64,000 bases of DNA from Sinorhizobium sp. RAC02 (GTDB taxonomy: Bacteria; Pseudomonadota; Alphaproteobacteria; Rhizobiales; Rhizobiaceae). Position 1 is the first letter of the stretch. Every line of letters starts with the position of its first letter. A program made the position numbers and the translations under genes. The notes under the pieces were generated by a model that saw nothing but the letters and a program-made list of their open reading frames with translations, was not told the origin of the DNA and did no database searches. Shown here piece by piece: positions 1 to 64,000 of the stretch. The DNA lies in the NCBI RefSeq assembly GCF_001713395.1, contig NZ_CP016452.1, positions 2,108,001 to 2,172,000 on the forward strand, in the 5' to 3' direction.

Positions 1-2
1 CC

Positions 3-695
3 GGGCGGGTCGATCTCGGCGTCGGCAAGGCGCCCGGCGGCTTTCCGGTTTCGACCAACGCGTTGCAGGCGGCCATCGACCCCGCACGTAAGCCGAAATT
101 CGACGATCAGCTTTCCGATCTCAACCGCTACCTGTCGGTCGCGCCCGATGCGACGGATCTCGCGGCGACGCCGCTCCCGACCGTGGCGCCCGAGCGCTTC
201 CTGCTCGGCGCCAGCGTCGAAAGCGCCAGGCTTGCGGCCGACAAGGGCTGGCAGCTGGTCTTCGCCGGTCACCTGAACGGCGACCCGGAAAACCTGCGCA
301 AGACATTCGAGGCGTATCGCGAGGCAAGCGGCGGCAAGGCGCCGATCCTGGCGCTGGCAGCCTTCGTCGCGGAGGACGAGGCGCAGGCGCGTGAGCGGGT
401 TTCGGGGCTCAGAATCTTCAAGGTTTTCCTCTCGACCGGCCAGAGCGTCAATGTCGGCAGCGAGGAGCAGGCGGCCGAGTTCGCGCGGCAGTCCGGTGTC
501 ACGGACTACCGTGTCGAGGAGAAGGTGCCGAGCATCCTGCATGGCACGCCGGCGCAGGTGCGTGACGAATTTGACGATCTCCACCACCGCTACGGCGTCT
601 CCGAATTCATCATCGAAACCCCGGCGCTGACGGCGGCCGAACGCTTCCAGTCCATTGAGCTGCTGGCGAAGGAACGGCTGTCGCTCGCTGCCTGA
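3..695 (+). CDS. LLM-class flavin-dependent monooxygenase (5' end outside window)
   Basis: The reading frame is open to the left edge, so the N-terminus is missing; 230 residues are visible. The fragment starts with a GRVDLGVGKAPGG stretch, a typical glycine-rich segment of luciferase-like monooxygenases, and carries the usual C-terminal half (LLGASVESARLAADKGW, then a GTPAQVRDEFDDL segment). Such enzymes use FMNH2 and O2 to oxidise or cleave C-S and C-N bonds. It lies 22 bp upstream of a second, different LLM enzyme and begins an operon whose content resembles the Bacillus ytmO/ytnJ sulfur locus; by that analogy it would be the YtmO-like member. The substrate is inferred from context only. 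Confidence 0.85.
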   Translation, partial: GRVDLGVGKAPGGFPVSTNALQAAIDPARKPKFDDQLSDLNRYLSVAPDATDLAATPLPTVAPERFLLGASVESARLAADKGWQLVFAGHLNGDPENLRKTFEAYREASGGKAPILALAAFVAEDEAQARERVSGLRIFKVFLSTGQSVNVGSEEQAAEFARQSGVTDYRVEEKVPSILHGTPAQVRDEFDDLHHRYGVSEFIIETPALTAAERFQSIELLAKERLSLAA

Positions 696-717
696 ATTTT
701 CCGGAAAGGATGATCCC

Positions 718-2067
718 ATGTCCCAGAAAAACGTCACGTTCGGTATCATGCTGCAAGGGCCGGGCGGCCACATGAACGCCTGGAAACATCCGAGCGGACC
801 GGCCGATGCAAGCGTCAATTTCCCCTTTTTCGTGGAGACTGCCCGCAAGGCCGAAAACACAGGCATTGCCTTCGCCTTCGTCGCCGACGGTCTCTACATC
901 AACGAACAGTCCATCCCGCACTTCCTCAACCGGTTCGAGCCGATCTCGATCCTCTCGGCACTCGCAGCCTCGACGTCGAAGATCGGCCTCGTCGGCACGG
1001 TCTCGACCTCCTATAGCGATCCCTTCACCGTTGCGCGCCAGTTCGCCACGATCGATCTGATCAGCGGTGGCCGTGCCGGTTGGAATGCCGTGACGACGCC
1101 GCTCGAAGGCTCGGGCCGCAACTACAGCCGCGAGCACCCCGAACACGAGTTGCGCTATGAGATTGCCGACGAATATCTCGATGTCGTCAAAGGCCTGTGG
1201 GATTCCTGGGACGACGACGCCTTCCTGTGCAACCGCGAGACGGGTGTCTATGTCGACAAGACCAAGCTCCGCCGGCTCGGCCACAAGGGGCGGTTCTTCC
1301 GCGTCGAGGGGCCGCTCAATATCGGTCGCTCGAAGCAGGGGCAACCGGTCGTCTTCCAGGCGGGCGCCTCCGATTCCGGCGTGAAGCTCGCCGGCAAACA
1401 TGCCGATGCCGTCTTCACCAATGGCGGCCCCTTCGAGGACGCGGCGGTCTTTTACAAGCAGGTGAAGCAGAGCGCGATCGCGCAGGGACGCCGGGCGGCC
1501 GACGTGCGCATCTTCCCCGGTATCGCGCCCATCGTCGGCGCGACGGCCGAGGAGGCGGAACGGAAATACCAGGCGATCCGCAATCTCGTGACCGTCGAGG
1601 AGGCGTTGCTCTATTTGGGTCGCTTCTTCGACCACCATGATTTCAGCGCCTATCCGCTCGACGAGGCCTTTCCGGAACTCGGGGATATCGGCAAGAACAG
1701 CTTTCGCGCCACGACCGACCGGATCAAGAAGACGGCGCGCGAGCAGAACCTCACGCTCCGCGAAATCGCGCTTGACGTCGCGACACCCCGCACCGCCTTC
1801 ATTGGAACGGCCGACCATATCGCCGACGAGATCATCCGCTGGGTCGACGGCAGTGCGGCGGATGGCTTCATCCTCGGCTTCCAGGTGATCGCCGAAGGCC
1901 TCGACGATTTCGCAGCGCATGTCCTGCCCGTCCTTGCGGCCCGCGGATATTTCAATCCGTCACTCGAAGGCCAGACGCTGCGCGACCATCTGGGCCTGCC
2001 CTATCGCGAAAGCCGCCATGCGGCCGGCGCGGACGCCATCGAACCCGGAAAGGCGGTCGGCGCGTGA
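718..2067 (+). CDS. NtaA/SnaA/DszA-type flavin-dependent monooxygenase
   Basis: This 449-residue protein is of the long LLM type (nitrilotriacetate monooxygenase / DszA / SnaA), with the family pattern of an N-terminal FGIMLQGPGGHMNAWKHP segment, an SGGRAGWNAVTT segment near residue 120, and GQPVVFQAGASDSG near residue 210. These enzymes need reduced FMN from a separate reductase and hydroxylate or cleave small organic S/N compounds. The ATG at 718 follows a GGAAAGGA ribosome site, which favours it over an upstream in-frame TTG. In the Bacillus sulfur locus the equivalent is YtnJ, implicated in breakdown of N-acetyl S-alkylcysteines; the same role here is inference. It overlaps or abuts the next gene. 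Confidence 0.9.
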   Translation: MSQKNVTFGIMLQGPGGHMNAWKHPSGPADASVNFPFFVETARKAENTGIAFAFVADGLYINEQSIPHFLNRFEPISILSALAASTSKIGLVGTVSTSYSDPFTVARQFATIDLISGGRAGWNAVTTPLEGSGRNYSREHPEHELRYEIADEYLDVVKGLWDSWDDDAFLCNRETGVYVDKTKLRRLGHKGRFFRVEGPLNIGRSKQGQPVVFQAGASDSGVKLAGKHADAVFTNGGPFEDAAVFYKQVKQSAIAQGRRAADVRIFPGIAPIVGATAEEAERKYQAIRNLVTVEEALLYLGRFFDHHDFSAYPLDEAFPELGDIGKNSFRATTDRIKKTAREQNLTLREIALDVATPRTAFIGTADHIADEIIRWVDGSAADGFILGFQVIAEGLDDFAAHVLPVLAARGYFNPSLEGQTLRDHLGLPYRESRHAAGADAIEPGKAVGA

Positions 2068-2084
2068 GCGTTGAGGAAAAAACC

Positions 2085-3272
2085 ATGAACGCTATTGCAC
2101 CTCCTCCGCGCCTCAACGATCCCATCCAGCAGGGTATCGCCGCCTTTCTCGACGAGATCGTGGCGCTGCGCCAGGACCTTCACCAATATCCGGAGCTCGC
2201 CTTCCAGGAGCGCCGCACCAGCAAGCTCATCGCCTCGCAGCTTTCCTCTTGGGGCTATGATGTGACGACCGGCATTGCCGGGACCGGCCTTGTCGCAACG
2301 CTTTCTAATGGCACGCGAGAGCGCCGGCTCGGCATCCGCGCCGATATGGACGCGCTGCCGATCGAGGAGGCGACGGATCTCGCCTATGCCAGCAGCAATC
2401 CCGGCGTCATGCATGCCTGCGGGCATGACGGCCATACGGCGATCCTGCTTGCGGCCGCCCGCTATCTTGCGCAAACCCGTGCGTTCAATGGCACGCTTCA
2501 TCTCATCTTCCAGCCTGCCGAGGAGATCGGCGCCGGCGCCCGGAAGATGCTTTCGGAAGGCCTGTTCGAGCGTTTCCCGGTCGATGCCGTCTTCGGGCTG
2601 CACAATTGGCCGGGCGTGCCGGCAGGGCAGTTCGGCTTCGTTCCCGGCCCGGCGATGGCCTCGGTCGACCAGGCCAATATCCGCATCGTCGGCAGGGGCG
2701 GCCATGGCGCAGAGCCGCAGAACGCCGTCGATCCGGTGGTGGCGACCGCATCCCTCATTACGGCCTTGCAGAGCGTCGTCTCGCGCAATGTCGATCCGCA
2801 GGAGATGGCCGTGGTGACGGTCGGCTCCATCCATGCCGGCTCCGCCTCGAATGTGATCCCGGAAAGCGTCGAGCTGAAGCTGACGATGCGGGCTTTCACC
2901 GAGGGCGTGCGGGAGCAACTGCGGGCACGCATTCCGGCACTCGCCCGCGCGCAGGCCGAAAGTTTCGGAGCGGTGGCGGAGGTGGACTACCGCCTCGGCT
3001 TCCCCGCCCTGATCAACGATGCCGGCTCGACGGCATTTGCGCGCAAGGTGGCGCTCGACACGTTCGGCCCGGTTCAGGTCGAGGAAGGCTTCAAGCCTCG
3101 CACCGCAAGCGAGGATTTCGCCTTCATGTTGCAGGCGCAGACGGGAAGCTACGTCTTCGTCGGCAATGGCGACACGGCGCCGCTGCACAGCGCCCGCTAC
3201 GATTTCAACGACGCGATCATCGCGCCCGCCGCCCGCTATTGGGTGCGCCTCACCGAAACCTTCCTCCAGTGA
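2085..3272 (+). CDS. M20-family amidohydrolase / N-acyl-amino-acid deacylase
   Basis: A 395-residue M20D peptidase/amidohydrolase (hippurate hydrolase/YtnL type). Visible metal-site elements are ADMDALPI, HACGHDGH around residue 109, the FQPAEE acidic pair near 142, GLHNWPG, and a C-terminal PLHSARYDFND histidine. Family members hydrolyse N-acyl amino acids in the cytoplasm. With a GNAT acetyltransferase next door and flavin monooxygenases upstream, the likely job is removing an N-acetyl group after S-C cleavage to free cysteine; that is inference. The ATG at 2085 has a TGAGGA site 7-8 bp upstream. A GTG at 2064, overlapping the previous stop codon, is the alternative start. Confidence 0.9.
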   Translation: MNAIAPPPRLNDPIQQGIAAFLDEIVALRQDLHQYPELAFQERRTSKLIASQLSSWGYDVTTGIAGTGLVATLSNGTRERRLGIRADMDALPIEEATDLAYASSNPGVMHACGHDGHTAILLAAARYLAQTRAFNGTLHLIFQPAEEIGAGARKMLSEGLFERFPVDAVFGLHNWPGVPAGQFGFVPGPAMASVDQANIRIVGRGGHGAEPQNAVDPVVATASLITALQSVVSRNVDPQEMAVVTVGSIHAGSASNVIPESVELKLTMRAFTEGVREQLRARIPALARAQAESFGAVAEVDYRLGFPALINDAGSTAFARKVALDTFGPVQVEEGFKPRTASEDFAFMLQAQTGSYVFVGNGDTAPLHSARYDFNDAIIAPAARYWVRLTETFLQ

Positions 3273-3294
3273 CGTCAGCAACAGGACCGGCGAC

Positions 3295-3837
3295 ATGAGC
3301 GATACGTTCCTCTACACCACGCCTCTCGATCCCCGCGCCAAGCCGCTGATCGACGAACTGACCTACGAATATGACAAGCGCTACGGTTCCTATTTCAGTG
3401 AGGCGGGCGCCGTCGAGGAGATGAACCGCTATCCGGCCGAGGCCTTCGCGCCGCCCTACGGCAATTTCCTGCTTCTGCTGCGCAATGGCGAGGCGGTCGG
3501 CGGTGGTGCCTTCAAGCAATACGACGATCACACCGCCGAGTTCAAACGCATCTGGACGCGCTCCGACCTGCGCCGCCAGGGGCTTGCGGTCAAGGTGCTG
3601 GTCGAGCTGGAACAGCAGGCGGCGCGGCAGGGCTATTCGCGCATCTATCTGACGACCGGTTTTCGCCAGCCGGAGGCCGTCGGCCTCTATCTGAAATATG
3701 GCTACACCGCCCTTTTCGATGTGGATGCCGACCCGGAAATCTACAAGTCGCTACCCTTCGAAAAACAGCTCGGCGCGCATGCGGCGGCCGTCATTCCCGT
3801 GCAGCCATCGCTGCAGCTTGCAGCGGATCACCGCTGA
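3295..3837 (+). CDS. GNAT-family N-acetyltransferase
   Basis: A 180-residue GNAT protein. The acetyl-CoA binding segment is RSDLRRQGLAVKVL near residues 85-98 (the R/QxxGxG/A signature, here RRQGLA), followed by a YLTTGFRQPEAVGLYLKYGY beta-strand/helix end typical of the fold. It sits between the M20 deacylase and the amino-acid importer, so the probable substrate is the amino group of an imported S-substituted cysteine, as for YtmI in Bacillus; this is inference. The ATG at 3295 is chosen because upstream in-frame sequence overlaps the deacylase gene. It ends about 30 bp before the transporter gene. Confidence 0.85.
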   Translation: MSDTFLYTTPLDPRAKPLIDELTYEYDKRYGSYFSEAGAVEEMNRYPAEAFAPPYGNFLLLLRNGEAVGGGAFKQYDDHTAEFKRIWTRSDLRRQGLAVKVLVELEQQAARQGYSRIYLTTGFRQPEAVGLYLKYGYTALFDVDADPEIYKSLPFEKQLGAHAAAVIPVQPSLQLAADHR

Positions 3838-3870
3838 CCGGCTTGCGACTAAAACCATAAGGGGAAGATC

Positions 3871-5649
3871 ATGGCACTCACGACAGATTTCGCCGGGATC
3901 GGGGTCGATCACCGATCGGCCGAACATCAAAAGCAGGATTATTCGCGCTACCGCATCGTGCCCGCCCGCCATCCCGGTCGCCTGGTGGGAACGGTCTTCG
4001 CCGCCGTCGTCATCGCCGCCGTGCTCTATTCCACCTCTACCAATCCGCGCTGGGGCTGGGGTGTCTTTGCCGAATGGTTCTTCGCTGAACCGGTCCTTGC
4101 CGGGCTCGGCAGGACGCTGCTCCTGACCGCACTTGCCACGATCTCCGGCTCCATCCTCGGCACGGCGCTGGCGCTGGCACGGGTTTCCAAATCGCCGCTG
4201 CTCTCCAGTCTTTCCTGGGGTTACATCTGGCTGCTGCGCTCGATCCCGCTGATCGTGCTGCTGCTGGTGCTCAACAATCTCGGTTATCTCTACGAGACGA
4301 TCCGCATCGGCGTGCCGTTCAGCGATACCGTGCTGGTCGACTATCCGATGGTGCAGCTCGTGACGCCGTTTGGTGCCGCCTTCCTGGGGCTGACGCTCAA
4401 CCAGTCGGCCTTCTTCGCCGAGATCGTGCGCGGCGGCATCCTGTCCGTCGACCAGGGGCAGCATGAGGCCGCCGCCGCTCTCGGTCTGCCACGTCACCGG
4501 CAGGCATTCCGCATCGTGCTGCCGCAGGCGATGCGCTCGATTCTGCCGACCGGCTTCAACGAGATCATCGGCTTGGCCAAGAGCACGTCGATGGTCTACG
4601 TGCTCGCGCTGCCGGAGCTGTTCTACACCGTCCAGGTGATCTACCGCCGCAACCTCGAAGTCATCCCGCTGCTGATGGTCGCGACCGCCTGGTACCTCGT
4701 GATCATGACGGTGCTGTCGATCGCCCAGCACTATATCGAGCGCCATTTCTCCAAGGGCGCCGTGCGCAATCCGGTGCCGCTGCCCTTCCAGTCCTTCCTC
4801 GCCCGCTTTCGCGGGCCGGCATTGCCGGAGACCGTGGCTGTCCCGGCGATCCGTCATGCCGGTTTCCAGGATGCGGCGCAGCTGCGCACCGGCGGCACCG
4901 TGCGGATCCAGAAGATCTCGAAGAGCTTCGGCCCGCTGAAGGTGCTCGACAATGTCGACCTCATCCTGCCGGCCGGAAGCGTCACGGCCATTCTCGGCCC
5001 GTCCGGGTCCGGCAAATCGACGCTGCTGCGCACCATCAACCATCTCGAACGGGTCGACAGCGGGTTCATCGCCATCGATGGCGAGCTGGTCGGCTACAGC
5101 CAGAAAGGCGATACGCTCTATGAACTGAAGGAAAAGGACATCCTGAAGCGCCGCGCCGATATCGGCATGGTGTTCCAGAGCTTCAACCTCTTTCCGCATC
5201 TGACCGTGCTCGAAAACCTCATAGAGGCGCCGATCCAGGTGCGCGGAACGAGCCGAGAGGAGGCGATCCGCTTTGCCGGCGAGCTTCTCGCCCGCGTCGG
5301 CCTCAGCGACAAGATCAACGCCTACCCCCGCCAGCTCTCCGGCGGCCAGCAGCAGCGCGTCGCGATTGCCCGCGCGCTCGCCCTGAAACCCAAGGTGCTG
5401 CTCTTCGACGAGCCAACCTCGGCGCTCGATCCGGAACTCGTCGGCGAAGTGCTCGATGTCATCAAGGAACTGGCGCGCACTGGCACGACGCTTGTCATCG
5501 TCACCCACGAGGTCGGCTTTGCCCGCGAAGTCGCCGATACCGTCGTCTTCATGGAAGACGGGCAGATTCTCGAAACCGGTACGCCGGCACACATCTTCAG
5601 CCGGGCCGACCACCCGCGAACACGCGAGTTCCTCGCAAAAGTCTTCTAG
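3871..5649 (+). CDS. Fused amino-acid ABC importer: permease plus ATPase
   Basis: One 592-residue polypeptide carries a HisM/GlnP-type permease (about residues 1-300, several hydrophobic segments and an [13 protein letters not shown] loop matching the EAA motif) followed by a GlnQ-type ATPase (about 345-592). ATPase motifs are Walker [10 protein letters not shown] near 376, LSGGQQQR near 488, Walker [14 protein letters not shown] near 510 and the H-loop VTHEVGF near 545. Two copies would form the membrane complex. The two binding-protein genes immediately downstream complete a polar-amino-acid (cystine-like) importer. Bacillus TcyL/M/N are separate proteins, so the fusion is a notable difference. 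The ATG at 3871 has a GGGGAAG site upstream. Confidence 0.93.
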
Positions 5650-5728
5650 CAAAATTCCAGGGCCGGAAACGGCGACGGAATGGAATTGACCGAAAGCACA
5701 ACCACAGGATGAAAAAAGGAGACGGGAC

Positions 5729-6673
5729 ATGACATTTCTTCACAAGGCAAAACTTCTGATGGCAGGTGCGGTCGCGGTGACGGCGCTTGGTCTGGCGACG
5801 GCACAGGCGGCTGAAAAGTTCGACCTCAGCCCGGACACGTCCAACCGTGTGCGCGCGGAAAAGAACGAGGAAGCGATCAAGGCGCTCTCGCCCGACTTCA
5901 AGTTCGTGACCCCCGGCAAGTTCACCGTCGCCATCAATGCCTGGGATCCGCCGATTGCCACCTTTGCAAACGATGCGAAGACGATCGTCGGCGCCGATCC
6001 CGATCTCGCGACGCTCCTGGCGGATTCGCTGGGGCTGGAGGTCGAAATCGTCTCGGTCGCCTGGGCAGACTGGCCGCTCGGCGTGTCTTCCGGCAAGTAC
6101 GATGCTGTGATCAGCAACGTCACGGTCACCGAAGAGCGCAAGGAGAAATTCGACTTCTCCACCTACCGCAAAGACGTGCTCGGTTTCTACGTCAAGGCTG
6201 ACAGCCCGATCACCGAGATCAAGGATCCGAAGGATGTCGCCGGCCTGAAGGTCATCACCGGTGCCGGCACCAACCAGGAGAAGATCATCCTGGAATGGGA
6301 TCGCCAGAACGTCGCCGCCGGCCTGAAGCCGGTTGAAGTCCAGTATTTCGATGATCGCGCGGCCGCTGAGCTGGCGCTGTCGTCGGGCCGCGCGGATGTC
6401 GAGTTCAACCCCAATGCGACGCTGGCCTATGGCTCGGCCGTCAAGGGCCAGACCAAGCTCGTCGGCATCGTCAGCGGCGGCTGGCCGCTGACCGCCGAGA
6501 TCGCCGTCACCACCCGCAAGGGCGCCGGCCTTGCCGATGCGGTGACGGTCGCGATCAACGGCCTCGTCAAGAGCGGCAAGTATGGCGAGGTGCTGAAGCG
6601 CTGGAACCTCGAAGCAGAAGGCATCGACCAGTCCTTCACCAATCCGGCCGGCCTGCCGAAGAGCGGCTCCTGA
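5729..6673 (+). CDS. Amino-acid ABC importer binding protein (first of tandem pair)
   Basis: A 314-residue family-3 solute-binding protein with a clear signal peptide cut after AQA (about residue 25). The body has the standard GADPDLATLLADSLGLEV, YDAVISNVTVTEERKEKFDFSTY and GAGTNQEKI segments of polar amino-acid binders. It sits 79 bp after the fused permease-ATPase, with a GGAGACGGGAC ribosome region. It is closely related to the next gene and resembles the TcyJ/TcyK pair in organisation. Ligand is likely cystine or an S-substituted cysteine, inferred from the neighbouring genes. Confidence 0.92.
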   Translation: MTFLHKAKLLMAGAVAVTALGLATAQAAEKFDLSPDTSNRVRAEKNEEAIKALSPDFKFVTPGKFTVAINAWDPPIATFANDAKTIVGADPDLATLLADSLGLEVEIVSVAWADWPLGVSSGKYDAVISNVTVTEERKEKFDFSTYRKDVLGFYVKADSPITEIKDPKDVAGLKVITGAGTNQEKIILEWDRQNVAAGLKPVEVQYFDDRAAAELALSSGRADVEFNPNATLAYGSAVKGQTKLVGIVSGGWPLTAEIAVTTRKGAGLADAVTVAINGLVKSGKYGEVLKRWNLEAEGIDQSFTNPAGLPKSGS

Positions 6674-6689
6674 TCTCCCAAGCATGAGG

Positions 6690-6713
6690 ACCGGCGCTGC
6701 TTGCGGCGCCGGT
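6690..6713 (+). other. Intercistronic hairpin between tandem binding-protein genes
   Basis: ACCGGCGC (6690-6697) pairs perfectly with GCGCCGGT (6706-6713) over an 8-nt loop. No T tract follows, so this looks like an mRNA-stabilising or processing hairpin rather than a terminator; it would favour abundance of the first binding protein. Confidence 0.6.
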
Positions 6714-6746
6714 TCGACCGGCATTCCACAGCATGGAGACGATGAC

Positions 6747-7685
6747 ATGACATCCAGACCGGCTTTCCGCACGCTCGCGCTCGGCGTGCTTGCATCCATC
6801 TTCGCCCTGATCGGCCCGGCGCACGCAGAAGAGGCCTTCGACCTCAGCCCGCAGCAGGCCGGCCGTATCCATGTGGAGCGCAACGACAAGGCGATTGCCG
6901 CCATCGCCCAGGATTTCACCTTCGTCACGCCCGGAAAATTCACCGTTGCGGTGAGCCCCGGTGGCCCGCCGCTCGCAACCTATGCCATCGATGCCAGAAC
7001 CGTCGTCGGTGCCGATCCGGACTATGCGTCCGCGGTGGCCGAGAGCCTCGGGCTGGAACTGGAGCTTGTGCCTGTCGCCTGGATCGATTGGCCGCTCGGC
7101 CTGACATCCGGCAAATATGATGCCGTCATTTCCAATGTCGGCGTTACCGAGCAGCGCAAGGAAAAATTCGATTTCTCCACCTACCGGCAGGGCCTGCACG
7201 GCTTCTTCGTAAAATCCGACAGCCCCATCGTCGCGATTGTCGAGCCGAAGGATGCCGCGAGCCTCAGGATCATCGTCGGTGCCGGCACCAACCAGGAGCG
7301 CATCCTGCTGCGGTGGAACGATCAGAATGTGGCCGCCGGCCTGAAGCCGCTGGAGCTGCAATATTACGACGACGAAGCCGCAAGCCTGCTCGCTGTGTCC
7401 TCCGGCCGGGCGGATGTGATCGTGCAGCCGCATGCGCAGCTCGTCTACATTGCGGCGCGCGATCACAACATCAAGCGCGTCGGCACCCTGAGCGCTGGCT
7501 GGCCGGATCGTTCGGACGTTGCGATCGCCACGAAAAAGGACAGCGGACTGGCGGAAGCGCTGACCATCGCCACCAACGGCCTGATCGACAGCGGCGTCTA
7601 CGCCAAAATTCTCGACCGCTGGCAACTGAGCGAGGAAGCGCTGCCGAAGTCGGAGACCAATCCGCGCGGCCTGCCGAAATCCTGA
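6747..7685 (+). CDS. Amino-acid ABC importer binding protein (second of tandem pair)
   Basis: A 312-residue family-3 binding protein with signal peptide ending at GPAHA (about residue 26). It is collinear with the preceding gene: AEEAFDLSPQQAGRIHVERNDKA, then TFVTPGKFTVAV, GADPDYASAVAESLGLEL, YDAVISNVGVTEQRKEKFDFSTY and GAGTNQERI, showing a duplication followed by divergence of the ligand lobe. The ATG at 6747 is used because it starts the signal peptide directly; the in-frame sequence before it crosses the hairpin. Two binders for one fused importer suggest two related sulfur amino-acid ligands; this is inference. Confidence 0.92.
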   Translation: MTSRPAFRTLALGVLASIFALIGPAHAEEAFDLSPQQAGRIHVERNDKAIAAIAQDFTFVTPGKFTVAVSPGGPPLATYAIDARTVVGADPDYASAVAESLGLELELVPVAWIDWPLGLTSGKYDAVISNVGVTEQRKEKFDFSTYRQGLHGFFVKSDSPIVAIVEPKDAASLRIIVGAGTNQERILLRWNDQNVAAGLKPLELQYYDDEAASLLAVSSGRADVIVQPHAQLVYIAARDHNIKRVGTLSAGWPDRSDVAIATKKDSGLAEALTIATNGLIDSGVYAKILDRWQLSEEALPKSETNPRGLPKS

Positions 7686-7700
7686 GCGAAAGACAATCCG

Positions 7701-8777
7701 ATGAACCTCCCAAGACCCATCATCCGCCATATCGGCTTTCTTTCGCCGGGCAATTATCCCGCTGATGATCCGCTGTCAGGGCTGGAGAAGACGCTGCAGC
7801 TCCTCGAATTCGGCGAGGCGCTGGGTTTCGAAAGCGCGTGGGTCCGCCAGCGGCATCTGGAACCCGGCATTTCGTCAGCAACGGCGTTTCTCGCGGCTGC
7901 GACGCAGCGGACGAGCCGTATCCAGCTCGGAACGGCTGTCATTCCGATCGGCTATGAGAGCCCGTACCGGCTGGCCGAAGATCTTTCGACGGTTGATGTG
8001 CTCTCAGCCGGGCGCTTGAACGTAGGCTTGAGCGCCGGTCGCCCGCTGCATGCCGATCTCATCGGGCCGCTTGCCTTCGACGGAGACTGGGAGAGCTATG
8101 ATTTTTCGCACGAACGGGTGCTGCGCTTCGTCGAAAACCTTCGCAGTCCCCTGATCGGTGACGATAGTACATTCATCAAGACGCCCTTCGGCCCCCAGCG
8201 GCCGCGGTTGCAGCCCCGTGCCAGAGGGCTGACGGATCGCATCTGGTATGGCGGCGGTTCGCTACGGTCCGCCGGCTGGGCGGGGCGGAACGGTTTCAAC
8301 CTTCTGATCGGCAATGTCACGACGGGCGAAGACACCGATGACTTCTTCGTCGCGCAGCGGCGCCAGCTTGAAACCTACAGGGCAGCGGCCGAGGGCAGCC
8401 GACGGGTTGCGCTCGGCCGGGTGATCGTGCCGCTGGATGGTGCCGACGCGAAAACGCGAAAGCGCTATCTCGACTATGCGGCGGCGCGCACCGAACGCAC
8501 GTTGACCCCGCAGGGCGAGCGTCGAACGCTCTACGCCCAAGACCTCGTCGGCACGTCCGATCAGATCCTCGAACGGCTGTTTGCCGACCCGATCCTACCG
8601 CATGTCAGCGAACTGCGGCTCGAGCTTCCCTATGAATTCGAGGACGAGGAATACCGCCAGATCGTGCATGATTTCGTCACGCGCGTCGCCCCGGAACTCG
8701 GCTGGTCCAGGCGCCCGCCGGAGAGCGGCGTGAACAACAACAGGCCGCTGGTGCCTTCGCGAGCAGGGATTTTGTAA
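7701..8777 (+). CDS. LLM-class flavin-dependent oxidoreductase
   Basis: A 358-residue luciferase-like monooxygenase, the third LLM enzyme of the operon and of a different subtype from the first two. Family features include GFLSPGNYPADDPLSGLEKTL at the N-terminus, LGTAVIPIGYESPYRLAEDLSTVDVLSAGR in the core (flavin pocket) and a C-terminal LVGTSDQILERLF. The start lies 15 bp after the preceding stop and its own stop abuts the next start. A role in oxidative C-S cleavage is inferred from the operon. Confidence 0.88.
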   Translation: MNLPRPIIRHIGFLSPGNYPADDPLSGLEKTLQLLEFGEALGFESAWVRQRHLEPGISSATAFLAAATQRTSRIQLGTAVIPIGYESPYRLAEDLSTVDVLSAGRLNVGLSAGRPLHADLIGPLAFDGDWESYDFSHERVLRFVENLRSPLIGDDSTFIKTPFGPQRPRLQPRARGLTDRIWYGGGSLRSAGWAGRNGFNLLIGNVTTGEDTDDFFVAQRRQLETYRAAAEGSRRVALGRVIVPLDGADAKTRKRYLDYAAARTERTLTPQGERRTLYAQDLVGTSDQILERLFADPILPHVSELRLELPYEFEDEEYRQIVHDFVTRVAPELGWSRRPPESGVNNNRPLVPSRAGIL

Positions 8778-9374
8778 GTGACGAAAACAGTCGATTATTT
8801 CTTCTCCATCGGATCGCCCTGGTCTCACCTCGGCTTCGACACCTTTGTCGATCTCGCCGCCCGTAGTGGCACCCGGATCAGGCCCTATCTCACCACGGTC
8901 ATAGAAGAGAACGGCGGCATCTTTTCCCGAAACCGCCCGGACATACGCCGGGCCTATGGTGCACGCGATCTGCAGCGGTGGGCGCGCGCCCGCGGCAAGC
9001 CTCTACTGCTCGACAACAGGCCGGCACTGAGCGACCCGACGCCGGCATCGTTGATCGTGATTGCCGCCCTACTTGATGGGCAGGACTGGATCGCGCTGAC
9101 AAGCGCCTTGCAACATGCTTTCTGGGCCGAGGCGAAGGACATCGGCAATCCGCATGTTCGCGAGGCCATCGCGAGCGCCTCCGGCTTTGACGGCTTGGTG
9201 TTGGGCCGACGGGAAAGCGATGAAGACGTCAGGGCAAAATGGTCGGCTGATCGAAGCCACGCGGCTGCGAGTGGCGTCTTCGGTTTCCCGTCCTATCGCT
9301 ATGATGGCGAACTCTATTGGGGACAGGACAACCTGCCTTTCCTGGAACGCCACCTGGCCGGTGAGCGGCCCTGA
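8778..9374 (+). CDS. DsbA-family / 2-hydroxychromene-2-carboxylate isomerase-like protein
   Basis: A 198-residue thioredoxin-fold protein of the GST-kappa/HCCA-isomerase type. The N-terminus is DYFFSIGSPWSHLGF, with the Ser-Pro-Trp-Ser in the place of a Cys-X-X-Cys, and the C-terminal GVFGFPSYRYDGELYWGQDNLPFLERHL is the usual family ending with a cis-Pro. No signal peptide, so cytoplasmic and probably glutathione-linked. It starts with GTG directly after the stop of the previous gene, implying translational coupling. In a sulfur operon it might remove a glutathione or other thiol conjugate; that is speculative. Confidence 0.85.
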   Translation: MTKTVDYFFSIGSPWSHLGFDTFVDLAARSGTRIRPYLTTVIEENGGIFSRNRPDIRRAYGARDLQRWARARGKPLLLDNRPALSDPTPASLIVIAALLDGQDWIALTSALQHAFWAEAKDIGNPHVREAIASASGFDGLVLGRRESDEDVRAKWSADRSHAAASGVFGFPSYRYDGELYWGQDNLPFLERHLAGERP

Positions 9375-9399
9375 AATCGAATGCCGAGGAGGGTGTTTC

Positions 9400-10590
9400 A
9401 TGAACGACAAAGCAGACGCTGCCACGCAGCAAGGCCCACAAACGCGCCTGGTCAGGTCGGGATACGATTCCGTCAGTCAACGCGCTTTCATCAATCCCCC
9501 GGTGGTGCACGGTTCAACTGTGCTGTTTCCGGATGCGCATACGATGGAGACGCACGGGCAGAAATATACCTACGGCACCCGCGGAACGCCGACGACGGAT
9601 GCCCTTTGTGCGGCGATCAACGAACTGGAGGGTGCCGCGGGCACCATCCTCGTCCCGTCTGGCCTTGCCGCCGTCACGGTTCCGCTGCTCGCCTATCTCT
9701 CATCGGGTGACCACGCGCTGATCGTCGATTCCGTCTACGGCAATGTCCGAGAGTTCTGCGATTCCATGCTGCCGCGCTTCGGTATCGAGGTGGATTATTA
9801 TGATCCATCGATCGGGGCCGAAATCGAGGGACTGTTCAAGCCCAACACCCGCCTCGTGCACACCGAGGCACCCGGATCCAGCACGTTTGAGATACAGGAT
9901 ATTCCTGCGATCGTTGAAGCAGCCCATCGCCATGGCGCGATCGTGACCATGGACAATACCTGGGCGACACCGCTTTATTTCAAGCCACTCGATTTCGGCG
10001 TCGACGTTTCCATTCAGGCTTCCACCAAATATCCCGCCGGTCACGCGGATATCCTGTTCGGGACGGTGTCTGCCAACGCCCGGCACTGGCCGCTTCTGAG
10101 AAAGGCGAACGGCTTGCTTGGCCTGTGTGCTGCACCGGATGATACCTATCAGGTCCTGCGTGGTTTGCGCACGCTCGGTGTTCGCCTCGATCGCCATCAG
10201 ACAAGCGCCCTCGACATTGCCAGATGGCTTGAAAGCCGCGCCGACGTCGCGCGTGTGCTGCACCCCGCGCTGCCGAGTTTCCCTGGTCACGATATCTGGA
10301 AGCGCGACTTCAAGGGTGCCAGCGGCGTCTTCTCCTTTGTTCTTCGCGTCGAGCATGAAGAGCAGTTCAAGGCGAAGGCCCAGGCTTTTTTGGACGCATT
10401 GTCCATCTTTGGCTTGGGGTATTCCTGGGGCGGATTTGCATCCCTGGCGCTTCACGTATCCCTGAAGGAGCGCAGGGTGACGACGGCGCCGACCGATGGA
10501 CCTGTGCTGCGCCTGCAGATCGGGTTGGAGGATACCGACGATCTCAAGGCGGATCTCGATCGGGCATTTGCAGCCGTTCGCGCCTTCTAG
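9400..10590 (+). CDS. metC: Cystathionine beta-lyase (PLP-dependent)
   Basis: A 396-residue Cys/Met-metabolism PLP enzyme. The PLP lysine is K210 in STKYPAGHADILFG; other family elements are the TYGTRGTPTTDAL segment, LVPSGLAAVT near 90, DNTWATPLYFKPLDFGVDVSIQ and the SWGGFASL region near the C-terminus typical of MetC rather than of MetB. It cleaves the C-S bond of cystathionine or other S-alkyl cysteines to a thiol, pyruvate and ammonia. The ATG at 9400 follows a GAGGAGGG site. As last gene of the operon it could liberate thiols from imported S-conjugates. Confidence 0.92.
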   Translation: MNDKADAATQQGPQTRLVRSGYDSVSQRAFINPPVVHGSTVLFPDAHTMETHGQKYTYGTRGTPTTDALCAAINELEGAAGTILVPSGLAAVTVPLLAYLSSGDHALIVDSVYGNVREFCDSMLPRFGIEVDYYDPSIGAEIEGLFKPNTRLVHTEAPGSSTFEIQDIPAIVEAAHRHGAIVTMDNTWATPLYFKPLDFGVDVSIQASTKYPAGHADILFGTVSANARHWPLLRKANGLLGLCAAPDDTYQVLRGLRTLGVRLDRHQTSALDIARWLESRADVARVLHPALPSFPGHDIWKRDFKGASGVFSFVLRVEHEEQFKAKAQAFLDALSIFGLGYSWGGFASLALHVSLKERRVTTAPTDGPVLRLQIGLEDTDDLKADLDRAFAAVRAF

Positions 10591-10603
10591 CCGGGCAGCC
10601 GAT

Positions 10604-10637
10604 CCCGCTGGCAGTCCTTGATGGGCTTGCCAGCGGG
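10604..10637. terminator. Hairpin between convergent genes
   Basis: CCCGCTGGCA (10604-10613) pairs with TGCCAGCGGG (10628-10637) across a 14-nt loop, between the convergent metC and ferredoxin genes. It lacks a long T run on either side, so it is a weak or Rho-assisted bidirectional terminator at best. Confidence 0.5.
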
Positions 10638-10669
10638 TGCTTACAGTCTTTGGCCTTTCGTGCCGGCCG

Positions 10670-10990
10670 CTATTGCGGCAGACGGAAATGGTCGTCGATA
10701 TAGCGGCGGTCACGCGTCTCCTTATGCCAGCCGATGGCTTTCCTGTAGCTGCCGAAGAGATTGCCGGCACGCACGCCTTCCACGGTCAATTTATGCACGG
10801 CCTCGGCATCCGGATCGACATAGAGCGCATCCACGGGGCAATAGAGTTCGCACATGAAACAGGTCTGGCAAGAGTCTTGCCGCAGGATCAGGGGCGGGCC
10901 GTCCGGCACCGCTTCGAAAACGTTGGTCGGGCAGACCTGAACGCAGAGATTGCAGTCCGTGCAGGTATCGGCATCGAGAACTTCGATCAT
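10670..10990 (-). CDS. Ferredoxin, two [4Fe-4S] clusters (AprB-like)
   Basis: A 106-residue bacterial-type ferredoxin with two complete cluster motifs, CTDCNLCVQVCP near residues 10-21 and CQTCFMCELYCP near 41-52. It is the electron-transfer partner of the flavoprotein encoded immediately upstream: the genes overlap as TAATG. The pair resembles the adenylylsulfate reductase beta/alpha organisation, but these paralogs next to importers are probably not dissimilatory APS reductases. No signal peptide; cytoplasmic. Confidence 0.88.
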   Translation of the reverse strand: MIEVLDADTCTDCNLCVQVCPTNVFEAVPDGPPLILRQDSCQTCFMCELYCPVDALYVDPDAEAVHKLTVEGVRAGNLFGSYRKAIGWHKETRDRRYIDDHFRLPQ

Positions 10991-12600
10991 TACTCCGCTG
11001 CCTCCGCATATCCGGCAGATCGGATCGGTTCCGACCGCACCAGGATTGCCTCGAGACCGCTCAAGACCAGTCGGTGATGTTGTTGAGGGTCCTGCTGGGG
11101 AAAATCATCGCGCCGGTGCATGCCCCGCGTTTCCGTGCGTGCCAGGGCCGCGCGGTACATGAAGCGTGCCGTTGCCACCATCGCCTGGGCCTGACGCAAT
11201 TGCAGGGCGGTAGCCTCGTCCGCCGTTGCCGTCGCAATATCCTCCCAAAGGGCGTCAAGCCGCTTGAGTGATGATGAAAGCCCGGCGTGAGTCCGGAAGT
11301 AGTTGATGTCGAGAGGGAAGACCTCGTCCTGGACCGCCTTGATGATGGCTTGCGGGTCCAGGGGGCTTAGATGGCTTGCAACCGTTGAAGGGGTCCCAGC
11401 CGTTTTGTTGGCGGCGTTGGTGTTGTCTCGGGCAAAGGCGGCCGCCGACGCGCCGGCGAAGGTACCGGTGGCGATTGCCCAGGCGGCGTTGTGGCTGCCG
11501 CCGCCGGTGAAGCCGCCGCAGATCGGCTCGCGGGTGGCGTTGTCGCCGGCAGCGTAGAGGCCGGGGACGGTGGTGCCGCAGTCGAGCCCGGTTAGCCGAA
11601 GGCCGCCGGTGCCGCGAACGGTACCCTCCAGGCGCAGCTTCACCTCGAAGAACTCGGTGAAGGGATCGATGCCACGCCGGTCGAAGGGCACGAAGAAATT
11701 CGGCTGCGCGCGCCGCAGGATCACCCTAACCTCATCGGTCTCCGTGAGGTCGAGCCGGGCATAGACGGGCTCTGAGAGCAGCATGCGCGCGATGATCGAG
11801 CGCCCGCGCGCGGACCCTGCGCCTTCGATCAGGCTTCCGTCCTTGCGGTAGAATTGCGCGAAGCGATAGAGCGCCGTCTTGGTGATCGAGGCGAAGGCCG
11901 GCGATATGGCGTAGGCGGAGGAGAATTCCATGCCGGATAGCTCTGCGCCCGCTTCCGCGCCCATCAGGTAACCGTCGCCGGTCAACACGTCGCAGCCGAG
12001 CGCCTTGCTCATGAAGGCGCAGCCCCCGGCCGCAAGCACAACCGCCCCGGCGCGGACCGTCCAGTGCCCGCCCGCCTGCCGGCGCAGCCCGCTTGCGCCC
12101 ACGACGTTTCCACGGTCCGTCAGCAGACGGGTGGCGGGATGGTGATCGAGAATGGTGACGCCGGCATTTTTCACCCGGCGTCGCAACAACCGCATATATT
12201 CCGGCCCCTGCACGGAAATGCGCTGCTGGTCGCCCTCCTCGTTGCGGGGGAAAGGATAACCCCAGTCCGCCAGGCGATTGACGCTTTCGAAGGTCTTGTC
12301 GAGGACGGGTACCATCCACGCGCGGTCGGAAAGATAGCCGCCCATCGCCTCGCGGCTTGCCATCGCCGTTTCGCGTCCTGCCGGGTCCGGTGGTACGTAC
12401 CAAATCTGGGTGCCGGCGGAAGCGGTGGCACCGGAGCTGCCGCAGTAACCCTTGTCTACCAGCACGATCCTTGCCTTGGCGCCGGCCGCTTCGAGGGCTG
12501 CCCAGCATCCCGCCGGGCCGCCGCCGATCACGAGCACGTCACAGGTAATCTCGGTTGCAGTTGCAGCGGTGGAGCCGGCGTCTTGCACGGGCAACTTCAT
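10990..12600 (-). CDS. FAD-dependent oxidoreductase, AprA/fumarate-reductase type
   Basis: A 536-residue flavoprotein. The N-terminal dinucleotide fold is VLVIGGGPAGCWAALEAAG (about residues 20-38), followed by GYCGSSGATASAGTQIWY, and the C-terminal FAD segment GLYAAGDNATREPICGGFTGGG is present. These belong to the succinate dehydrogenase/fumarate reductase/APS reductase flavoprotein family. The ATG at 12600 is chosen for its GAAAGGA site 8 bp upstream. It forms a two-gene operon with the ferredoxin and diverges from a PhnD-like gene. A redox step on an organosulfur or sulfonate compound is a reasonable guess; the substrate cannot be read from the sequence. Confidence 0.88.
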   Translation of the reverse strand: MKLPVQDAGSTAATATEITCDVLVIGGGPAGCWAALEAAGAKARIVLVDKGYCGSSGATASAGTQIWYVPPDPAGRETAMASREAMGGYLSDRAWMVPVLDKTFESVNRLADWGYPFPRNEEGDQQRISVQGPEYMRLLRRRVKNAGVTILDHHPATRLLTDRGNVVGASGLRRQAGGHWTVRAGAVVLAAGGCAFMSKALGCDVLTGDGYLMGAEAGAELSGMEFSSAYAISPAFASITKTALYRFAQFYRKDGSLIEGAGSARGRSIIARMLLSEPVYARLDLTETDEVRVILRRAQPNFFVPFDRRGIDPFTEFFEVKLRLEGTVRGTGGLRLTGLDCGTTVPGLYAAGDNATREPICGGFTGGGSHNAAWAIATGTFAGASAAAFARDNTNAANKTAGTPSTVASHLSPLDPQAIIKAVQDEVFPLDINYFRTHAGLSSSLKRLDALWEDIATATADEATALQLRQAQAMVATARFMYRAALARTETRGMHRRDDFPQQDPQQHHRLVLSGLEAILVRSEPIRSAGYAEAAE

Positions 12601-12643
12601 GGTAGAAATCCTTTCAGACAAGAAATCTTATTGCGGTTTAAAT

Positions 12644-12658
12644 CTATGTATTGCATAG
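12644..12658. promoter_or_regulatory. Palindrome CTATG-N5-CATAG in divergent promoter region
   Basis: CTATGTATTGCATAG lies between the divergent flavoprotein gene (start 12600) and PhnD-like gene (start 12687). The half-sites CTAT and ATAG separated by 7 nt recur at 18904-18918, upstream of the peptide-type binding protein, with identical spacing. It is a candidate operator for one regulator of both units. Confidence 0.55.
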
Positions 12659-12686
12659 GTTTTTGAATTGTTTCCGGAGTTCGGTC

Positions 12687-13493
12687 ATGCCCATCGCCAG
12701 CCTCGCCATGTATGTCAGCCCAGAGCCAGTCGCGCAGGCGACGCGGCTGTTCTGGGAGGCTCTCGGCAAACGCCTTCGGGACCTTGGGCTTGATGCGCCG
12801 GAGGCGCTTGACGACGATGTCCGTTACGACGAAGCGTGGCTTCGCCCGGACCTCCTGTTCGGCCAGACCTGCGGCTACCCCTACGTCCAGCATCTGCGCG
12901 GCAAGGTGCAACTGGTCGCTTCGCCCGTGTATGGGCTTCCCGGCTGCGATGGCCCACTCAAATGCAGCTTCATCATCGTCAATGCAGCGTCCTCCGCACA
13001 GTCGATCGAGGATCTGAGGGGCGAGCGGGCTGCCATCAACGAGCCCGGCAGCAATTCCGGCTACAACCTGTTCCGCGCCTTCTTGGCGCCGCACGCGGTC
13101 GATGGCCGGTTCTTCGCATCCGTGCTGGAGACCGGCGGCCATCGGGCGAGCATCGATGCCGTTTCGAACGGGGCGGCCGATATCGCGGCGATCGACTGCG
13201 TGACCTTCGGCAACACCCTGCGTTTCGACCCCGAGCGCGTCGCGGGCGTGCGCATCCTGGCGGAAACGGCGAAGGGGCCGGGCCTGCCCTTCATCACGGC
13301 CGCGTCGACCCCGGCAAGGGACCTGGTGAGCCTGCGCCGCGCGCTGGCGGAGACGATCACCGATCCGGCACTTGCTGACGTTTGCGACACGCTTTCGCTG
13401 CGCGGCATCAGCCTGCTCGGCGATGCCGACTACGAGGTTTTGGCGGAGCTGGATCGGTATGCTGCGCGCCATGGTTACCCCGCCATCGCTTGA
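12687..13493 (+). CDS. PhnD/SsuA-like substrate-binding domain protein
   Basis: A 268-residue protein of the phosphate/phosphonate-binding PhnD-like fold: LMYVSPEP-type start, LLFGQTCGYPYVQHL near residue 55, SFIIVNAASSAQSIEDLRGERAAINEPGSNSGYNLFRAFL near 95-135, and GAADIAAIDCVTFGNTLRF near 165. There is no recognisable signal peptide or lipobox, unlike typical periplasmic binders, so it may act as a cytoplasmic ligand sensor or be exported another way. The ATG at 12687 has a CCGGAG site upstream. It is transcribed alone on the + strand and its end overlaps the last codons of the convergent ATPase gene by 19 bp. Confidence 0.8.
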   Translation: MPIASLAMYVSPEPVAQATRLFWEALGKRLRDLGLDAPEALDDDVRYDEAWLRPDLLFGQTCGYPYVQHLRGKVQLVASPVYGLPGCDGPLKCSFIIVNAASSAQSIEDLRGERAAINEPGSNSGYNLFRAFLAPHAVDGRFFASVLETGGHRASIDAVSNGAADIAAIDCVTFGNTLRFDPERVAGVRILAETAKGPGLPFITAASTPARDLVSLRRALAETITDPALADVCDTLSLRGISLLGDADYEVLAELDRYAARHGYPAIA

Positions 13494-14428
13494 GGCAGGA
13501 CGGTCGGTTCCGCGGCGAGCGGAAAGTGGCAGGCGACGCTGCGTCCATCCGTTCCCGCCTGCAGCACGGGCATCTCACCTGCGCATTTCGGCTGGGCAAG
13601 GGGACAGCGCTTGTGGAAGCGGCATCCGGACGGTGGATTGCTCGGGCTCGGCAATTCGCCCGACAGAACGATGCGCTCGCTTCGACGCTTGGGATCGAGC
13701 GTGAGGTTGGCGGAAAGCAGCGCCTGCGTATAGGGATGCGCGGGATCGCGAAACAGCGCTGCCGTCGGCCCGCTCTCGACGATCTGGCCGAGATACATCA
13801 CGGCGACACGATCGGTCACGCGTCCGACCACATTGAGATTGTGGGAGATGAGCAGGTAGCTGAGCCCCAGCCGATCGCGGAGCGCCCGCAACAGATTGAG
13901 CAGTTCCCCCTGGATGGAGATATCGAGGCCAGCTGTCGGTTCGTCAGCAACGATGATGGAAGGTTCGGTCGCAAGCGCCCGCACCAGCGCCACGCGCCGT
14001 GCCTGCCCGCCACTCAACTGGTGCGGATAGCGCGTGAAAAGCTGTTCGCCGAGGCCAATGCTGTCCGCAAGCGCCGCGATATGCGCCCAGCTTTCCGGCG
14101 TGTGCACTCCGCGGATTTTCAATGGCTCGGCCAGAAGCGCGCGCACGGTCATACGGGGCGAGAGCGAGGCGGCCGGATCCTGAAACAGCAGCTGGATCCT
14201 GCGCTGAGCCGAGGTCTGGGACAGTGCCTCGCCTTCTAATGTCAGTGTGCCCGCTGCAAGCGGCTGGAGCCCGACGATGGCGCGCGCGACGGAGGATTTT
14301 CCGCAACCGCTTTCGCCAACGAGGCCGAGCGTTTCGCCGCGGTGGAGCTCCAGCGAAATGCCGTCGACGGCTGTCAGCCGGTCGTAGCGGACCACCGCAT
14401 CCTTCAGGGTGAGAACGGGCGCGGCCAT
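13475..14428 (-). CDS. Dpp/Opp-type ABC importer ATPase (DppF-like)
   Basis: A 317-residue oligopeptide/nickel-type ATPase. Motifs: Walker A GESGCGKSS near residue 38, LSGGQARRVALVRAL signature, Walker B IIVADEPTAGLD, and the C-terminal oligopeptide extension with GCRFHKRCPLAQPKC. It is the last gene of the minus-strand operon that begins at 18820 and overlaps the preceding ATPase gene as TGATG, so the two are translationally coupled. Confidence 0.93.
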   Translation of the reverse strand: MAAPVLTLKDAVVRYDRLTAVDGISLELHRGETLGLVGESGCGKSSVARAIVGLQPLAAGTLTLEGEALSQTSAQRRIQLLFQDPAASLSPRMTVRALLAEPLKIRGVHTPESWAHIAALADSIGLGEQLFTRYPHQLSGGQARRVALVRALATEPSIIVADEPTAGLDISIQGELLNLLRALRDRLGLSYLLISHNLNVVGRVTDRVAVMYLGQIVESGPTAALFRDPAHPYTQALLSANLTLDPKRRSERIVLSGELPSPSNPPSGCRFHKRCPLAQPKCAGEMPVLQAGTDGRSVACHFPLAAEPTVLPQAMAG

Positions 14429-15402
14429 CACGCAGCCTCCAGCCAGCAGGCGAAGGCATGCCCGTTAGCGATCTGGCGGCGCGGAGGTTTTTCGCTGCAA
14501 CGGTTGTGCCTTGCGGGACAGCGGCTGGCGAAGATGCAGCCTTCGGGCCGACAAGCCGGATCGGGCACGTTGCCGGGGATCGTCGCTAGGTCCTGCGCGG
14601 GATCGAACGCGGCGTAGGGGTCGATCTCGCAGGCCAGCAGCGCGCGGGTATAAGGGTGGCGCGGACGATGCAGAACATCGCGGACCGGGCCGCTTTCCAC
14701 GACTGTTCCCGCATACATAACGATGACGCTGTCGCAGAGTTCGGCGATCAGCCCCATGCTATGGCTGACGACCAGCATGGAGGCGGCGGTGCGCTGTCTC
14801 AGCCGATGCAACACGTCGACGACCTGCGCTTCGATCGTCGCATCAAGCGCCGTCGTCGGCTCGTCGGCGATCAGCAGCTTCGGCTCGACCAGAAGCGCCA
14901 TGGCGATCACCACACGCTGGCGCATGCCGCCGGAAAACTCGTGCGGATAGCGGTGCATGCGCTGGGCCGCATCCTGCACGCCGACATCGGCGAGTACGGC
15001 TTCTGCGCGTGACCAGAGTGTTCGCCGGTTATCCTTCGGAAAACGCCGGCGCTGGATATCGACGAGTTGGGTGCCGATGGTGAACATCGGGTTGAGCGCG
15101 GTCATCGGATCCTGGAAGATCATCGCGATGTCGGTACCGCGCAGCGCCGTCGTCTCCTTGTCGGCGAAGGTCGTCTCATGCCCGTCAAAGCGTGCATGGC
15201 GCGCTGAAACCTCGGCATTGTCGGCGAGCAGGCCGAGCATGGCGAAGGCCACGGTCGACTTGCCGCTGCCGCTTTCGCCAACCAGGCCGACGGATTGCCC
15301 GCGACCGATTGTGATATCCACGCCATCGAGGACATGTACCGCGCGCCCGGCACCCCGGTACGACACGTTCAGGCCTTCGATGCTGACAAGTGGGTCCGTC
15401 AC
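14428..15402 (-). CDS. Dpp/Opp-type ABC importer ATPase (DppD-like)
   Basis: A 324-residue ATPase with Walker A GESGSGKST near residue 42, FSGGMRQRVVIAMAL signature, Walker B LLIADEPTTALD and a C-terminal GCIFASRCPARHNRC cysteine-rich extension. It pairs with the DppF-like subunit as the heterodimeric motor. The start is GTG at 15402, which overlaps the stop of the permease gene as GTGA. Confidence 0.93.
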   Translation of the reverse strand: MTDPLVSIEGLNVSYRGAGRAVHVLDGVDITIGRGQSVGLVGESGSGKSTVAFAMLGLLADNAEVSARHARFDGHETTFADKETTALRGTDIAMIFQDPMTALNPMFTIGTQLVDIQRRRFPKDNRRTLWSRAEAVLADVGVQDAAQRMHRYPHEFSGGMRQRVVIAMALLVEPKLLIADEPTTALDATIEAQVVDVLHRLRQRTAASMLVVSHSMGLIAELCDSVIVMYAGTVVESGPVRDVLHRPRHPYTRALLACEIDPYAAFDPAQDLATIPGNVPDPACRPEGCIFASRCPARHNRCSEKPPRRQIANGHAFACWLEAA

Positions 15403-16238
15403 AGCGCCCTCCTCAGCTTCGGGTCGAGCGTGTCGCGCAGGGATTCGCCGAGCAGCGCGAAGCCGAGCGTGGCGAGGATCAGCGCTAGGCCGGAAAAGGT
15501 GGCAAGCCAGATCGAGCGGTCGAGATAGGTATAACCGTCGTTGAGCAGGTTGCCCCAGCTTGCCAGCGGTGGGCGCACGCCGAGGCCGAGAAAGCTCAAG
15601 CCCGCCTCGATGGTGATGACGACGGGAATGTCCATGCAGGCCAGCACGAAGATCGGGCCGATGATGTTCGGTGTGACGTGATGCAGCACCACACGCCAGG
15701 CCTGCGCCCCGAGCACGCGCTCGGCCTCGATGAACGGGCTGTTGCGGATCGCGATCGTCTGGGCGCGGGCGACCCGGCCGAAATGCGGAATGAAGACGAT
15801 GCTGACGAGCAGCACGACATTACCGAGGCCGGGGCCGAAGACGGCAACCAGTGCCAGGGCCAGGATGATGCTTGGAAACGAAGTGACGATATCGAAGATG
15901 CCCACGACCACGAGGTCGATGGCGCGTGGCGAGAGCGCGGCCGCAATCCCAAGCGCCACACCGGTTGTCAGCGAAATGGCGATGACCGAGAGCGAGATGC
16001 CGAGCGCGACGCGCGTGCCGTAGATGATGCGGCTCAGTATATCACGGCCGAGATGGTCGGTTCCGAGCAGATGCTGGAACGACGGGTCCATCAGCCGGTT
16101 GACCGGTGCGATGGCGTTCGGGCCATAGGGTGCGATGAGCGGTGCCGCGATCGCCACCAGACAGAGCAGCGTCACCGCAAGAAGCGCGAACGTGCCGCCG
16201 GGGCGACGGGAGAGATCGTGGAAGAGGTCCATTGTCAT
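15399..16238 (-). CDS. Dpp/Opp-type ABC importer permease (DppC-like)
   Basis: A 279-residue inner-membrane permease with the family's N-terminal segment, an HLLGTDHLGRDILSRIIYGTRVAL motif typical of DppC/OppC, and a cytoplasmic EAERVLGAQAWRVVLHHVTPN (EAA) loop. The start at 16238 overlaps the upstream stop as ATGA; an ATG two codons later (16232) sits better behind the GAGGAG site and is equally possible. Confidence 0.93.
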   Translation of the reverse strand: MTMDLFHDLSRRPGGTFALLAVTLLCLVAIAAPLIAPYGPNAIAPVNRLMDPSFQHLLGTDHLGRDILSRIIYGTRVALGISLSVIAISLTTGVALGIAAALSPRAIDLVVVGIFDIVTSFPSIILALALVAVFGPGLGNVVLLVSIVFIPHFGRVARAQTIAIRNSPFIEAERVLGAQAWRVVLHHVTPNIIGPIFVLACMDIPVVITIEAGLSFLGLGVRPPLASWGNLLNDGYTYLDRSIWLATFSGLALILATLGFALLGESLRDTLDPKLRRAL

Positions 16239-17212
16239 GCTCCTCTTCCGGAGACGAGGCGGGCGCGCTCGCGCGGATCGAGCAGGCTCTGCGAGAGGTC
16301 GGCAATGAGGTTCGTCAACACATAGAGAAGCACGATGACGAAGACGCCGCCTTGCACGACCGGGTAATTACGCGTCCGGATGGCATCGTAGATCAACGAG
16401 CCGAGACCGGGCCGGTTGAAAATCACCTCGGCAAAGACCGCGCCGCCCAGAAGCTCGCCAAATCCCATGCCGAGCACGGCGACGGTGGGTAGGATGGCTG
16501 GTTTCAACGCATACTTCACGAGGATTTTCGTCTCGCTGACGCCATAGGCGCGCAGCGTGCGGATATGGTTTTCGCCGAGCACTTCCAGAAGCGAGGCGCG
16601 CAGCAGCCGGGCGATGTAGCCAATCCAGCCGGCGGCAAGGGCCGTGGTCGGCAGCACCAGATGCCACAGTTGATCGCCGAGATCGCCGCTTTCGCCGGCC
16701 CCCAGTACGGGAAACCAGCGAAGCGTGACGGAAAAGGTCATCAGCAGGAAGACCGAGACGACGAAACTCGGCGTCGAGATGAAGCCGACGCTCAGGAACG
16801 CGATCAGCCGATCCACCTTGCCGCCCGGCCAGCGGGCGGAGAGGAGGGCGAGCGGCACGCCCAAGGCAATCGCGCAGAGCATGGCGGAGATCGCAAGGGC
16901 GGCGGTATTCGGCAGCGCGGATGAAACGAGAGCGAGGACCGATCGGCCGTTGAAAACATCTTCGCCGAGATCGCCGGATAGGAGCCGGCCGAAGAAGGCA
17001 AAGACCTGTTCGATCAGCGGCTTGTCGAGACCGATGCGGGCATTGAGGGCGGCGACGGCCTCGGGCGTGGCGCGCGAGCCGAGGATCACGGTGGCGGGAT
17101 CACCGGGGATCAGCCGCGTCAGCGCCATCAAAAGAACGACCGAGCCGGCGACAGCGAGCATTGCCGTCGCCAGCTTGAAGGCGAGATGAATCTGGAGGGA
17201 TGCGCTCCTCAT
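16235..17212 (-). CDS. Dpp/Opp-type ABC importer permease (DppB-like)
   Basis: A 325-residue inner-membrane permease of the DppB/OppB kind: an N-terminal hydrophobic helix, LTRLIPGDPATVILGSRATPEAV periplasmic segment, a PALLSARWPGG-type region and an RTLRAYGVSETKILVKYALKPA EAA loop near residue 220. It partners the DppC-like permease, with which its end overlaps. Confidence 0.93.
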   Translation of the reverse strand: MRSASLQIHLAFKLATAMLAVAGSVVLLMALTRLIPGDPATVILGSRATPEAVAALNARIGLDKPLIEQVFAFFGRLLSGDLGEDVFNGRSVLALVSSALPNTAALAISAMLCAIALGVPLALLSARWPGGKVDRLIAFLSVGFISTPSFVVSVFLLMTFSVTLRWFPVLGAGESGDLGDQLWHLVLPTTALAAGWIGYIARLLRASLLEVLGENHIRTLRAYGVSETKILVKYALKPAILPTVAVLGMGFGELLGGAVFAEVIFNRPGLGSLIYDAIRTRNYPVVQGGVFVIVLLYVLTNLIADLSQSLLDPRERARLVSGRGA

Positions 17213-17254
17213 CGAAGCGCATCCCGATCCGTCAGTCCGGAAACAGCCACCGGA

Positions 17255-18820
17255 TCAGGCCGTCGCTTCCGTGAAGGCAGTGTAGAGCCAGTTGTTGCCG
17301 TTCGGCAGGACACCGGGCTTCAGCCACTGGCGCGCGGCGAAGGCGTTGAGGTTGTGGGTGATCCAGATAAAGGCGGCGGATTCGTCGAGCAGCTTCTGTG
17401 CTTCGATGTAGATCTTCTCGCGCTCGGCCGGATCGACCGTCACGCCGCCCTTTTCATGCAGGGCGTCGAAATTGGCATTCTTCCAGCGCTGCCAGTTCCA
17501 CTGGCCCACCTGCGCGGAGGTGAACCACTGCGTCTGGAAGCCGGGATCGAACTTGCCGTTGTACTTGATCAGCGACAGTTCAAGATCCTTGCTGGCATCG
17601 TTTTCACCCAGCGCCCAATAGGCGGCGGATTCGAGCGCCTCGATCTCGACCTCGATGCCGACTTCGGCAAGATTGGCCTGGATGATCTGGGCAATCGCTT
17701 CGTAGCGTGCATTGGCCTCGATCGTCAGCTTCGTCTTGAAGCCGCCGGAATGGCCGGCCTCGGCGAGCAGAGCCTGCGCTTTTTCCAGGTCGCGGGCATG
17801 GACCGGTGCATCCTTCCAGTAACCGAGCAGCGTCGGCGCCAGGAGCGCGTTGGCGCGCGGATAGATGCCGGAATAGGCGCCCTGCAGGATCGCGTCGATA
17901 TCGACGGCATGGCGGATCGCCTGGCGCACGCGAATGTCGTCGAACGGCGCCTTTTCGATGTTCGGGCCGAACCAGACATAATCGATGGCGGGAATTTCCG
18001 TCACGCTCGCATCCGGCAGGTCCGCGAGCGCCTTGCCGCTTTCAGGATCGATGGCGGTGAAATCGATCTCGCCCGACTGGAAGGCGATTTCCGCGGTCTT
18101 TTGCTCGCCGATCGGCTTGCCGACGATTTGCTGGAAATGCGGCTGGATCGGCCCCTTGTAGTCGGGGTTGATCTCGAGAACGAACTGTTCGCGCGGCGTC
18201 CACTCCTTCAGCACATAGGGGCCGCTGCCGATCAGCTTCGTGGCGATCGCCTTTTCGCCAAGCGCTTCGAAAGCCTTTTTCGAAAGGATGCGACCCGAGC
18301 CGTCTGCGAGCGCGATCGTATAGAGCGCCGGTACCGGGTTCTTCAGGATGATGCGGCCTTCGAGCGGGCCGGTCACCTCGACGCGATCGAGCGCGGACCA
18401 GTCCTTGGCGTAGGTGACAGGCTTGCCTTCGGCATCCGGCTTGATGAAGCGCTCGAAGGAGAATTTCACATCTTCCGCTGTCAGGTCGCCGTAGCCGCCG
18501 GTAAAGGCAAGGCCGCCGCGTAGCTTGAAGCGGATTTCCGTATCCGACACCTGCTCCAGCTCTTCGGCGGCATCAAGCTCCCATTCGGTCGAGCCCGGTT
18601 TGAAGGAGATCAGGCCCTGTTGAACCGACCAGATGACATTGAGATCGACGGGGCCGGAACGGTTGGCCGGATCCAGATTGGAAAGATCCTTGTCGACGCG
18701 CACGACGATCTTCGTGCGGTCCGCATTGGCAAAGGCGGGGTGAATGCCGCCGAGCGCCACGAGGGTTGCGATGGAAGCGCCGCCGACCAGCACCTGACGG
18801 CGGGTGGGGTTGAATGTCAT
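17255..18820 (-). CDS. Dpp/Opp-type ABC importer binding protein
   Basis: A 521-residue family-5 solute-binding protein with a twin-Arg-like leader (NPTRRQVLVGGASIATLVALGG) and cleavage after AFA. The body shows LEQVSDTEIRFKLRGGLAFTGG and DDIRVRQAIRHAVDIDAIL, diagnostic of peptide/nickel/glycoside binders. The ATG at 18820 follows GGAGGGA by 5 bp. First gene of a five-gene importer operon; the ligand is unknown and, from the neighbourhood, might be a sulfur-containing peptide or conjugate such as a glutathione derivative (speculation). Confidence 0.92.
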   Translation of the reverse strand: MTFNPTRRQVLVGGASIATLVALGGIHPAFANADRTKIVVRVDKDLSNLDPANRSGPVDLNVIWSVQQGLISFKPGSTEWELDAAEELEQVSDTEIRFKLRGGLAFTGGYGDLTAEDVKFSFERFIKPDAEGKPVTYAKDWSALDRVEVTGPLEGRIILKNPVPALYTIALADGSGRILSKKAFEALGEKAIATKLIGSGPYVLKEWTPREQFVLEINPDYKGPIQPHFQQIVGKPIGEQKTAEIAFQSGEIDFTAIDPESGKALADLPDASVTEIPAIDYVWFGPNIEKAPFDDIRVRQAIRHAVDIDAILQGAYSGIYPRANALLAPTLLGYWKDAPVHARDLEKAQALLAEAGHSGGFKTKLTIEANARYEAIAQIIQANLAEVGIEVEIEALESAAYWALGENDASKDLELSLIKYNGKFDPGFQTQWFTSAQVGQWNWQRWKNANFDALHEKGGVTVDPAEREKIYIEAQKLLDESAAFIWITHNLNAFAARQWLKPGVLPNGNNWLYTAFTEATA

Positions 18821-18900
18821 GGATGTCCCTCCGGTATTGAGCAACCAGCCACGAGGCGAGGAGGGTGCTCGTCAATTTGATAGAGGGGATTAGATCGAAT

Positions 18901-18921
18901 ATTCTATAAAATACATAGAAT
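18901..18921. promoter_or_regulatory. Palindrome ATTCTAT-N7-ATAGAAT upstream of importer operon
   Basis: A perfect 7-bp inverted repeat with a 7-nt spacer about 80 bp upstream of the binding-protein start. Its inner CTAT-N7-ATAG matches the palindrome at 12644-12658 exactly in spacing. Candidate operator; the rest of 18821-19065 shows no gene. Confidence 0.6.
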
Positions 18922-19065
18922 AAATATTTCACCACAACGCGGTTTTACGCAACCCGTTTTTCCTTTTTCGCCTGTCTGCTGCAAAGCCATGCGGCGCGGC
19001 ATCGGGCGCTCGGCTTTTATATTGGCGTTTGAAATTGATCGCTTTTCTCCTGCCGGAACCAGTTC

Positions 19066-20091
19066 ATGTCCAGCCGCCAGTCGCCTGATACCCTTCCTTC
19101 GCAATCCACCCTATCCGCCGCCACTCGCATCGAATGGCAAACGGTGGCGCTTGCTGTCGTGATCTATGGCGGCTTTTTTGCCGTGACATGGTTCTGGCAA
19201 TCGCTGCCAGTCGTGGCCGTGATCGGCCTCGGCGGCTGGCTGGTCGCCTGGCAGGGCTCGCTGCAGCACGAGGTCATCCACGGCCACCCCACCCGCAGCC
19301 GCGCCATAAATGACGCCATCGGCTGGCCGCCGCTCTCCCTCTGGCTGCCCTATGCGATCTATCGCGAAGGACACCTGACACATCATCGCGACGAACACCT
19401 GACCGACCCGATCGAAGATCCGGAATCCTCCTATTTCACCCAGGCGGCCTGGGAACGCATGGGCGGTATCGGTCGGCGCCTTGCCGCATGGAACACCACC
19501 TTGCTTGGACGGCTGACACTCGGCCCCCTCGTGATGATCGTGAACTTCCTCGTGCAGGAAGCGGCGGCCGTTATAAATGGCGACCGGCAGAAGGCGGCTC
19601 TCTGGGTGCGCCACGCAATCGGCATTGCCGCTGTCATGGTGTGGGTACTCGCCGTTTGCGATATGCCGCTCTGGCTCTATCTCTTCGGCTTCGTCTATGT
19701 CGGTGCAGCGCTTTCCAGGTTGCGGTCCTTTGCCGAACACCGCTACGCCGACCACCACGACGAGCGCACCGCAATCGTTGAAAACAGCCCGCTATTCGGC
19801 CTGTTGTTCCTTTACAACAATCTGCATGTGCTGCATCACAAGCGCCCTGGCATTCCATGGTACCGCATACCGCCGCTTTACCGTCGGCACAGGAGCGCGC
19901 TTATCGAGATCAACGGTGGCCTGGTCTACGATGGCTATCTCGACGTAGCCCGCCGTTTCCTGCTGAATCCGCACGATGAACCCCTTCACCCTCGCCACCA
20001 ACTGTCCGATCGTGTGACTATTGATGAAATGCCGGCGCGAGAAGAAGCGCTGTCGACTGACGCTGGATTGGCAACGGTGCTGCGTGCCTGA
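19066..20091 (+). CDS. Fatty-acid-desaturase-family di-iron membrane oxygenase (MocD-like)
   Basis: A 341-residue integral membrane protein with the three desaturase histidine clusters: HEVIHGH at 68-74, HLTHH at 103-107 with a further DEH, and HVLHH at 254-258 preceded by NN. Four hydrophobic segments flank them. This family includes lipid desaturases/hydroxylases and MocD, the oxygenase of rhizopine (3-O-methyl-scyllo-inosamine) breakdown; no ferredoxin or reductase partner of the MocE/F kind lies beside it. It stands alone between the importer operon and a decayed region. Function as desaturase versus MocD-like oxygenase cannot be settled here. Confidence 0.8.
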   Translation: MSSRQSPDTLPSQSTLSAATRIEWQTVALAVVIYGGFFAVTWFWQSLPVVAVIGLGGWLVAWQGSLQHEVIHGHPTRSRAINDAIGWPPLSLWLPYAIYREGHLTHHRDEHLTDPIEDPESSYFTQAAWERMGGIGRRLAAWNTTLLGRLTLGPLVMIVNFLVQEAAAVINGDRQKAALWVRHAIGIAAVMVWVLAVCDMPLWLYLFGFVYVGAALSRLRSFAEHRYADHHDERTAIVENSPLFGLLFLYNNLHVLHHKRPGIPWYRIPPLYRRHRSALIEINGGLVYDGYLDVARRFLLNPHDEPLHPRHQLSDRVTIDEMPAREEALSTDAGLATVLRA

Positions 20092-20182
20092 AGGCGAGAT
20101 ACATCACGGTGGTCAGGTAGCGGCGGCGTAATTCGCGCGCCTCGCTGGCGGCAACCGCTTTGAGCGTGCGGATCGCGTGGGA

Positions 20183-20420
20183 TCAGGCGATCGGGAGCGG
20201 CGGCCCATTCCGTGCGGCGGGGCCTCGGTATGTGCCACCCCCCGCTGCTTTTGCTGCATAGAGCGCGAGGTCGGCTCTCGTGAACAGTGCGGTCGGAGTC
20301 TCTCCTTCGGCAAAAGCGAACCCGATAGAGGCACTGACGGTGAAAATACGCCCGGAGTAGTTCACAGGGGGCCGTGCGGCATCAATCAAACGCTGCGCAC
20401 TACACTCGGCCGTCTGCTGA
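20183..20420 (-). pseudogene. Truncated diguanylate cyclase (GGDEF) C-terminus
   Basis: The minus strand encodes the last 75 or so residues of a GGDEF domain: SAQRLIDAARP, then FTVSASIGFAFAEGE and FTRADLALYAAKAAGGGTY, which match the strand-helix pair that ends diguanylate cyclases. The catalytic GGDEF motif and everything upstream are absent; the frame runs straight into IS3 transposase sequence. It is a remnant cut by an insertion. Confidence 0.75.
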
Positions 20421-21228
20421 CCGGCGGAAGGAGTAAAGAGGCTGGCTTCGCCGCCGGGATTGTGCTTGGCAATCTGGACGTTATGTCCGATTGCCGAATG
20501 AGGGCGATCCTCACTGTAGTATCGGCGCCAAGTCTCCAGCTTTTCGCATGAAACCACAAGAGTCAGGAACCAGTACGCGTTCAGGCATTCCGCCCGCTGC
20601 TTGCTGTTGAAGGCCGCGTTGAAGCCGTTGTCGATCGGTTTTCCGGAGCGCGAGCAGTTCAGGGTGACATTGTTGACGTAGGCCCAAAGGTCCAGATCAC
20701 GAGAGATGAATTCGTTGTCGATCGTTGATCGTCTTGTGGTAGCCGATCTTGTTGCAGACGCGTTCCGGCGTCTGGACCACATCCTCGCCACGGCAAGTGA
20801 ACCCCGCGCGGTGGCCGGGCAATAGCAGGAATGTATTTCCACGATGGTCAGAATACGCAGTTTTAGGGCTGTTGCGAGCTGGCTGTGGACAAATTTCACG
20901 CCCAGATAACGTTCGGGCCAGAGGCAACCTCGCGGTCGTCTCGCAGCTTCGCCTTCATCCGACGCTTGGGACCCTTGTTGCGCAACTGAAAGCCTAACGC
21001 GCTGTAAACCCTACGCGTCTTCTTCATGTTGATTATCCATCCGTTGCGACGCAAGTGAATATGGATGCGCTGATATCCATGGCGCACCCATGTCTCACAA
21101 ATCTCCTTTATCCGTCTTTCGAGCGCGGCCCGACCGATGCGGCGGGATTTATAGTGGCAGGTGGAAGTGTCGAACGTCAGGATTGTTCTGCATCCTGAAA
21201 ATAAGCGCTGGCCTCGTTCCGCTAGCAT
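20421..21228 (-). pseudogene. Degenerate IS3-family transposase (OrfB) remnant
   Basis: Pieces of one IS3-family integrase-type transposase lie in three minus-strand frames. The N-terminal part STCHYKSRR...RRIKEICETWVRHGYQRIH is at about 20900-21200. FVHSQLATALKLRILTIVE follows in another frame from 20899. A YRGEDVVQT-like stretch (here CRGEDVVQTPERVC) is in a third frame around 20750-20810, then FISRDLDLWAYVNNVTLNCSRSGKP and RRYYSEDRPHSAIGHN near 20480-20710. At least three frameshifts are needed, so it is inactive. Its C-terminal end fuses to the GGDEF remnant. No intact inverted repeats were identified. Confidence 0.8.
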
Positions 21229-21475
21229 TGCAAATCAGATCCAGCGCCTTCACCCAACACCTCGACCTATGCAAAAGGCGGAATAAGCTTTCCGTGGAAA
21301 ACTTATTACGTGGTGCGAGCAGAAGCGTAAAATGTTCCTCTACCGTATTCCAATCCTCCAAATAAAGGGGGGATTTGAACCGCCGACCCGCAGTTTTGGC
21401 ACAGTAGCCAGATCGTGAATATCCAATCCAGTTCATCAGTTGGCCAGCCTCGTTCGGCGAAGTGATGAGAGATAT
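21229..21475. other. Gene-free decayed stretch with tRNA-like T-arm
   Basis: No convincing gene. On the minus strand around 21369-21385 a GGCGG-TTCAAAT-CCCCC segment imitates a tRNA T-arm with 4 of 5 stem pairs, but no anticodon or D arm could be assembled. It may be debris of an integration site or chance. Confidence 0.3.
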
Positions 21476-22282
21476 TTATAGAGCCGCATTTGCATGGGGC
21501 AGGCTGTCATAGGCGCCCCAGACCGCCTGGTCGAAGTTGATGATAGCGCCGGTCATCAAGCCGGATTCCTCCGATGCGAGGAATGCGATTGCGCGGGCAA
21601 CTTCATTCGGATCGATCAGGCGGCCATTGGGTTGGGCGATGACGGCCTTCTCGAGCCAGTCGGCCGGCTGGCCATCTAGTTCGCGCTGCGTCCTGTCCTC
21701 GCCTTCGGACGCCATCCAGCCAATGTTGAGGCTGTTTACGCGGATGCGGTTTCTGAGGGCGGCGTAGGCGGTGTTGCGGGTCAGCGTATCCAGCGCGCCC
21801 TTGGAGGCACTGTAGGCGGCGAGGAACGGTTGTCCGCCCATCGAGGACATGGTCGAGATGTTGACGATCGTTCCCGCAATGCTGTCGCGCTTGAAAAGCT
21901 CGATCGCGCTTTGCATGAGGAAGAACGGTGCCCGGGTGTTGACCGCGAACAGCTGATCGAAGAGTTCCGGACTGGTGTTGAGGATCGTGCCGCGATTTGT
22001 CATGCCGGCAGCATTGACCAGGCTGTCGAGCCGGCCGAATGTCTTGTCGGCCGCGGCGATGACGGCCTTGCAGTCGTTCACATCAGACAGATCGGCTTTG
22101 ACGAAGACGGTTTTCGCGCCAAGGGCTTCAAGTTGGGCCGCCTGCGCCGCGCCTTTTTCTTCTGATCGCCCGCAAATGACCAGCCCCTTCGCGCCGCGTT
22201 CGGCAAGAAGCTTTGCGGTTGCAGCACCGAGGCCCTGCGTGCCGCCGGTCACGACGACGATCTTGTTTTCGAACTGTGCCAT
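21476..22282 (-). CDS. SDR-family NAD(P)-dependent oxidoreductase
   Basis: A 268-residue classical short-chain dehydrogenase: cofactor motif TGGTQGLG near residue 12, NAAG near 90 and catalytic YSASK near 160 with an upstream Ser. The ATG at 22282 follows GAGGAAATCC. It is the last gene of the minus-strand unit iolD - TIM barrel - Gfo/Idh - SDR, so it probably oxidises a cyclitol or sugar hydroxyl in the same route (inference). The C-terminus is slightly extended relative to the 250-residue norm. Confidence 0.9.
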   Translation of the reverse strand: MAQFENKIVVVTGGTQGLGAATAKLLAERGAKGLVICGRSEEKGAAQAAQLEALGAKTVFVKADLSDVNDCKAVIAAADKTFGRLDSLVNAAGMTNRGTILNTSPELFDQLFAVNTRAPFFLMQSAIELFKRDSIAGTIVNISTMSSMGGQPFLAAYSASKGALDTLTRNTAYAALRNRIRVNSLNIGWMASEGEDRTQRELDGQPADWLEKAVIAQPNGRLIDPNEVARAIAFLASEESGLMTGAIINFDQAVWGAYDSLPHANAAL

Positions 22283-22341
22283 TTGGATTTCCTCTCGGGT
22301 GCTTGCGCGTTGTTCTTGCCGTCCGATTCGTCCCGTGCGCC

Positions 22342-23517
22342 CTAAGCGAACTGCAACGACAGCCATCCGCCATTGTGTTTCTCGTGGCTGTCGACGACGG
22401 TGTCGACGAAGGCCACGCCTTTGAGCCCGTCATAGGAGGAAGGGATCCCTTCGCCGAAAGACCCGGCCGAGGCTCCGCTTTCCCTGGCCCGGATGACGGC
22501 AGCGAAGCCGGAATAGAGGTTCGTGAAGGCTTCGATATAACCTTCGGGATGGCCGGGCGGTGTGCGGGTTCGAGCGCGCGCGCCATCGGTGAGATCGTCG
22601 CGACCACGCTTGATCGTTTCCGGGGCGCCGAAGAGCCCCGTGAAGATCAGCTCATTCGGCTGTTCCTGATGCCAGGCGAGGCTGCCCTTTTCACCGAAGA
22701 CCCGCAGCCGCAGGCCATTCGACTGACCAATCGCGACTTGCGAAGACCATAGAAGGCCGCGCGCGCCGCCTTCATAGCGGATCATCACGTGGGCGTTGTC
22801 ATCGAGCGCGCGGCCCTCGACAAATGTTGCAAGGTCGGCGGCGATGGCCTCCGCCTTCAATCCGGTTACGAAACCTGCGAGATGATAGGCATGCGTGCCG
22901 ATGTCGCCGATCGAGCCGCCACGTCCGTTCTTCTTCGGGTCCGTGCGCCAGGCCGCCTGCTGGTTTCCTTGAAGCTCGATGCCGGTCGCCATCCACTCCA
23001 ATGGATATTCGACCTGCACCACGCGGATCTTGCCGAGGTCTCCGCGTGCAACCATTGCCCGTGCCTCATGGATCATCGGGTAGCCGCTATATGTATAGGT
23101 CACCCCAAGGAAACGCCCCGTCGCCTGCGCGAGGTCATGGAGCGCGATCGCATCCTCGACGGTTGTGGTCATGGGCTTTTCGCAAATGACGTCGAACCCC
23201 GCTTCGAGAAACGCCTTGGCGATCGGAAAGTGCGTGTGGTTGGGCGTGCAGATCGCCACCACATCGATCCGGTCGTCGCGTGCGCGCTCTCCCGCCACCA
23301 TGGCGAGATAGTCGCCATAGGAGCGGTCTCGATCGATGAAGTTCTTCGCGGCGAAGCTGTAGCCTCGTTCGGCGTCGACATCGAACGCACCTGCCACGAG
23401 GTCATAGTGGTTATCTAGGCGGGCGGCGAAGCGGTGGATGCCGCCGATATAGGCGCCCTCGCCGCCACCGACCATGCCGAGGCGAAGACGACGGTTGGAC
23501 AGGTTTGTATTCGACAC
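22342..23517 (-). CDS. Gfo/Idh/MocA-family dehydrogenase
   Basis: A 391-residue NAD(P)-dependent dehydrogenase: Rossmann motif GMVGGGEGAYIG near residue 14, catalytic CEKP segment near 110, SIGDIGTHAYHLAGF in the C-terminal lobe and a GHPEGYIEAFTNLY stretch. The subtype, with WRTDPKKNGRGG, is common beside inositol genes. A GTG start at 23517 is preferred because AAGGA lies 8 bp upstream; a TTG at 23523 is the alternative. It lies 11 bp after the TIM-barrel gene and 59 bp before the SDR. Likely oxidises a ring hydroxyl of a cyclitol or sugar; exact substrate unknown. Confidence 0.9.
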   Translation of the reverse strand: MSNTNLSNRRLRLGMVGGGEGAYIGGIHRFAARLDNHYDLVAGAFDVDAERGYSFAAKNFIDRDRSYGDYLAMVAGERARDDRIDVVAICTPNHTHFPIAKAFLEAGFDVICEKPMTTTVEDAIALHDLAQATGRFLGVTYTYSGYPMIHEARAMVARGDLGKIRVVQVEYPLEWMATGIELQGNQQAAWRTDPKKNGRGGSIGDIGTHAYHLAGFVTGLKAEAIAADLATFVEGRALDDNAHVMIRYEGGARGLLWSSQVAIGQSNGLRLRVFGEKGSLAWHQEQPNELIFTGLFGAPETIKRGRDDLTDGARARTRTPPGHPEGYIEAFTNLYSGFAAVIRARESGASAGSFGEGIPSSYDGLKGVAFVDTVVDSHEKHNGGWLSLQFA

Positions 23518-23528
23518 GGCCAAGGTCC

Positions 23529-24581
23529 TTAGATCCCGAGGATTTCATTGTTGACGGATCGGTCTGCACCGGACTTCACGAAGTCATCGAAGGCGCGATC
23601 CGAGACCTGAATGATATGGTCGCGAATGAAGCGCGCGCCCTCGGCCGCGCCGTCTTCCGAGTTCTTCAGGCAGCATTCCCATTCGAGCACGGCCCATCCA
23701 TCAAAACCGTAACCCGTGAGTTTCGAGAAAATCGCGCCGAAATCGACCTGTCCGTCCCCGGGCGAACGGAAGCGACCGGCACGGCTGACCCACGGCTGAT
23801 ACCCGCCATAAGCGCCGGTTTTGCCCGTTGGCCGGAACTCCGCATCCTTGACGTGGAAGGTCTTGATGCGCTGGTGGTAGTGATCGATATAGGCGAGGTA
23901 GTCGATCGACTGAAGCACCAGATGGCTTGGGTCGTACATGATGTTGCAGCGCGCATGGTTGTCGACGCGCTCCAGAAACATCTCGAAGGTCAGGCCGTCA
24001 TGCAGGTCTTCGGTCGGGTGAATTTCGTAGCAGACGTCGACGCCCTCGTGGTCGAAAGCATCGAGGATCGGGCGCCAGCGGCGCGCCAGTTCATCGAAGC
24101 CGTCGGAAATCAGCCCGTCCGGCCATTGCGGATAGGGGTAGAAATAGGGCCACAGAAGTGTTCCGCTAAACGTCGTATGGCGGTCGAGACCGAACCTGCG
24201 CGAGGCCTTGGCCGCGCAGAGCAACTGGTTGACGGCCCATTCCTGGCGGGCCACTGGGTCACGGTGGACCTTGGCCGGCGCGAAGGAATCGGCCGGCAGG
24301 TTGAAGGACGGGTGGAGAGCGACGAGCTGCCCTTGCAGGTGACTGGCGAGGTCCGTCACGACGAGGCCATGCTCGCCGAGCGTTCCCTTCATCTCATCGA
24401 CATAAGCCTGGCTGTCCGCCGCGCGTTCGAGATCGATCACCCGGCTGTCCCACGTGGGGATCTGCACACCCTTGAACCCCTTGTCGGCGGCCCAGCCGGC
24501 CAGCCCCTTCAGCGAGTTGAACGGCGCATCATCGCCGGCAAATTGCGCGAGAAACACGCCGGGACCCTTGATGGTTCTCAT
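23529..24581 (-). CDS. Sugar phosphate isomerase/epimerase-type TIM-barrel protein
   Basis: A 350-residue xylose-isomerase-like TIM barrel. Metal-binding elements visible are CYEIHPTEDLHDG (Glu, His) near residue 185, CNIMYDPSHLVLQ near 218, TFHVKDAEF near 250 and a C-terminal WAVLEWECCLK glutamate. These enzymes isomerise, epimerise or dehydrate keto-sugars and inososes using a divalent metal. It lies 45 bp downstream of iolD and before a dehydrogenase, which suggests an inosose or keto-sugar intermediate as substrate. Confidence 0.9.
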   Translation of the reverse strand: MRTIKGPGVFLAQFAGDDAPFNSLKGLAGWAADKGFKGVQIPTWDSRVIDLERAADSQAYVDEMKGTLGEHGLVVTDLASHLQGQLVALHPSFNLPADSFAPAKVHRDPVARQEWAVNQLLCAAKASRRFGLDRHTTFSGTLLWPYFYPYPQWPDGLISDGFDELARRWRPILDAFDHEGVDVCYEIHPTEDLHDGLTFEMFLERVDNHARCNIMYDPSHLVLQSIDYLAYIDHYHQRIKTFHVKDAEFRPTGKTGAYGGYQPWVSRAGRFRSPGDGQVDFGAIFSKLTGYGFDGWAVLEWECCLKNSEDGAAEGARFIRDHIIQVSDRAFDDFVKSGADRSVNNEILGI

Positions 24582-24626
24582 GCTTGTCGTCCTTCAGATG
24601 AGTATGGTGCCGAGGTCGTGCCGCGA

Positions 24627-26468
24627 TCAGACGCCGACGCGCTGGTTCTTGCGGCCTTCCTGCTGGTCTTTCGCCGCGGCATTGACCTCCGCCCGCTCGC
24701 TGACCTGCGGCACGCCGACATCCCACCAGGCATCGCCCGGGGTCCAGGTGAAGGCATCGGAGACGATCGTCAGCACGGTCGTGCGGTCCGTCGTCTGCGC
24801 CCATTCGACCGCATCGCCGAGATCGGCAAGACTGTCGACATGCCGGGTGAGCGCGCCCATCGCTTCGGCATGTTTGCCGAAATCGACCGCGAAGGGCTCC
24901 TTGACGCGGCAATCCTTGATGAGATTGTTGAACGAGGCGCCGCCCTTGGCGTTCTGCAACCGGTTGATGACGGCGTAGCCGCCGTTGTCGCAGACGATGA
25001 GGATCATCTTGTGGCCGGAGAGAACGGTCGAATAGATGTCCGAATTCATCATCATGTAGGTGCCGTCGCCGATCATGACGATCGGCGTGCGCGTGGGATC
25101 GGCCATGGCAGCACCCCAGCCGGCGGCGATTTCGTAGCCCATGCAGGAGAAGCCGAATTCGCAATCGAAGGTGTTCGGCGCCTTGACGCGCCAGTTCTTC
25201 ATCACCTCACCCGGCAGGCCGCCGGCAGCAGTGATGATGAGGTCGCGGTCGTTCGCCTTGGAATTGACGATGCCGACCACCTGCGCATAGGTCGGAACCG
25301 GCGCGTTCGTCGGTTTCTGGTAGCCGTCGAGGGCATCGTTCCACCTGGCGAATTCGAGCCTGCCCTTTTCCGTCCAGCCTGTATCGGCCTTGTAGTCGCC
25401 GATGGCGGCCTCAAGTTCGCCGACCGTTTCCAACGCGTCGCCAACCACGGCGACGGCGCGATGCTTGTTGGCATCCCAGCGCGCCGCATTGATCGAGACG
25501 AACCGGGCGTCGGGCGAGAAGGCCGTCCAGGAGCCGGTCGTGAAGTCCATGAGGCGTGTGCCGACCGCCAGAATCACATCGGCCTCACCGGCAAGCGCAT
25601 TGGCCGAAGTGGAGCCGACAATGCCGATCGGGCCGACATGGGCCGGATGGTCGTGGGTGACGGTGCCCTTGCCGGCAATGGTCTCGCAAAGCGGGATGCC
25701 GTGCTTTTCCGCAAAGTCGGCCAGCGCTGTTTCCGCACCGGAATAGCGCACGCCGCCGCCGGAGATGATCAGCGGGCGCTTGGCTGCCTTCAGTACGCGG
25801 ATCGCTTCCGCAAGGCTGTCGCGATCGGGCCGCGGGCGCGGCACCCTGTGCACGGTCGGCGTGAAGAAGCTTTCCGGATAGTCCCAGGCGATCTCCTGCA
25901 CATCCTGCGGCAAGCCGAGGAAGGCCGGGCCACAATCGGCGGGGTCCAGCATCACGGCAACCGCCTGCGGCAGCGAGGAGAGGATCTGTTCGGGATGGGT
26001 GATGCGATCCCAGTAGCGCGTCACGGCCTTGAAGGCATCGTTGACGGTGATGGTCGGATTGCCGAAATGCTCGACCTGCTGCATCACCGGATCGGGGCGG
26101 CGGTTGACGAAGCTGTCACCGGCGAGAAGCAGGATGGGAAGGCGATTGGTGTGCGCCACGCCCGCAGCCGTCACCATGTTCAGCGCACCCGGACCGATGG
26201 AGCTGCACGCGACCATGATCTGGCGCCGGCGCGTCGCCTTGGCAAAACCGATCGCGGCCAGCGCCATAGACTGCTCGTTCTGGCCACGCCAGGTCGGCAG
26301 CGTATCCTGGACCGCCTCCAGCGCCTCCGACAGGCAGGTGACGTTGCCATGACCGAAAATAGCGAAGACGCCCGGGAAAAGCGGCTCGCGTCGGCCGTCG
26401 ATTTCAGTAAACTGGTTGCAGAGATAGCGGACCAGGGCCTGCGCCATGGTGAGACGAACGGTACCCAT
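24627..26468 (-). CDS. iolD: Trihydroxycyclohexane-1,2-dione acylhydrolase (ThDP enzyme)
   Basis: A 613-residue thiamin-diphosphate enzyme matching IolD over its length. The activating glutamate is E65 in RGQNEQSM; the ThDP/Mg motif GDGTYMMMNSD...NGG is near residue 465. IolD opens the cyclitol ring of trihydroxycyclohexane-dione to 5-deoxyglucuronate in myo-inositol breakdown. Its own promoter (TTGCAA - 17 bp - TAATAA) and an operator-like site lie in the 92-bp gap upstream. iolE and iolG are in the window but iolB/iolC/iolA are not, so those steps must be encoded elsewhere or replaced. Confidence 0.95.
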   Translation of the reverse strand: MGTVRLTMAQALVRYLCNQFTEIDGRREPLFPGVFAIFGHGNVTCLSEALEAVQDTLPTWRGQNEQSMALAAIGFAKATRRRQIMVACSSIGPGALNMVTAAGVAHTNRLPILLLAGDSFVNRRPDPVMQQVEHFGNPTITVNDAFKAVTRYWDRITHPEQILSSLPQAVAVMLDPADCGPAFLGLPQDVQEIAWDYPESFFTPTVHRVPRPRPDRDSLAEAIRVLKAAKRPLIISGGGVRYSGAETALADFAEKHGIPLCETIAGKGTVTHDHPAHVGPIGIVGSTSANALAGEADVILAVGTRLMDFTTGSWTAFSPDARFVSINAARWDANKHRAVAVVGDALETVGELEAAIGDYKADTGWTEKGRLEFARWNDALDGYQKPTNAPVPTYAQVVGIVNSKANDRDLIITAAGGLPGEVMKNWRVKAPNTFDCEFGFSCMGYEIAAGWGAAMADPTRTPIVMIGDGTYMMMNSDIYSTVLSGHKMILIVCDNGGYAVINRLQNAKGGASFNNLIKDCRVKEPFAVDFGKHAEAMGALTRHVDSLADLGDAVEWAQTTDRTTVLTIVSDAFTWTPGDAWWDVGVPQVSERAEVNAAAKDQQEGRKNQRVGV

Positions 26469-26518
26469 TTAAAAACCTCCCTGAGCCGGCATTGCCGCGC
26501 CAGCCCTCTTCGCAGAAC

Positions 26519-26547
26519 TTATTATTTCATAAATACAGATATTGCAA
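26519..26547 (-). promoter_or_regulatory. Predicted iolD promoter
   Basis: On the minus strand TTGCAA (26547-26542) and TAATAA (26524-26519) are separated by 17 bp, about 50 bp upstream of the iolD start. The -35 box lies inside the operator-like palindrome at 26543-26558, so a repressor there would block RNA polymerase. Confidence 0.5.
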
Positions 26548-26558
26548 TACTTATTGCA
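26543..26558. promoter_or_regulatory. Operator-like site TGCAAT-N4-ATTGCA (site 1)
   Basis: TGCAATACTTATTGCA, a perfect 6-bp inverted repeat with 4-nt spacer upstream of iolD. The same pattern recurs at 27827, 36836, 36952, 38143, 43542 and 47642. Confidence 0.65.
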
Positions 26559-26560
26559 AC

Positions 26561-27754
26561 TCACATCGGCAGCACGCAATCCGTCCATTGCCCGCCCGAC
26601 TGGTTCGATGCGAGCGCCGCTTCGATGAACTTGACGCCAAGCGCACCATCCACCACCGTCGGATATTCCAGCAGCCCTGCGGGCAGGGTCCTGCCAAGAC
26701 GGCGGGCCTCGACGGCGATCGCAAATTCCTCATAGAGATTGCCCCAGGCGTCGCTCAGCGCCTCCGGATGGCCGCGCGGCATGTGCACGAAGCGCGCCGC
26801 ATGCACGCCGATACCGGCGCCTTCGCCGCGCGTCAGCACGCGGGCCGGCTCGTTGAAACGGCGGAAATGCAGGATTTCAGGCTCTTCCTGGTTCCATTCC
26901 AGGCTGGCCTTGTCGCCGAAGGCGCGGATGCGCAGCCCGCAATGGGCGCCGGGCGCGACCTGCGAGATCATGATGGTGCCGGGAATGTCGCCTTCGTAGC
27001 GCACATGCATGAAGGCCGTGTCCTCCAGCACCTTCGGCGGGCCCAGTGTGTGGAACTCCGCCCGAACCGCCGTTACAGGGCGACCGCAGACGAAGACGCC
27101 GAGATGGTGGCAATGGGTGCCGATGTCGCCGGTCGTGAAGGTGGGGCCGACGATCGACGGATCGACCCGCCATTGCGCGCCGGCACCGGCATCGCTCAGG
27201 GGCGTCAGCGCCCATTCCTGAAAATACTCGACATGCACCTGCTGCAGCGCGCCAAGCGCACCGTCGCGGATCATTTGGCGCGCCTGCCGCACCATGGCGG
27301 AGGCGGCATAGGCATAGGTCACGCCGAAAACGAGGCCCGTCTCCTTCTGCCGGCGCACGAGATCGAGTGCATCGGCAAGCGACGTCGTCAGCGGCTTGTC
27401 GCTGATGACGTCGATGCCTTTTTCCATGAAGGCGCAAGCAATGGCATGGTGGGAGTTGTTTGGCGTGGTGATCGCCACGGCATCGATGCCATCCGGACGC
27501 GCCGCCTCGCGCTCGGCCATCACCCGGTAATCCGTGTAGATGCGGTCCTCGGCGAGCAGCCAGGCACGCCCGGATTCCAGCGCTACCTGCGGCCGGGACG
27601 ACAGTGCACCCGCAACAAGATCCCAGCGATTGGAGAGCCGGGCGCCGCGCGCATGCACCTTGCCGATGAAACTGCCCTGCCCTCCGCCGACGATGCCGAG
27701 CCGCAAACGACGTTCGGCCAGCGGAAACGCTTGGCTGCCTGAAACCTCTGGCAT
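26561..27754 (-). CDS. Gfo/Idh/MocA-family dehydrogenase, DKP variant
   Basis: A 397-residue dehydrogenase with GIVGGGQGSFIGKVHARG Rossmann motif near residue 20, TTGDIGTHCHHLGVF in the C-terminal lobe and the same overall layout as the gene at 22342-23517. The usual catalytic EKP is replaced by SDKPL, keeping the lysine but not the glutamate. The ATG at 27754 has a GGGAGGAG site just upstream. It diverges from iolG across a 108-bp region with an operator-like site and precedes iolD, so it probably oxidises a cyclitol isomer or derivative. Confidence 0.9.
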   Translation of the reverse strand: MPEVSGSQAFPLAERRLRLGIVGGGQGSFIGKVHARGARLSNRWDLVAGALSSRPQVALESGRAWLLAEDRIYTDYRVMAEREAARPDGIDAVAITTPNNSHHAIACAFMEKGIDVISDKPLTTSLADALDLVRRQKETGLVFGVTYAYAASAMVRQARQMIRDGALGALQQVHVEYFQEWALTPLSDAGAGAQWRVDPSIVGPTFTTGDIGTHCHHLGVFVCGRPVTAVRAEFHTLGPPKVLEDTAFMHVRYEGDIPGTIMISQVAPGAHCGLRIRAFGDKASLEWNQEEPEILHFRRFNEPARVLTRGEGAGIGVHAARFVHMPRGHPEALSDAWGNLYEEFAIAVEARRLGRTLPAGLLEYPTVVDGALGVKFIEAALASNQSGGQWTDCVLPM

Positions 27755-27826
27755 GATCTCCTCCCTCAAAATCCACGCTTGCCCGAAAACGGGCTTGCAG
27801 AATTAATATTGACGGAATATCAAATG

Positions 27827-27842
27827 CGCAACTTTTTTTGCA
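27827..27842. promoter_or_regulatory. Operator-like site CGCAAC-N4-TTTGCA (site 2)
   Basis: An imperfect member of the TGCAAY-N4-ATTGCA series in the divergent region between the dehydrogenase (start 27754) and iolG (start 27863). One mismatch per arm against the consensus. Confidence 0.45.
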
Positions 27843-27862
27843 TCACCATCAGGAGGAAGTTG

Positions 27863-28864
27863 ATGATCAGGATTGCGTTGCTCGGCTGCGGGCGTATCGG
27901 GAAGATGCATGCTGCCACGATTGTGCGTTCAAGCAAAGCCGAACTCGCAGCCGTTTACGATCCCGTTTTCGCGGCCGCCGAAGAGGTCGGCCGCCAGTTC
28001 GGATGCATGGTTGCCGACAGTGCCGAAGAGGCGATCGCACAGGCCGATGCCGTGCTGATCGCGACCTCCACGCCGACGCATGCGGACCTCATCGAGGCAT
28101 CCGCAAAAGCCGGCAAGGCCATCTTCTGCGAAAAGCCCATCGACCTGTCGCTGGCCCGGGTCAAGGCCTGCCGCGCGGCGCTGAAGGGTTTCGACAGGCC
28201 GATCCAGATCGGCTTCAACCGCCGTTACGATCCGGGTCACCGGGCGGCGCGCGATGCGGCCCGTTCAGGCGAGATCGGCGACATCCGGCAGGTGATCATC
28301 ACGTCGCGCGACCCCGGTCTCGCGTCGCGCGAATACCTCAAGGCATCCGGCGGCATCTTCAAGGACATGACCATCCACGATTTCGACCTCGCCCGCTTCA
28401 TGCTGGGCGAAGAGCCCGTCGAAGTCTTCGCCACCGGCAGTGCGCTCATCGACCCGACGCTTGCGGAGCTGAACGATATCGACTCCACCATGGTCGTTCT
28501 GCGCACGGAAAGCGGCAAGCTCTGCCACATTAACAACTCCCGTGCGGCGATCTACGGCCATGACCAGCGCGTCGAGATCCTGGGTTCGAACGGAATGCTC
28601 ATCTCCGGAAACCGCCGCGCGCATGGCCTCGAACGGTTCGGGCCGACCGCGACCGGCGCCGGCGAACCCTTCCTCAACTTCTTCATCGAGCGCTATGCGG
28701 AAGCCTATGCGCTGGGGCTGGAATCGTTCATCGACTGCGTCGAAACCAACGCCACGCCGGACGCCACCTTTGAAGACGGCGAAAAGTCCCTCGCGCTCGC
28801 CGAGGCCGCAAACCTCTCGCGCGCCGAGCGGCGGTTCGTCAACATCCGCGAAATCGTCGGCTGA
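27863..28864 (+). CDS. iolG: Inositol 2-dehydrogenase
   Basis: A 333-residue Gfo/Idh/MocA protein matching rhizobial inositol 2-dehydrogenases: IALLGCGRIGKMHA at the N-terminus, CEKPIDLSL near residue 95, QIGFNRRYDPGH near 122 and KDMTIHDFDLARFMLG near 170 with the catalytic His/Asp pair. It oxidises myo-inositol to 2-keto-myo-inositol with NAD+, feeding IolE and IolD encoded nearby. The ATG at 27863 follows AGGAGGAAG. It is transcribed alone and ends at a hairpin before the convergent RpiR gene. Confidence 0.88.
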   Translation: MIRIALLGCGRIGKMHAATIVRSSKAELAAVYDPVFAAAEEVGRQFGCMVADSAEEAIAQADAVLIATSTPTHADLIEASAKAGKAIFCEKPIDLSLARVKACRAALKGFDRPIQIGFNRRYDPGHRAARDAARSGEIGDIRQVIITSRDPGLASREYLKASGGIFKDMTIHDFDLARFMLGEEPVEVFATGSALIDPTLAELNDIDSTMVVLRTESGKLCHINNSRAAIYGHDQRVEILGSNGMLISGNRRAHGLERFGPTATGAGEPFLNFFIERYAEAYALGLESFIDCVETNATPDATFEDGEKSLALAEAANLSRAERRFVNIREIVG

Positions 28865-28870
28865 GACCCC

Positions 28871-28901
28871 TGCCCGCCGGTCCAGATGGATATGGCGGGC
28901 A
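28871..28901. terminator. Hairpin between iolG and RpiR regulator gene
   Basis: TGCCCGCC (28871-28878) pairs with GGCGGGCA (28894-28901), followed on the + strand by a T-rich TTCCTTCT. A plausible terminator for iolG. Confidence 0.55.
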
Positions 28902-28908
28902 TTCCTTC

Positions 28909-29820
28909 TCAGGGCTTGCGGCGCTGGTTTCCCGTCACCGTCGGAATCTGCGGCGAGTCCTTCTTGTCCTCCTGGAGCAGCGCTGCAACCGCGACCGCGA
29001 TCGCCTGGGTCAGGCACATCGGTGCCGCAAGCGAGCGCGAGAACGAATATTCATCCTCCGGGATCGTGAACAGAACGCTGGCATTCTTCGCAAGTGGAGA
29101 CAGCTGGCTGTCCGTGATGGCAACCATCGGCGTGCCATTGTGTGCCGCAACGTCGGCGATCGTCACGACTTCCTTGGCATAGTGGCGGAAGGCGATTGCG
29201 ATCAGTACGTCCTTCTTGCCCATGACCTGCGCCATCTCGGGCGCGAGCCCGCCCGCAGGGTCGAGCAGAATGACCCGTAGCTGAAGCATGGAGAGCACGT
29301 AGCGGAGGAATTTCGCGATCGGCTCGGAGCGCAGCTGTCCGGCGATAAAGATCGTGTTCGCGCTCTTTATGACCTTGGCCGCCTTGGACAGGCTTTCCTC
29401 GGGCGTAGAGCTCAGCAGTTCCTGAAGCGTTGCAATATCGCGAACGACCAGATCGTGCAGGAAGCCAAGGTTGCCCTTCCGCTTGTTCTTCTCCAGATCG
29501 ACGTCCAGCGCGCTGATGCGCTCGCGATAACCGGGCGCTGCCGTCGAGAGCCGGGTCTGGAAAACGGCCTGGAGCTGCTTGAAACCGGAAAACCCGAAAT
29601 TCTGGGCGAAGCGCACAAGGATGGACGGATGGGCGCCGCATTCCTCGGCAATCGCATTGATCGATTTCATCGCGACGACGTTCGGGTTCTGCGTGATGAA
29701 GCGGGCAACCTGCTGGAAACGGTCGCTCAAGTCCGGATAGGCTTCCGTGACGAGATTGACGAATGTTTCGTAGTTGGCTGTGCGCGGTGGCGGCTGATCG
29801 GACTGTTTTACCCGTGGCAT
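28909..29820 (-). CDS. RpiR/MurR-family transcriptional regulator
   Basis: A 303-residue regulator: N-terminal helix-turn-helix (MKSINAIAEECGAHPSILVRFAQNFGFSGFKQLQ, about residues 50-85) and a C-terminal SIS domain that binds phosphosugars (SANTIFIAGQLRSEPIAKFL near 155). RpiR members include IolR, the inositol regulator of rhizobia. The location among iol genes makes it a prime candidate for binding the repeated TGCAAY-N4-ATTGCA sites, alongside the LacI protein at 48031. The ATG at 29820 has an AGGAG site 9 bp upstream; earlier in-frame codons lack one. Confidence 0.9.
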   Translation of the reverse strand: MPRVKQSDQPPPRTANYETFVNLVTEAYPDLSDRFQQVARFITQNPNVVAMKSINAIAEECGAHPSILVRFAQNFGFSGFKQLQAVFQTRLSTAAPGYRERISALDVDLEKNKRKGNLGFLHDLVVRDIATLQELLSSTPEESLSKAAKVIKSANTIFIAGQLRSEPIAKFLRYVLSMLQLRVILLDPAGGLAPEMAQVMGKKDVLIAIAFRHYAKEVVTIADVAAHNGTPMVAITDSQLSPLAKNASVLFTIPEDEYSFSRSLAAPMCLTQAIAVAVAALLQEDKKDSPQIPTVTGNQRRKP

Positions 29821-30016
29821 GCAGCGCAACTCCTGAAGCGTGATGTGCAAGAGGCCGCGGCATTCCATACGTGTCTTGCGCGCGGTCCAATCGCCTGATC
29901 AGTGCAGTATTGCAAAAATCGACAATCCGCAACGCTTGTCGCGGCAGACCTGTCCAGCCGCCCTTCCAGGGGCGACGATACGGGGTGCGCCCTGACGAGC
30001 GCACCACTGTCATTCC

Positions 30017-30964
30017 TCAATAGGGAGCGTCGGGGAAGTAGTATTCCGCAGCGTTGTCCTTGGTGATCAGCGGGCTGCCGAGCACGTAGCGACCGTTGAT
30101 CGGAGCCTGCGTGGCGAACTTCATGGTGACGAGTTCGATCGCCGGAATGATCAGCGTCGGCGGGTAGAAGATGTCGGCATCGACCATGTCGTGGCCGTCC
30201 ATCACCAGCTTGATCACCTTGTTCATGCCGGAACCGCCCAGCACCGTCACGTTCTTGCGCTCCGCCTGCTTGATCGCCTCGATGGCGCCGAGTGCGGCAT
30301 CGTCGTCGCCAGCCCACACACCGTCGATCTCAGGGAACCGCTGGAGATAGTCCTGCATCACCTCGAAACCCTTGTCCGGGTTCCAGTTGGCGTACTGCAT
30401 GTCGAGCACTTCGATCTTGGTATCCTTCAGCGCCGCGTTGAAGGCGTCGATGCGGATGTTGTCGATCGCTGTCGGGATGCCGCGCATCACGACGATCTTG
30501 CCGCCGTCCGGAAACTTCTTCTTGAAGTATTCGGCCGCCGCCGTGCCATATCGCGGGTTGTCGCCGCCGACATAGAGGTCTTCGATGCCTTCTTCGGCAA
30601 GGCCCCGGTCGACGGTCGCGATGAACACACCCTTGGCCTTGGCAGCCTTGACCGGCTCGGTCAGCGGGTCGGATTCGAAGGGCAAGACGACAAGCGCATT
30701 GATATTGCGCGCCATCAGATCCTCGATGTCGTTGACCTGCTGCGTGGCGCTCGACGAGGTCGCCAGCACGAAGTCGATGTTCGGGAAGGCTTCCTTCATC
30801 CGGTCGATGGTGCGCTTGGTGTGGTAGTTGAGGCCGCCCGTCCAGCCGTGCGTGGCGGCCGGGATCGAGACGCCGATGACGGCGTCGGCAGCGAGCGCCG
30901 GCGTCGCAAGGCTAGCGACGACCACAGCACCTGCGGCAAGGATGGATTTCAATCTGTCGAACAT
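30017..30964 (-). CDS. Sugar ABC importer binding protein (Rbs type)
   Basis: A 315-residue periplasmic binding protein with signal peptide cut after ALA and the class I sugar-binding fold: IGVSIPAATHGWTGGLNYH, DIEDLMARNINALVVLPFES, and WAGDDDAALGAIEAIKQA. Last gene of a six-gene minus-strand operon starting at 36772. Ligand probably a pentose, cyclitol or sugar acid, since the co-transcribed enzymes include an aldolase and dehydrogenases. Confidence 0.92.
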   Translation of the reverse strand: MFDRLKSILAAGAVVVASLATPALAADAVIGVSIPAATHGWTGGLNYHTKRTIDRMKEAFPNIDFVLATSSSATQQVNDIEDLMARNINALVVLPFESDPLTEPVKAAKAKGVFIATVDRGLAEEGIEDLYVGGDNPRYGTAAAEYFKKKFPDGGKIVVMRGIPTAIDNIRIDAFNAALKDTKIEVLDMQYANWNPDKGFEVMQDYLQRFPEIDGVWAGDDDAALGAIEAIKQAERKNVTVLGGSGMNKVIKLVMDGHDMVDADIFYPPTLIIPAIELVTMKFATQAPINGRYVLGSPLITKDNAAEYYFPDAPY

Positions 30965-30998
30965 TCACTTGTCTCCCTGTTGAAGTGAAAAGAAGGTG

Positions 30999-32015
30999 TC
31001 AGCCCTGCGAACGGTCGCGTTGCAGGAGGACTGCGATGATGATGATCGCCCCCTGGAATGCGCCGTTGAGATAGGGGCTGATGAAGCCGGTGAGGTTGAG
31101 GATGTTGCTGATAAAGCCGAGGATCAGCACGCCGACGATCGTGCCCCAGATGCGGCCGAAGCCACCGCTGAGCGCCGTGCCGCCGATGATGACCGCGGCA
31201 ATCGCCTCCAGTTCCCACATCAGGCCGGTCGAAGGGGTAGCTGCGCCGAGGCGCGGCACGTAGATCACCGTTGCGATGGCCACGCAGAGGCCCTGGATGA
31301 CATAGGTCAGGATGCGCACGCGGTTGACCGGGATCGCCGAATAGAAGGCGACATGGCGGTTCGATCCGATGGCAGCCACATGCCGGCCGAAGCGCATGCG
31401 ACGTAGCACCAGTTCGCCGACGACGGCGATAACGCCGAGCACGAGGATCGGCACGGCGATACCGAGGATCTGGCCATAGTAGATCGGGCGTGCGGCATCG
31501 CGTAGCGAGAAATCGAGAGAGATGGAGCCGCCATCCGCAAGCCAGGTGATGACCGAGCGGAAGATGCCCATGGCGCCGAGCGTCACGATGAAGGCTTCCA
31601 CCCGCCCCTTGACGATCATGACCCCGTTGAGAAGACCGGCCGCTGCTCCGACGACAAGGGAGCAGACGATGCCGGCGGCAACGAGTTGCCAGCCCCGCCC
31701 GAGCACCTCGGCGGCCGAATTCATGAACATGATCGTCACGCCTGCGACCAGCGCCGAGAGCGAGCCGACGGAAAGGTCGAGCCCGCCCGCCGTAATGACG
31801 AAGGTGGCGCCAACCGCGATGATGCCGATGATCGCGCTGCGCGTGAAAACGTTCGAGAGGTTTTCCGCGCCGAGAAAGCTGTCGCTCATCAGGGAACCGA
31901 TGAGCATCAGCAGGATGAGAGCAATTAGCGGGCCTGCGGCCTCAAAAATACCCGCAAGGGTGCGGCCCGGCGACGCTTTGGCGTTGCCGGCGGATGATGC
32001 GGTAATGTCGGTCAA
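30999..32015 (-). CDS. Sugar ABC importer permease (RbsC-like)
   Basis: A 338-residue inner-membrane permease with about eight to ten hydrophobic segments, the GGLDLSVGSLSALVAGV segment and AVIIGGTALSGGFGRIWGT near residue 275 that mark the RbsC/XylH family. The start is an unusual TTG at 32015, overlapping the ATPase stop by 4 bp, supported by an AGGAGGAGG site 7 bp upstream. Confidence 0.92.
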   Translation of the reverse strand: MTDITASSAGNAKASPGRTLAGIFEAAGPLIALILLMLIGSLMSDSFLGAENLSNVFTRSAIIGIIAVGATFVITAGGLDLSVGSLSALVAGVTIMFMNSAAEVLGRGWQLVAAGIVCSLVVGAAAGLLNGVMIVKGRVEAFIVTLGAMGIFRSVITWLADGGSISLDFSLRDAARPIYYGQILGIAVPILVLGVIAVVGELVLRRMRFGRHVAAIGSNRHVAFYSAIPVNRVRILTYVIQGLCVAIATVIYVPRLGAATPSTGLMWELEAIAAVIIGGTALSGGFGRIWGTIVGVLILGFISNILNLTGFISPYLNGAFQGAIIIIAVLLQRDRSQG

Positions 32016-33520
32016 TGGCTTGCCTCCTCCTGCGGGGCTTTATCTTCCAGGCCCATGGCAAATCGAATGATGTCGGTCTCGCTGATCGCGTCGCCGGAAA
32101 GTTCACCGGCAATGCGGCCGCGCCGCATGACCAGCACGCGGTCGGACAGACCGACGATCTCCTGCATCTCGGACGAGACGACGACGATCGCCTTGCCCTC
32201 TGCGGCAAGCGTGGCGATGATCTCGTAGATCTGCTGCTTGGCGCCGATATCGACGCCGCGCGTCGGCTCGTCGAAGACGATGAGATCGGGCTCGACGGCA
32301 AGCGTCTTGGCGATCAACACCTTCTGCTGGTTGCCGCCGCTGAGCGCACCGGCCGTGACGTCGAGCCGTCCAGTGCGGATGTCGTAGCGTCCGACGGCCG
32401 CTTCGAGATCACGCCGCTCCGCCCGCCGGTCGATCCAGCTCGCGCCGTTGATCGCCCCCTTGGTGAGCGCCACGTTCTGGTCGAGCGACTTGCCGAGCAG
32501 CAGGCCCTTGCCCTTGCGGTCCTCCGTAAGGTAGGCGAGTTTCAGCCCCCAGGCCTCACGCGCTGCCGGCAGCTTGCGCGCCTCCCCACGCAGCACGAAG
32601 GACCCGCATCGCGCCGGCCGTAGCCCGAACAACGCTTCGAAAAGCTCTGTGCGGCCGGAGCCGACAAGGCCGGAAATGCCGAGCACTTCACCCTCGCGGA
32701 TATCGAGCGTCGCCTCCTCGACGGTGCCCGGCGATGTGAGGCCGGCGACGCTGAGCAATGCCTTGCGGTCTGCCGCACCGCGCCGGGGTGGATAGATTTC
32801 CGCAAGCGGCCGCCCGACCATCGCCTCGGCCATCGCATCCTCGGAAATATCGCTGGTGTTCTCGACGCGCACGATCTGGCCGTCGCGCAGGACCGCAACG
32901 CGATCGGCGATATCCTTCACCTCATCAAGGCGGTGCGAGGTGAAGATCACCGAACCGCCCGTCTCGCGGAACGCGCGGATACGGGCGAACAGGTTGCCCG
33001 CCTCCGTCGCCGACAACACTGCGGTCGGCTCGTCCATCAGAATGAGTTTCGGCTGGCGGGCGAAGGCCTTGGCGAGCTCGATCATCTGCCAATCCGAGAC
33101 AGGGAGATCGCGCAACCGCGCTCGAACGGGAGCCACCGAGCCGAGTTCAGCCAGCAAATCGCGCGCCCGTGCCTCCATCGCCTTGCGATCAGTGAAGAGG
33201 CCGCGCGTGATTTCCCGGCCAAGAAAGACGTTTTCCGCCACCGTCAGATGCGGCGCCAGGCAGAATTCCTGGTGCACCATGACGATGCCCGCACGCTCGG
33301 CGGCATGCAGCGTTGCCGGCGCCGGTGCGCTGTCCAGCAGCATCGTGCCCGAAGACGGCGGCGCCAGCCCCGCGGCAATGCGCATGAGGGTCGACTTGCC
33401 AGCGCCGTTTTCACCAACGAGCGCCAGCACCTCACCCGGTTTCACCACGAGATCGATGCCCTTCAGCACCGGCACGATGCCATAGGATTTGGCGATATCG
33501 CGAAATACCAGCAGCGCCAT
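32012..33520 (-). CDS. Sugar ABC importer ATPase, tandem domains (RbsA-like)
   Basis: A 502-residue protein with two ABC domains. The first has Walker A GENGAGKST near residue 35 and Walker B LILMDEPTAVLS. The second has a degenerate Walker A (GLVGSGRTELFEALFG), as usual for RbsA, but a canonical LSGGNQQKVLIAKTLA and IVFDEPTRGVD. It energises the permease and binding protein that follow. Confidence 0.94.
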   Translation of the reverse strand: MALLVFRDIAKSYGIVPVLKGIDLVVKPGEVLALVGENGAGKSTLMRIAAGLAPPSSGTMLLDSAPAPATLHAAERAGIVMVHQEFCLAPHLTVAENVFLGREITRGLFTDRKAMEARARDLLAELGSVAPVRARLRDLPVSDWQMIELAKAFARQPKLILMDEPTAVLSATEAGNLFARIRAFRETGGSVIFTSHRLDEVKDIADRVAVLRDGQIVRVENTSDISEDAMAEAMVGRPLAEIYPPRRGAADRKALLSVAGLTSPGTVEEATLDIREGEVLGISGLVGSGRTELFEALFGLRPARCGSFVLRGEARKLPAAREAWGLKLAYLTEDRKGKGLLLGKSLDQNVALTKGAINGASWIDRRAERRDLEAAVGRYDIRTGRLDVTAGALSGGNQQKVLIAKTLAVEPDLIVFDEPTRGVDIGAKQQIYEIIATLAAEGKAIVVVSSEMQEIVGLSDRVLVMRRGRIAGELSGDAISETDIIRFAMGLEDKAPQEEASH

Positions 33521-33522
33521 GA

Positions 33523-34509
33523 TCAGCTGCCGACCGGAGAAAGACGCGGAGCAATCTCGGCGCGGTTGACGACGAGTGCCGGGTCGAGCGTGCCCCTGAA
33601 GAAATCGAGGATATTTGCCGCTGCCGAGATGGCCATGCGCCGCGCACAGGCTTCGGTGAGCCCGGCATTGTGCGGGGACAGCACCACCCGGTCGCAGGCA
33701 AGCATGGGGTCGTCATGTGCCGGCGGTTCGGCATCGAGCACGTCGAGGCCGGCCGCGGCAAGGCGCCCCTCGTTGAGCGCGGAAAGCAGCGCCGTTTCAT
33801 CGATCAGGCCGCCGCGGGCGGTGTTGACGAGAATGGCCGAACGCTTCATCACGGCCAGCTCCGCCGCACCGATCAAAGGCTCGGCGCCGAATTTCGGCAC
33901 ATGCAGCGACACCACGTCGGCACGGGAGAGACCATCGAGCAAGCCGTCCACCGGCGTTGCGCCGGCCGCCGCGATCTGGTCCGCACCCTGGAACTTATCG
34001 TAGGCAAGCACCGTCATGCCGAGCGCCGTCGCGATCTGCGCCAGCCGCCTGCCGATGCGGCCGAAGCCGACCACCAGCAATGTGCCCCCATCGAGCTCGT
34101 CGGCATCAAGACTGTTGCGGTAATTCCAGTCGCCTTGCCGCATCTTGCGGTCGAAGAGAACGGTGCGGCGCGCGGCCGAGAGCATCAGCATGACGGCGTG
34201 CTCTGCCACGGCGCGAGAATTCACATCCCCCACGACGGCAAGCGGTATGCCGCGACCGTTCAGGGCCGCGACATCGACTGAATCGTAGCCGACGCCGTGG
34301 CGCGAAACGATCTTGAGGTTCGGCGCATCGGCAACGAACGCCGCCGAAAGTGGCTGGGTTCGGATGAGGAGTGCATCCGCCGTTGCAAGGAACGGCGCGT
34401 AGCTTGTCGCGGAAACCTCCTCGACATAGTCGATCGTCACGCCGGGTGCGGTATTGAGGACGGCAAGGCCGTCTGCGTGGATTTTTCCTGCCACCAGGAT
34501 CCTGGGCAT
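33523..34509 (-). CDS. D-2-hydroxyacid dehydrogenase (NAD)
   Basis: A 328-residue D-isomer-specific 2-hydroxyacid dehydrogenase. NAD motif VVGFGRIGRRLAQIA near residue 150; catalytic Arg in VNTARGGLID near 235, Glu in DVLDAEPP and His in LSPHNAGLT near 285. It starts one base before the stop of the aldolase gene and lies 2 bp from the ATPase gene. With the HpcH aldolase it may reduce glyoxylate, tartronate semialdehyde or hydroxypyruvate-like products; inference from context. Confidence 0.9.
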   Translation of the reverse strand: MPRILVAGKIHADGLAVLNTAPGVTIDYVEEVSATSYAPFLATADALLIRTQPLSAAFVADAPNLKIVSRHGVGYDSVDVAALNGRGIPLAVVGDVNSRAVAEHAVMLMLSAARRTVLFDRKMRQGDWNYRNSLDADELDGGTLLVVGFGRIGRRLAQIATALGMTVLAYDKFQGADQIAAAGATPVDGLLDGLSRADVVSLHVPKFGAEPLIGAAELAVMKRSAILVNTARGGLIDETALLSALNEGRLAAAGLDVLDAEPPAHDDPMLACDRVVLSPHNAGLTEACARRMAISAAANILDFFRGTLDPALVVNRAEIAPRLSPVGS

Positions 34510-35325
34510 TCAATATCCTCCCGTGTCGATCGTGTTGGCGGGCGCGACTTCCTGCACGAGATCGCGGAATTTTCGCACACTCGCCTCGGCAGCACCTGCG
34601 AGGAGACGAACGTCGTTGGTGACCGTCACGAAATCGAAGCCCCAGCCCACCGCTTCCGCCGCATAGTCAGCGGTGCCGTTGTGCAGCGCTGCCCGCTTGC
34701 CGGCCTTGTGGGCGGCATGGAGGATCGTCTTGATCGCCTCGATCATCTCCGGCTCGCGGCGATCGAAGCCGGGCGCGTAACGCTTGCCCTGAAGTCCGAG
34801 CGTCAGGTCGGCAGGGCCGATATAGACGCCGTCGAGGCCGGGGGTCGCGAGGATATCCTCGAGGTTCTCATAGGCCTGCGCGGTCTCGATCATGGCAAGG
34901 CAGATCATTTCGTCGTCGGCTTCCGCGGCGTATCCGGCACCGGCGGAAAACAGTGCCCGGCTGGGGCCGAAGCTGCGCACGCCCGTCGGCGGATAGCGCA
35001 CATAGGAGACGAGCCGCTCGGCCTCGGCGCGCGTGTTGATCATCGGGCAGATGACGCCATAGGCGCCGGCATCCAGCGCCTTCATGATGTCGGCGGGATC
35101 GAGCCAGGGCACGCGCACCAGCGGCGTGACACCGCTCGCCCGCATGGCCTGCAACATCGGCACCGCCCCGTCGTAACCGACAATGCCGTGCTGCATGTCG
35201 ATGGTGAGCGAATCGTAGCCCTGCGCGGCCATGATTTCGGCACTGAAGGAATTGGCGATGGAGAGCCAGCCGTTGAGGACGGGCTTGCCTTCGGCCCAGC
35301 GTTGTTTGACACCGTTCTTGATCAT
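34510..35325 (-). CDS. HpcH/HpaI-family aldolase
   Basis: A 271-residue class II 2-keto-3-deoxy-sugar-acid aldolase. The family signature LTIDMQHGIVGYDG near residue 42, metal-binding Glu in MIETAQAYENL near 148 and Asp in GVYIGPADLTLG near 174 are all present. These cleave 4-hydroxy-2-keto acids to pyruvate plus an aldehyde. The product aldehyde could be oxidised by the dehydrogenase upstream in the same operon. ATG at 35325 with a GAGGAGGC site. Confidence 0.92.
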   Translation of the reverse strand: MIKNGVKQRWAEGKPVLNGWLSIANSFSAEIMAAQGYDSLTIDMQHGIVGYDGAVPMLQAMRASGVTPLVRVPWLDPADIMKALDAGAYGVICPMINTRAEAERLVSYVRYPPTGVRSFGPSRALFSAGAGYAAEADDEMICLAMIETAQAYENLEDILATPGLDGVYIGPADLTLGLQGKRYAPGFDRREPEMIEAIKTILHAAHKAGKRAALHNGTADYAAEAVGWGFDFVTVTNDVRLLAGAAEASVRKFRDLVQEVAPANTIDTGGY

Positions 35326-35335
35326 GGCTGCCTCC

Positions 35336-36772
35336 TCAGACCAGCATTTGCGCGAGCTTGACGTTGGAATAGTCGAGGATGCCCTCGGTGCCGCCTTCGC
35401 GACCCATGCCACTCGCCTTGATGCCGCCGAACGGCGCCTCGGCGGCGGCGAGCGCAAAACTGTTGACCCCGACCATGCCCGCCTCCAGCCGCCCCGCCGC
35501 CTCACGTGCCCGGCCGGCATCGCGGGTAAAGACGTAAGCGGATAGGCCCATTTCGGAGGCATTCGCCCGCTCGAAAACCTCATCTGTGCTGGAGAACGGC
35601 GTGATGGCGACGATCGGGCCGAAGTTCTCCTCGGCGATTGCCTTGGCATCGTCCGGCAGGCCGGTGATGACGGTCGGCTCGAAGAAGAACCCGGCGTTCA
35701 TATCCGCCGGGCGCCGGCCGCCCGCGAGAATCTTGCCGCCGCGGTCGCTGGCGTCGGCAACGATTTCTTCGATTGCAGCGATGCGCCGCTCGTTGATCAG
35801 CGGCCCCACCTGCGTCGCCTCGTCAAGGCCATGGCCGAGTTTTAGCGCGCGGGCGCGGGCAGCAAAGCCTTCGGCGAAGCGATCGTGCAGCGTTTCGTGC
35901 ACGTAGAAGCGATCGGGCGTCACGCAGACCTGGCCGGCATTGGCGTATTTCGTCGGCACCGCGAGATCGAGCGCCTTATCGAGATCGGCGTCGTCGAAGA
36001 CGATCATCGGTGCATTGCCGCCGAGTTCCATGCTGATGCGCTTCACCGTCTCGGCGCTGTCGCGGATCATCTGCTGGCCGACGCGCGTCGATCCCGTCAG
36101 CGAAACCTTTCGCACGACCGGCGATGCCATGACCGGCTTGTAGGTGTTGCCGGTCGGGCCGACCAGGAGATTGGCGACACCCGCCGGAAGGCCGGCTTCG
36201 CGCAGGCAATCGAAAAGGACCATTGCCACGCCCGGCACCTCGACGGAAGGACGGACGATGACGGCGCAACCGGCGGCAAGCGCGGGCGCGACCTTGCGGG
36301 CAATCAACGCCGCTGGAAAATTCCACGCGGTAAAGGCCGCGACGACGCCGACGGGCTCATGCGTGACCTCCAGGCGGCCGCCTGGCACGCGGCTTTCGAC
36401 GATGCGGCCGTAGATGCGGCGGGCTTCCTCCGCGTACCAGCGGAACTGGTCGACGGCGAGCGCCCATTCGCGACCCGCCTGCGCCAGCGGCTTTCCGGTT
36501 TCGAGCGTGATCTGGCGTGCAGCCTCGGCCGTGCGCGCCGCCATCACATCGGCCGCCTTGTGCAAATGGTCCGCGCGTGTCCAGGCCGGCATTCTCTTCC
36601 ACGCGTGGAAAGCCTTGTCCGCAACGCTGATCGCCCTGTTGGTGTCATCGACGCTTGCCACGGGAACGACACCCAGAACGTCGCCATTGCCCGGATCCGT
36701 GATTTCAGTCGATGCGCCAGTCGCGGGACCTGACCAGGCACCATCGATGAACAAGCCGTAGGACGCGTACAT
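35336..36772 (-). CDS. NAD(P)-dependent aldehyde dehydrogenase (succinate-semialdehyde type)
   Basis: A 478-residue aldehyde dehydrogenase. Catalytic Cys283 in GQVCVTPDRF, general base Glu in MELGGNAPM near 250, and the AFTAWNFPAAL and GSTRVGQQ cofactor segments are intact. It resembles succinate-semialdehyde / alpha-ketoglutaric-semialdehyde dehydrogenases of sugar-acid routes more than methylmalonate-semialdehyde (IolA) enzymes. First gene of the operon, ATG at 36772 with GAGGAGGAAAC, and two operator-like sites upstream. Confidence 0.92.
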   Translation of the reverse strand: MYASYGLFIDGAWSGPATGASTEITDPGNGDVLGVVPVASVDDTNRAISVADKAFHAWKRMPAWTRADHLHKAADVMAARTAEAARQITLETGKPLAQAGREWALAVDQFRWYAEEARRIYGRIVESRVPGGRLEVTHEPVGVVAAFTAWNFPAALIARKVAPALAAGCAVIVRPSVEVPGVAMVLFDCLREAGLPAGVANLLVGPTGNTYKPVMASPVVRKVSLTGSTRVGQQMIRDSAETVKRISMELGGNAPMIVFDDADLDKALDLAVPTKYANAGQVCVTPDRFYVHETLHDRFAEGFAARARALKLGHGLDEATQVGPLINERRIAAIEEIVADASDRGGKILAGGRRPADMNAGFFFEPTVITGLPDDAKAIAEENFGPIVAITPFSSTDEVFERANASEMGLSAYVFTRDAGRAREAAGRLEAGMVGVNSFALAAAEAPFGGIKASGMGREGGTEGILDYSNVKLAQMLV

Positions 36773-36835
36773 GTTTCCTCCTCGGATTGCTGATGGAGAC
36801 CCGATCAGCAACATTCGTTTTCATTATTACAAAGA

Positions 36836-36851
36836 CGCAATTTTAATTGCA
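36836..36851. promoter_or_regulatory. Operator-like site CGCAAT-N4-ATTGCA (site 3)
   Basis: CGCAATTTTAATTGCA sits 64 bp upstream of the aldehyde dehydrogenase start, beside a minus-strand TTGACG that could be the -35 box. Confidence 0.6.
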
Positions 36852-36951
36852 CGTCAAGCGTAATCGGCGCGATGGACAGCTTGTTCGAGGTGAATGGAGC
36901 GCCGGACGCGGTGCCGGCGAGCGCGGCACGAATTGCCGGAAAAACTCCATA

Positions 36952-36967
36952 TGCAATTATTATTGCG
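36952..36967. promoter_or_regulatory. Operator-like site TGCAAT-N4-ATTGCG (site 4)
   Basis: TGCAATTATTATTGCG lies 116 bp upstream of site 3 (about 11 helical turns), just beyond the end of the next gene. A paired-operator looping arrangement is possible. Confidence 0.55.
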
Positions 36968-36984
36968 CCACCATCGCCCTGCGG

Positions 36985-38106
36985 TCAATCACCATTCACA
37001 TCAAGCCATGCGCCGGCGCGCGACGATTGCTGGATCGTCTCCACCAGCGTCTGGATGCGCAGGCCAGCGCGGAAATTGAACGGCTCGGGACGCAAGCCGG
37101 CAATCGCCTCCAGATACCCCGCGACCTCGATCGCCTTGAGATCGTTGAAGCCGAGCTGGTGGCCGGGCGCGACGCAGAAGCGGCCGTAGGGCGCATGGTC
37201 TGGGCCGGCCTCGATGCGCCGGAAGCCCTGACGACCTCTGGCATCCGCCGTGGAATAGAAGTGAAGCTCATTGAAGCGCTCCTGCGAGAAGGCGAGCGCT
37301 CCCTTCGTGCCGTAGACCTCGAAATCGTGCTGCATCTTGCGGCCGGTCGCGATCCAGTTGCCTTCGATGGAGCCGGTCGCACCGTTGGCAAAGCGCAGGA
37401 AGGCGCGGCCGACATCATCCGTCTCGACCGGCCGCAAGCCGCCCTTGCCATCGGGGCGGCTCGCAATCATCGTGACGCAGTCGCCCATGACCTTCGTGAT
37501 CGGTCCCATCAGGAACTCCGCCGTTGCCAGCGCGTGGCTGCCGATATCCGCCAGGGCACCGCCACCGGCAGGATCATGCCGGAACGTGAACGGGCCACTT
37601 GCATCGGCCATATAGTCCTCCGCATGGAGGCCACGGTAACCGCGGATGTCGCCAAGTTCCCCGCCCGCGATCATCTCCCGGGCGAGGCTGAGCATCGGGT
37701 TGCAAAGATAGTTGAAGCCGACTTGTGTCTTGATGCCGGCCTTCTCCGCCGCTTCGGCCATCGCGCGCGCGTCGCGCGCAAGCGGGGCAAGCGGTTTTTC
37801 GCAATAGACGTGTTTGCCGGCGGCGATGGCCGATAGCGCCATCTCCTTGTGCAGCGCATTCGGGGCCGTGATGTCGATGACGTCGATATCGGGATCCGCC
37901 ACTAGGCTGCGCCAGTCATCCGTGGCACGCTCGAAACCGAAGGCCCCGCGCGCGGCTTCCGCCTGCGCCATGGTCACATCGGCGATCGTGGCGAGTTCCA
38001 CCTCATAAGGCAGGTCGAACACCCGCTCCGCGGCGGCGAAGCCGAAGACATGCGTCTTGCCCATGAAACCCGACCCGATGAGGCCAAGACGGAGCTTCTT
38101 TTTCAT
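36985..38106 (-). CDS. Gfo/Idh/MocA-family dehydrogenase
   Basis: A 373-residue dehydrogenase: GLIGSGFMGKTHVFGF near residue 8, catalytic YCEKPLAPLA near 100, VGFNYLCNPM near 128 and GGALADIGSHALATAEFLMG near 185. It is transcribed alone from a promoter shared head-to-head with iolE. Probably oxidises a cyclitol or its derivative; some members of this subtype act on scyllo-inositol or glycosides, but the residues visible do not decide it. Confidence 0.9.
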   Translation of the reverse strand: MKKKLRLGLIGSGFMGKTHVFGFAAAERVFDLPYEVELATIADVTMAQAEAARGAFGFERATDDWRSLVADPDIDVIDITAPNALHKEMALSAIAAGKHVYCEKPLAPLARDARAMAEAAEKAGIKTQVGFNYLCNPMLSLAREMIAGGELGDIRGYRGLHAEDYMADASGPFTFRHDPAGGGALADIGSHALATAEFLMGPITKVMGDCVTMIASRPDGKGGLRPVETDDVGRAFLRFANGATGSIEGNWIATGRKMQHDFEVYGTKGALAFSQERFNELHFYSTADARGRQGFRRIEAGPDHAPYGRFCVAPGHQLGFNDLKAIEVAGYLEAIAGLRPEPFNFRAGLRIQTLVETIQQSSRAGAWLDVNGD

Positions 38107-38142
38107 TTTCTCTGTTCCCTGGATGATGCGCATTTTGCTCAA

Positions 38143-38158
38143 TGCAATTATCATTGCA
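38143..38158. promoter_or_regulatory. Operator-like site TGCAAT-N4-ATTGCA (site 5)
   Basis: TGCAATTATCATTGCA, perfect palindrome arms, in the 115-bp divergent region between the dehydrogenase (start 38106) and iolE (start 38222). It covers the predicted -10 of the minus-strand promoter. Confidence 0.65.
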
Positions 38159-38176
38159 AAAATACGAAAGTGTCAA
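38148..38176 (-). promoter_or_regulatory. Predicted sigma-70 promoter for the dehydrogenase at 36985-38106
   Basis: Minus-strand TTGACA (38176-38171) and TGATAA (38153-38148) are 17 bp apart, giving a leader of about 35 nt before the ATG. The -10 lies in the centre of operator site 5, which predicts repression. Confidence 0.6.
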
Positions 38177-38221
38177 TATTTGTTTTTCAGACACTCGAAA
38201 CCCCTTACCCGGAGCCCAACC

Positions 38222-39121
38222 ATGAAAGCCAAACTCGGCATTGCCCCCATCGCCTGGTGGAACGACGACCTGCCGGAAATCAGCAGCGACATTTCGCTGG
38301 AAGGATGCCTTGCCGAGGCCGCGCAAGCCGGCTTTACCGGCATGGAGACCGGACGCCGGTTCCCGATGGACGCGAAGATCCTGCGCCCCATCCTCGACAA
38401 GCACGGCATCCAGGTTTGCGGCGGCTGGTTCTCCGGCCTTCTGCTCGATGGCGACATAGAGGCGGAGAAGGACCGGATCGCCGAGCAGATGGCGTTGTTC
38501 AAGGCAGTCGACGCTCCCTGCATCGTCTACGGCGAGACGGCCGGCACCATCCAGGGTGACCGCACCGCGCCGCTTGCCACCAAGCGCAAGCTCTCCGAGG
38601 ACGAGATCAAGGCCTACGGTCGCAAGATGACGGCCTTCGGCGAATGGTGTTCCGACCAGGGCATGCCGATCTCCTATCACCATCACATGGCGGCGCCGAT
38701 CGAGACCGAGGAAGAACTCGATCTGCTGATGAAACATTCCGGCGAAGGCTTGCCGCTGCTCTTCGATGCCGGCCACATGGCCTTTGCCGGCGGCGACGTC
38801 CTGCGCGTCATCGACACGCATCACAGCCGCATCACCCATGTGCACACCAAGGATGTCCGCCTGCCGGTGATCGACGCGCTCGACCGCACGCGCGAAAGCT
38901 TCCTCGACGCCGTCATCAAAGGCGCCTTCACGGTTCCCGGCGATGGCAGCCTCGATTTCGAGGCCATCGTCAAGCGCCTCGCCTCCCACGGCTACGAAGG
39001 CTGGTTCGTCGTCGAGGCGGAGCAGGATCCCACCCACAATCCACCGCTCGACATGGCGAAGATAGGTCATAAGGAACTCCTCCGCGTCATGGCCGCCGCC
39101 GGTTACGAGGTTGTCAGCTGA
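38222..39121 (+). CDS. iolE: Myo-inosose-2 dehydratase
   Basis: A 299-residue TIM-barrel protein of the IolE/MocC type. Diagnostic pieces are IAPIAWWNDDLPE at the N-terminus, the GMETGRRFPMD segment near residue 40, SYHHHMAAPIETEEEL near 152, LLFDAGHMAFAGGD near 180 and THVHTKDVRL near 206, which supply the metal ligands. IolE dehydrates 2-keto-myo-inositol to trihydroxycyclohexane-dione, the substrate of IolD. It diverges from a dehydrogenase gene over operator site 5 and is followed by a palindromic repeat. Confidence 0.88.
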   Translation: MKAKLGIAPIAWWNDDLPEISSDISLEGCLAEAAQAGFTGMETGRRFPMDAKILRPILDKHGIQVCGGWFSGLLLDGDIEAEKDRIAEQMALFKAVDAPCIVYGETAGTIQGDRTAPLATKRKLSEDEIKAYGRKMTAFGEWCSDQGMPISYHHHMAAPIETEEELDLLMKHSGEGLPLLFDAGHMAFAGGDVLRVIDTHHSRITHVHTKDVRLPVIDALDRTRESFLDAVIKGAFTVPGDGSLDFEAIVKRLASHGYEGWFVVEAEQDPTHNPPLDMAKIGHKELLRVMAAAGYEVVS

Positions 39122-39152
39122 ACTGACAAGCCTCCACCTCCGCCCCTCCTTT

Positions 39153-39226
39153 GTCATGGTCGGGCTTGACCCGACCATCCATGCCGCGGGCGCGGCGTGG
39201 ATCCTCGGGTCGAGCCCGAGGATGAC
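39153..39226. repeat. Rhizobiales-type palindromic intergenic repeat
   Basis: A 74-bp element bounded by GTCATGGTCGGG and CCCGAGGATGAC. Each half is itself a palindrome (GGTCGGG...CCCGACC at 39158-39177; CCTCGGG...CCCGAGG at 39203-39222), joined by a GC-rich centre. This is the architecture of the RIME/REP-like mosaic repeats found between genes in rhizobia. It lies between the convergent iolE and importer genes and could also terminate transcription. Confidence 0.75.
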
Positions 39227-39328
39227 GCTGGAGGGGCGAAAAGGCTCACAATCCCTGAAACCAAGCCCTCACATGCGATGCGAAGCACGCCGAATGAACC
39301 ATCCGGCACGCCAGTTTTAAATTAGCTC

Positions 39329-40105
39329 TCAGATCGTCCCGCCGAGCGAGGCTTCCAGCAGCGCCAGCTCCTGGCCGCCGGCCATCATGTCCTGCAAGGC
39401 TGCCGCATCCACCGTGCCGCGTTCGGCGGTTCCCAGTGTCTGGCCGCGGTTCAGCACCGTGAAGCGATCACCGACAGCTAGAGCGTGACGAACGTTATGG
39501 GTGATAAAGACGACGCCGATGCCCTGCTTGCGCACGCGGTCTATCGTGCTCAGCACATTTGCCGTCTGGCGCACGCCGAGCGCGGAGGTCGGTTCGTCGA
39601 GGATCAGCACCTTGGCGCCGAAATAGACCGCTCGCGCAATCGCCACCGTTTGGCGCTCGCCGCCGGAGAGCGTGCCGACCGCCTGGTCCGGACCGCGCAG
39701 GCTGATACCCATCTTGCGCATTTCCTTGACGGTGATGTCATCGGCCTTGTCCGTATCGAACGTCTTGAACGGCCAGACGCCGCGCTCCGGCTCCCGCCCC
39801 ATCCAGAAATTGCGGCTGACGCTCATCAGCGGAATCATCGCAAGGTCCTGATAGACCGTAGCGATGCCCGCCGTCATGGCGTCGCGCGGGCTCTGGAACA
39901 GGGTCGGCGCGCCTTCCACCAGCACCTCCCCGCCGCTCGGTTTGTAGACACCGGACATGATCTTGATGAAGGTCGATTTTCCCGCACCGTTGTCGCCGAG
40001 CAGGCAGTGGCATTCGCCGGCCTTGACGTCGAAGGAGACGCCGGCCAGCGCAATGACATGGCCAAAATGCTTCGTGATGTTTCTCATCTCCACGATGGCG
40101 GACAT
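39329..40105 (-). CDS. Sugar ABC importer ATPase, single domain (FrcA-like)
   Basis: A 258-residue single-domain ATPase of the carbohydrate CUT2 class: Walker [10 protein letters not shown] near residue 37, [17 protein letters not shown] signature and [11 protein letters not shown]. Single-domain ATPases of this class (as in fructose import FrcA) homodimerise, unlike RbsA. Last gene of the operon dioxygenase - binding protein - permease - ATPase and overlaps the permease as TGATG. Confidence 0.92.
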
Positions 40106-41226
40106 CAGCGTTCTCCCGTGATGATGCGGCGGATGTAGGTGTTCATGATCACGGCCGTCAGCAGGATGACGCCGAGGAACACCCGGAAGAGCGAGCTTTC
40201 CGCATTGGCAAAGAACAGGCCCTGCTGCACCACGCCGAAGATGATGGCGCCAAGTGCCGCCCCGATGACGGAGCCGTAGCCGCCGGTGAGCAGCGCGCCG
40301 CCGATCACCACGCAGATGATCGCCTCGAACTCTTTCAACAGGCCGCGGTCGGCCGCCGCCGAGCCGAACTCCATCACCTGGCAGGTGGCGAAGACGACGG
40401 CGCAGAAGGCGGAGAACATGAACATCAGGATTTTTACGCGATTGACCGGCACGCCGATGTAGCGCGCGGCAAGCGCATCGCCGCCGGCGGCAAAGATCCA
40501 GTTACCGAACTTGGTGCGGGTCAGCAGCCAGTGACCGAAGACGACGAGCACGATCGCCCAGACGACGAGCATGGGAATACCGTCAATGACCGGCTGCCCG
40601 GCGCGATTACCGCGGGTGAAGGTGGCGATCCAGCCCGCCTCCCCCATCCAGGTGAAGAGCCAGCCTAAAACCTTGCCGCCGAAGACCGGGGCGAGCCAGT
40701 CGGTTGCCGCCTTTTCGGCAACGCCGCCGATGATCGTCTGGCGGGTAAAATAGATCGAGCCCCAGATGGTCAACCCGCGCAGGATATAGAGGAAGGCGAG
40801 TGTCACGATGAAGGACGGCAGGCCAGTGCGGATGACCAGCCAGCCGTTCACACCGCCAAGCAGGACGCAGAAGACGAAGGTCGCGATGATGGCGAGCCAG
40901 AGCGGCACCCCGAGATGGACCGACAGGATGGCCATCATGACACCGGAAAAGCCTATCATCGAGCCGGTGGAAAGATCGAACTCGCCGGCAATCATCAGAA
41001 GGCAGGCGCCCACCGCGATGACCATGAACTGGGCCGAAACCACCGTCCAGTTCATCACCCCCTCGGCGGCGAACATGCCGCTGTCACCGGCAATCACCGC
41101 AAACAGCAGGAAGACCAGGATGGTGCCGCAGATGCCGCCGAGCTCGGGCCGGATCAGCGCGCGCCTGAGCGGCGAGACGGGTTTGATGCGCTCGTCCTTC
41201 AGCGCGTCCGGAATGACGTCCGTCAT
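40105..41226 (-). CDS. Sugar ABC importer permease (FrcC/RbsC-like)
   Basis: A 373-residue permease with the family segments [18 protein letters not shown] near residue 80 and [19 protein letters not shown] near 310. The N-terminal cytoplasmic tail is longer than in the RbsC-like permeases nearby. It is separated from the binding-protein gene by a 13-bp perfect hairpin. Confidence 0.92.
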
Positions 41227-41253
41227 GAATGCATTTCCTCCCTCAGAAACATT

Positions 41254-41292
41254 TTTTGGCGCGCACGGGCAATGAGCCGGTGCGCGCCAAAA
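41254..41292 (-). other. Intercistronic hairpin between binding-protein and permease genes
   Basis: TTTTGGCGCGCAC (41254-41266) pairs perfectly with GTGCGCGCCAAAA (41280-41292) over a 13-nt loop. Such structures after binding-protein genes protect the upstream mRNA and lower permease expression. Confidence 0.65.
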
Positions 41293-41302
41293 GTTCGTCA
41301 GA

Positions 41303-42247
41303 TCAGCGGTACTGGCCTGCCAGCGACTCGACGAGCGCGATGTTGTCCTTCGTCACGAAGCCAGGGCCGGTGAAGATCGAGTTCGACGGCGTCACACCGT
41401 AACCGACATAGTTCGTCAGCACCTGGATCGGGATCGAGCCCTGCAGGAACGGCTGCTGGTCGATCGCGAAGTTGATCGTGCCGTCCTTGATGGCCGCAGA
41501 GATTTCTGCGGAGAGGTCGAAGGTGCCGAAATACAGGTCGCCATCGAGGCCCATCTCCTTGACCGCCCGGATCGACGGTTCGGCCGAGTTGGGGCCGAGC
41601 GTCAGGATCGCGCCGGTATCGGGATTGGCGGTGAGATAGGCTTTCACCTTGTTCTGAACTTCCGACGGGTCGATGCCGGAATCGACCATCTGGTTGCCGA
41701 GTTCCACGCCGATGCCTTCGGCAAAGCCACGGCACCGCTCAACGGAAGCGGGGTTGGTAATGTAGTGGTTCACGCAGAGGAAGCTCTTGATGCCCGCCTC
41801 CTTCGCGCGCTTGCCGGCGCCGAGGCCCGCTTCATATTCCGGCTGGCCGACATGCATCAATGCACCGAGCTTCTGGCTTTCTTCCACCGTACCCGAATTG
41901 ACGGTCACGACTGGAATGCCCTTGGCGACGGCATCCTTGATCGGCCCTTCCAGCACATTGAAATCGGCGATCGTGACGATAATGCCGTCAACGCCGGCCG
42001 CCGAGCTCTGCTGCACGAGGCGCGCCATGTCGGCGAGGTCCCCGCTCGGCGGATTACGATATTCGGTCGTAACGCCCATCTGCTCGTTCGTGACCTTGAT
42101 CGCGTTCTTGATGACGTTGAACCAACTGTCGCTATCCGGGCCGTGGCTGATCCAGACGAATTTCTCGCCATCAGCATTGGCGATACCGGCAAACGCCGTC
42201 GTGGCCAGCAGCGCGCCGAGGGCGAGCGATTGCAGAATTTTCTTCAT
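41303..42247 (-). CDS. Sugar ABC importer binding protein (CUT2)
   Basis: A 314-residue binding protein with signal peptide ending IANA and class I features: FVWISHGPDSDSWFNVIKNA at the N-terminus, SAAGVDGIIVTIADF near 85 and TLGPNSAEPSIRAVKEM near 215. The ATG at 42247 starts the leader directly. It follows the dioxygenase gene by 64 bp. Neighbouring iol genes suggest a cyclitol or methylated cyclitol ligand; this is inference. Confidence 0.92.
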   Translation of the reverse strand: MKKILQSLALGALLATTAFAGIANADGEKFVWISHGPDSDSWFNVIKNAIKVTNEQMGVTTEYRNPPSGDLADMARLVQQSSAAGVDGIIVTIADFNVLEGPIKDAVAKGIPVVTVNSGTVEESQKLGALMHVGQPEYEAGLGAGKRAKEAGIKSFLCVNHYITNPASVERCRGFAEGIGVELGNQMVDSGIDPSEVQNKVKAYLTANPDTGAILTLGPNSAEPSIRAVKEMGLDGDLYFGTFDLSAEISAAIKDGTINFAIDQQPFLQGSIPIQVLTNYVGYGVTPSNSIFTGPGFVTKDNIALVESLAGQYR

Positions 42248-42311
42248 GAACGATTTCCTCCCGAAATTGGCTTCCTGTTTCCTCCCCGCCCGAAGCCATT
42301 GCGGGTAATTT

Positions 42312-43421
42312 TCAAGCGGCGCGCTTGGCGCCCTGTGCGGCAAGCGCTGCATCGAGCTGTGCCTCGTCCCAACCTTCCACGACGGCCCGGGCGAGCAGCT
42401 CCTGCTGGCTTTCCGGTGCGAGACCGCCAAGCGGCGGATCGGTGTCGAGATTGGTCGGGAACGGATAACCGTCCGCGGTCGCTGCAATCACCGCCCGCCG
42501 TCCTTCCGGCGAAAGTGCCGCCAGATGCGGATAGACAGCGCGGGCCATGGCGGTGCGGTCGAGATTTTCCATGTGGCGCGCGAAGGCGGATGCCGTCTGG
42601 ATAAGATTGACCATGCGCACGACATCCGCCGTCCGGTTTTCGCCCGCGGCGTGGAACAGCGCCGGGCTGAAGAAGATGGCGTCACCCTTTTCCAAGGGAA
42701 GCTGGACACAATGTTCTTCAAAATAGGCCTGGAATTCCGGGCGCGTGGCGGCGACATAACCCGGCAGATAGCGCTGCGAATGCGGCAAAAGCTTCGTCGT
42801 GCCACTCTCGACGGGCATGTCGCAATGGGCGACGCCGCCCTGCAGGATGAGGGTCGGGCCGGTGGAGTGGATGTGGGTCGGATATTCCGCCATCTGCTCT
42901 GGCTTCATGAAGCCGAGGTGGTAGTCGCGGTGCGGCGCCTGCGCCTTGCCGCCGGGGCGAACCTGGTTGACCTGCGTGGCGATCTGGTAGCCGGGACCAA
43001 GCCAGGCGCGGCAGGCAATGTCGATCACCGGATTGGCCATATAGCGGGCATAGACGGCGGGGTTGCGCAGGCACAGCTTCTGCAGGCTGTTCCAGATACG
43101 GTCATTGGCACCGGCCTTGGCAAAGTGGTCACCCGCGGCCGTGCCTGCCGCGCGCTCGTCGGCGATGATCTGGCGAAACACGTCACTGGCCGCGTCGATG
43201 GCGCCAGGATCGGTGAAAGCGCGCTTCACCACGAAGAGGCCCGGCCCCTCACCGATGACCGAGGCCCATTCCGGGCCGATGGCATCGTTGACGGACGCGC
43301 CGTCATAGATCGGGATGTTCTTCTCGATGGCAATGGCCGTCGGGCACATCGCCTTCGTGGTTTCGGTTTCGACCTCGCGCCGGAACTGCGCAAGATCAAT
43401 CACCGCTGCAATGTCATTCAT
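42312..43421 (-). CDS. Phytanoyl-CoA dioxygenase-family protein (Fe(II)/2-oxoglutarate)
   Basis: A 369-residue PhyH-family protein. The iron ligands are visible as H-x-D in APHRDYHLGF near residue 168 and a distal His in FFSPALFHAAGENRT near 260, with the following Arg positioned for 2-oxoglutarate. PhyH enzymes hydroxylate or demethylate small molecules. It is the first gene of a sugar-type importer operon, ATG at 43421 behind GAGGATCTC, with an operator-like site upstream. Hydroxylation or O-demethylation of the imported compound (for example a methylated cyclitol) is a hypothesis. Confidence 0.85.
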   Translation of the reverse strand: MNDIAAVIDLAQFRREVETETTKAMCPTAIAIEKNIPIYDGASVNDAIGPEWASVIGEGPGLFVVKRAFTDPGAIDAASDVFRQIIADERAAGTAAGDHFAKAGANDRIWNSLQKLCLRNPAVYARYMANPVIDIACRAWLGPGYQIATQVNQVRPGGKAQAPHRDYHLGFMKPEQMAEYPTHIHSTGPTLILQGGVAHCDMPVESGTTKLLPHSQRYLPGYVAATRPEFQAYFEEHCVQLPLEKGDAIFFSPALFHAAGENRTADVVRMVNLIQTASAFARHMENLDRTAMARAVYPHLAALSPEGRRAVIAATADGYPFPTNLDTDPPLGGLAPESQQELLARAVVEGWDEAQLDAALAAQGAKRAA

Positions 43422-43541
43422 GAGATCCTCCTACCGATCTGTATCGACCCCTGCAGACATCAGCACGTGACGCTCTCGCGACGCGCCTGTTGCACGTCGC
43501 AAGCCACTGCCGGGATTGAATAATTGCACTTATCCTCAAGG

Positions 43542-43557
43542 AGCAACATTAATTGCA
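43542..43557. promoter_or_regulatory. Operator-like site AGCAAC-N4-ATTGCA (site 6)
   Basis: AGCAACATTAATTGCA, about 120 bp upstream of the dioxygenase gene, with a minus-strand TTGACA just beyond it (TGTCAA on the + strand near 43570). Its 15-nt core GCAACATTAATTGCA is identical to that of site 7. Confidence 0.6.
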
Positions 43558-43623
43558 GATAATGGAATGTCAACACACTTCGCAGCCATGGCGCACGAAC
43601 GGGAAATCACCCATCAGAAAGAC

Positions 43624-43655
43624 AAAAAAAATCGGCGCCGGTGAGCGGCGCCGAT
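43624..43655 (-). terminator. Intrinsic terminator of the two-permease importer operon
   Basis: Read on the minus strand, ATCGGCGCCG (43655-43646) pairs perfectly with CGGCGCCGAT (43640-43631) over a 5-nt loop, followed at once by eight T residues (43631-43624). It lies 30 bp after the last permease gene. Confidence 0.9.
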
Positions 43656-43684
43656 GCGGTCAGACAGGGTGAGAGAAGGTGCCG

Positions 43685-44659
43685 CTACTTGCGGATCGCC
43701 CAGTTCCGGAGCGACTTGTCGCCATAGGCCGCCCCGACGACGATGAGGCCGAGAATGAGAATGAACCATTGCGGCTGAACACCGGTGACGACCAGATAGG
43801 ACTGAATGGAGGACAGGACGAATGCACCCATCAGGGCTCCGATCAGCGAGATCCGCCCGCCAGCCAGCAGGCAGCCGCCCAGAACACAGGAGGCAATGGC
43901 CTGCAACTCCATCAGTCTCCCCATGGATCCATCGGCAAATCCGAGCTTTCCAGCCTCAAGCGCGCCGGCAAAGGCGGCGAGCATACCGCAGATGACGAAT
44001 GCGGACAGCTTGATGCGCTCGACACGCACACCGCGCGAATGCGCACTGTCCGCCGAGCCGCCGACGGCCAGCAGCCGGTTGCCGAATGGCATAGCCTTCA
44101 GGACGACGAAGAGAATAGCAAAGACCGCGATCAACCAGAACAGAGCGGTATTGAAGCCGAGAAAATCGCCCCCGCCAAGAAGAAAGTAGGTCCAGCCGTT
44201 TCGCGCTGCATAGGGAATGGAAAACGAAAAGCCGTCCGTCAGCGCGATCGCGACGCCACGAAAGATCATCAGGGTGCCAAGAGTGATGATCAGCGAGGGT
44301 GTCTTTGTCCTGGTGATGAGCCAGCCGTTCACATAACCGATAGCCGCGCCAACCACGATCGCAGCCAAAGCGGCAAACACGGGATCGACACGGGCGGCAA
44401 GCCAAAGATAGGCGAGCGCACCCATGCCGAAGGTCGAGCCGACCGAAATGTCGATTTCGCCGGTCCCGATCACGATGGCGACACCGAGGCTCATCAGCCC
44501 GAGCGTCGCGGTCACCTGCATGATGGTTCCGATATTGTAGAGGTTGGCCCAACGCCCGTCCGAGGTCGATGCGAAAATGACGATCAGGATGGCGCCGATC
44601 AGGAAGATGCCGATTTCCGTGTGGCGGCGAATGAGGGGTTTTGCCGCGGAGAGCACCAT
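43685..44659 (-). CDS. Sugar ABC importer permease (RbsC-like), second of two
   Basis: A 324-residue permease with GEIDISVGSTFGMGALAYL near residue 70 and ASCVLGGCLLAGGRISLIGA near 255. Together with the paralogous permease at 45447-46403 it implies a heterodimeric channel. Its start overlaps the ATPase stop as TGATG, and a strong terminator follows. Confidence 0.92.
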   Translation of the reverse strand: MVLSAAKPLIRRHTEIGIFLIGAILIVIFASTSDGRWANLYNIGTIMQVTATLGLMSLGVAIVIGTGEIDISVGSTFGMGALAYLWLAARVDPVFAALAAIVVGAAIGYVNGWLITRTKTPSLIITLGTLMIFRGVAIALTDGFSFSIPYAARNGWTYFLLGGGDFLGFNTALFWLIAVFAILFVVLKAMPFGNRLLAVGGSADSAHSRGVRVERIKLSAFVICGMLAAFAGALEAGKLGFADGSMGRLMELQAIASCVLGGCLLAGGRISLIGALMGAFVLSSIQSYLVVTGVQPQWFILILGLIVVGAAYGDKSLRNWAIRK

Positions 44660-45429
44660 CAGACCGCCTCCTTCTCGACGACCCGACCGCCCTGGCGGAT
44701 GACGTCTTCAAGCGCTTCCGCCGACATGCTGTCCGTCGACGCATCCGCAACCTTCTCGCCATTCTCCATGATGACGATGCGATCGGCGAGTTTGTGCACC
44801 TGGAAGATATCATGCGTGATGTAGATGACGAGCAGACCCTGCTCCTTCAGCTGCACCGCCAACTCGTTGACATGCTCGCGTTCGCGCACCGACAGGTGGT
44901 TCGTCGGCTCGTCCATGATCACGACACGGTTCTTGAACTCGACGGCCCGGCCGATCTTGACCGATTGGCGCTCACCGCCCGACAGCCGTTCCACCTCGTC
45001 ATCGGCCGAGACGTTCTCGCGAAGGCCGAACTGGCGAATAACGCGGCTGGATTTCTCGCGCATCTTGGCGAAATCGAGAAACGGTATCCCGAGGATGCGT
45101 TTGACCGGCTCCCGGCCGAGATAGAAATTCCGCGCGATCGAAAGGTTGTCGCAAAGGCCGACGGACTGCTGGATAGTCTCGATGCCCTGGTCGATGGCGA
45201 GCTTCGGGTGAAACTTCTCGACCTTCTTGCCGTCGAAGAAGACCTCGCCTTTCGACGGGGCGTGGATGCCACACAGAACGCGGATCAGCGTGGTCTTGCC
45301 GGCACCATTGTCGCCGACCAGGCCGATCAATTCGCCAGCGTTGAAATCGACTGAGACGTTTTTCAGGGCGTGGAAGGCCCCGAAGTAGAGGTCAAGATTC
45401 TTGACCTGAATCAGAGGGTGTTGGGTCAT
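44659..45429 (-). CDS. Sugar ABC importer ATPase, single domain
   Basis: A 256-residue single-domain CUT2 ATPase: Walker A GDNGAGKTT near residue 38, LSGGERQSVKIGRAVEF, and Walker B VVIMDEPTNHLSVRE, where the usual D-loop SALD is replaced by NHLS. The ATG at 45429 has a GAGGACG site. It lies between two permease genes. Confidence 0.92.
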   Translation of the reverse strand: MTQHPLIQVKNLDLYFGAFHALKNVSVDFNAGELIGLVGDNGAGKTTLIRVLCGIHAPSKGEVFFDGKKVEKFHPKLAIDQGIETIQQSVGLCDNLSIARNFYLGREPVKRILGIPFLDFAKMREKSSRVIRQFGLRENVSADDEVERLSGGERQSVKIGRAVEFKNRVVIMDEPTNHLSVREREHVNELAVQLKEQGLLVIYITHDIFQVHKLADRIVIMENGEKVADASTDSMSAEALEDVIRQGGRVVEKEAV

Positions 45430-45446
45430 TTGAGCGTCCTCCCGCG

Positions 45447-46403
45447 TCAAACGCTGTGCCCGACAAAGCGGGCAAGCTTCTGATTGAAAATAACCGCCAC
45501 GATGAGAACGGCGCCGACGAATGTGATGTACCAGGACGATGGTGCGCCGAGCGCGATCAGCTCGTAACGGAAGCTGACAACGATCAAGGCGCCGAGGACG
45601 ACACCGAGGATCGACCCTCGCCCGCCAGTCAGCAGGCACCCGCCGATCACCGCTGCCGAGATGGCCTCGAGTTCCATGTTCTCGCCGAGCGTCACATGGG
45701 TCTGCGGCTGGTTGCACAGCGTCAGGATGCCGGCGAAGCCTGCAAGCAGCGAGCAGAGGACAAAGGCCGCCGTCTTGACGCGGTCGGTGCGAACACCACG
45801 CGATTCAGCGCTTTCCCGACTGCCGCCGGTCGCCAGAAGGCGGTTCCCGAAACGGGTGCCCCAGAGCATGATTGCCAGCAGGACGGAAATGATAGCGACC
45901 CAGTAGATGGCCGCGGAAATTCCGAAAAGCTCTCCGCCCAGGAGGCGGGTCAGGGCGTGGGTGCGGGCATCGGGGGAGAAATTGTGGACGGATCCGCCCG
46001 TCCAGACGTAGATGATGCCGCGCGCCGCAAACAGGCCGCCAAGCGTGACGATCATCGATGGAAGCTCGCCTTTGACGACAGCGGTTCCCTGGATAAATCC
46101 GGCCGCCGCCGCAATGAGGAGAGCCACGACCAGAGAGCCGGGCACGCCGAGGGACGGCTCCAGCGTTATGAAGGCCACGCCGGTCAGCCCGTAGATCGAC
46201 CCGACGGACAGGTCGATCTCCTTTGTCATGATCACGAGGGCCTGCCCCAAGGCCACCAGGGCAAGGATGGCCGTGAACTGCGTGACGTTGGACAGGGTCT
46301 GCACCGTCCACCATCCGGAAAAATCGATCACTGTGAAAACGGCCAGCATGGCGATGACGCCGATGGTCGCGCCGAAGCCCTGGCTGCGGACAAGGTACTT
46401 CAT
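45447..46403 (-). CDS. Sugar ABC importer permease (RbsC-like), first of two
   Basis: A 318-residue permease with KEIDLSVGSIYGLTGVAF near residue 62 and AAVIGGCLLTGGRGSILGV near 250. It is more similar in layout to the permease at 43685 than to those of the other operons. It is separated from the binding-protein gene by a hairpin. Confidence 0.92.
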   Translation of the reverse strand: MKYLVRSQGFGATIGVIAMLAVFTVIDFSGWWTVQTLSNVTQFTAILALVALGQALVIMTKEIDLSVGSIYGLTGVAFITLEPSLGVPGSLVVALLIAAAAGFIQGTAVVKGELPSMIVTLGGLFAARGIIYVWTGGSVHNFSPDARTHALTRLLGGELFGISAAIYWVAIISVLLAIMLWGTRFGNRLLATGGSRESAESRGVRTDRVKTAAFVLCSLLAGFAGILTLCNQPQTHVTLGENMELEAISAAVIGGCLLTGGRGSILGVVLGALIVVSFRYELIALGAPSSWYITFVGAVLIVAVIFNQKLARFVGHSV

Positions 46404-46448
46404 GGTTCTTGATCCTGCTCGTTGATATGCGCTGCGGGATGCGCAAAT

Positions 46449-46484
46449 GAGGGCAGCCGGCCTGTCGAAAGGCCAGCCGCCCTC
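46449..46484 (-). other. Intercistronic hairpin between binding-protein and permease genes
   Basis: GAGGGC...GCCGGCCT (46449-46463) pairs with AGGCC...GCCGCCCTC (46470-46484) with small bulges and a 6-nt loop. No T run follows on the minus strand. Expected to set a high binding-protein to permease ratio. Confidence 0.6.
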
Positions 46485-46501
46485 GCCCGGGAGGGTACCG
46501 G

Positions 46502-47530
46502 TTACCAGGTGTTCTGTTCGTCGTAGGCCTTGTCGCCGAACACGCCGCGGACCTGCTCGGCCCACTGATCCGCATTATCCTTGTTGATCACGAGCGGACC
46601 CGTCAGGATGCTTTGCTGGGGCGCGTATCCGAACTTCTTGTTCCAATACAGCCACTCCATGGGCGCGTAGCCCTGCAGCCAGAAGCCCTGGCTGTTTGTC
46701 GCGAGAATATGCCCCGCGCGCACGCCTTCGATCGATACCGGGCCTTCATCGACGGTCAGAACGGTGACGCCCTTGTCGTCGACGTCAGGATCGAGTTTCA
46801 TCTCGTTTGCCACGCCCCACGCCCAGGGGGACGACCAGCCGGCGACCGTGAAGATATAATTGGTGTCCGGATTGGCCTGCAGGAAGGATTGCAGCGTGTT
46901 GCGCGCCGTTGCCGGCTCCGCGCCGATGAAGAGTTCGTCGAACTTGGCGCCCGCCTTCTCCATCACCTCTTTCATGCCGGCGCAGCGCGCCTTGAGACCC
47001 TGATGTGCCGAGTCATGGCTTGCGCAGACGACGTGCGTCGGCTTCGGGATTTCGCCGGCCTCGACCTTCGTCAGCGCGTATTCCCCGAGCTTCTTGCCCG
47101 TCAGAAACTCGTCGCCGCCGACATAGGTGAGATAGGGAATGCGCTCACCATCGGGCCGACCGTCCGGGATGTTGAAGGCGACAACCGGGATGCCGGCATC
47201 AATCGCCTTGCGCAGCGGGCCTTCAAAGGCATCCGAACTGACGATCGGCACGGCAATGCCGTCCGGTTGGGTTGCGATTGCCTGCTCTAGCAAGCGGACA
47301 TGCTCCTGAACCGAGTAATTGTTCGTGGAAATGTATTCAGTCTTTACGTCCGGATACTTCGCCTCGAACTCCTTGAGGGATGTCGTCAGCCAGTTCATGT
47401 TCGGATCGTTGGATCCGATGTGCGAGACCATGACGAAGCGATACTGCTTTTCGCCGTCCTGGGCGTGGGCGACCCCAAGCGCAGCCGACGCCAGAAGAGC
47501 AGAATACAGGATGCTTTTTCCAATTCTCAT
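46502..47530 (-). CDS. Sugar ABC importer binding protein (CUT2)
   Basis: A 342-residue binding protein with signal peptide ending AHAQ and the sugar-binder segments FVMVSHIGSNDPNMNWLTTSL, QPDGIAVPIVSSDAFEGPL near 95 and GWSSPWAWGVANEM near 230. First gene of the operon binding protein - permease - ATPase - permease. Ligand unknown; an operator-like site of the inositol series sits 112 bp upstream. Confidence 0.92.
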   Translation of the reverse strand: MRIGKSILYSALLASAALGVAHAQDGEKQYRFVMVSHIGSNDPNMNWLTTSLKEFEAKYPDVKTEYISTNNYSVQEHVRLLEQAIATQPDGIAVPIVSSDAFEGPLRKAIDAGIPVVAFNIPDGRPDGERIPYLTYVGGDEFLTGKKLGEYALTKVEAGEIPKPTHVVCASHDSAHQGLKARCAGMKEVMEKAGAKFDELFIGAEPATARNTLQSFLQANPDTNYIFTVAGWSSPWAWGVANEMKLDPDVDDKGVTVLTVDEGPVSIEGVRAGHILATNSQGFWLQGYAPMEWLYWNKKFGYAPQQSILTGPLVINKDNADQWAEQVRGVFGDKAYDEQNTW

Positions 47531-47641
47531 AAGGTTCCTCCTCCTTGAATGGGTAGACGGAGTTATCGATGCGAGCGGGTTGCTCAGTCGTCTTCAGACG
47601 GCATCACAAGCAACCTCCACGTCGCCTGCTGAACTCCTAGA

Positions 47642-47657
47642 TGCAACATTAATTGCA
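47642..47657. promoter_or_regulatory. Operator-like site TGCAAC-N4-ATTGCA (site 7)
   Basis: TGCAACATTAATTGCA upstream of the binding protein starting at 47530. On the minus strand a TTGACA box near 47674-47669 with a 17-bp spacer would place the -10 (TTAATG) inside this site. Confidence 0.6.
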
Positions 47658-47903
47658 TTAAATTCATACTGTCAACATTTATTCCAGAGCGGGAGCGAAC
47701 GCGGCATTGCGTCAGCGTTTGCGGCTATCGTCGGGCCGCCTGAAGACGAGATCGCCTGGGAGGTATTTTCATGGATGGGGAAGAGGATTCACAAGCCTTT
47801 CATAGGCCAGATCCTGATCGCCTTCCCATCAAATTGACTCGATGGACTCTAAGAACTCAAATTACTGAAAATATTTGACTTATTCAAAAAATCCGAATGA
47901 TAT

Positions 47904-47918
47904 GATGCAAACTACATC
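47904..47918. promoter_or_regulatory. Palindrome GATGCA-N3-TACATC downstream of LacI gene
   Basis: GATGCAAACTACATC matches 13 of 15 positions of the palindrome at 49164-49178 on the other side of the LacI gene. Candidate operator of that regulator for the importer operon starting at 47530. Confidence 0.5.
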
Positions 47919-48030
47919 ACCAGCCACGGGGTTTTTGAGGCAAACGCGCCATCAAGGGTAACGTGAAGAGGTAGGACGCCCTAGCGACGACCCGCACGTT
48001 CCTTCGATCGGGATAAGAGCACTCACCCGG

Positions 48031-49056
48031 CTAAAGACCACAATTATACCGCGTATGAACGAGAATCTGCGAGTAACCCGGTTCACTGGTCACGCCATTC
48101 AGATTGCTCTTGATCCATCGTGCTGCCGACGCGAGCTCGGCCGCGAAATCATGCGAGATAACGTAGTCCATGACCCCGGCCTCAAGCAGCGCACGGGAAT
48201 GGTTTGACAATTCATGCCCGACAAACACCGTTTCCCCCACCTTGCCAACCGCCTCCAGCGCCTTTGCGATTCCGCGATTGGCGCCCGCGACGTTGTAGAT
48301 CGCAGCAGGATGCCCATTCGCCTCGAAATACCGCGTCAGTTGCTCACATGTGCTTTCTGGCCTGTCGTCCGACATCACGCGCTCCTCGATCTTCAGATAG
48401 GGGAAATCGGACCGCAGCACGCGCCGAAACCCCATTTCTCGCTCCTGCTGGCAACGAAACGGCACGCTCATGACGATCAGAATGCTGTTGCTGACCTTCG
48501 GCAAGGCATTGCCGATCAGCAATGCCGCGACACTTCCGGCGGCGTACTGGTCGTTCCCGACATAGATGCTTCTTCGTGAACTCGGCAGATCCGTCGTGAG
48601 GCAGATCTCCGGCCGGCCGAGCGTGCGAAGCTTTCGAATTGCCCGGTTGGTCGCCGGGTGCTCGCGGGCAATGACGACGACCCCATCAGCCTCGCCGCCC
48701 TCCTGCTCGACCCGCCGCGCGAAGGCGAGCGGCTCGGCGTCGCTCGTCGTCACATATACCCCCTGTACGTCAATGCCGGCCTGCGTGCGGTTCACTTCCG
48801 ACACGGCCGCTGCCATGGCCGCATTGAAGGTTTCGCCCGATTCACAGAACAAGCGAATGAGCACCGGGACGTCGCTGTCAGCGCTCTCATGGCGCAGCTT
48901 TTCGAGCGCGGCGAGGACCCGCACCCGCGTCTTCTCCCGCACGCCGCAGCGGTTGTTGAGCACCCGGTCGACGGTTGCGGAACCGACCGCGGCGATCCTG
49001 GCTATCTCGTGGACCGATGGCCCTTTCCAGGTCCCGGGCTTCGCGGGTTTTGGCAT
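48031..49056 (-). CDS. LacI-family transcriptional regulator
   Basis: A 341-residue LacI-type regulator. The helix-turn-helix PSVHEIARIAAVGSATVDRVLNNR and hinge are at residues 14-40, followed by a sugar-binding core (ADGVVVIAREHPATNRAI, YVGNDQYAAGSVAALLIG, FVGHELSNHSRALLEAG). It diverges from a Gfo/Idh dehydrogenase gene. The palindromes at 49164 and 47904 are its most likely operators, making the importer operon at 43685-47530 and the dehydrogenase pair its probable regulon. Confidence 0.9.
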   Translation of the reverse strand: MPKPAKPGTWKGPSVHEIARIAAVGSATVDRVLNNRCGVREKTRVRVLAALEKLRHESADSDVPVLIRLFCESGETFNAAMAAAVSEVNRTQAGIDVQGVYVTTSDAEPLAFARRVEQEGGEADGVVVIAREHPATNRAIRKLRTLGRPEICLTTDLPSSRRSIYVGNDQYAAGSVAALLIGNALPKVSNSILIVMSVPFRCQQEREMGFRRVLRSDFPYLKIEERVMSDDRPESTCEQLTRYFEANGHPAAIYNVAGANRGIAKALEAVGKVGETVFVGHELSNHSRALLEAGVMDYVISHDFAAELASAARWIKSNLNGVTSEPGYSQILVHTRYNCGL

Positions 49057-49163
49057 TTTCCCCTCGTTTGCTGATGCGATTCAAATCATGAGATCGAACA
49101 ACCGCACACTGAATACCTAGCGCCTGAAGCGTTTGCCGTGAATTGCCGCAATGCGAAATTATT

Positions 49164-49178
49164 GATGTAAAATACATC
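49164..49178. promoter_or_regulatory. Palindrome GATGTA-N3-TACATC in LacI/dehydrogenase divergent region
   Basis: GATGTAAAATACATC is a perfect 6-bp inverted repeat with 3-nt spacer, 108 bp upstream of the LacI gene and 200 bp upstream of the dehydrogenase gene. The rest of 49057-49379 shows no gene; an ATTGC-C-GCAAT mini-palindrome lies at 49142-49152. Confidence 0.6.
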
Positions 49179-49379
49179 GGAAAATGCCCGCTACGCTCGT
49201 TGAATGATGGCATTTCAATCTCGATAATCCAACCGCCAAGCTGAGGAAGGCATGGTTCCCGGCACGGCGCGATCACGAGGCATCGAACGCTCGTTCCGGT
49301 CCGAACCTGCATCGACGTCACGGGACATCGTTCGCCCGCATCCCCACCTGGTCACGCCTTCGAAAACAAGGAACATGGA

Positions 49380-50393
49380 ATGTCTGTCAGAATTGCAATC
49401 ATCGGTGCGGGCATCATGGGTGCGGACCATGCCCGGATCGTCTCCGAGGATTTGCCCGGAGCAGTGCTGCAGGTCGTCTGCGATGCGTCCGAGGCGCGCG
49501 CCCGCGCAATCGCGGAGGATTGTGGCGCGGTCGACATCTCCACCGACCCGCTCCAGGCGATCCGGCGCGGCGACATCGACGCGGTAATCATCGCAAGCCC
49601 CGATGAAACCCACGCCCCCCTGTCGCTTGCCGCAATCGAGGTGGGAAAGCCAGTGCTCTGCGAAAAGCCCCTGTCGCAGAATGCAAGCGAATGCCGCGCG
49701 GTCATCGCCGCAGAGGTCGCGCGCGGCCGCCGGTTCGTTCAGCTCGGCTTCATGCGCCGTTTCGACCCATCCTATCGGGACATGAAGGCCGCGCTCGCAG
49801 ACGGCTCGCTCGGCCGGGCGATCTTGATGCACAACACCCACCGGAATGTTGAAGCGCCGGCGAACTTCACCGGCCAGATGGCGATCACCAACTCGGCGCC
49901 GCACGAATTCGACGTCGCCCGTTTCATGCTCGACGCCGACTATACCGCCATATCGGTCTTTCAGCCCACCGGTATCGATACGGGGAAAACCCGAGCGCCG
50001 GTCTTCATGGTGCTCGAAACCGACAAGGGCCAGCTCGTCAACATCGAGGTCAACAACAACGCGGCCTATGGCTACGACGTACGCGGTGAGCTTGTTGGCG
50101 AAAAGGGATCGATTCAGCTCAATGCCCCCGTCCATACGCGCCGCAATAGCGACCTCATGGCATTCGAGAGCTACCCAGCCGATTGGCGCCCGCGCTTTGC
50201 GGAAGCCTACCGCCTGCAGAACAAGGCCTTCATCAACTTCGTTCGAACCGGCACGTTCTCCGCAATCGCCTCCGACAGTTGGGACGGCTATTGCGCGACC
50301 CTTGTCGCCGAAGCCGGCGTCGAGGCGTTGCGCACAGGCAGACGCATCGGCCTCGCCGCAATGGACAAACCTTCTCTCTACAACGCACGATAG
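49380..50393 (+). CDS. Gfo/Idh/MocA-family dehydrogenase (inositol 2-dehydrogenase-like)
   Basis: A 337-residue dehydrogenase close to rhizobial inositol 2-dehydrogenases: IAIIGAGIMGADHARIV at the N-terminus, CEKPLSQNASEC near residue 97, QLGFMRRFDPSYRDM near 122 and ITNSAPHEFDVARFML near 167. The ATG at 49380 follows AAGGAAC. It pairs with a TIM-barrel gene 11 bp downstream, a dehydrogenase-plus-isomerase unit that recurs in this window. Confidence 0.88.
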   Translation: MSVRIAIIGAGIMGADHARIVSEDLPGAVLQVVCDASEARARAIAEDCGAVDISTDPLQAIRRGDIDAVIIASPDETHAPLSLAAIEVGKPVLCEKPLSQNASECRAVIAAEVARGRRFVQLGFMRRFDPSYRDMKAALADGSLGRAILMHNTHRNVEAPANFTGQMAITNSAPHEFDVARFMLDADYTAISVFQPTGIDTGKTRAPVFMVLETDKGQLVNIEVNNNAAYGYDVRGELVGEKGSIQLNAPVHTRRNSDLMAFESYPADWRPRFAEAYRLQNKAFINFVRTGTFSAIASDSWDGYCATLVAEAGVEALRTGRRIGLAAMDKPSLYNAR

Positions 50394-50404
50394 GAAACGC
50401 TCCC

Positions 50405-51364
50405 ATGAAACTCGGTTTCGTCTCCGATAGCCTCGGCGGCCTGTCTTTCGACGCCCTTCTCGACAACGCGGCGCGGCTCGGTGTCTCGGGCGTCGAGGTG
50501 AACACCGGCGGCTGGTCCACGGCCCCCCACTTCGATCTTCAGGCGATGAAAAGCAGCGCCGACGCGCGACGCCACTTTACCAAGGCCTTCGAGGATCGTG
50601 GCTTGGAGATCATCGCGCTCAACGCCAACGGCAACCCGCTACACCCGACCCAGCCGGAGCAAGGGGAATGCCTCAAGGACACGATCCGGCTTGCCGGAGA
50701 CATGGGCATCAAGACCGTTTGCACCATGTCCGGCCTGCCGGCTGGCCGTGCGGGTGACCTCATGCCGAACTGGATCGTCTCGTCCTGGCCGCCGGAAACG
50801 CAGGAGATCCTGCGCTACCAGTGGGAAGAAAAGCTCCTGCCGTTCTGGACGGAGATCGTCGCGCTTGCAAAGGAATGCGGTGTGGAGCGCATCGCGCTCG
50901 AACTACACGGCAATCAATATGTCTACAACGTCCCTTCACTCCTGAAGCTGCGGGCGGCCGTCGGCCCGATCGTAGGCGCCAATCTCGACCCGTCCCACCT
51001 CTTCTGGATGGGGGCGGATCCACTAGTCGCGGCCGAAGCGCTCGGCGATGCCGTCTTTCATGTCCACGCCAAGGACACGATGCTGAATGCGCCGATCCAG
51101 GCGACGACCTCGCTTCTGGAAAACGGCTCGCTGCTAAACATTCCCGCGCGAAGCTGGTCCTATGTCACGCTCGGTTTCGGCCACGGCGAAGCCTGGTGGC
51201 GGCAGTTCTGCTATCGCTTGCAGATGGCGGGCTATGACGGCTGGCTCTCGATCGAGCACGAGGACGTGCTGCTCAACAGCGTCGAAGGGCTGGAAAAATC
51301 GGTGACGCTCCTCAAGACGGTCATGCCGGTAGCGGCAAGCGATTTCAAACTGCAGGCAATCTGA
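50405..51364 (+). CDS. Sugar phosphate isomerase/epimerase-type TIM-barrel protein
   Basis: A 319-residue xylose-isomerase-like TIM barrel: GFVSDSLGGLSFDALLDNAARLGVSG at the N-terminus, IALELHGNQYVYN near residue 160 (Glu, His), GANLDPSHLFWMG near 195, VFHVHAKDTM near 218 and WLSIEHEDVLL near 278 supply the metal site. Cytoplasmic. The ATG at 50405 is used because upstream in-frame sequence lies inside the dehydrogenase gene. Probably processes the ketone product of its partner. Confidence 0.9.
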   Translation: MKLGFVSDSLGGLSFDALLDNAARLGVSGVEVNTGGWSTAPHFDLQAMKSSADARRHFTKAFEDRGLEIIALNANGNPLHPTQPEQGECLKDTIRLAGDMGIKTVCTMSGLPAGRAGDLMPNWIVSSWPPETQEILRYQWEEKLLPFWTEIVALAKECGVERIALELHGNQYVYNVPSLLKLRAAVGPIVGANLDPSHLFWMGADPLVAAEALGDAVFHVHAKDTMLNAPIQATTSLLENGSLLNIPARSWSYVTLGFGHGEAWWRQFCYRLQMAGYDGWLSIEHEDVLLNSVEGLEKSVTLLKTVMPVAASDFKLQAI

Positions 51365-51834
51365 CGGTCACGCCGCCGAAGAAGTGTAGCCCCGAAAGCG
51401 CTGCGTCGGAAACAATAGCCTCCTCCGGAGAACCTTTCGGAGGTCTAATAGCGGGTCGCCTCCGGAGAGGTTGCGTTCTCCGGAGATTCCCAATGTTTCT
51501 TCAAGACCGCGCTTTCAGATTTACAGGCTTCCGAGACGGGAAAGCTGTACTAGGAGGCAATGAATGATGCTGGGCTTTCGATCGCCAGGATCGCTGCAAT
51601 GCTTCGCCTCGACCTTCTCAACTCTTCGTCCCGCCACGCTGAAAACGGTTAGCGTTCTCCATCCGCCTCTACCGCTTGCACGCTATGGCGCACTGGAAAG
51701 CTGCGACTGAAACGCTCGTTTGGTCTCAGCCACAGCCACCCTCCCTCTCAAACAAGCTCAAACAACGTGATGTGCCCCCAGCGGTGGGACAAGCCCATCA
51801 TGCCTCTGGTCATTTTTCAGATCGGTGCCCTACC
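51365..51834. other. Gene-free region with repeated CTCCGGAG palindrome
   Basis: No gene recognised in 470 bp. CTCCGGAG occurs at 51423-51430, 51460-51467 and 51478-51485, and CCTCCG (51422-51427) can pair with CGGAGG (51438-51443). The element may terminate the upstream operon or be a small repeat. From 51500 to 51830 base composition is less regular and no motif was seen. Confidence 0.5.
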
Positions 51835-52680
51835 CTAAAAATCCGGTGCGACGCCGAAGACGAATTCGCAGGGTGTGTGGGACATGTTGAAATACTGGTG
51901 ATCAAAGCCGGCGGGGATGTAGAAGCCGTCGCGGGGATTGAGCTCGAACCAGGCCTGGCCCTCGGCATCCGGGATATGGATGTTGAGCACGCCGGAGACG
52001 ACATAGAGGCATTCGTCGCCCTTGTGGCGCTCGATAGCCGTGCGCTTGCCACCGAGCACCGTGGTCTTGCCGACCGTCAGTTGGTCCGTCGCGCAGTAGA
52101 AGCCGGTGTAGGCGCCCTGCGTTTCGGCATCGAGGCTGAAGAGGATTTCGGAGTCGCGCATCGGATGGATCGTGCGGGCCTTCTCGCGGGCCGCGGCCTC
52201 CATCGGCCAGCGCCCGAGAAATTCCTGCTGGATGTAGCGGTTTTCCGAGAGAAGCGGCTTGGTGCGGGCATAGGGACCGGAGGTGCCCTTGGCCGGCGGC
52301 GGGGCGAAGAACTCCAGGACGCGCACCTGTTCCTGGCCGAGGTTGAAGCCGTGGTGCCAGGTGTCCTTGCGGAAGAACAAGGCCTCACCCTGCTTGGCGA
52401 TGCAGACCTCACCCGTCTCGGGATTGGCGAGCCCCAGCGTGCCGCTGATCACGTAAAGCAGTTCGTCCGCGCCGAAGATCGTGCGGAAAGCGTCCGTATG
52501 CTTGAAGCAACCGCCCGGCTGCATACCGAAGACGATCTGGTGGATGTTTTCCGTGGAGGCATAGATCCAGTCATCGACGAGGCCGGCATTCTCCTCACCC
52601 CAGAGATGGCGCGTGACGCCGGCATAGGGAATGTGGCTCGGCCGGTCGAAAACGGGGCGGGGGGAAGGCTTGTAGCCCAT
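51835..52680 (-). CDS. Double-cupin domain protein
   Basis: A 281-residue protein with two cupin folds. The first centres on FKHTDAFRTIFGADELLYVISGTL (about residues 58-82), the second on ERHKGDECLYVVSGVLNIHIP (about 215-235), each with a His and a Glu in position to bind a metal. It is the last gene of the minus-strand sugar operon, 30 bp after the TetR gene. Possible roles are sugar or ketoacid isomerisation, dioxygenation or ligand sensing; the sequence does not decide. Confidence 0.85.
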   Translation of the reverse strand: MGYKPSPRPVFDRPSHIPYAGVTRHLWGEENAGLVDDWIYASTENIHQIVFGMQPGGCFKHTDAFRTIFGADELLYVISGTLGLANPETGEVCIAKQGEALFFRKDTWHHGFNLGQEQVRVLEFFAPPPAKGTSGPYARTKPLLSENRYIQQEFLGRWPMEAAAREKARTIHPMRDSEILFSLDAETQGAYTGFYCATDQLTVGKTTVLGGKRTAIERHKGDECLYVVSGVLNIHIPDAEGQAWFELNPRDGFYIPAGFDHQYFNMSHTPCEFVFGVAPDF

Positions 52681-52710
52681 GGAAAACTCCTTCTTTTGAA
52701 CGATGGAGCG

Positions 52711-53277
52711 CTAGGGTGTAGCGCGCTCGGGACGGGTGCGGGCGATCAGCCGGTCGATAACGGCCTGTTTCATGGCGGGGTCGAGATGCATGACGTTGAA
52801 CACCTCGGCCATCCACATGCCCTCGATGGCAAGCCGGATGATCGTCGCGTCGATCGGGTCGAGGCCGTCTTTTTCGACGGCGGCCTGGCACCGGATGTTC
52901 TGCTGGTGGACGATTTCGAGAAGATCGGGAAAGTTCGACAGCGCCGCCGTGATGCTGGCGCCGAGCCGGTCGTACTGGTCGCCGGTGCTGGCGGCATCGC
53001 CCATGGTCGCCGCCACATAGGCGCGTGTGTAGCGGCCATGCGGCTCTTCGTCCGTCCCTTCGAGCCCGGCGAGGCCAGTCTCGAAGCGGTAGACGAAACG
53101 TTCGACCATGGCGCGCACCAGCGCGTCCTTGCTGGCAAAATGGTAGAGGATGCCGCCCTTGCTGAGGCCGGTCACTTCCGCCACCTTGTCGAAGGTGAGC
53201 GAGGAGACGCCCTCATTGACGACGATCTCCTCGGCGGCGCTGAGGATGCGCTCCCGGGCGGTGCCACGTTTTGCCAT
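52711..53277 (-). CDS. TetR-family transcriptional regulator
   Basis: A 188-residue TetR regulator with N-terminal helix-turn-helix LTFDKVAEVTGLSKGGILYHFASKDAL (residues 27-53) and a ligand-binding helical domain. It lies within the sugar operon, between the dehydrogenase and cupin genes. The palindrome at 61196-61221 before the first gene of the operon is a candidate target, giving feedback control. Confidence 0.9.
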   Translation of the reverse strand: MAKRGTARERILSAAEEIVVNEGVSSLTFDKVAEVTGLSKGGILYHFASKDALVRAMVERFVYRFETGLAGLEGTDEEPHGRYTRAYVAATMGDAASTGDQYDRLGASITAALSNFPDLLEIVHQQNIRCQAAVEKDGLDPIDATIIRLAIEGMWMAEVFNVMHLDPAMKQAVIDRLIARTRPERATP

Positions 53278-53309
53278 ATCGAACCCCGATGCTGTTGCTG
53301 GTCTTCCCG

Positions 53310-54395
53310 CTATAGCGGCGAACTTTCCCGCAGGCGACCGACGATTTCCGCCATCAAAGCAAGATCCTGCCGGGAGTCGTCGAGTGTCGTCTTGGGCGTC
53401 GTGCCGCTCACGAGATGCGCGTGGAAGGCGCGCAGCTCGATGGCGAAAGGATCGGTGTAATTCGGCCCGAAGACCCGGGTTTCCGTCTCGGTGTCCGTCG
53501 AGTCCGTCACTTCAAGCGAGGTCGGAAGGTTGCGGATATAGGGTGTGTCGTAACCGAAGCTGAGGCGGCGGCGATCGGAGAAGACTTCGATGCGGGCGTC
53601 GAAGCGCGCGACATTATCGATCAGCGCCTCGTAGATCGCGGTGAAGTGGCCGTAGTCGAAGAGCGCCACGACCTGCTCGCCATTCTGCTTGTGATGGGCG
53701 GCGATGACCCGCTGCGGCAGGCCGATCAGCTCGCGCATGGCCGAGAGGCTGTGTGAGGACAGACCTGTCAGCACCTGGTAGGCGCGCATGAGGCTAGGGG
53801 AAGCATCCTTGCCGGCGACGTCGCGCAGCAACGCCTCGGTATCGGCGCGCGACCGGGCGAGGAAACCGGCGTCGATATCGTTCGGGTAGAAGACGTTGCG
53901 GGTCTGGCGGATGAAAAACGGGCCCTCGCAGATGAGATCCCGTACGCGTACGTAGCGCAGGTCTTCTTGTGCCGGCATCATCTCCCTGGCCTTCAGGAAG
54001 CTCGCCGAATAACGCCGCATATAGGCGACGAAGACGAGCCGGTCTGACTGACGAGCGAGCGGCATCACGTCATCGATCTCGCCAAGCGTCAGGCAGGCGG
54101 GTTTTTCGAGGAAGACATGTTTGCCGGCCTTCAGCGTCAGGTCGAGATAGTGGCGGTGCGTCTGGTCGGGCGTCAGGATGAAGACTGCGTCGATATCCGG
54201 TGCGGCGACGAGCGCCTCGGCGCTTTCATAGGCCTGCGCGTTGGGATAGCGCCCGGCGCAATAGGCGGTGAGGCTCGGCGAGACATCGAAAACGCCGACG
54301 ATCTCGAACAGATGACGGTGATCGGCAAGGATCGGCAAGTGCATGAGCTGGCTCACCTCGCCAAGACCGACCAGACCGACACGGACGATACGCAT
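53310..54395 (-). CDS. Gfo/Idh/MocA-family dehydrogenase
   Basis: A 361-residue dehydrogenase: RVGLVGLGEVSQLMHLPIL near residue 4, LEKPACLTLGEI near 98 with the catalytic Lys, AYMRRYSASFLKAREM near 125. The C-terminal lobe differs from the inositol-type members, lacking the DIGTH signature. Located between the second permease and the TetR gene; it may oxidise the imported sugar before the NagB-like and isomerase steps. Confidence 0.88.
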   Translation of the reverse strand: MRIVRVGLVGLGEVSQLMHLPILADHRHLFEIVGVFDVSPSLTAYCAGRYPNAQAYESAEALVAAPDIDAVFILTPDQTHRHYLDLTLKAGKHVFLEKPACLTLGEIDDVMPLARQSDRLVFVAYMRRYSASFLKAREMMPAQEDLRYVRVRDLICEGPFFIRQTRNVFYPNDIDAGFLARSRADTEALLRDVAGKDASPSLMRAYQVLTGLSSHSLSAMRELIGLPQRVIAAHHKQNGEQVVALFDYGHFTAIYEALIDNVARFDARIEVFSDRRRLSFGYDTPYIRNLPTSLEVTDSTDTETETRVFGPNYTDPFAIELRAFHAHLVSGTTPKTTLDDSRQDLALMAEIVGRLRESSPL

Positions 54396-54423
54396 GAAAA
54401 GACCTTTCTGCCCCGGACGGGGC

Positions 54424-55263
54424 CTATCCCTTGACCGCCCCGGCGGTCAGACCGGAGACGATGTATTTCTGGAAGAGCAGCGCCAGCACGATCAGCGGCA
54501 CCGTGACGATGGTCGACGCGGCCATGATCGCGCCATAGGGGAACTCGTAGCGGCTGGAGCCGGAGATAAGCGCGATCGCCACCGGCACCGTGCGGTTCTC
54601 GTCCGTGAGGATGAAGGTGAGCGCGAACAGGAACTCGTTCCACGAGGCGATGAAGGCAAGCAGCCCCGTCGAAATCAGCGCCGGCCCCATCATCGGCAGA
54701 AAGATGCAGCGCACGATGCGCAGCGGCGAGCAACCGTCCATGATGGCCGCCTCCTCGATCTGCCGCGGCAGGCTGCGCATGAAGGTCGTCAACACCCAGA
54801 TGTTGAAGGGCAGCGTGAAGATCATGTAGGCGAAGATCAGCGAGCCGAGCGTATTATAGAGCCCGAGCCAGCGGATCATCTCGAAGAGGCCTGAGAGCAG
54901 CGCGATCTGCGGAAACATCGAGACGGCAAGGAAGAGGAACATGATCGGCGAACGTCCGCGGAAATCGATGCGGCCGAGCGCATAGGCGGCCGCGATGGCA
55001 AGTCCCAGCGACAGCGCGACGACGGAGGCCGCGACGACGAGCGAGTTCAGCAGGCTGCGCAGGAACACGCCGTCGGACAGGATCGCTGCGTAGTTGTTGA
55101 ATTTCAGGTCCGGCAGGAAGGTGACGTCGAAGATCGCCTGGCCGGATTTCAGCGAGGACGCGATCATCCAGTAGAAGGGAAACAGCGTATAGAGCGCGAC
55201 CACGCCGAAGAGCGTGTAGATCGCGAAACGCTGAATACGCCTGTTTGCTGCACTGCGTACCAT
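54424..55263 (-). CDS. Carbohydrate ABC importer permease (MalG-like)
   Basis: A 279-residue CUT1 permease with six predicted hydrophobic segments and the EAA loop EEAAIMDGCSPLRIVRCIFLPMM near residue 190. Partner of the MalF-like permease, whose stop lies one base upstream of its start. Confidence 0.93.
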   Translation of the reverse strand: MVRSAANRRIQRFAIYTLFGVVALYTLFPFYWMIASSLKSGQAIFDVTFLPDLKFNNYAAILSDGVFLRSLLNSLVVAASVVALSLGLAIAAAYALGRIDFRGRSPIMFLFLAVSMFPQIALLSGLFEMIRWLGLYNTLGSLIFAYMIFTLPFNIWVLTTFMRSLPRQIEEAAIMDGCSPLRIVRCIFLPMMGPALISTGLLAFIASWNEFLFALTFILTDENRTVPVAIALISGSSRYEFPYGAIMAASTIVTVPLIVLALLFQKYIVSGLTAGAVKG

Positions 55264-55264
55264 G

Positions 55265-56173
55265 TCACACCCCCAGGAGCCTGCGGTTGAGCCGGAAGAC
55301 GGTCACGTAGACCGCTGTCACCACGGCGATCATTAGGAAGATGGCAGCACTCGCCGCCGAGCCCACGCCCATGTCCTGGAAATTGACCAGCACCTCGCGG
55401 GCATAGATCGACACGGTTTTCGTGTCGTCGCTGTTGGAGGACAGAACGAAGCTCAGGTCGAACATGCGCAGCGCATCAAGCAGCCGGAAGAGCACGGCAA
55501 CGGCGATGCTGGGTGCCAGTAGCGGCAGGGTCAGCGCCGTGAACTGACGCCATTCCGGCACGCCGTCGATGGACGCCGCCTCGTAAAGAGTCTTCGGCAA
55601 CATCTGCAGGCCGGCGAGGATGAGCAGCACTATGAAGGGCGTGGTGATCCAGACGTCGACCGCGATTATGACCGGCATGACGAGGTCCGGATTGGCCGTC
55701 CAGGCAATGCCGTTATCGATGAGGCCCATGAGCTTCAGCACATGGTTGAGGATGCCGAACTGGTCATGCAGCATCCATTGCCACATGCGCGCGCTGACGA
55801 CGACGGGAATGGACCAGGGAATGAGGATGACGGCGCGCATCAGGCCGCGGCCGGAAATGTGGGCGTTCAACAGAAGGGCGATGGCGAGCCCCAGCACCGT
55901 CTCGATCGAGACCGAGATGACGGTGAAATAGAGCGTGTTGCGGACCGACTGCCACCAGAGCGGATCTTCGAACAGGGTGAAATAGTTCTCGAAGCCGACA
56001 TAGTCGTAAATGTCCGGCTCGGTGAGGAAGGCGTCGGTGAAGGAGAACACGAAGGTTCGGCCAAGCGGCCAGAGCGCGACCGCGAAGAGCACGACGAGGC
56101 TCGGCGCGAGGAACAGCCAGGCCGTTCGCGCCCGCATCGCATTGAGGCCGATGCGCATTGCTCCGTTCGCCAT
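55265..56173 (-). CDS. Carbohydrate ABC importer permease (MalF-like)
   Basis: A 302-residue CUT1 permease with N-terminal RTAWLFLAPSLVVLFAVALWP helix and EAA loop YEAASIDGVPEWRQFTALTLP near residue 205. The ATG at 56173 follows GGGAGGGCGTG and lies 1 bp after the ATPase stop; longer in-frame starts overlap that gene. Confidence 0.93.
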   Translation of the reverse strand: MANGAMRIGLNAMRARTAWLFLAPSLVVLFAVALWPLGRTFVFSFTDAFLTEPDIYDYVGFENYFTLFEDPLWWQSVRNTLYFTVISVSIETVLGLAIALLLNAHISGRGLMRAVILIPWSIPVVVSARMWQWMLHDQFGILNHVLKLMGLIDNGIAWTANPDLVMPVIIAVDVWITTPFIVLLILAGLQMLPKTLYEAASIDGVPEWRQFTALTLPLLAPSIAVAVLFRLLDALRMFDLSFVLSSNSDDTKTVSIYAREVLVNFQDMGVGSAASAAIFLMIAVVTAVYVTVFRLNRRLLGV

Positions 56174-56174
56174 G

Positions 56175-57248
56175 TCACGCCCTCCCCGGCAGCAGTGCGC
56201 GTTCATCCTTGTCGAAGAGGTGCGCGCGCTCGTGCTTCCAGCCGACGAGCGTGGTGGCGCCCGGCCGGATATCGGGTTTGCCCTGCGCCTTGGCGACGAT
56301 GGAGCGGCCATCGCCGACATTGAGATGAACGAGGGATTCACCGCCAAGCGGTTCGACGAGCAGGACTTCCGCTTCCAGCGCGGCATCGCCGCCGCCGAGT
56401 ATCAGGTCTTCCGGCCGGATGCCGAGCGTGACGTCGCCCGCATAGTCATGGGCAGCGAGCCGGTGGCGTCCGCCAGAGAGCAACAGCACGCTCTCCTCGC
56501 CCTCGCGGGCCAGAAGACCAGGCAGAAAATTCATGCGCGGCGAGCCGATGAAGCTTGCGACGAAGCGATTGGCCGGGCGCTCGTAGAGCTCCATCGGCGT
56601 GCCGATCTGGGCGATGCGGCCGTCCTTCAGCACGACGATGCGGTCGGCGAGCGTCATCGCCTCCATCTGGTCATGCGTGACGTAGACCGTGGTGGCCTTC
56701 ACCTCGCGGTGGATGCGGGCGATCTCGACGCGCATTTCCATGCGCAGATCGGCATCGAGGTTGGAGAGCGGCTCGTCGAAGAGAAAGAGTTTTTGCTGGC
56801 GCACGAGGGCACGGCCGATCGCGACACGCTGCTGTTGGCCACCGGAGAGCTGTGCGGGCCGCCGCTCCAGTAGGTGGTCGATCTTGAGGAATTTTGCAGC
56901 CTTGGCCACGCGTTCCCGGATTTCGGCGACTGGAAGCCGGGCGGTCTCCAGCGCGAAACCGAGATTGCGCTCGACATTCATGTGCGGGTACAGCGCGTAG
57001 GACTGGAAGACCATCGCGATGTTGCGCTTTGCCGGTGGTGTCTCGTTCATCCGCTTGTCGGCGATGCGCAGTTCGCCGTCGGAGATCTCCTCCAGCCCCG
57101 CGATCATGCGCAGCAGCGTGGACTTGCCGCAGCCGGACGGGCCGACGAAGACCACGAATTCACCCTCGGCAACATTGAGATTGACACCGTCGATGACGGT
57201 CAGTGCGCCGAAGCGCTTGACGACGTTGATGAGATCGATACCGCTCAT
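56175..57248 (-). CDS. Carbohydrate ABC importer ATPase (UgpC/MalK type)
   Basis: A 357-residue ATPase with Walker A GPSGCGKST near residue 38, [15 protein letters not shown] signature, Walker B FLFDEPLSNLD and H-loop YVTHDQMEA, plus a C-terminal TOBE domain (residues about 240-357: LGIRPEDLIL, LVEPLGGESLVHL). Overlaps the ROK-kinase gene as ATGA. Confidence 0.95.
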   Translation of the reverse strand: MSGIDLINVVKRFGALTVIDGVNLNVAEGEFVVFVGPSGCGKSTLLRMIAGLEEISDGELRIADKRMNETPPAKRNIAMVFQSYALYPHMNVERNLGFALETARLPVAEIRERVAKAAKFLKIDHLLERRPAQLSGGQQQRVAIGRALVRQQKLFLFDEPLSNLDADLRMEMRVEIARIHREVKATTVYVTHDQMEAMTLADRIVVLKDGRIAQIGTPMELYERPANRFVASFIGSPRMNFLPGLLAREGEESVLLLSGGRHRLAAHDYAGDVTLGIRPEDLILGGGDAALEAEVLLVEPLGGESLVHLNVGDGRSIVAKAQGKPDIRPGATTLVGWKHERAHLFDKDERALLPGRA

Positions 57249-58210
57249 GACCGTTCCATCTTGCTGGTTGTCGTGTGCGCAAAGCCGCGGCGGCCCTTTG
57301 CCGGATTTGCCTTGGCCGCAAGCGCCGCCACCCCGATGGCGCAGGCGGCATCGCCGATACGGCTCGGCACGATCGGCATGTCGCGTGCGCCGTCGGCCCA
57401 GATGAACGGACGCGTCAGCGCCGCCAGCCGCGGCGTCACCTTCGGGTCGCTGCCGATGCCGCCACCGAGCACAAGCACGGCCGGATCGAGCGTGTTGACG
57501 AGCTGGCCGAGATAGGAGGCGAGCGAGAGCAGCCCGTTCGCCACCATCTCCGCCGCCCGCGGATCGTGCGCTTCTGCCTCGAAAAGGTCGAGCGCTGTCG
57601 TCTCCGGCCGGTCGATCACCGCGCCGTAGCGTTCGCCGAGCGCCTTGCCGCCGGCAAAGAGCTCCAGATTGTGGCGGACCTGCCGGTCGCGGTTCGGCCC
57701 GTCGAAGGTGACGAGATCACTGCCGGAGAAGTGGATGGCAAAGCCACGCGCGCCCTCATAGGGCACCCCGCCGATGACCAGCGAATGGGAAAGGCCGGTG
57801 GAAATGGTCACGTAGACGAAGGGATCGATGCCCTTGCCGGCGCCCATCCAGCCCTCCGCGAAGGCGGCGGCGCGCACGTCGCTATCGATGTGCAACACGC
57901 CGAAGGCGCCGAGGCGCGCGCGATAGTCGAGACCGCGCCAGTCGAAGTTCCACGCCGAGGCCGGCTCACCGGTGCGCGTCACGAGTTCCGGCAGGCAGAT
58001 GCCGAGCGCCGTGATATCGAGCGCCTCTCTGTCCCCGCGCTCCCGCATGGAAGCTGCCAGCGCGCAGACGAGATCGAGCACCGCAGCTCCGCCATCCTGG
58101 CAACGCGTCGCCTCGGTGCGTTCAGCCACGACCTCGCCATCCGAAAGCCGCACGATGCAGGCCTTGGTCTTAGTGCCGCCGACGTCGATGCCGATCGCGT
58201 GCCGTGTCAT
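57245..58210 (-). CDS. ROK-family sugar kinase-like protein lacking zinc motif
   Basis: A 321-residue ROK-type ASKHA protein: phosphate-1 motif IGIDVGGTKTKACIV near residue 6, DSDVRAAAFAEG near 107 with the catalytic Asp, and adenosine motif VLVLGGGIGSDP near 260. The usual ROK zinc site (G-H then C-x-C-G-x2-G-C) is missing; the corresponding stretch GARGFAIHFSGSD has no cysteines. It would phosphorylate a sugar or aminosugar in the cytoplasm. ATGA overlaps at both ends couple it to the ATPase and NagB-like genes. Confidence 0.82.
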   Translation of the reverse strand: MTRHAIGIDVGGTKTKACIVRLSDGEVVAERTEATRCQDGGAAVLDLVCALAASMRERGDREALDITALGICLPELVTRTGEPASAWNFDWRGLDYRARLGAFGVLHIDSDVRAAAFAEGWMGAGKGIDPFVYVTISTGLSHSLVIGGVPYEGARGFAIHFSGSDLVTFDGPNRDRQVRHNLELFAGGKALGERYGAVIDRPETTALDLFEAEAHDPRAAEMVANGLLSLASYLGQLVNTLDPAVLVLGGGIGSDPKVTPRLAALTRPFIWADGARDMPIVPSRIGDAACAIGVAALAAKANPAKGRRGFAHTTTSKMERS

Positions 58211-58992
58211 GGGGCTGCTCCAGCGGCTGCATCGGCATGCAGCTCGGCATTCCGGCATTCGACAGCAATGGTCGCAGGCCAGGAAGGGTCGTAGGCGGAA
58301 ACGGTTGAAAGATGCCGGAACGCCTCGCGCTTACCCTCGCCCCAGACAATCATCGCGACCGCCTTCGAGAGGGTTGCAATGGAGCCGACGCCGACGGTGA
58401 GGCCATGCGTCGGCACGTCGTCCAGCCCGCGGAATTCGGGGAAGGTCGCGAGATTGTCGCGCCGCGTCTGTTCGGCGAGCGTCACGATGCGCGTTCGGCT
58501 GTCGCGGGCAGAGCCCGGTGGGTTGAAGGCAATGTGACCGTCACCCGCGCCGGACGCCAGAAGGAAGAGGTCGATGCCAACGAGCGCTGCAATATCCGCG
58601 TCGTAGGCTTCGGGCTCACGCAATGTCGGCATGCGGAAATTTTCCTCCGGCATGCGCAGGTCTGCCGGTAGAGCCCGGTTGATCCGGCCGACGATTTCCC
58701 GCTCGCCAAAGCCACGGCAGGAATAGTGTGCGGAAGCCGGCGGCGGAAGAAGTCCTTCCGCGCCCGACAGCAGATATTCGTCCATCATCACCACGATCAG
58801 CCCGGAGCAATCGACCGGGTGGGCGGCCAGCTGCCGCTCCAGCGCATCATAGACCGGCATGGGACTGCGCCCGCCCGGGCAGCCGAGCACGTAGGGCCGT
58901 CCGGCGGCATTGGCAGCGCGCAGTTCCGTAAGGATGCGGGTTGCGAGATGCTCGCCGATTGCCGCAGGATTGTTGTGAACCGTAACTTTCAT
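58207..58992 (-). CDS. Glucosamine-6-phosphate deaminase/isomerase-like protein (NagB family)
   Basis: A 261-residue NagB/6-phosphogluconolactonase-fold protein. MMDEYLL near residue 70 and GAGDGHIAFNPPGSARDSRTR near 145 match the NagB active site (Asp72, Asp141, His143, Arg172), but the position of catalytic Glu148 is Pro (FNPP instead of FNEP). It may therefore act on a modified aminosugar phosphate or only isomerise. It overlaps the ROK kinase and TIM-barrel genes by 4 bp each. Confidence 0.85.
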   Translation of the reverse strand: MKVTVHNNPAAIGEHLATRILTELRAANAAGRPYVLGCPGGRSPMPVYDALERQLAAHPVDCSGLIVVMMDEYLLSGAEGLLPPPASAHYSCRGFGEREIVGRINRALPADLRMPEENFRMPTLREPEAYDADIAALVGIDLFLLASGAGDGHIAFNPPGSARDSRTRIVTLAEQTRRDNLATFPEFRGLDDVPTHGLTVGVGSIATLSKAVAMIVWGEGKREAFRHLSTVSAYDPSWPATIAVECRNAELHADAAAGAAP

Positions 58993-59864
58993 CGGCTTGC
59001 CTGCTCCCGCAGCAGAGAGAAGACGAAGGCAAAATTCCGCGCCGCAATCGTCTCCGGCGTCTCGGGATGTTTCGGCGCAAGGTCCTGCTCGACGACCAGC
59101 GGGCCGTCATAGCCATGGGCGATCAGCGTGCGCATGAAATCGGCGATATCGACCACGCCACGGTCGAGGTCGGTCATGATGCCGTCCTCGAAGGCACGGT
59201 CGCAATGGATACCTTCCGCCAGAACCTTCTCGCGGAAAGCGCCGTCGACATTCTTGAGATGGATGGCGTTGATGCGCGCTGCGTGACGCAGGAAGAAGTC
59301 TTTCGGATCGGCCTTCCAGTAGGCGTGATGGCCGGTGTCGAGGCAGAGGCCGACCAGCGCCGGATCGGTCTCGGCAAAAAGCCGCTCGATCTGGTTCTCG
59401 TGCTCGACGCAAGTGCCCACATGGGGGTGGAAGCTGAATTGTAGGCCATGTTCCCGCACGATCCGAGCGGCCTGTGTGGTGAGGTCGACGACGGTGCGCC
59501 AGCCCGCTTCATCGACGACACCCATCCGGTCCTTCGGATAGAATTCCGACTCGTCCATCAGGATGAAATGCGTGCCGCCAACGGCAGAAAGCAACGCACA
59601 GATCTGGTGTGTCCGCTCCGCCAGTGCCCCGGTCGTCTCCGGATCCGCCAGCGTGTGGACATGGGCCGCCGCGACCACGGAGAGGCCGCGGCGGTCGAGT
59701 TCGTGCGAAAGCACCTTTGGATCGGTCGAGAAGTAACCGTAGGGGCCAAGCTCGGTGTGCCGGTAGCCGGCCGCCACGATGCGGTCGAGATAGTCGGTCC
59801 AGCCGAGGTCGTTGCCGGTGGGCCAATAGACGCCCCAGCAGCACGGTGCGATCGCGATATTCAA
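58989..59864 (-). CDS. Sugar phosphate isomerase/epimerase TIM-barrel (IolE-like)
   Basis: A 291-residue xylose-isomerase-like TIM barrel: IAPCCWGVYWPTGNDLGW at the N-terminus, FSFHPHVGTCVEHENQ near residue 147, VGLCLDTGHHAYWKADP near 178 and NAIHLKNVDG near 205. It resembles inosose dehydratases in these segments. The start is TTG at 59864, with an AAGGAAA site 6 bp upstream and no better codon nearby. It overlaps the NagB-like gene as ATGA. Confidence 0.87.
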   Translation of the reverse strand: MNIAIAPCCWGVYWPTGNDLGWTDYLDRIVAAGYRHTELGPYGYFSTDPKVLSHELDRRGLSVVAAAHVHTLADPETTGALAERTHQICALLSAVGGTHFILMDESEFYPKDRMGVVDEAGWRTVVDLTTQAARIVREHGLQFSFHPHVGTCVEHENQIERLFAETDPALVGLCLDTGHHAYWKADPKDFFLRHAARINAIHLKNVDGAFREKVLAEGIHCDRAFEDGIMTDLDRGVVDIADFMRTLIAHGYDGPLVVEQDLAPKHPETPETIAARNFAFVFSLLREQASR

Positions 59865-59890
59865 TGTCTTTTCCTTGATCTTCTAAGCGC

Positions 59891-61159
59891 TTACCAGCCG
59901 CGCTTCTTCAACCGTTCCAGATCGCTGCTCACCTTGGCGAGCGCGTCCTCGGCGCCCTCCTTGCCGCTCAGCACGTTGTGGACCCCGTTGAAAATGCGCT
60001 GCGAGACCCGGTTGTAGGAGGCGCCCGTAACCTGCGAAGGCCGGGATGCACTTTCCGCATAGGCCTTTTCGGCGAAGCGTAGCGAAGGGTTCTTCGCCAG
60101 GATTTCCTCATCCTGGTAGAGCGCCTTCAAGGTCGGGCTATAGCCCTGCATGGCGCGGCGCTTCTGCTCCTTGGCATTCGTAAGATAGCGCACGAGGCTG
60201 ACCGCTGCATCGGTGTCGTCGGCATATTTCGACACGCCGAGAAGGCCGGCACCATAGCAGCCGCTCGATTTTTCGCCTTCCGCACCGACCGGCAGCGCCA
60301 TCACGCCGACCTTGCCGAGCAATGATGACCCTTCTGCCTGGCTGGTGCCCCAGACATAACCCCAGTTGCGATGGAAGACCGAGCTGCCGGCTTCGAAGAC
60401 GCCGCGCGAGCCTTCCTCGTCATAGTTCAGAACACCTTCCGGGCTGATGCCGCCGATCCAGGTGCGGGCAAGCTCCAGCGCCTCCACCGCCTTCGGATTG
60501 TTCGCGGTGATCGTGCCATCCGGCGCAATGAACGTGCCGCCACCATAGGAGGCGACCCATTCCAGCGCGTCGCAGGTCAGGCCCTCATAGGCGCGGCCCT
60601 GCCAGACGTAACCCCACATGTCCTTGGTGCCGGAGGCGCGTTCCTGCTCCTGGATGGACTTGGCCGTCTCGGTCAGTTCCTTCCAGGTCTTCGGTTCGGC
60701 CTTGCCGTACTTTTCGAGCAGATCCTTGCGATAGAACATCAGGCCGGCATCGACGAACCACGGCATGGCGAGCAGCTTGCCCTCGATGGTCGAGTCGGCG
60801 AGCGCCGCCTCGAAATGAGCCGCGAGCTCCTCCTTCGGCACCGTCTCGTTGAGGTCGATGAGATGGGCGGCCAGTGCGCCGACCCAGATATTGTCGAGCG
60901 TCAGGACATCGATGTCGCCGGATTTACCGGCAAGAAGCTGCTGGTAGAGCGGCAGCGCCTCCCCCCAGTTCGCCGGCATCTTGTTGATCTTGACCGTGTT
61001 GCCGGTCTCCTTCGCCCAGGCCTCGGAGGCCGATTGGCAAAGCTCCAGTTCGGCACCGGCAGAACTGCAGAATATCGACACTTCCGCCGCCGTCGCGGAA
61101 CCCGCCCACAACATGACGCCCGCAAGCGCCGTCGTTCTCAGAAATCCATCCCAATGCAC
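59891..61159 (-). CDS. Carbohydrate ABC importer binding protein (family 1)
   Basis: A 422-residue extracellular binding protein: signal peptide GFLRTTALAGVMLWAGSATA, then VSIFCSSAGAELELC with two cysteines that may form a disulfide, LDNIWVGALAAHL near 100 and a MalE-like GCYGAGLLGVSKYADD near 300. GTG at 61159 is preferred since GGAGGAAAC lies 5 bp upstream. First gene of the long minus-strand operon extending to 51835. Confidence 0.92.
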   Translation of the reverse strand: MHWDGFLRTTALAGVMLWAGSATAAEVSIFCSSAGAELELCQSASEAWAKETGNTVKINKMPANWGEALPLYQQLLAGKSGDIDVLTLDNIWVGALAAHLIDLNETVPKEELAAHFEAALADSTIEGKLLAMPWFVDAGLMFYRKDLLEKYGKAEPKTWKELTETAKSIQEQERASGTKDMWGYVWQGRAYEGLTCDALEWVASYGGGTFIAPDGTITANNPKAVEALELARTWIGGISPEGVLNYDEEGSRGVFEAGSSVFHRNWGYVWGTSQAEGSSLLGKVGVMALPVGAEGEKSSGCYGAGLLGVSKYADDTDAAVSLVRYLTNAKEQKRRAMQGYSPTLKALYQDEEILAKNPSLRFAEKAYAESASRPSQVTGASYNRVSQRIFNGVHNVLSGKEGAEDALAKVSSDLERLKKRGW

Positions 61160-61195
61160 TGTGTTTCCTCCCACACCGCGTTAAGTTCGAGAAAT

Positions 61196-61221
61196 TACTA
61201 TACCGTCTGGTCGGTAAAGTA
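61196..61221. promoter_or_regulatory. Extended palindrome TACCG-N6-CGGTA upstream of sugar operon
   Basis: Central TACCG (61201-61205) and CGGTA (61212-61216) are flanked by TACTA and AAGTA, giving 9 of 10 paired positions per arm. It sits about 40 bp upstream of the binding-protein start, where a TetR-type repressor would bind. Confidence 0.6.
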
Positions 61222-61348
61222 AAGCGCGAGAAATGAGGGGAATGAAGGCGAGAGTCGGCTTGCGGCTGCGCCGGATTGGGGCTTACCAACTCGGCGCCGC
61301 AACCGGCGGGACTGGAGCGTGGGTGCTGCGCCCCGCTCCCGAAACCAA

Positions 61349-61369
61349 TTTTGTAATAAAACTACAAAA
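61349..61369. promoter_or_regulatory. Inverted repeat TTTTGTA-N7-TACAAAA
   Basis: Perfect 7-bp arms with a 7-nt spacer, about 115 bp upstream of the + strand binding-protein gene. The inner TGTA-N7-TACA resembles the operator class of HexR-type RpiR regulators (TGTAATTAAATTACA). Confidence 0.55.
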
Positions 61370-61370
61370 G

Positions 61371-61406
61371 TGAAACTTTGCGAGATTTTTATGTTGCAAA
61401 GTTTCA
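61371..61406. promoter_or_regulatory. Inverted repeat TGAAACTTTGC / GCAAAGTTTCA
   Basis: A perfect 11-bp inverted repeat (61371-61381 with 61396-61406) separated by 14 nt, immediately beside the preceding repeat and 79 bp upstream of the gene at 61485. It may be a paired operator or a leader hairpin. The rest of 61160-61484 has no gene. Confidence 0.6.
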
Positions 61407-61484
61407 GAACCCTCCTCTAAGGTACATCCCGAAGCCGCGCAGACGTGGGTCAATTCCAGCGCGCTTTCAATTTGGGAGGATTGA

Positions 61485-62756
61485 ATGACGAACAAGATTT
61501 TGTGGCGCTCTGCCGCCGCGGCCGCGCTTTCGGTCGGCCTCATGGCTGGCGCAGGCATCGCCAATGCAGCCGAACTTGTCTTCTGGTCCATGTGGAACGA
61601 GCCGGAGCCGCAGGCCGCGGCCCTGCGCAAGGTCATGGACAATTATACCAAGGCGCACCCGGAAACGACCTTCAAGGTCGTCTGGAACGGCCGCCAGAAC
61701 CAGACCAAACTGCGCGCCGCCCTGCAGGCCGGCACGCAGGTCGATTTCGCGGACCAGGACGGCGATCAGCTCGCCGGCGGTCTGCAGAAGGAAGGGCTCG
61801 GCTACGAGATCAGCGCAGATCTCGGCGATACGAAGGCCGCTCTCCTGCCCGGCGTGCTCGATCTCTATGCGGCCGGTGGCAAGGTGGAGCAGGTTCCCTA
61901 CATCTACAACACCGTGAACATCTGGTACAATAAGGACATGCTGGCCGAGGCCGGCGGCACGGTCCCGCAGACGCTCGACGAACTCTTCACGCTCTGCGGC
62001 AAGCTCAAGGAAACCGGCAAACACGCGCTGGTGACCGAAGGCAATGTCGGTTTCTACCAGGTGCTGTTCTTCTCTCATCTCCTGTCGCGCGCCAAGGGCT
62101 CGGATGCCATGATCAAGGCTTTCGAGGTCAAGGACGGCTCCGGCTGGTCCGACCCGGCCGTGCTCGAGGCCGCGAAGTCGGCCCGCAAGTTCTGGGAAGT
62201 CGGCTGCATCGCGGAAGACGCCCGCGGCTTCCAGTACCCGGCCGGCCAGCAGACGATCGCGCTCGGCGATACAATGGGCGAACTCGTCGGCTCGTGGCTG
62301 CCGACTGAACTGACGGAAAGTGCCGGCGCAGACTTCCCCTGGGGCGCCTTCAACTTCCCGGCAGTCGCCGGCGGCGCCGGCAAGGCGACCGATATCGAGG
62401 TCGGCCTGGTGTCGGTGATGGTCCTGAAAGCCTCGCCGAACGCCAAGGAAGCGGCGGGCTTCGTCAACTACCTCCTCTCCGAGGACGCGCAGAAGACGCT
62501 CGTTGCGGATGGCGGCGTCGGCGTGGTGCGCGATGGCGTCGATTGGCCGCCGGTGCTTTCGGATGCCTATGCTTCGGCGAAGAGCGCGACGGCACTGGCC
62601 GGCTTCGGCGGCGGTCTCGGCGTCTCCTATCCGGAGTTCAACGCGACGGTGCTGACGCCCGAATTCAGCAAGATGTTCCTCGGCCAGTCGACCCCGGAAG
62701 ACTTCGTCAAGGTCCTCGTCGACAAGACGAAGGACTATTGGGCAAGCCAGCAATAA
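61485..62756 (+). CDS. Carbohydrate ABC importer binding protein (family 1)
   Basis: A 423-residue binding protein with signal peptide ending ANA and a MalE-type body: LVFWSMWNEPEPQAAALRKVMDNYTKAHPE, TKLRAALQAGTQVDFADQDGDQLAGG, and VEQVPYIYNTVNIWYNKDMLAEAG near 140. The ATG at 61485 follows GGGAGGATTG. It is the first gene of a + strand importer operon that continues past the window. Confidence 0.93.
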   Translation: MTNKILWRSAAAAALSVGLMAGAGIANAAELVFWSMWNEPEPQAAALRKVMDNYTKAHPETTFKVVWNGRQNQTKLRAALQAGTQVDFADQDGDQLAGGLQKEGLGYEISADLGDTKAALLPGVLDLYAAGGKVEQVPYIYNTVNIWYNKDMLAEAGGTVPQTLDELFTLCGKLKETGKHALVTEGNVGFYQVLFFSHLLSRAKGSDAMIKAFEVKDGSGWSDPAVLEAAKSARKFWEVGCIAEDARGFQYPAGQQTIALGDTMGELVGSWLPTELTESAGADFPWGAFNFPAVAGGAGKATDIEVGLVSVMVLKASPNAKEAAGFVNYLLSEDAQKTLVADGGVGVVRDGVDWPPVLSDAYASAKSATALAGFGGGLGVSYPEFNATVLTPEFSKMFLGQSTPEDFVKVLVDKTKDYWASQQ

Positions 62757-62844
62757 GGCTTTCGCAACGGGCCGGGGCGGTGCAGTCGCATTGCTTCGGC
62801 CGGCCTTGTGGCCACGAACGGTTTTGCCGAATGGAGATTCTGCG

Positions 62845-63729
62845 ATGATGAGGCGACGTATGGTGGTGGCGTTTCTTGCGCCCGCCCTCATCCTCTATCT
62901 GGGCCTGCTGATCTTTCCAGCACTTCAGGCCTTCTATCTGAGCCTGTTCGAAACCTCCGGTTTCGGCGACACGCCGACCTGGGTCGGCATCGGAAACTAT
63001 ACGCGGCTCTTGTCGGACCCGATCTTCTGGGGTGCGCTGCGCAACATGTCGATGATCATGGTCGTCGGCGGTATCGCGACCTTCGGGCTAGCCTTCCTCT
63101 TCACCATGCTCCTGAATTCGGGCCTTTGGGGCAAGAAGCTCTTCCGCGCCCTGATCTTCCTGCCGAACATCATCGCGGTCGTCGCGATCACCACCTTCTG
63201 GTCCTTCGTCTTCATGCCGCGCTACGGGCTTCTGACCAGCGTGCTGAAGGCACTCGGCCTGACGAGCCTTGCCTCCATCTCCTGGACGGCGCCGGAAAAC
63301 GTCTTCTTCGCCATGATGGTCGGCCTCGTCTGGATTTCGGCGGGTTTCTACACGATCCTCATCCTAGCCGGCGCGGACAAGGTGCCGATCGACATGTACG
63401 AAGCGGCCCGCCTCGAAGGCGCCAGCACCTTCCAGATCTTCCGCCTGATCACCCTGCCGATGATCTGGGACGTCATCCTGATCACCTTGGTGCTGTGGTC
63501 GATCCACGCCATCAAGATCGTCGAGTTTCCCTATGCCTTCGGCGGGCCGAACATCGACCAGAACCTCTATACGCCCGCGATCTACCTCTACATCATGGGG
63601 TTCGGCCAGCGCGAGCCGGTCTATGCGCTCGGTTATTCGACCGCCATCGGCGTCGCGCTCTTCTTCCTGACCCTGGTCACGATCGTGCTCCTGCGCTTCG
63701 TCTTCAAGCGCGAGCGGGTGGAGTATTGA
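62845..63729 (+). CDS. Carbohydrate ABC importer permease (MalF-like)
   Basis: A 294-residue CUT1 permease: N-terminal VVAFLAPALILYLGLLIFPALQAFYLSLF, EAA loop YEAARLEGASTFQIFRLITLPM near residue 190. The ATG at 62845 is chosen over an upstream in-frame codon because it starts the first membrane segment; a tandem ATG follows at 62848. The 88-bp gap after the binding-protein gene contains a GC-rich imperfect hairpin around 62770-62808. Confidence 0.92.
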   Translation: MMRRRMVVAFLAPALILYLGLLIFPALQAFYLSLFETSGFGDTPTWVGIGNYTRLLSDPIFWGALRNMSMIMVVGGIATFGLAFLFTMLLNSGLWGKKLFRALIFLPNIIAVVAITTFWSFVFMPRYGLLTSVLKALGLTSLASISWTAPENVFFAMMVGLVWISAGFYTILILAGADKVPIDMYEAARLEGASTFQIFRLITLPMIWDVILITLVLWSIHAIKIVEFPYAFGGPNIDQNLYTPAIYLYIMGFGQREPVYALGYSTAIGVALFFLTLVTIVLLRFVFKRERVEY

Positions 63730-63730
63730 G

Positions 63731-64000
63731 ATGAAAAAAATCCTCACGCTGCGCGGCGCAAAACGCGGGCTTTCCTACCTCGTCGTCGGCGGCTGGTCGG
63801 CCTTCTCGGTCTTCTTCATCCTCTGGATCATCCTCGCCTCGCTGAAGCGCAATCGCGATCTCTTCGGCAAGCCGTGGTCCTTCCCGGCCGATCCCGCCTG
63901 GGGCAACTACGTCAAGACCTGGGTGAACAACCGCTTTGGCGACTACTTCCTGAACAGCCTGATCGTCACCTCCGTTTCGGTCGCCGCCCTGCTGCTGGTC
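63731..64000 (+). CDS. Carbohydrate ABC importer permease (MalG-like), 3' end outside window
   Basis: Ninety codons are visible. ATG at 63731 lies 1 bp after the MalF-like stop. The N-terminal helix SYLVVGGWSAFSVFFILWIILASLK and the start of a second membrane segment match CUT1 MalG-type permeases. The frame is open at the right edge. Confidence 0.88.
   Translation, partial: MKKILTLRGAKRGLSYLVVGGWSAFSVFFILWIILASLKRNRDLFGKPWSFPADPAWGNYVKTWVNNRFGDYFLNSLIVTSVSVAALLLV

Follow-up and report, generated by a model that had tools for sequence, protein, structure and literature searches.

The window, that is the whole stretch of 64,000 nucleotides of Sinorhizobium sp. RAC02 DNA that was analysed, carries a module of inositol-type genes together with an RpiR-family regulator and three ABC importers. 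The genes of the module are:

21476-24581, minus strand: SDR (21476-22282), Gfo1 (22342-23517) and TIM-barrel (23529-24581) genes, downstream of iolD
24627-26468, minus strand: iolD (834 bits, curated cut-off 715)
27863-28864, plus strand: iolG, inositol 2-dehydrogenase (385 bits, cut-off 355; scanned as 27779-28864, the start at 27863 being picked by eye)
28909-29820, minus strand: RpiR-family regulator, the candidate binder and last gene of the aldehyde-dehydrogenase operon (Pfam, alignments, tree)
30017-33520, minus strand: first ABC importer, with ATPase (32012-33520), permease (30999-32015) and binding protein (30017-30964)
33523-34509, minus strand: HADH, D-isomer-specific 2-hydroxyacid dehydrogenase (Pfam PF02826, PF00389; all NCBIfam models under cut-off)
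34510-35325, minus strand: HpaI/GarL-type aldolase (Pfam PF03328; TIGR02311 under cut-off)
35336-36772, minus strand: ALDH, aldehyde dehydrogenase, first gene of its operon, succinate-semialdehyde-dehydrogenase-like and under that family's cut-off
36985-38106, minus strand: Gfo3, a Gfo/Idh/MocA dehydrogenase, levoglucosan-dehydrogenase-like (291 bits, under the cut-off of 650)
38222-39121, plus strand: iolE, myo-inosose-2 dehydratase (389 bits, cut-off 290)
39329-43421, minus strand: PhyH-family oxygenase (42312-43421) and second ABC importer (39329-42247)
43685-47530, minus strand: third ABC importer, with two permeases (binding protein 46502-47530, permease 43685-44659)

The binding protein of the first importer and the PhyH oxygenase were assigned by Pfam; the ATPase and permease of the first importer, the genes of the second and the remaining genes of the third were named from sequence only. 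The upper inositol pathway is present, as IolG, IolE and IolD all exceed their NCBIfam cut-offs. The label "inositol-type", given by an earlier reading of this DNA from sequence alone (the sequence-only reading), thus holds for the upper steps and is incomplete beyond them: iolB and iolC lie outside the window cluster, with genome-wide matches above cut-off on the C1 chromosome only, and another contig carries a canonical iol locus that has an IolR of its own. A canonical inositol catabolic gene cluster is defined in PMC9430895 by at least three of iolB, iolC, iolD and iolE; taken over 10 kb, the window cluster has two of these, iolD and iolE, and falls short of that definition. A cupin gene at 51835-52680 was considered as iolB and rejected, having no NCBIfam match and no iolB match at that place in the genome search.

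Seven palindromic sites are distributed between these genes:

26543-26558: operator 1, TGCAATACTTATTGCA, with iolD about 75 bp downstream (leave-one-out PWM score 22.3 bits)
27827-27842: operator 2, CGCAACTTTTTTTGCA, between the divergent Gfo2 and iolG (lowest score of the seven)
36836-36851: operator 3, upstream of the aldehyde-dehydrogenase operon, of which rpiR is the last gene
36952-36967: operator 4, in front of that operon too and at a distance of 116 bp from operator 3, overlapping a predicted -10 box
38143-38158: operator 5, between Gfo3 and iolE, covering a predicted -10 box
43542-43557: operator 6, upstream of the PhyH-led importer operon
47642-47657: operator 7, upstream of the two-permease importer

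All seven had been picked out by the sequence-only reading and are present as it placed them, also relative to the genes. The architecture that it took to be common, TGCAAY-N4-ATTGCA, is exact at three sites (26543, 38143 and 47642), with one mismatch at 36836, 36952 and 43542 and two at 27827; sites 6 and 7, to which it ascribed a common 15-nt core, have 15 identical bases out of 16. In the 6.63-Mb genome GCAAYWWWWRTTGC, a tightened form picked with the sites already known, occurs at up to one mismatch at 10 places (31 for the reversed control). Seven of the 10 are the sites above, where an even spread would give about 0.03 per 21 kb. The form TGCAAY-N4-RTTGCA, also at up to one mismatch, occurs at 38 places vs 23 for its reversed control, and the 7 that fall in the window are six of the sites and an intragenic match at 34372. 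With three mismatches TGCAAY-N4-ATTGCA was not enriched in the window (69 matches, shuffle mean 68.4), so the motif has to be used strictly. When the half-site was permuted (n=360), TGCAAY ranked first both in the non-coding DNA of the window (6 matches, mean of the rest 0.06) and in 23 loci of relatives (42 matches, mean of the rest 0.53), followed by the almost identical YGCAAT (5 and 36 matches). Of 25 relatives' loci, this analysis omits L075 and L077, since the gene caller does not work on low-GC DNA.

Orthologs of rpiR (47-100% identity) were found in alpha-, beta- and gammaproteobacteria and in one Acidobacteria bin. The 74 loci reduce to 72 distinct ones, since L055/L106 and L059/L112 are identical and one of each was kept. 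A non-coding site of at least 14 bits is present in 64 of the 72, mainly before the ALDH gene, iolD and rpiR, and absent from 8; the relatives were gathered by rpiR similarity, so part of the association between motif and rpiR follows from the sampling. In 63 loci (Shinella-like loci except L080 being set aside), such a site lies within 300 bp upstream of 35 of 44 ALDH, 39 of 51 iolD and 35 of 60 rpiR genes, and of 19 of 396 unlabelled genes. Genes of relatives were called by codon usage trained on the window, which misses some, and matches below 40% identity were excluded from the label counts. In one relative, G126, a TGCAAT site scoring 28 bits is found about 0.8 kb away from another RpiR gene, the product of which shares 32% identity with canonical IolR, so the motif does not belong exclusively to the window-type RpiR.

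The product of rpiR belongs to the RpiR/MurR family, having an N-terminal HTH_6 domain (PF01418, 44.1 bits, cut-off 28.3) and a C-terminal SIS domain (PF01380, 68.2 bits, cut-off 25); a protein search confirmed the family name and nothing further. The canonical IolR of the same genome (C1:1879983-1880837, beside the canonical iol locus on another contig) is 34% identical to it, and in the tree the window RpiR falls into a separate clade (support 100/100) from the IolR proteins encoded beside iolC/iolD/iolE/iolB. At the start of the recognition helix all 74 ortholog rows and the window protein have His (His64), vs Gln in all 30 canonical rows and the own IolR, which is itself one of the 30 and so counted twice. 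The split follows two deep clades and is one event among many other differences. In a loop of the SIS domain, the ligand domain, Arg212 is invariant in the window-type class, vs Ser or Ala in canonical IolR. The operators differ in parallel at position 3: C/C in 25 and G/G in none of 31 palindromes around orthologs (24 of 25 loci, L033 left out), vs G/G in 22, C/C in none and mostly mixed A/G in the remainder of 66 palindromes around canonical IolR (30 loci). Non-coding palindromes of this frame in the window are C/C in 7 cases, G/G in 1 and mixed in 4. Operators of the GGAA-N6-TTCC form of canonical IolR are thus not what marks the genes of the module; canonical loci go with TGGAAT-type sites. 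By itself the window PWM separates the two classes poorly: it reaches 14 bits or more in 12 of the 30 canonical loci, compared with 17 of 25 ortholog loci of about 4 kb, so cross-binding is possible.

How the pathway continues below IolD can be read in two ways. The module could be an upper branch, for other inositol isomers or derivatives, that feeds the IolB-IolC route, with ALDH, the HpaI-type aldolase and HADH serving another substrate; we hold this reading to be evenly poised between right and wrong. It agrees with the presence of iolB in 30 of the 40 genomes that have an rpiR ortholog, our genome among them, and with the several Gfo/Idh/MocA and TIM-barrel genes, which suggest varied cyclic substrates. 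That iolB and iolC are missing from such clusters held within about 10 kb or less on each side and was refuted by wider stretches: in G194 and G126, both of the genomes examined further along the contig, no more than 15 kb separates iolC and iolB from rpiR, and in G194 the two genes follow immediately on the importer of the module; in one of the 72 loci (L058) iolC adjoins rpiR. Against a feeding branch stand the other 10 of the 40 genomes, where iolB has no match and iolC is above cut-off in none (both positive controls gave it), and the co-occurrence of iolD, ALDH and HADH in 50 of the 72 loci.

Alternatively, the module may encode a widespread second inositol pathway that has no phosphorylated intermediates. 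IolG, IolE and IolD would lead to 5-deoxyglucuronate, ALDH would oxidise this to 5-deoxyglucarate, and the SDR or a Gfo dehydrogenase would form a 2-keto acid, which the HpaI-type aldolase would cleave to hydroxypyruvate and malonate semialdehyde, the hydroxypyruvate being reduced to D-glycerate by the 2-hydroxyacid dehydrogenase. RpiR would sense an unphosphorylated acid via Arg212, and its operators, in 29-bp pairs, would be kept distinct from the IolR ones chiefly through a single base and a single residue. We regard this second pathway as doubtful: the finding of iolC and iolB near rpiR in G194 and G126 lowered its standing from tentative, and lifted that of a branch feeding IolB-IolC from somewhat below an even balance.

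An arrangement that the sequence-only reading had not noticed is the pairing of sites 29 bp apart, although most partners in the window are weak. The partners, each at this distance from the operator named, are:

26514-26529: operator 1, weak (8.8 bits at exactly 29 bp; -15.0 at 30 bp and -18.5 at 28 bp)
27798-27813: operator 2, weak (3.4 bits; TTGAC in one half)
36807-36822: operator 3, very weak (0.2 bits)
38172-38187: operator 5, very weak (0.0 bits; overlaps a predicted -35 box, TTGACA, 38176-38171)
43513-43528: operator 6, very weak (-0.4 bits; one perfect half-site, ATTGCA)
47671-47686: operator 7, weak (8.7 bits)

Operator 4 has no partner at this distance, and with the strict PWM only two of the seven sites have one of at least 6 bits. 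With a softened matrix, offset 29 ranks first of 284 (mean 5.84; all offsets, mean -7.7, sd 2.2), with contributions from six of the seven sites. Among the 72 ortholog loci, pairs of sites of at least 12 bits each number 37 at 29 bp (22 loci) and 11 at 28 bp (9 loci), and at most 6 at every other spacing from 10 to 120 bp. Canonical IolR sites are spaced by 30 bp, as measured with a matrix derived from those very sites. The window partners could instead be -35 boxes, set at a constant spacing to a -10 box that falls within the strong palindrome, and not second operators. TTGAC on one strand in the partners of 27827, 38143 and 47642 and a predicted promoter in matching register at 38143 speak for this, and the recount that left two partners at 6 bits or more made it slightly less improbable than before. 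We consider it unlikely, because a -35 box leaves the 37 strong pairs in relatives unexplained and the partners of 43542 and 36836 retain a good half-site. The overlap of several operators with -10 or -35 boxes, claimed earlier as a sign of repression, was seen at 38143 and 36952; the promoter scans were not above shuffles (2 vs 2.4 and 0 vs 1.9), so this overlap is merely illustrative.

Taken together, RpiR is very probably the local repressor of a paralogous inositol-type regulon marked by the seven sites. The sequence-only reading had seen a regulon here and named RpiR as the likeliest binder, and phylogenetic footprinting, by which the motif recurs around rpiR orthologs across proteobacteria, supports both. 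Control by the canonical IolR of C1, with the local RpiR secondary, is very improbable: the operators differ mainly at one position and the window PWM also finds canonical loci, but at position 3 C/C is absent around canonical IolR, as is G/G around the orthologs, and the spacing is 30 and not 29 bp. Usual LacI operators have a central CG, unlike the motif here with its AT core. The LacI-family protein (48031-49056), whose gene ends 374 bp from operator 7 beside the importer, and which would leave RpiR to control something else, was set aside as a highly unlikely binder since no LacI match of at least 40% identity (two weaker) occurs in the 72 ortholog loci, 64 of which have the motif, even if, according to PMC8877191, Rhizobium etli is predicted to have an inositol regulator of LacI type.

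In the model that we propose, RpiR dimers would bind the 16-bp palindrome TGCAAY-WWWW-RTTGCA and, at many promoters, a second and often degenerate palindrome at a distance of exactly 29 bp. Two dimers, or one tetramer, could then occupy adjacent positions on the promoter and prevent transcription until a pathway intermediate releases them. Since rpiR is the last gene of an operon with two operators in front, the repressor would limit its own synthesis. The foundation is the sites themselves, their local concentration, the way they are conserved alongside rpiR orthologs, the spacing of 29 bp and the class-specific differences in protein and operator, all demonstrated at the level of sequence; from it we infer binding, repression as opposed to activation, tetramer bridging, autoregulation and an inducer. 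An activating role proposed for SpNanR, another RpiR protein, makes repression less than certain. The inducer, the weakest step of the model, may be an unphosphorylated acid and not a phosphorylated effector, because the window cluster has no iolC kinase and Arg212 is invariant in the SIS loop.

The locus thus appears to hold a second inositol-type gene set with its own repressor and a switch sequence unlike that of the classical inositol repressor. Among the matches listed from the open-licence literature (on the RpiR group, the motif, a non-phosphorylated inositol route and 5-deoxyglucarate) none was recognised as this system, and an earlier database prediction of the motif, e.g. in RegPrecise, is possible. 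Motif, regulator and gene module recur in many proteobacteria and are directly testable. The presence of two paralogous RpiR systems in the same cell, whose operators are alike yet separable, makes a good case for studying site discrimination and, in a family that is little studied, also how site pairs with a set distance function. Should the proposed lower pathway be right, genomes scored as non-users for want of iolB and iolC could be inositol users, and surveys of inositol and phytate turnover would change.

Known systems resemble this one in part. SpNanR of Streptococcus pneumoniae is an RpiR protein that forms dimers and tetramers, and PMC12713135 proposes that it spans the roughly 23 bp between a full site and a degenerate half-site, which is similar to our model; it differs in serving a sialic acid regulon, in its 18-bp site and distance, and as a proposed activator. 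Salmonella IolR, an iol repressor that uses two sites at each promoter, one of high and one of low affinity (PMC5349611), is reminiscent of the strong and weak window pairs, whereas its iol island includes iolC and iolB according to PMC10783015 and PMC9430895. With the canonical inositol cluster the module shares iolD, iolE and iolG, and has ALDH, HpaI and HADH in place of iolB and iolC, which the relatives G194 and G126 do have nearby. Closest is the alphaproteobacterial IolR (Caulobacter, Sinorhizobium; operator GGAA-N6-TTCC), which has the same domains, lies likewise beside iol genes and has the same outer palindrome frame and tandem operators near 30 bp; canonical IolR is released by the phosphorylated intermediate DKGP, according to PMC8877191. 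The window system is set apart from it by a separate clade at 34% identity, C for G at operator position 3, His for Gln in the recognition helix, Arg212, a spacing of 29 instead of 30 bp and a cluster built without iolB and iolC.

All seven sites of the form TGCAAY-N4-ATTGCA proposed by the sequence-only reading (operators 1 to 7, at 26543, 27827, 36836, 36952, 38143, 43542 and 47642) were present at these positions. The loose form of the pattern was uninformative; the seven sites have an AT-rich core in common, which is missing from most chance matches. When GCAAYWWWWRTTGC was searched with at most one mismatch, only 10 places were found genome-wide, seven of them being these sites, and of the other three two were intragenic and one intergenic on contig C2. 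TGCAAY also ranked first of 360 permuted half-sites for the window, and again for 23 relatives. The motif is specific and concentrated in this stretch, and the initial finding was not only right but stronger than first put. Three intergenic matches outside the window (C1:535221, C1:723291 and C2:81046) score 17-18 bits, under six of the seven window sites, and are possible outlying targets of the regulon. A 15-bit match within the Gfo3 dehydrogenase gene (37701-37716) is accompanied in several relatives by weaker ones close to the same codons; it probably reflects coding constraint and not an operator.

The genome (6.63 Mb, three contigs) carries the window on C3 (2108001-2172000); among named records Shinella sp. 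CPCC 101442 is closest, its RpiR being 100% identical to that of the window. The sites lie among the following genes.

21.5-47.5 kb: IolD, IolG and IolE, each above its curated cut-off; several Gfo/Idh/MocA dehydrogenases (Gfo), a short-chain dehydrogenase (SDR), TIM-barrel proteins, an aldehyde dehydrogenase (ALDH), an HpaI-type aldolase, a 2-hydroxyacid dehydrogenase (HADH), a PhyH oxygenase and three ABC importers, some subunits of which are named from sequence only
28909-29820, minus strand: RpiR-family regulator
42312-43421: PhyH-family oxygenase, heading an importer operon within the regulon
48031-49056: LacI regulator, next after the 21.5-47.5 kb region

As a guess, the PhyH oxygenase might act on O-methylated inositols. 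Further on, at 49380-51364, an extra Gfo dehydrogenase and TIM-barrel pair resembles the IolG/IolE pair, and the sole motif match near it is intragenic with 9.9 bits.

Orthologs of the window RpiR were found, with E up to 1e-60, in 7 of 151 genomes of the family and 21 of 397 of the order, the own genome being included in both counts; they also occurred in 49 loci of named records and 22 plasmid records. We read 4 to 21 kb around each of 74 orthologs, and removal of two duplicates left 72 loci. At 40% identity or more these contained iolD (62), HADH (55), ALDH (53), HpaI (48), iolE (47), Gfo3 (47), iolG (45) and SDR (43), with iolD, ALDH and HADH together in 50; no LacI match at this level was seen in any of the 72. 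At least one non-coding site scoring 14 bits or more occurred in 64 of the 72 loci. In the 63 loci that entered the gene counts such a site was located within 300 bp upstream of ALDH (35/44), iolD (39/51), rpiR (35/60), iolG (12/37) and Gfo2 (4/7), against a background of 19 of 396 unlabelled genes; HpaI (1/39) and HADH (3/46), both usually internal to operons, rarely had one. The window rpiR has no operator immediately upstream and is the last gene of the operon that operators 3 and 4 precede. Since the loci were gathered by rpiR similarity, the counts show that the motif is conserved together with the module and its regulator, which falls short of proving binding. In three loci (L085, L086 and L089) rpiR is immediately preceded by a gene that matches no window protein and is some 840 codons long.

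The sites also occur in pairs. Among 25 relatives and the window a partner palindrome of at least 6 bits was found at an offset of 29 bp in 31 of 146 tests, and in at most 3 at every other offset from 17 to 80. Requiring at least 12 bits for both sites, the 72 loci gave 37 pairs at 29 bp (22 loci), 11 at 28 bp (9 loci) and 6 at 12 bp, the latter being overlapping palindromes, with few at other spacings. In the window a softened matrix raised the score at exactly 29 bp for six of the seven sites; with the strict matrix only two partners, 26514 and 47671, reached 6 bits, and -35 boxes could lie behind part of this weak-partner signal. The predicted -10 box at operator 38143 lies under the strong site, and the -35 box is overlapped by the partner. 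The simplest reading of the 29-bp pairs is that two dimers would sit side by side over the promoter. A report on Salmonella IolR describes strong and weak sites (PMC5349611), and one on SpNanR proposes that the protein bridges to a degenerate half-site (PMC12713135). Overlapping palindromes offset by 12 bp, and also by 17 bp (12 + 17 = 29), share a TGCA, for instance 5681/5693 in ortholog locus L072, 4990/5007/5019 in L077 and 26543/26555 in the window; it looks as if the half-sites formed a lattice.

The regulon possibly also serves a different lower half of the inositol pathway. In the established iol pathway the IolD product is 5-deoxyglucuronate. In the route we propose, ALDH would oxidise its aldehyde, an SDR or Gfo enzyme would oxidise the C2 hydroxyl to give a 2-keto-4-hydroxy acid, the HpaI-type aldolase would cleave this into hydroxypyruvate and malonate semialdehyde, and HADH would reductively convert hydroxypyruvate into glycerate. 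If true, this would give the conserved ALDH, HpaI and HADH genes a use and make IolB and IolC unneeded. None of the 72 stretches read contained canonical iolB, and one (L058) had an iolC-like gene. Searches of 40 genomes with an rpiR ortholog, 34 of them from the 49 named loci together with the own genome and five more, gave no iolB match in ten, among them the isolates Beijerinckia mobilis and Halomonas salipaludis; none of these ten had iolC above the cut-off, both positive controls passing. In nine of them the locus includes iolD and iolE, the exception being Massilia (L116), and six of the nine carry two or more of ALDH, HpaI and HADH (L096, L100, L108, L110, L118, L125); in L098, L103 and L104 the stretch read lacks all three, and L098 and L125 are metagenome bins that may be incomplete. 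Weaker matches to sugar kinases, of up to 183 bits, occur in all ten genomes and may include a substitute kinase. The NCBIfam matches shown for HpaI and HADH are all below cut-off, so that family matches do not fix their substrates. The other 30 genomes, the own genome among them, have iolB. In two (G194 and G126) it lies less than 15 kb from rpiR on the same contig, and reading the adjoining DNA placed iolC (72%) and iolB (70%) after the importer and Gfo2 gene of the module in G194, and iolB, iolC and a second RpiR beyond the module in G126. There, module and canonical lower steps stand in one cluster, which favours the module feeding the canonical route in those species and lowers further the already modest likelihood of the proposed route, which we now consider fairly unlikely.

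Taken together, our results describe an inositol-type regulon under predicted RpiR control, with its own operator class and a paired-site geometry. C1 of the same genome harbours a canonical iol locus with IolR, iolC, iolD, iolE and iolB, and this IolR is only 34% identical to the window RpiR and falls in a different, fully supported clade. At the third base of each half, palindromes of the same frame at canonical IolR loci (66 in 30 loci) are G/G in 22, mixed A/G in 33 and never C/C, whereas those of window RpiR orthologs (31 in 24 loci) are C/C in 25 and never G/G; the motif known from alphaproteobacteria is GGAA-N6-TTCC (PMC2597717). The recognition helix starts with Gln in 31/31 canonical rows and with His in 75/75 window-type rows, and the SIS domain has Arg212 in 75/75 window-type rows but Ser or Ala in 31/31 canonical ones, a few rows being the same gene twice. 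However, these residue differences amount to a single split between two clades, the window matrix finds sites of 14 bits or more at 12 of the 30 canonical loci as compared to 17 of 25 similarly sized ortholog loci, and in G126 (L172, 6449-8180) a TGCAATATTTATTGCA site of 28 bits lies about 0.8 kb from the second RpiR gene, which is 32% identical to canonical IolR and stands beside iolB and iolC; all three weigh against a clean split. Canonical IolR sites (L139-L168) pair as well, at 30 bp in 17 of 44 offset tests and in one at most at each of the remaining offsets listed.
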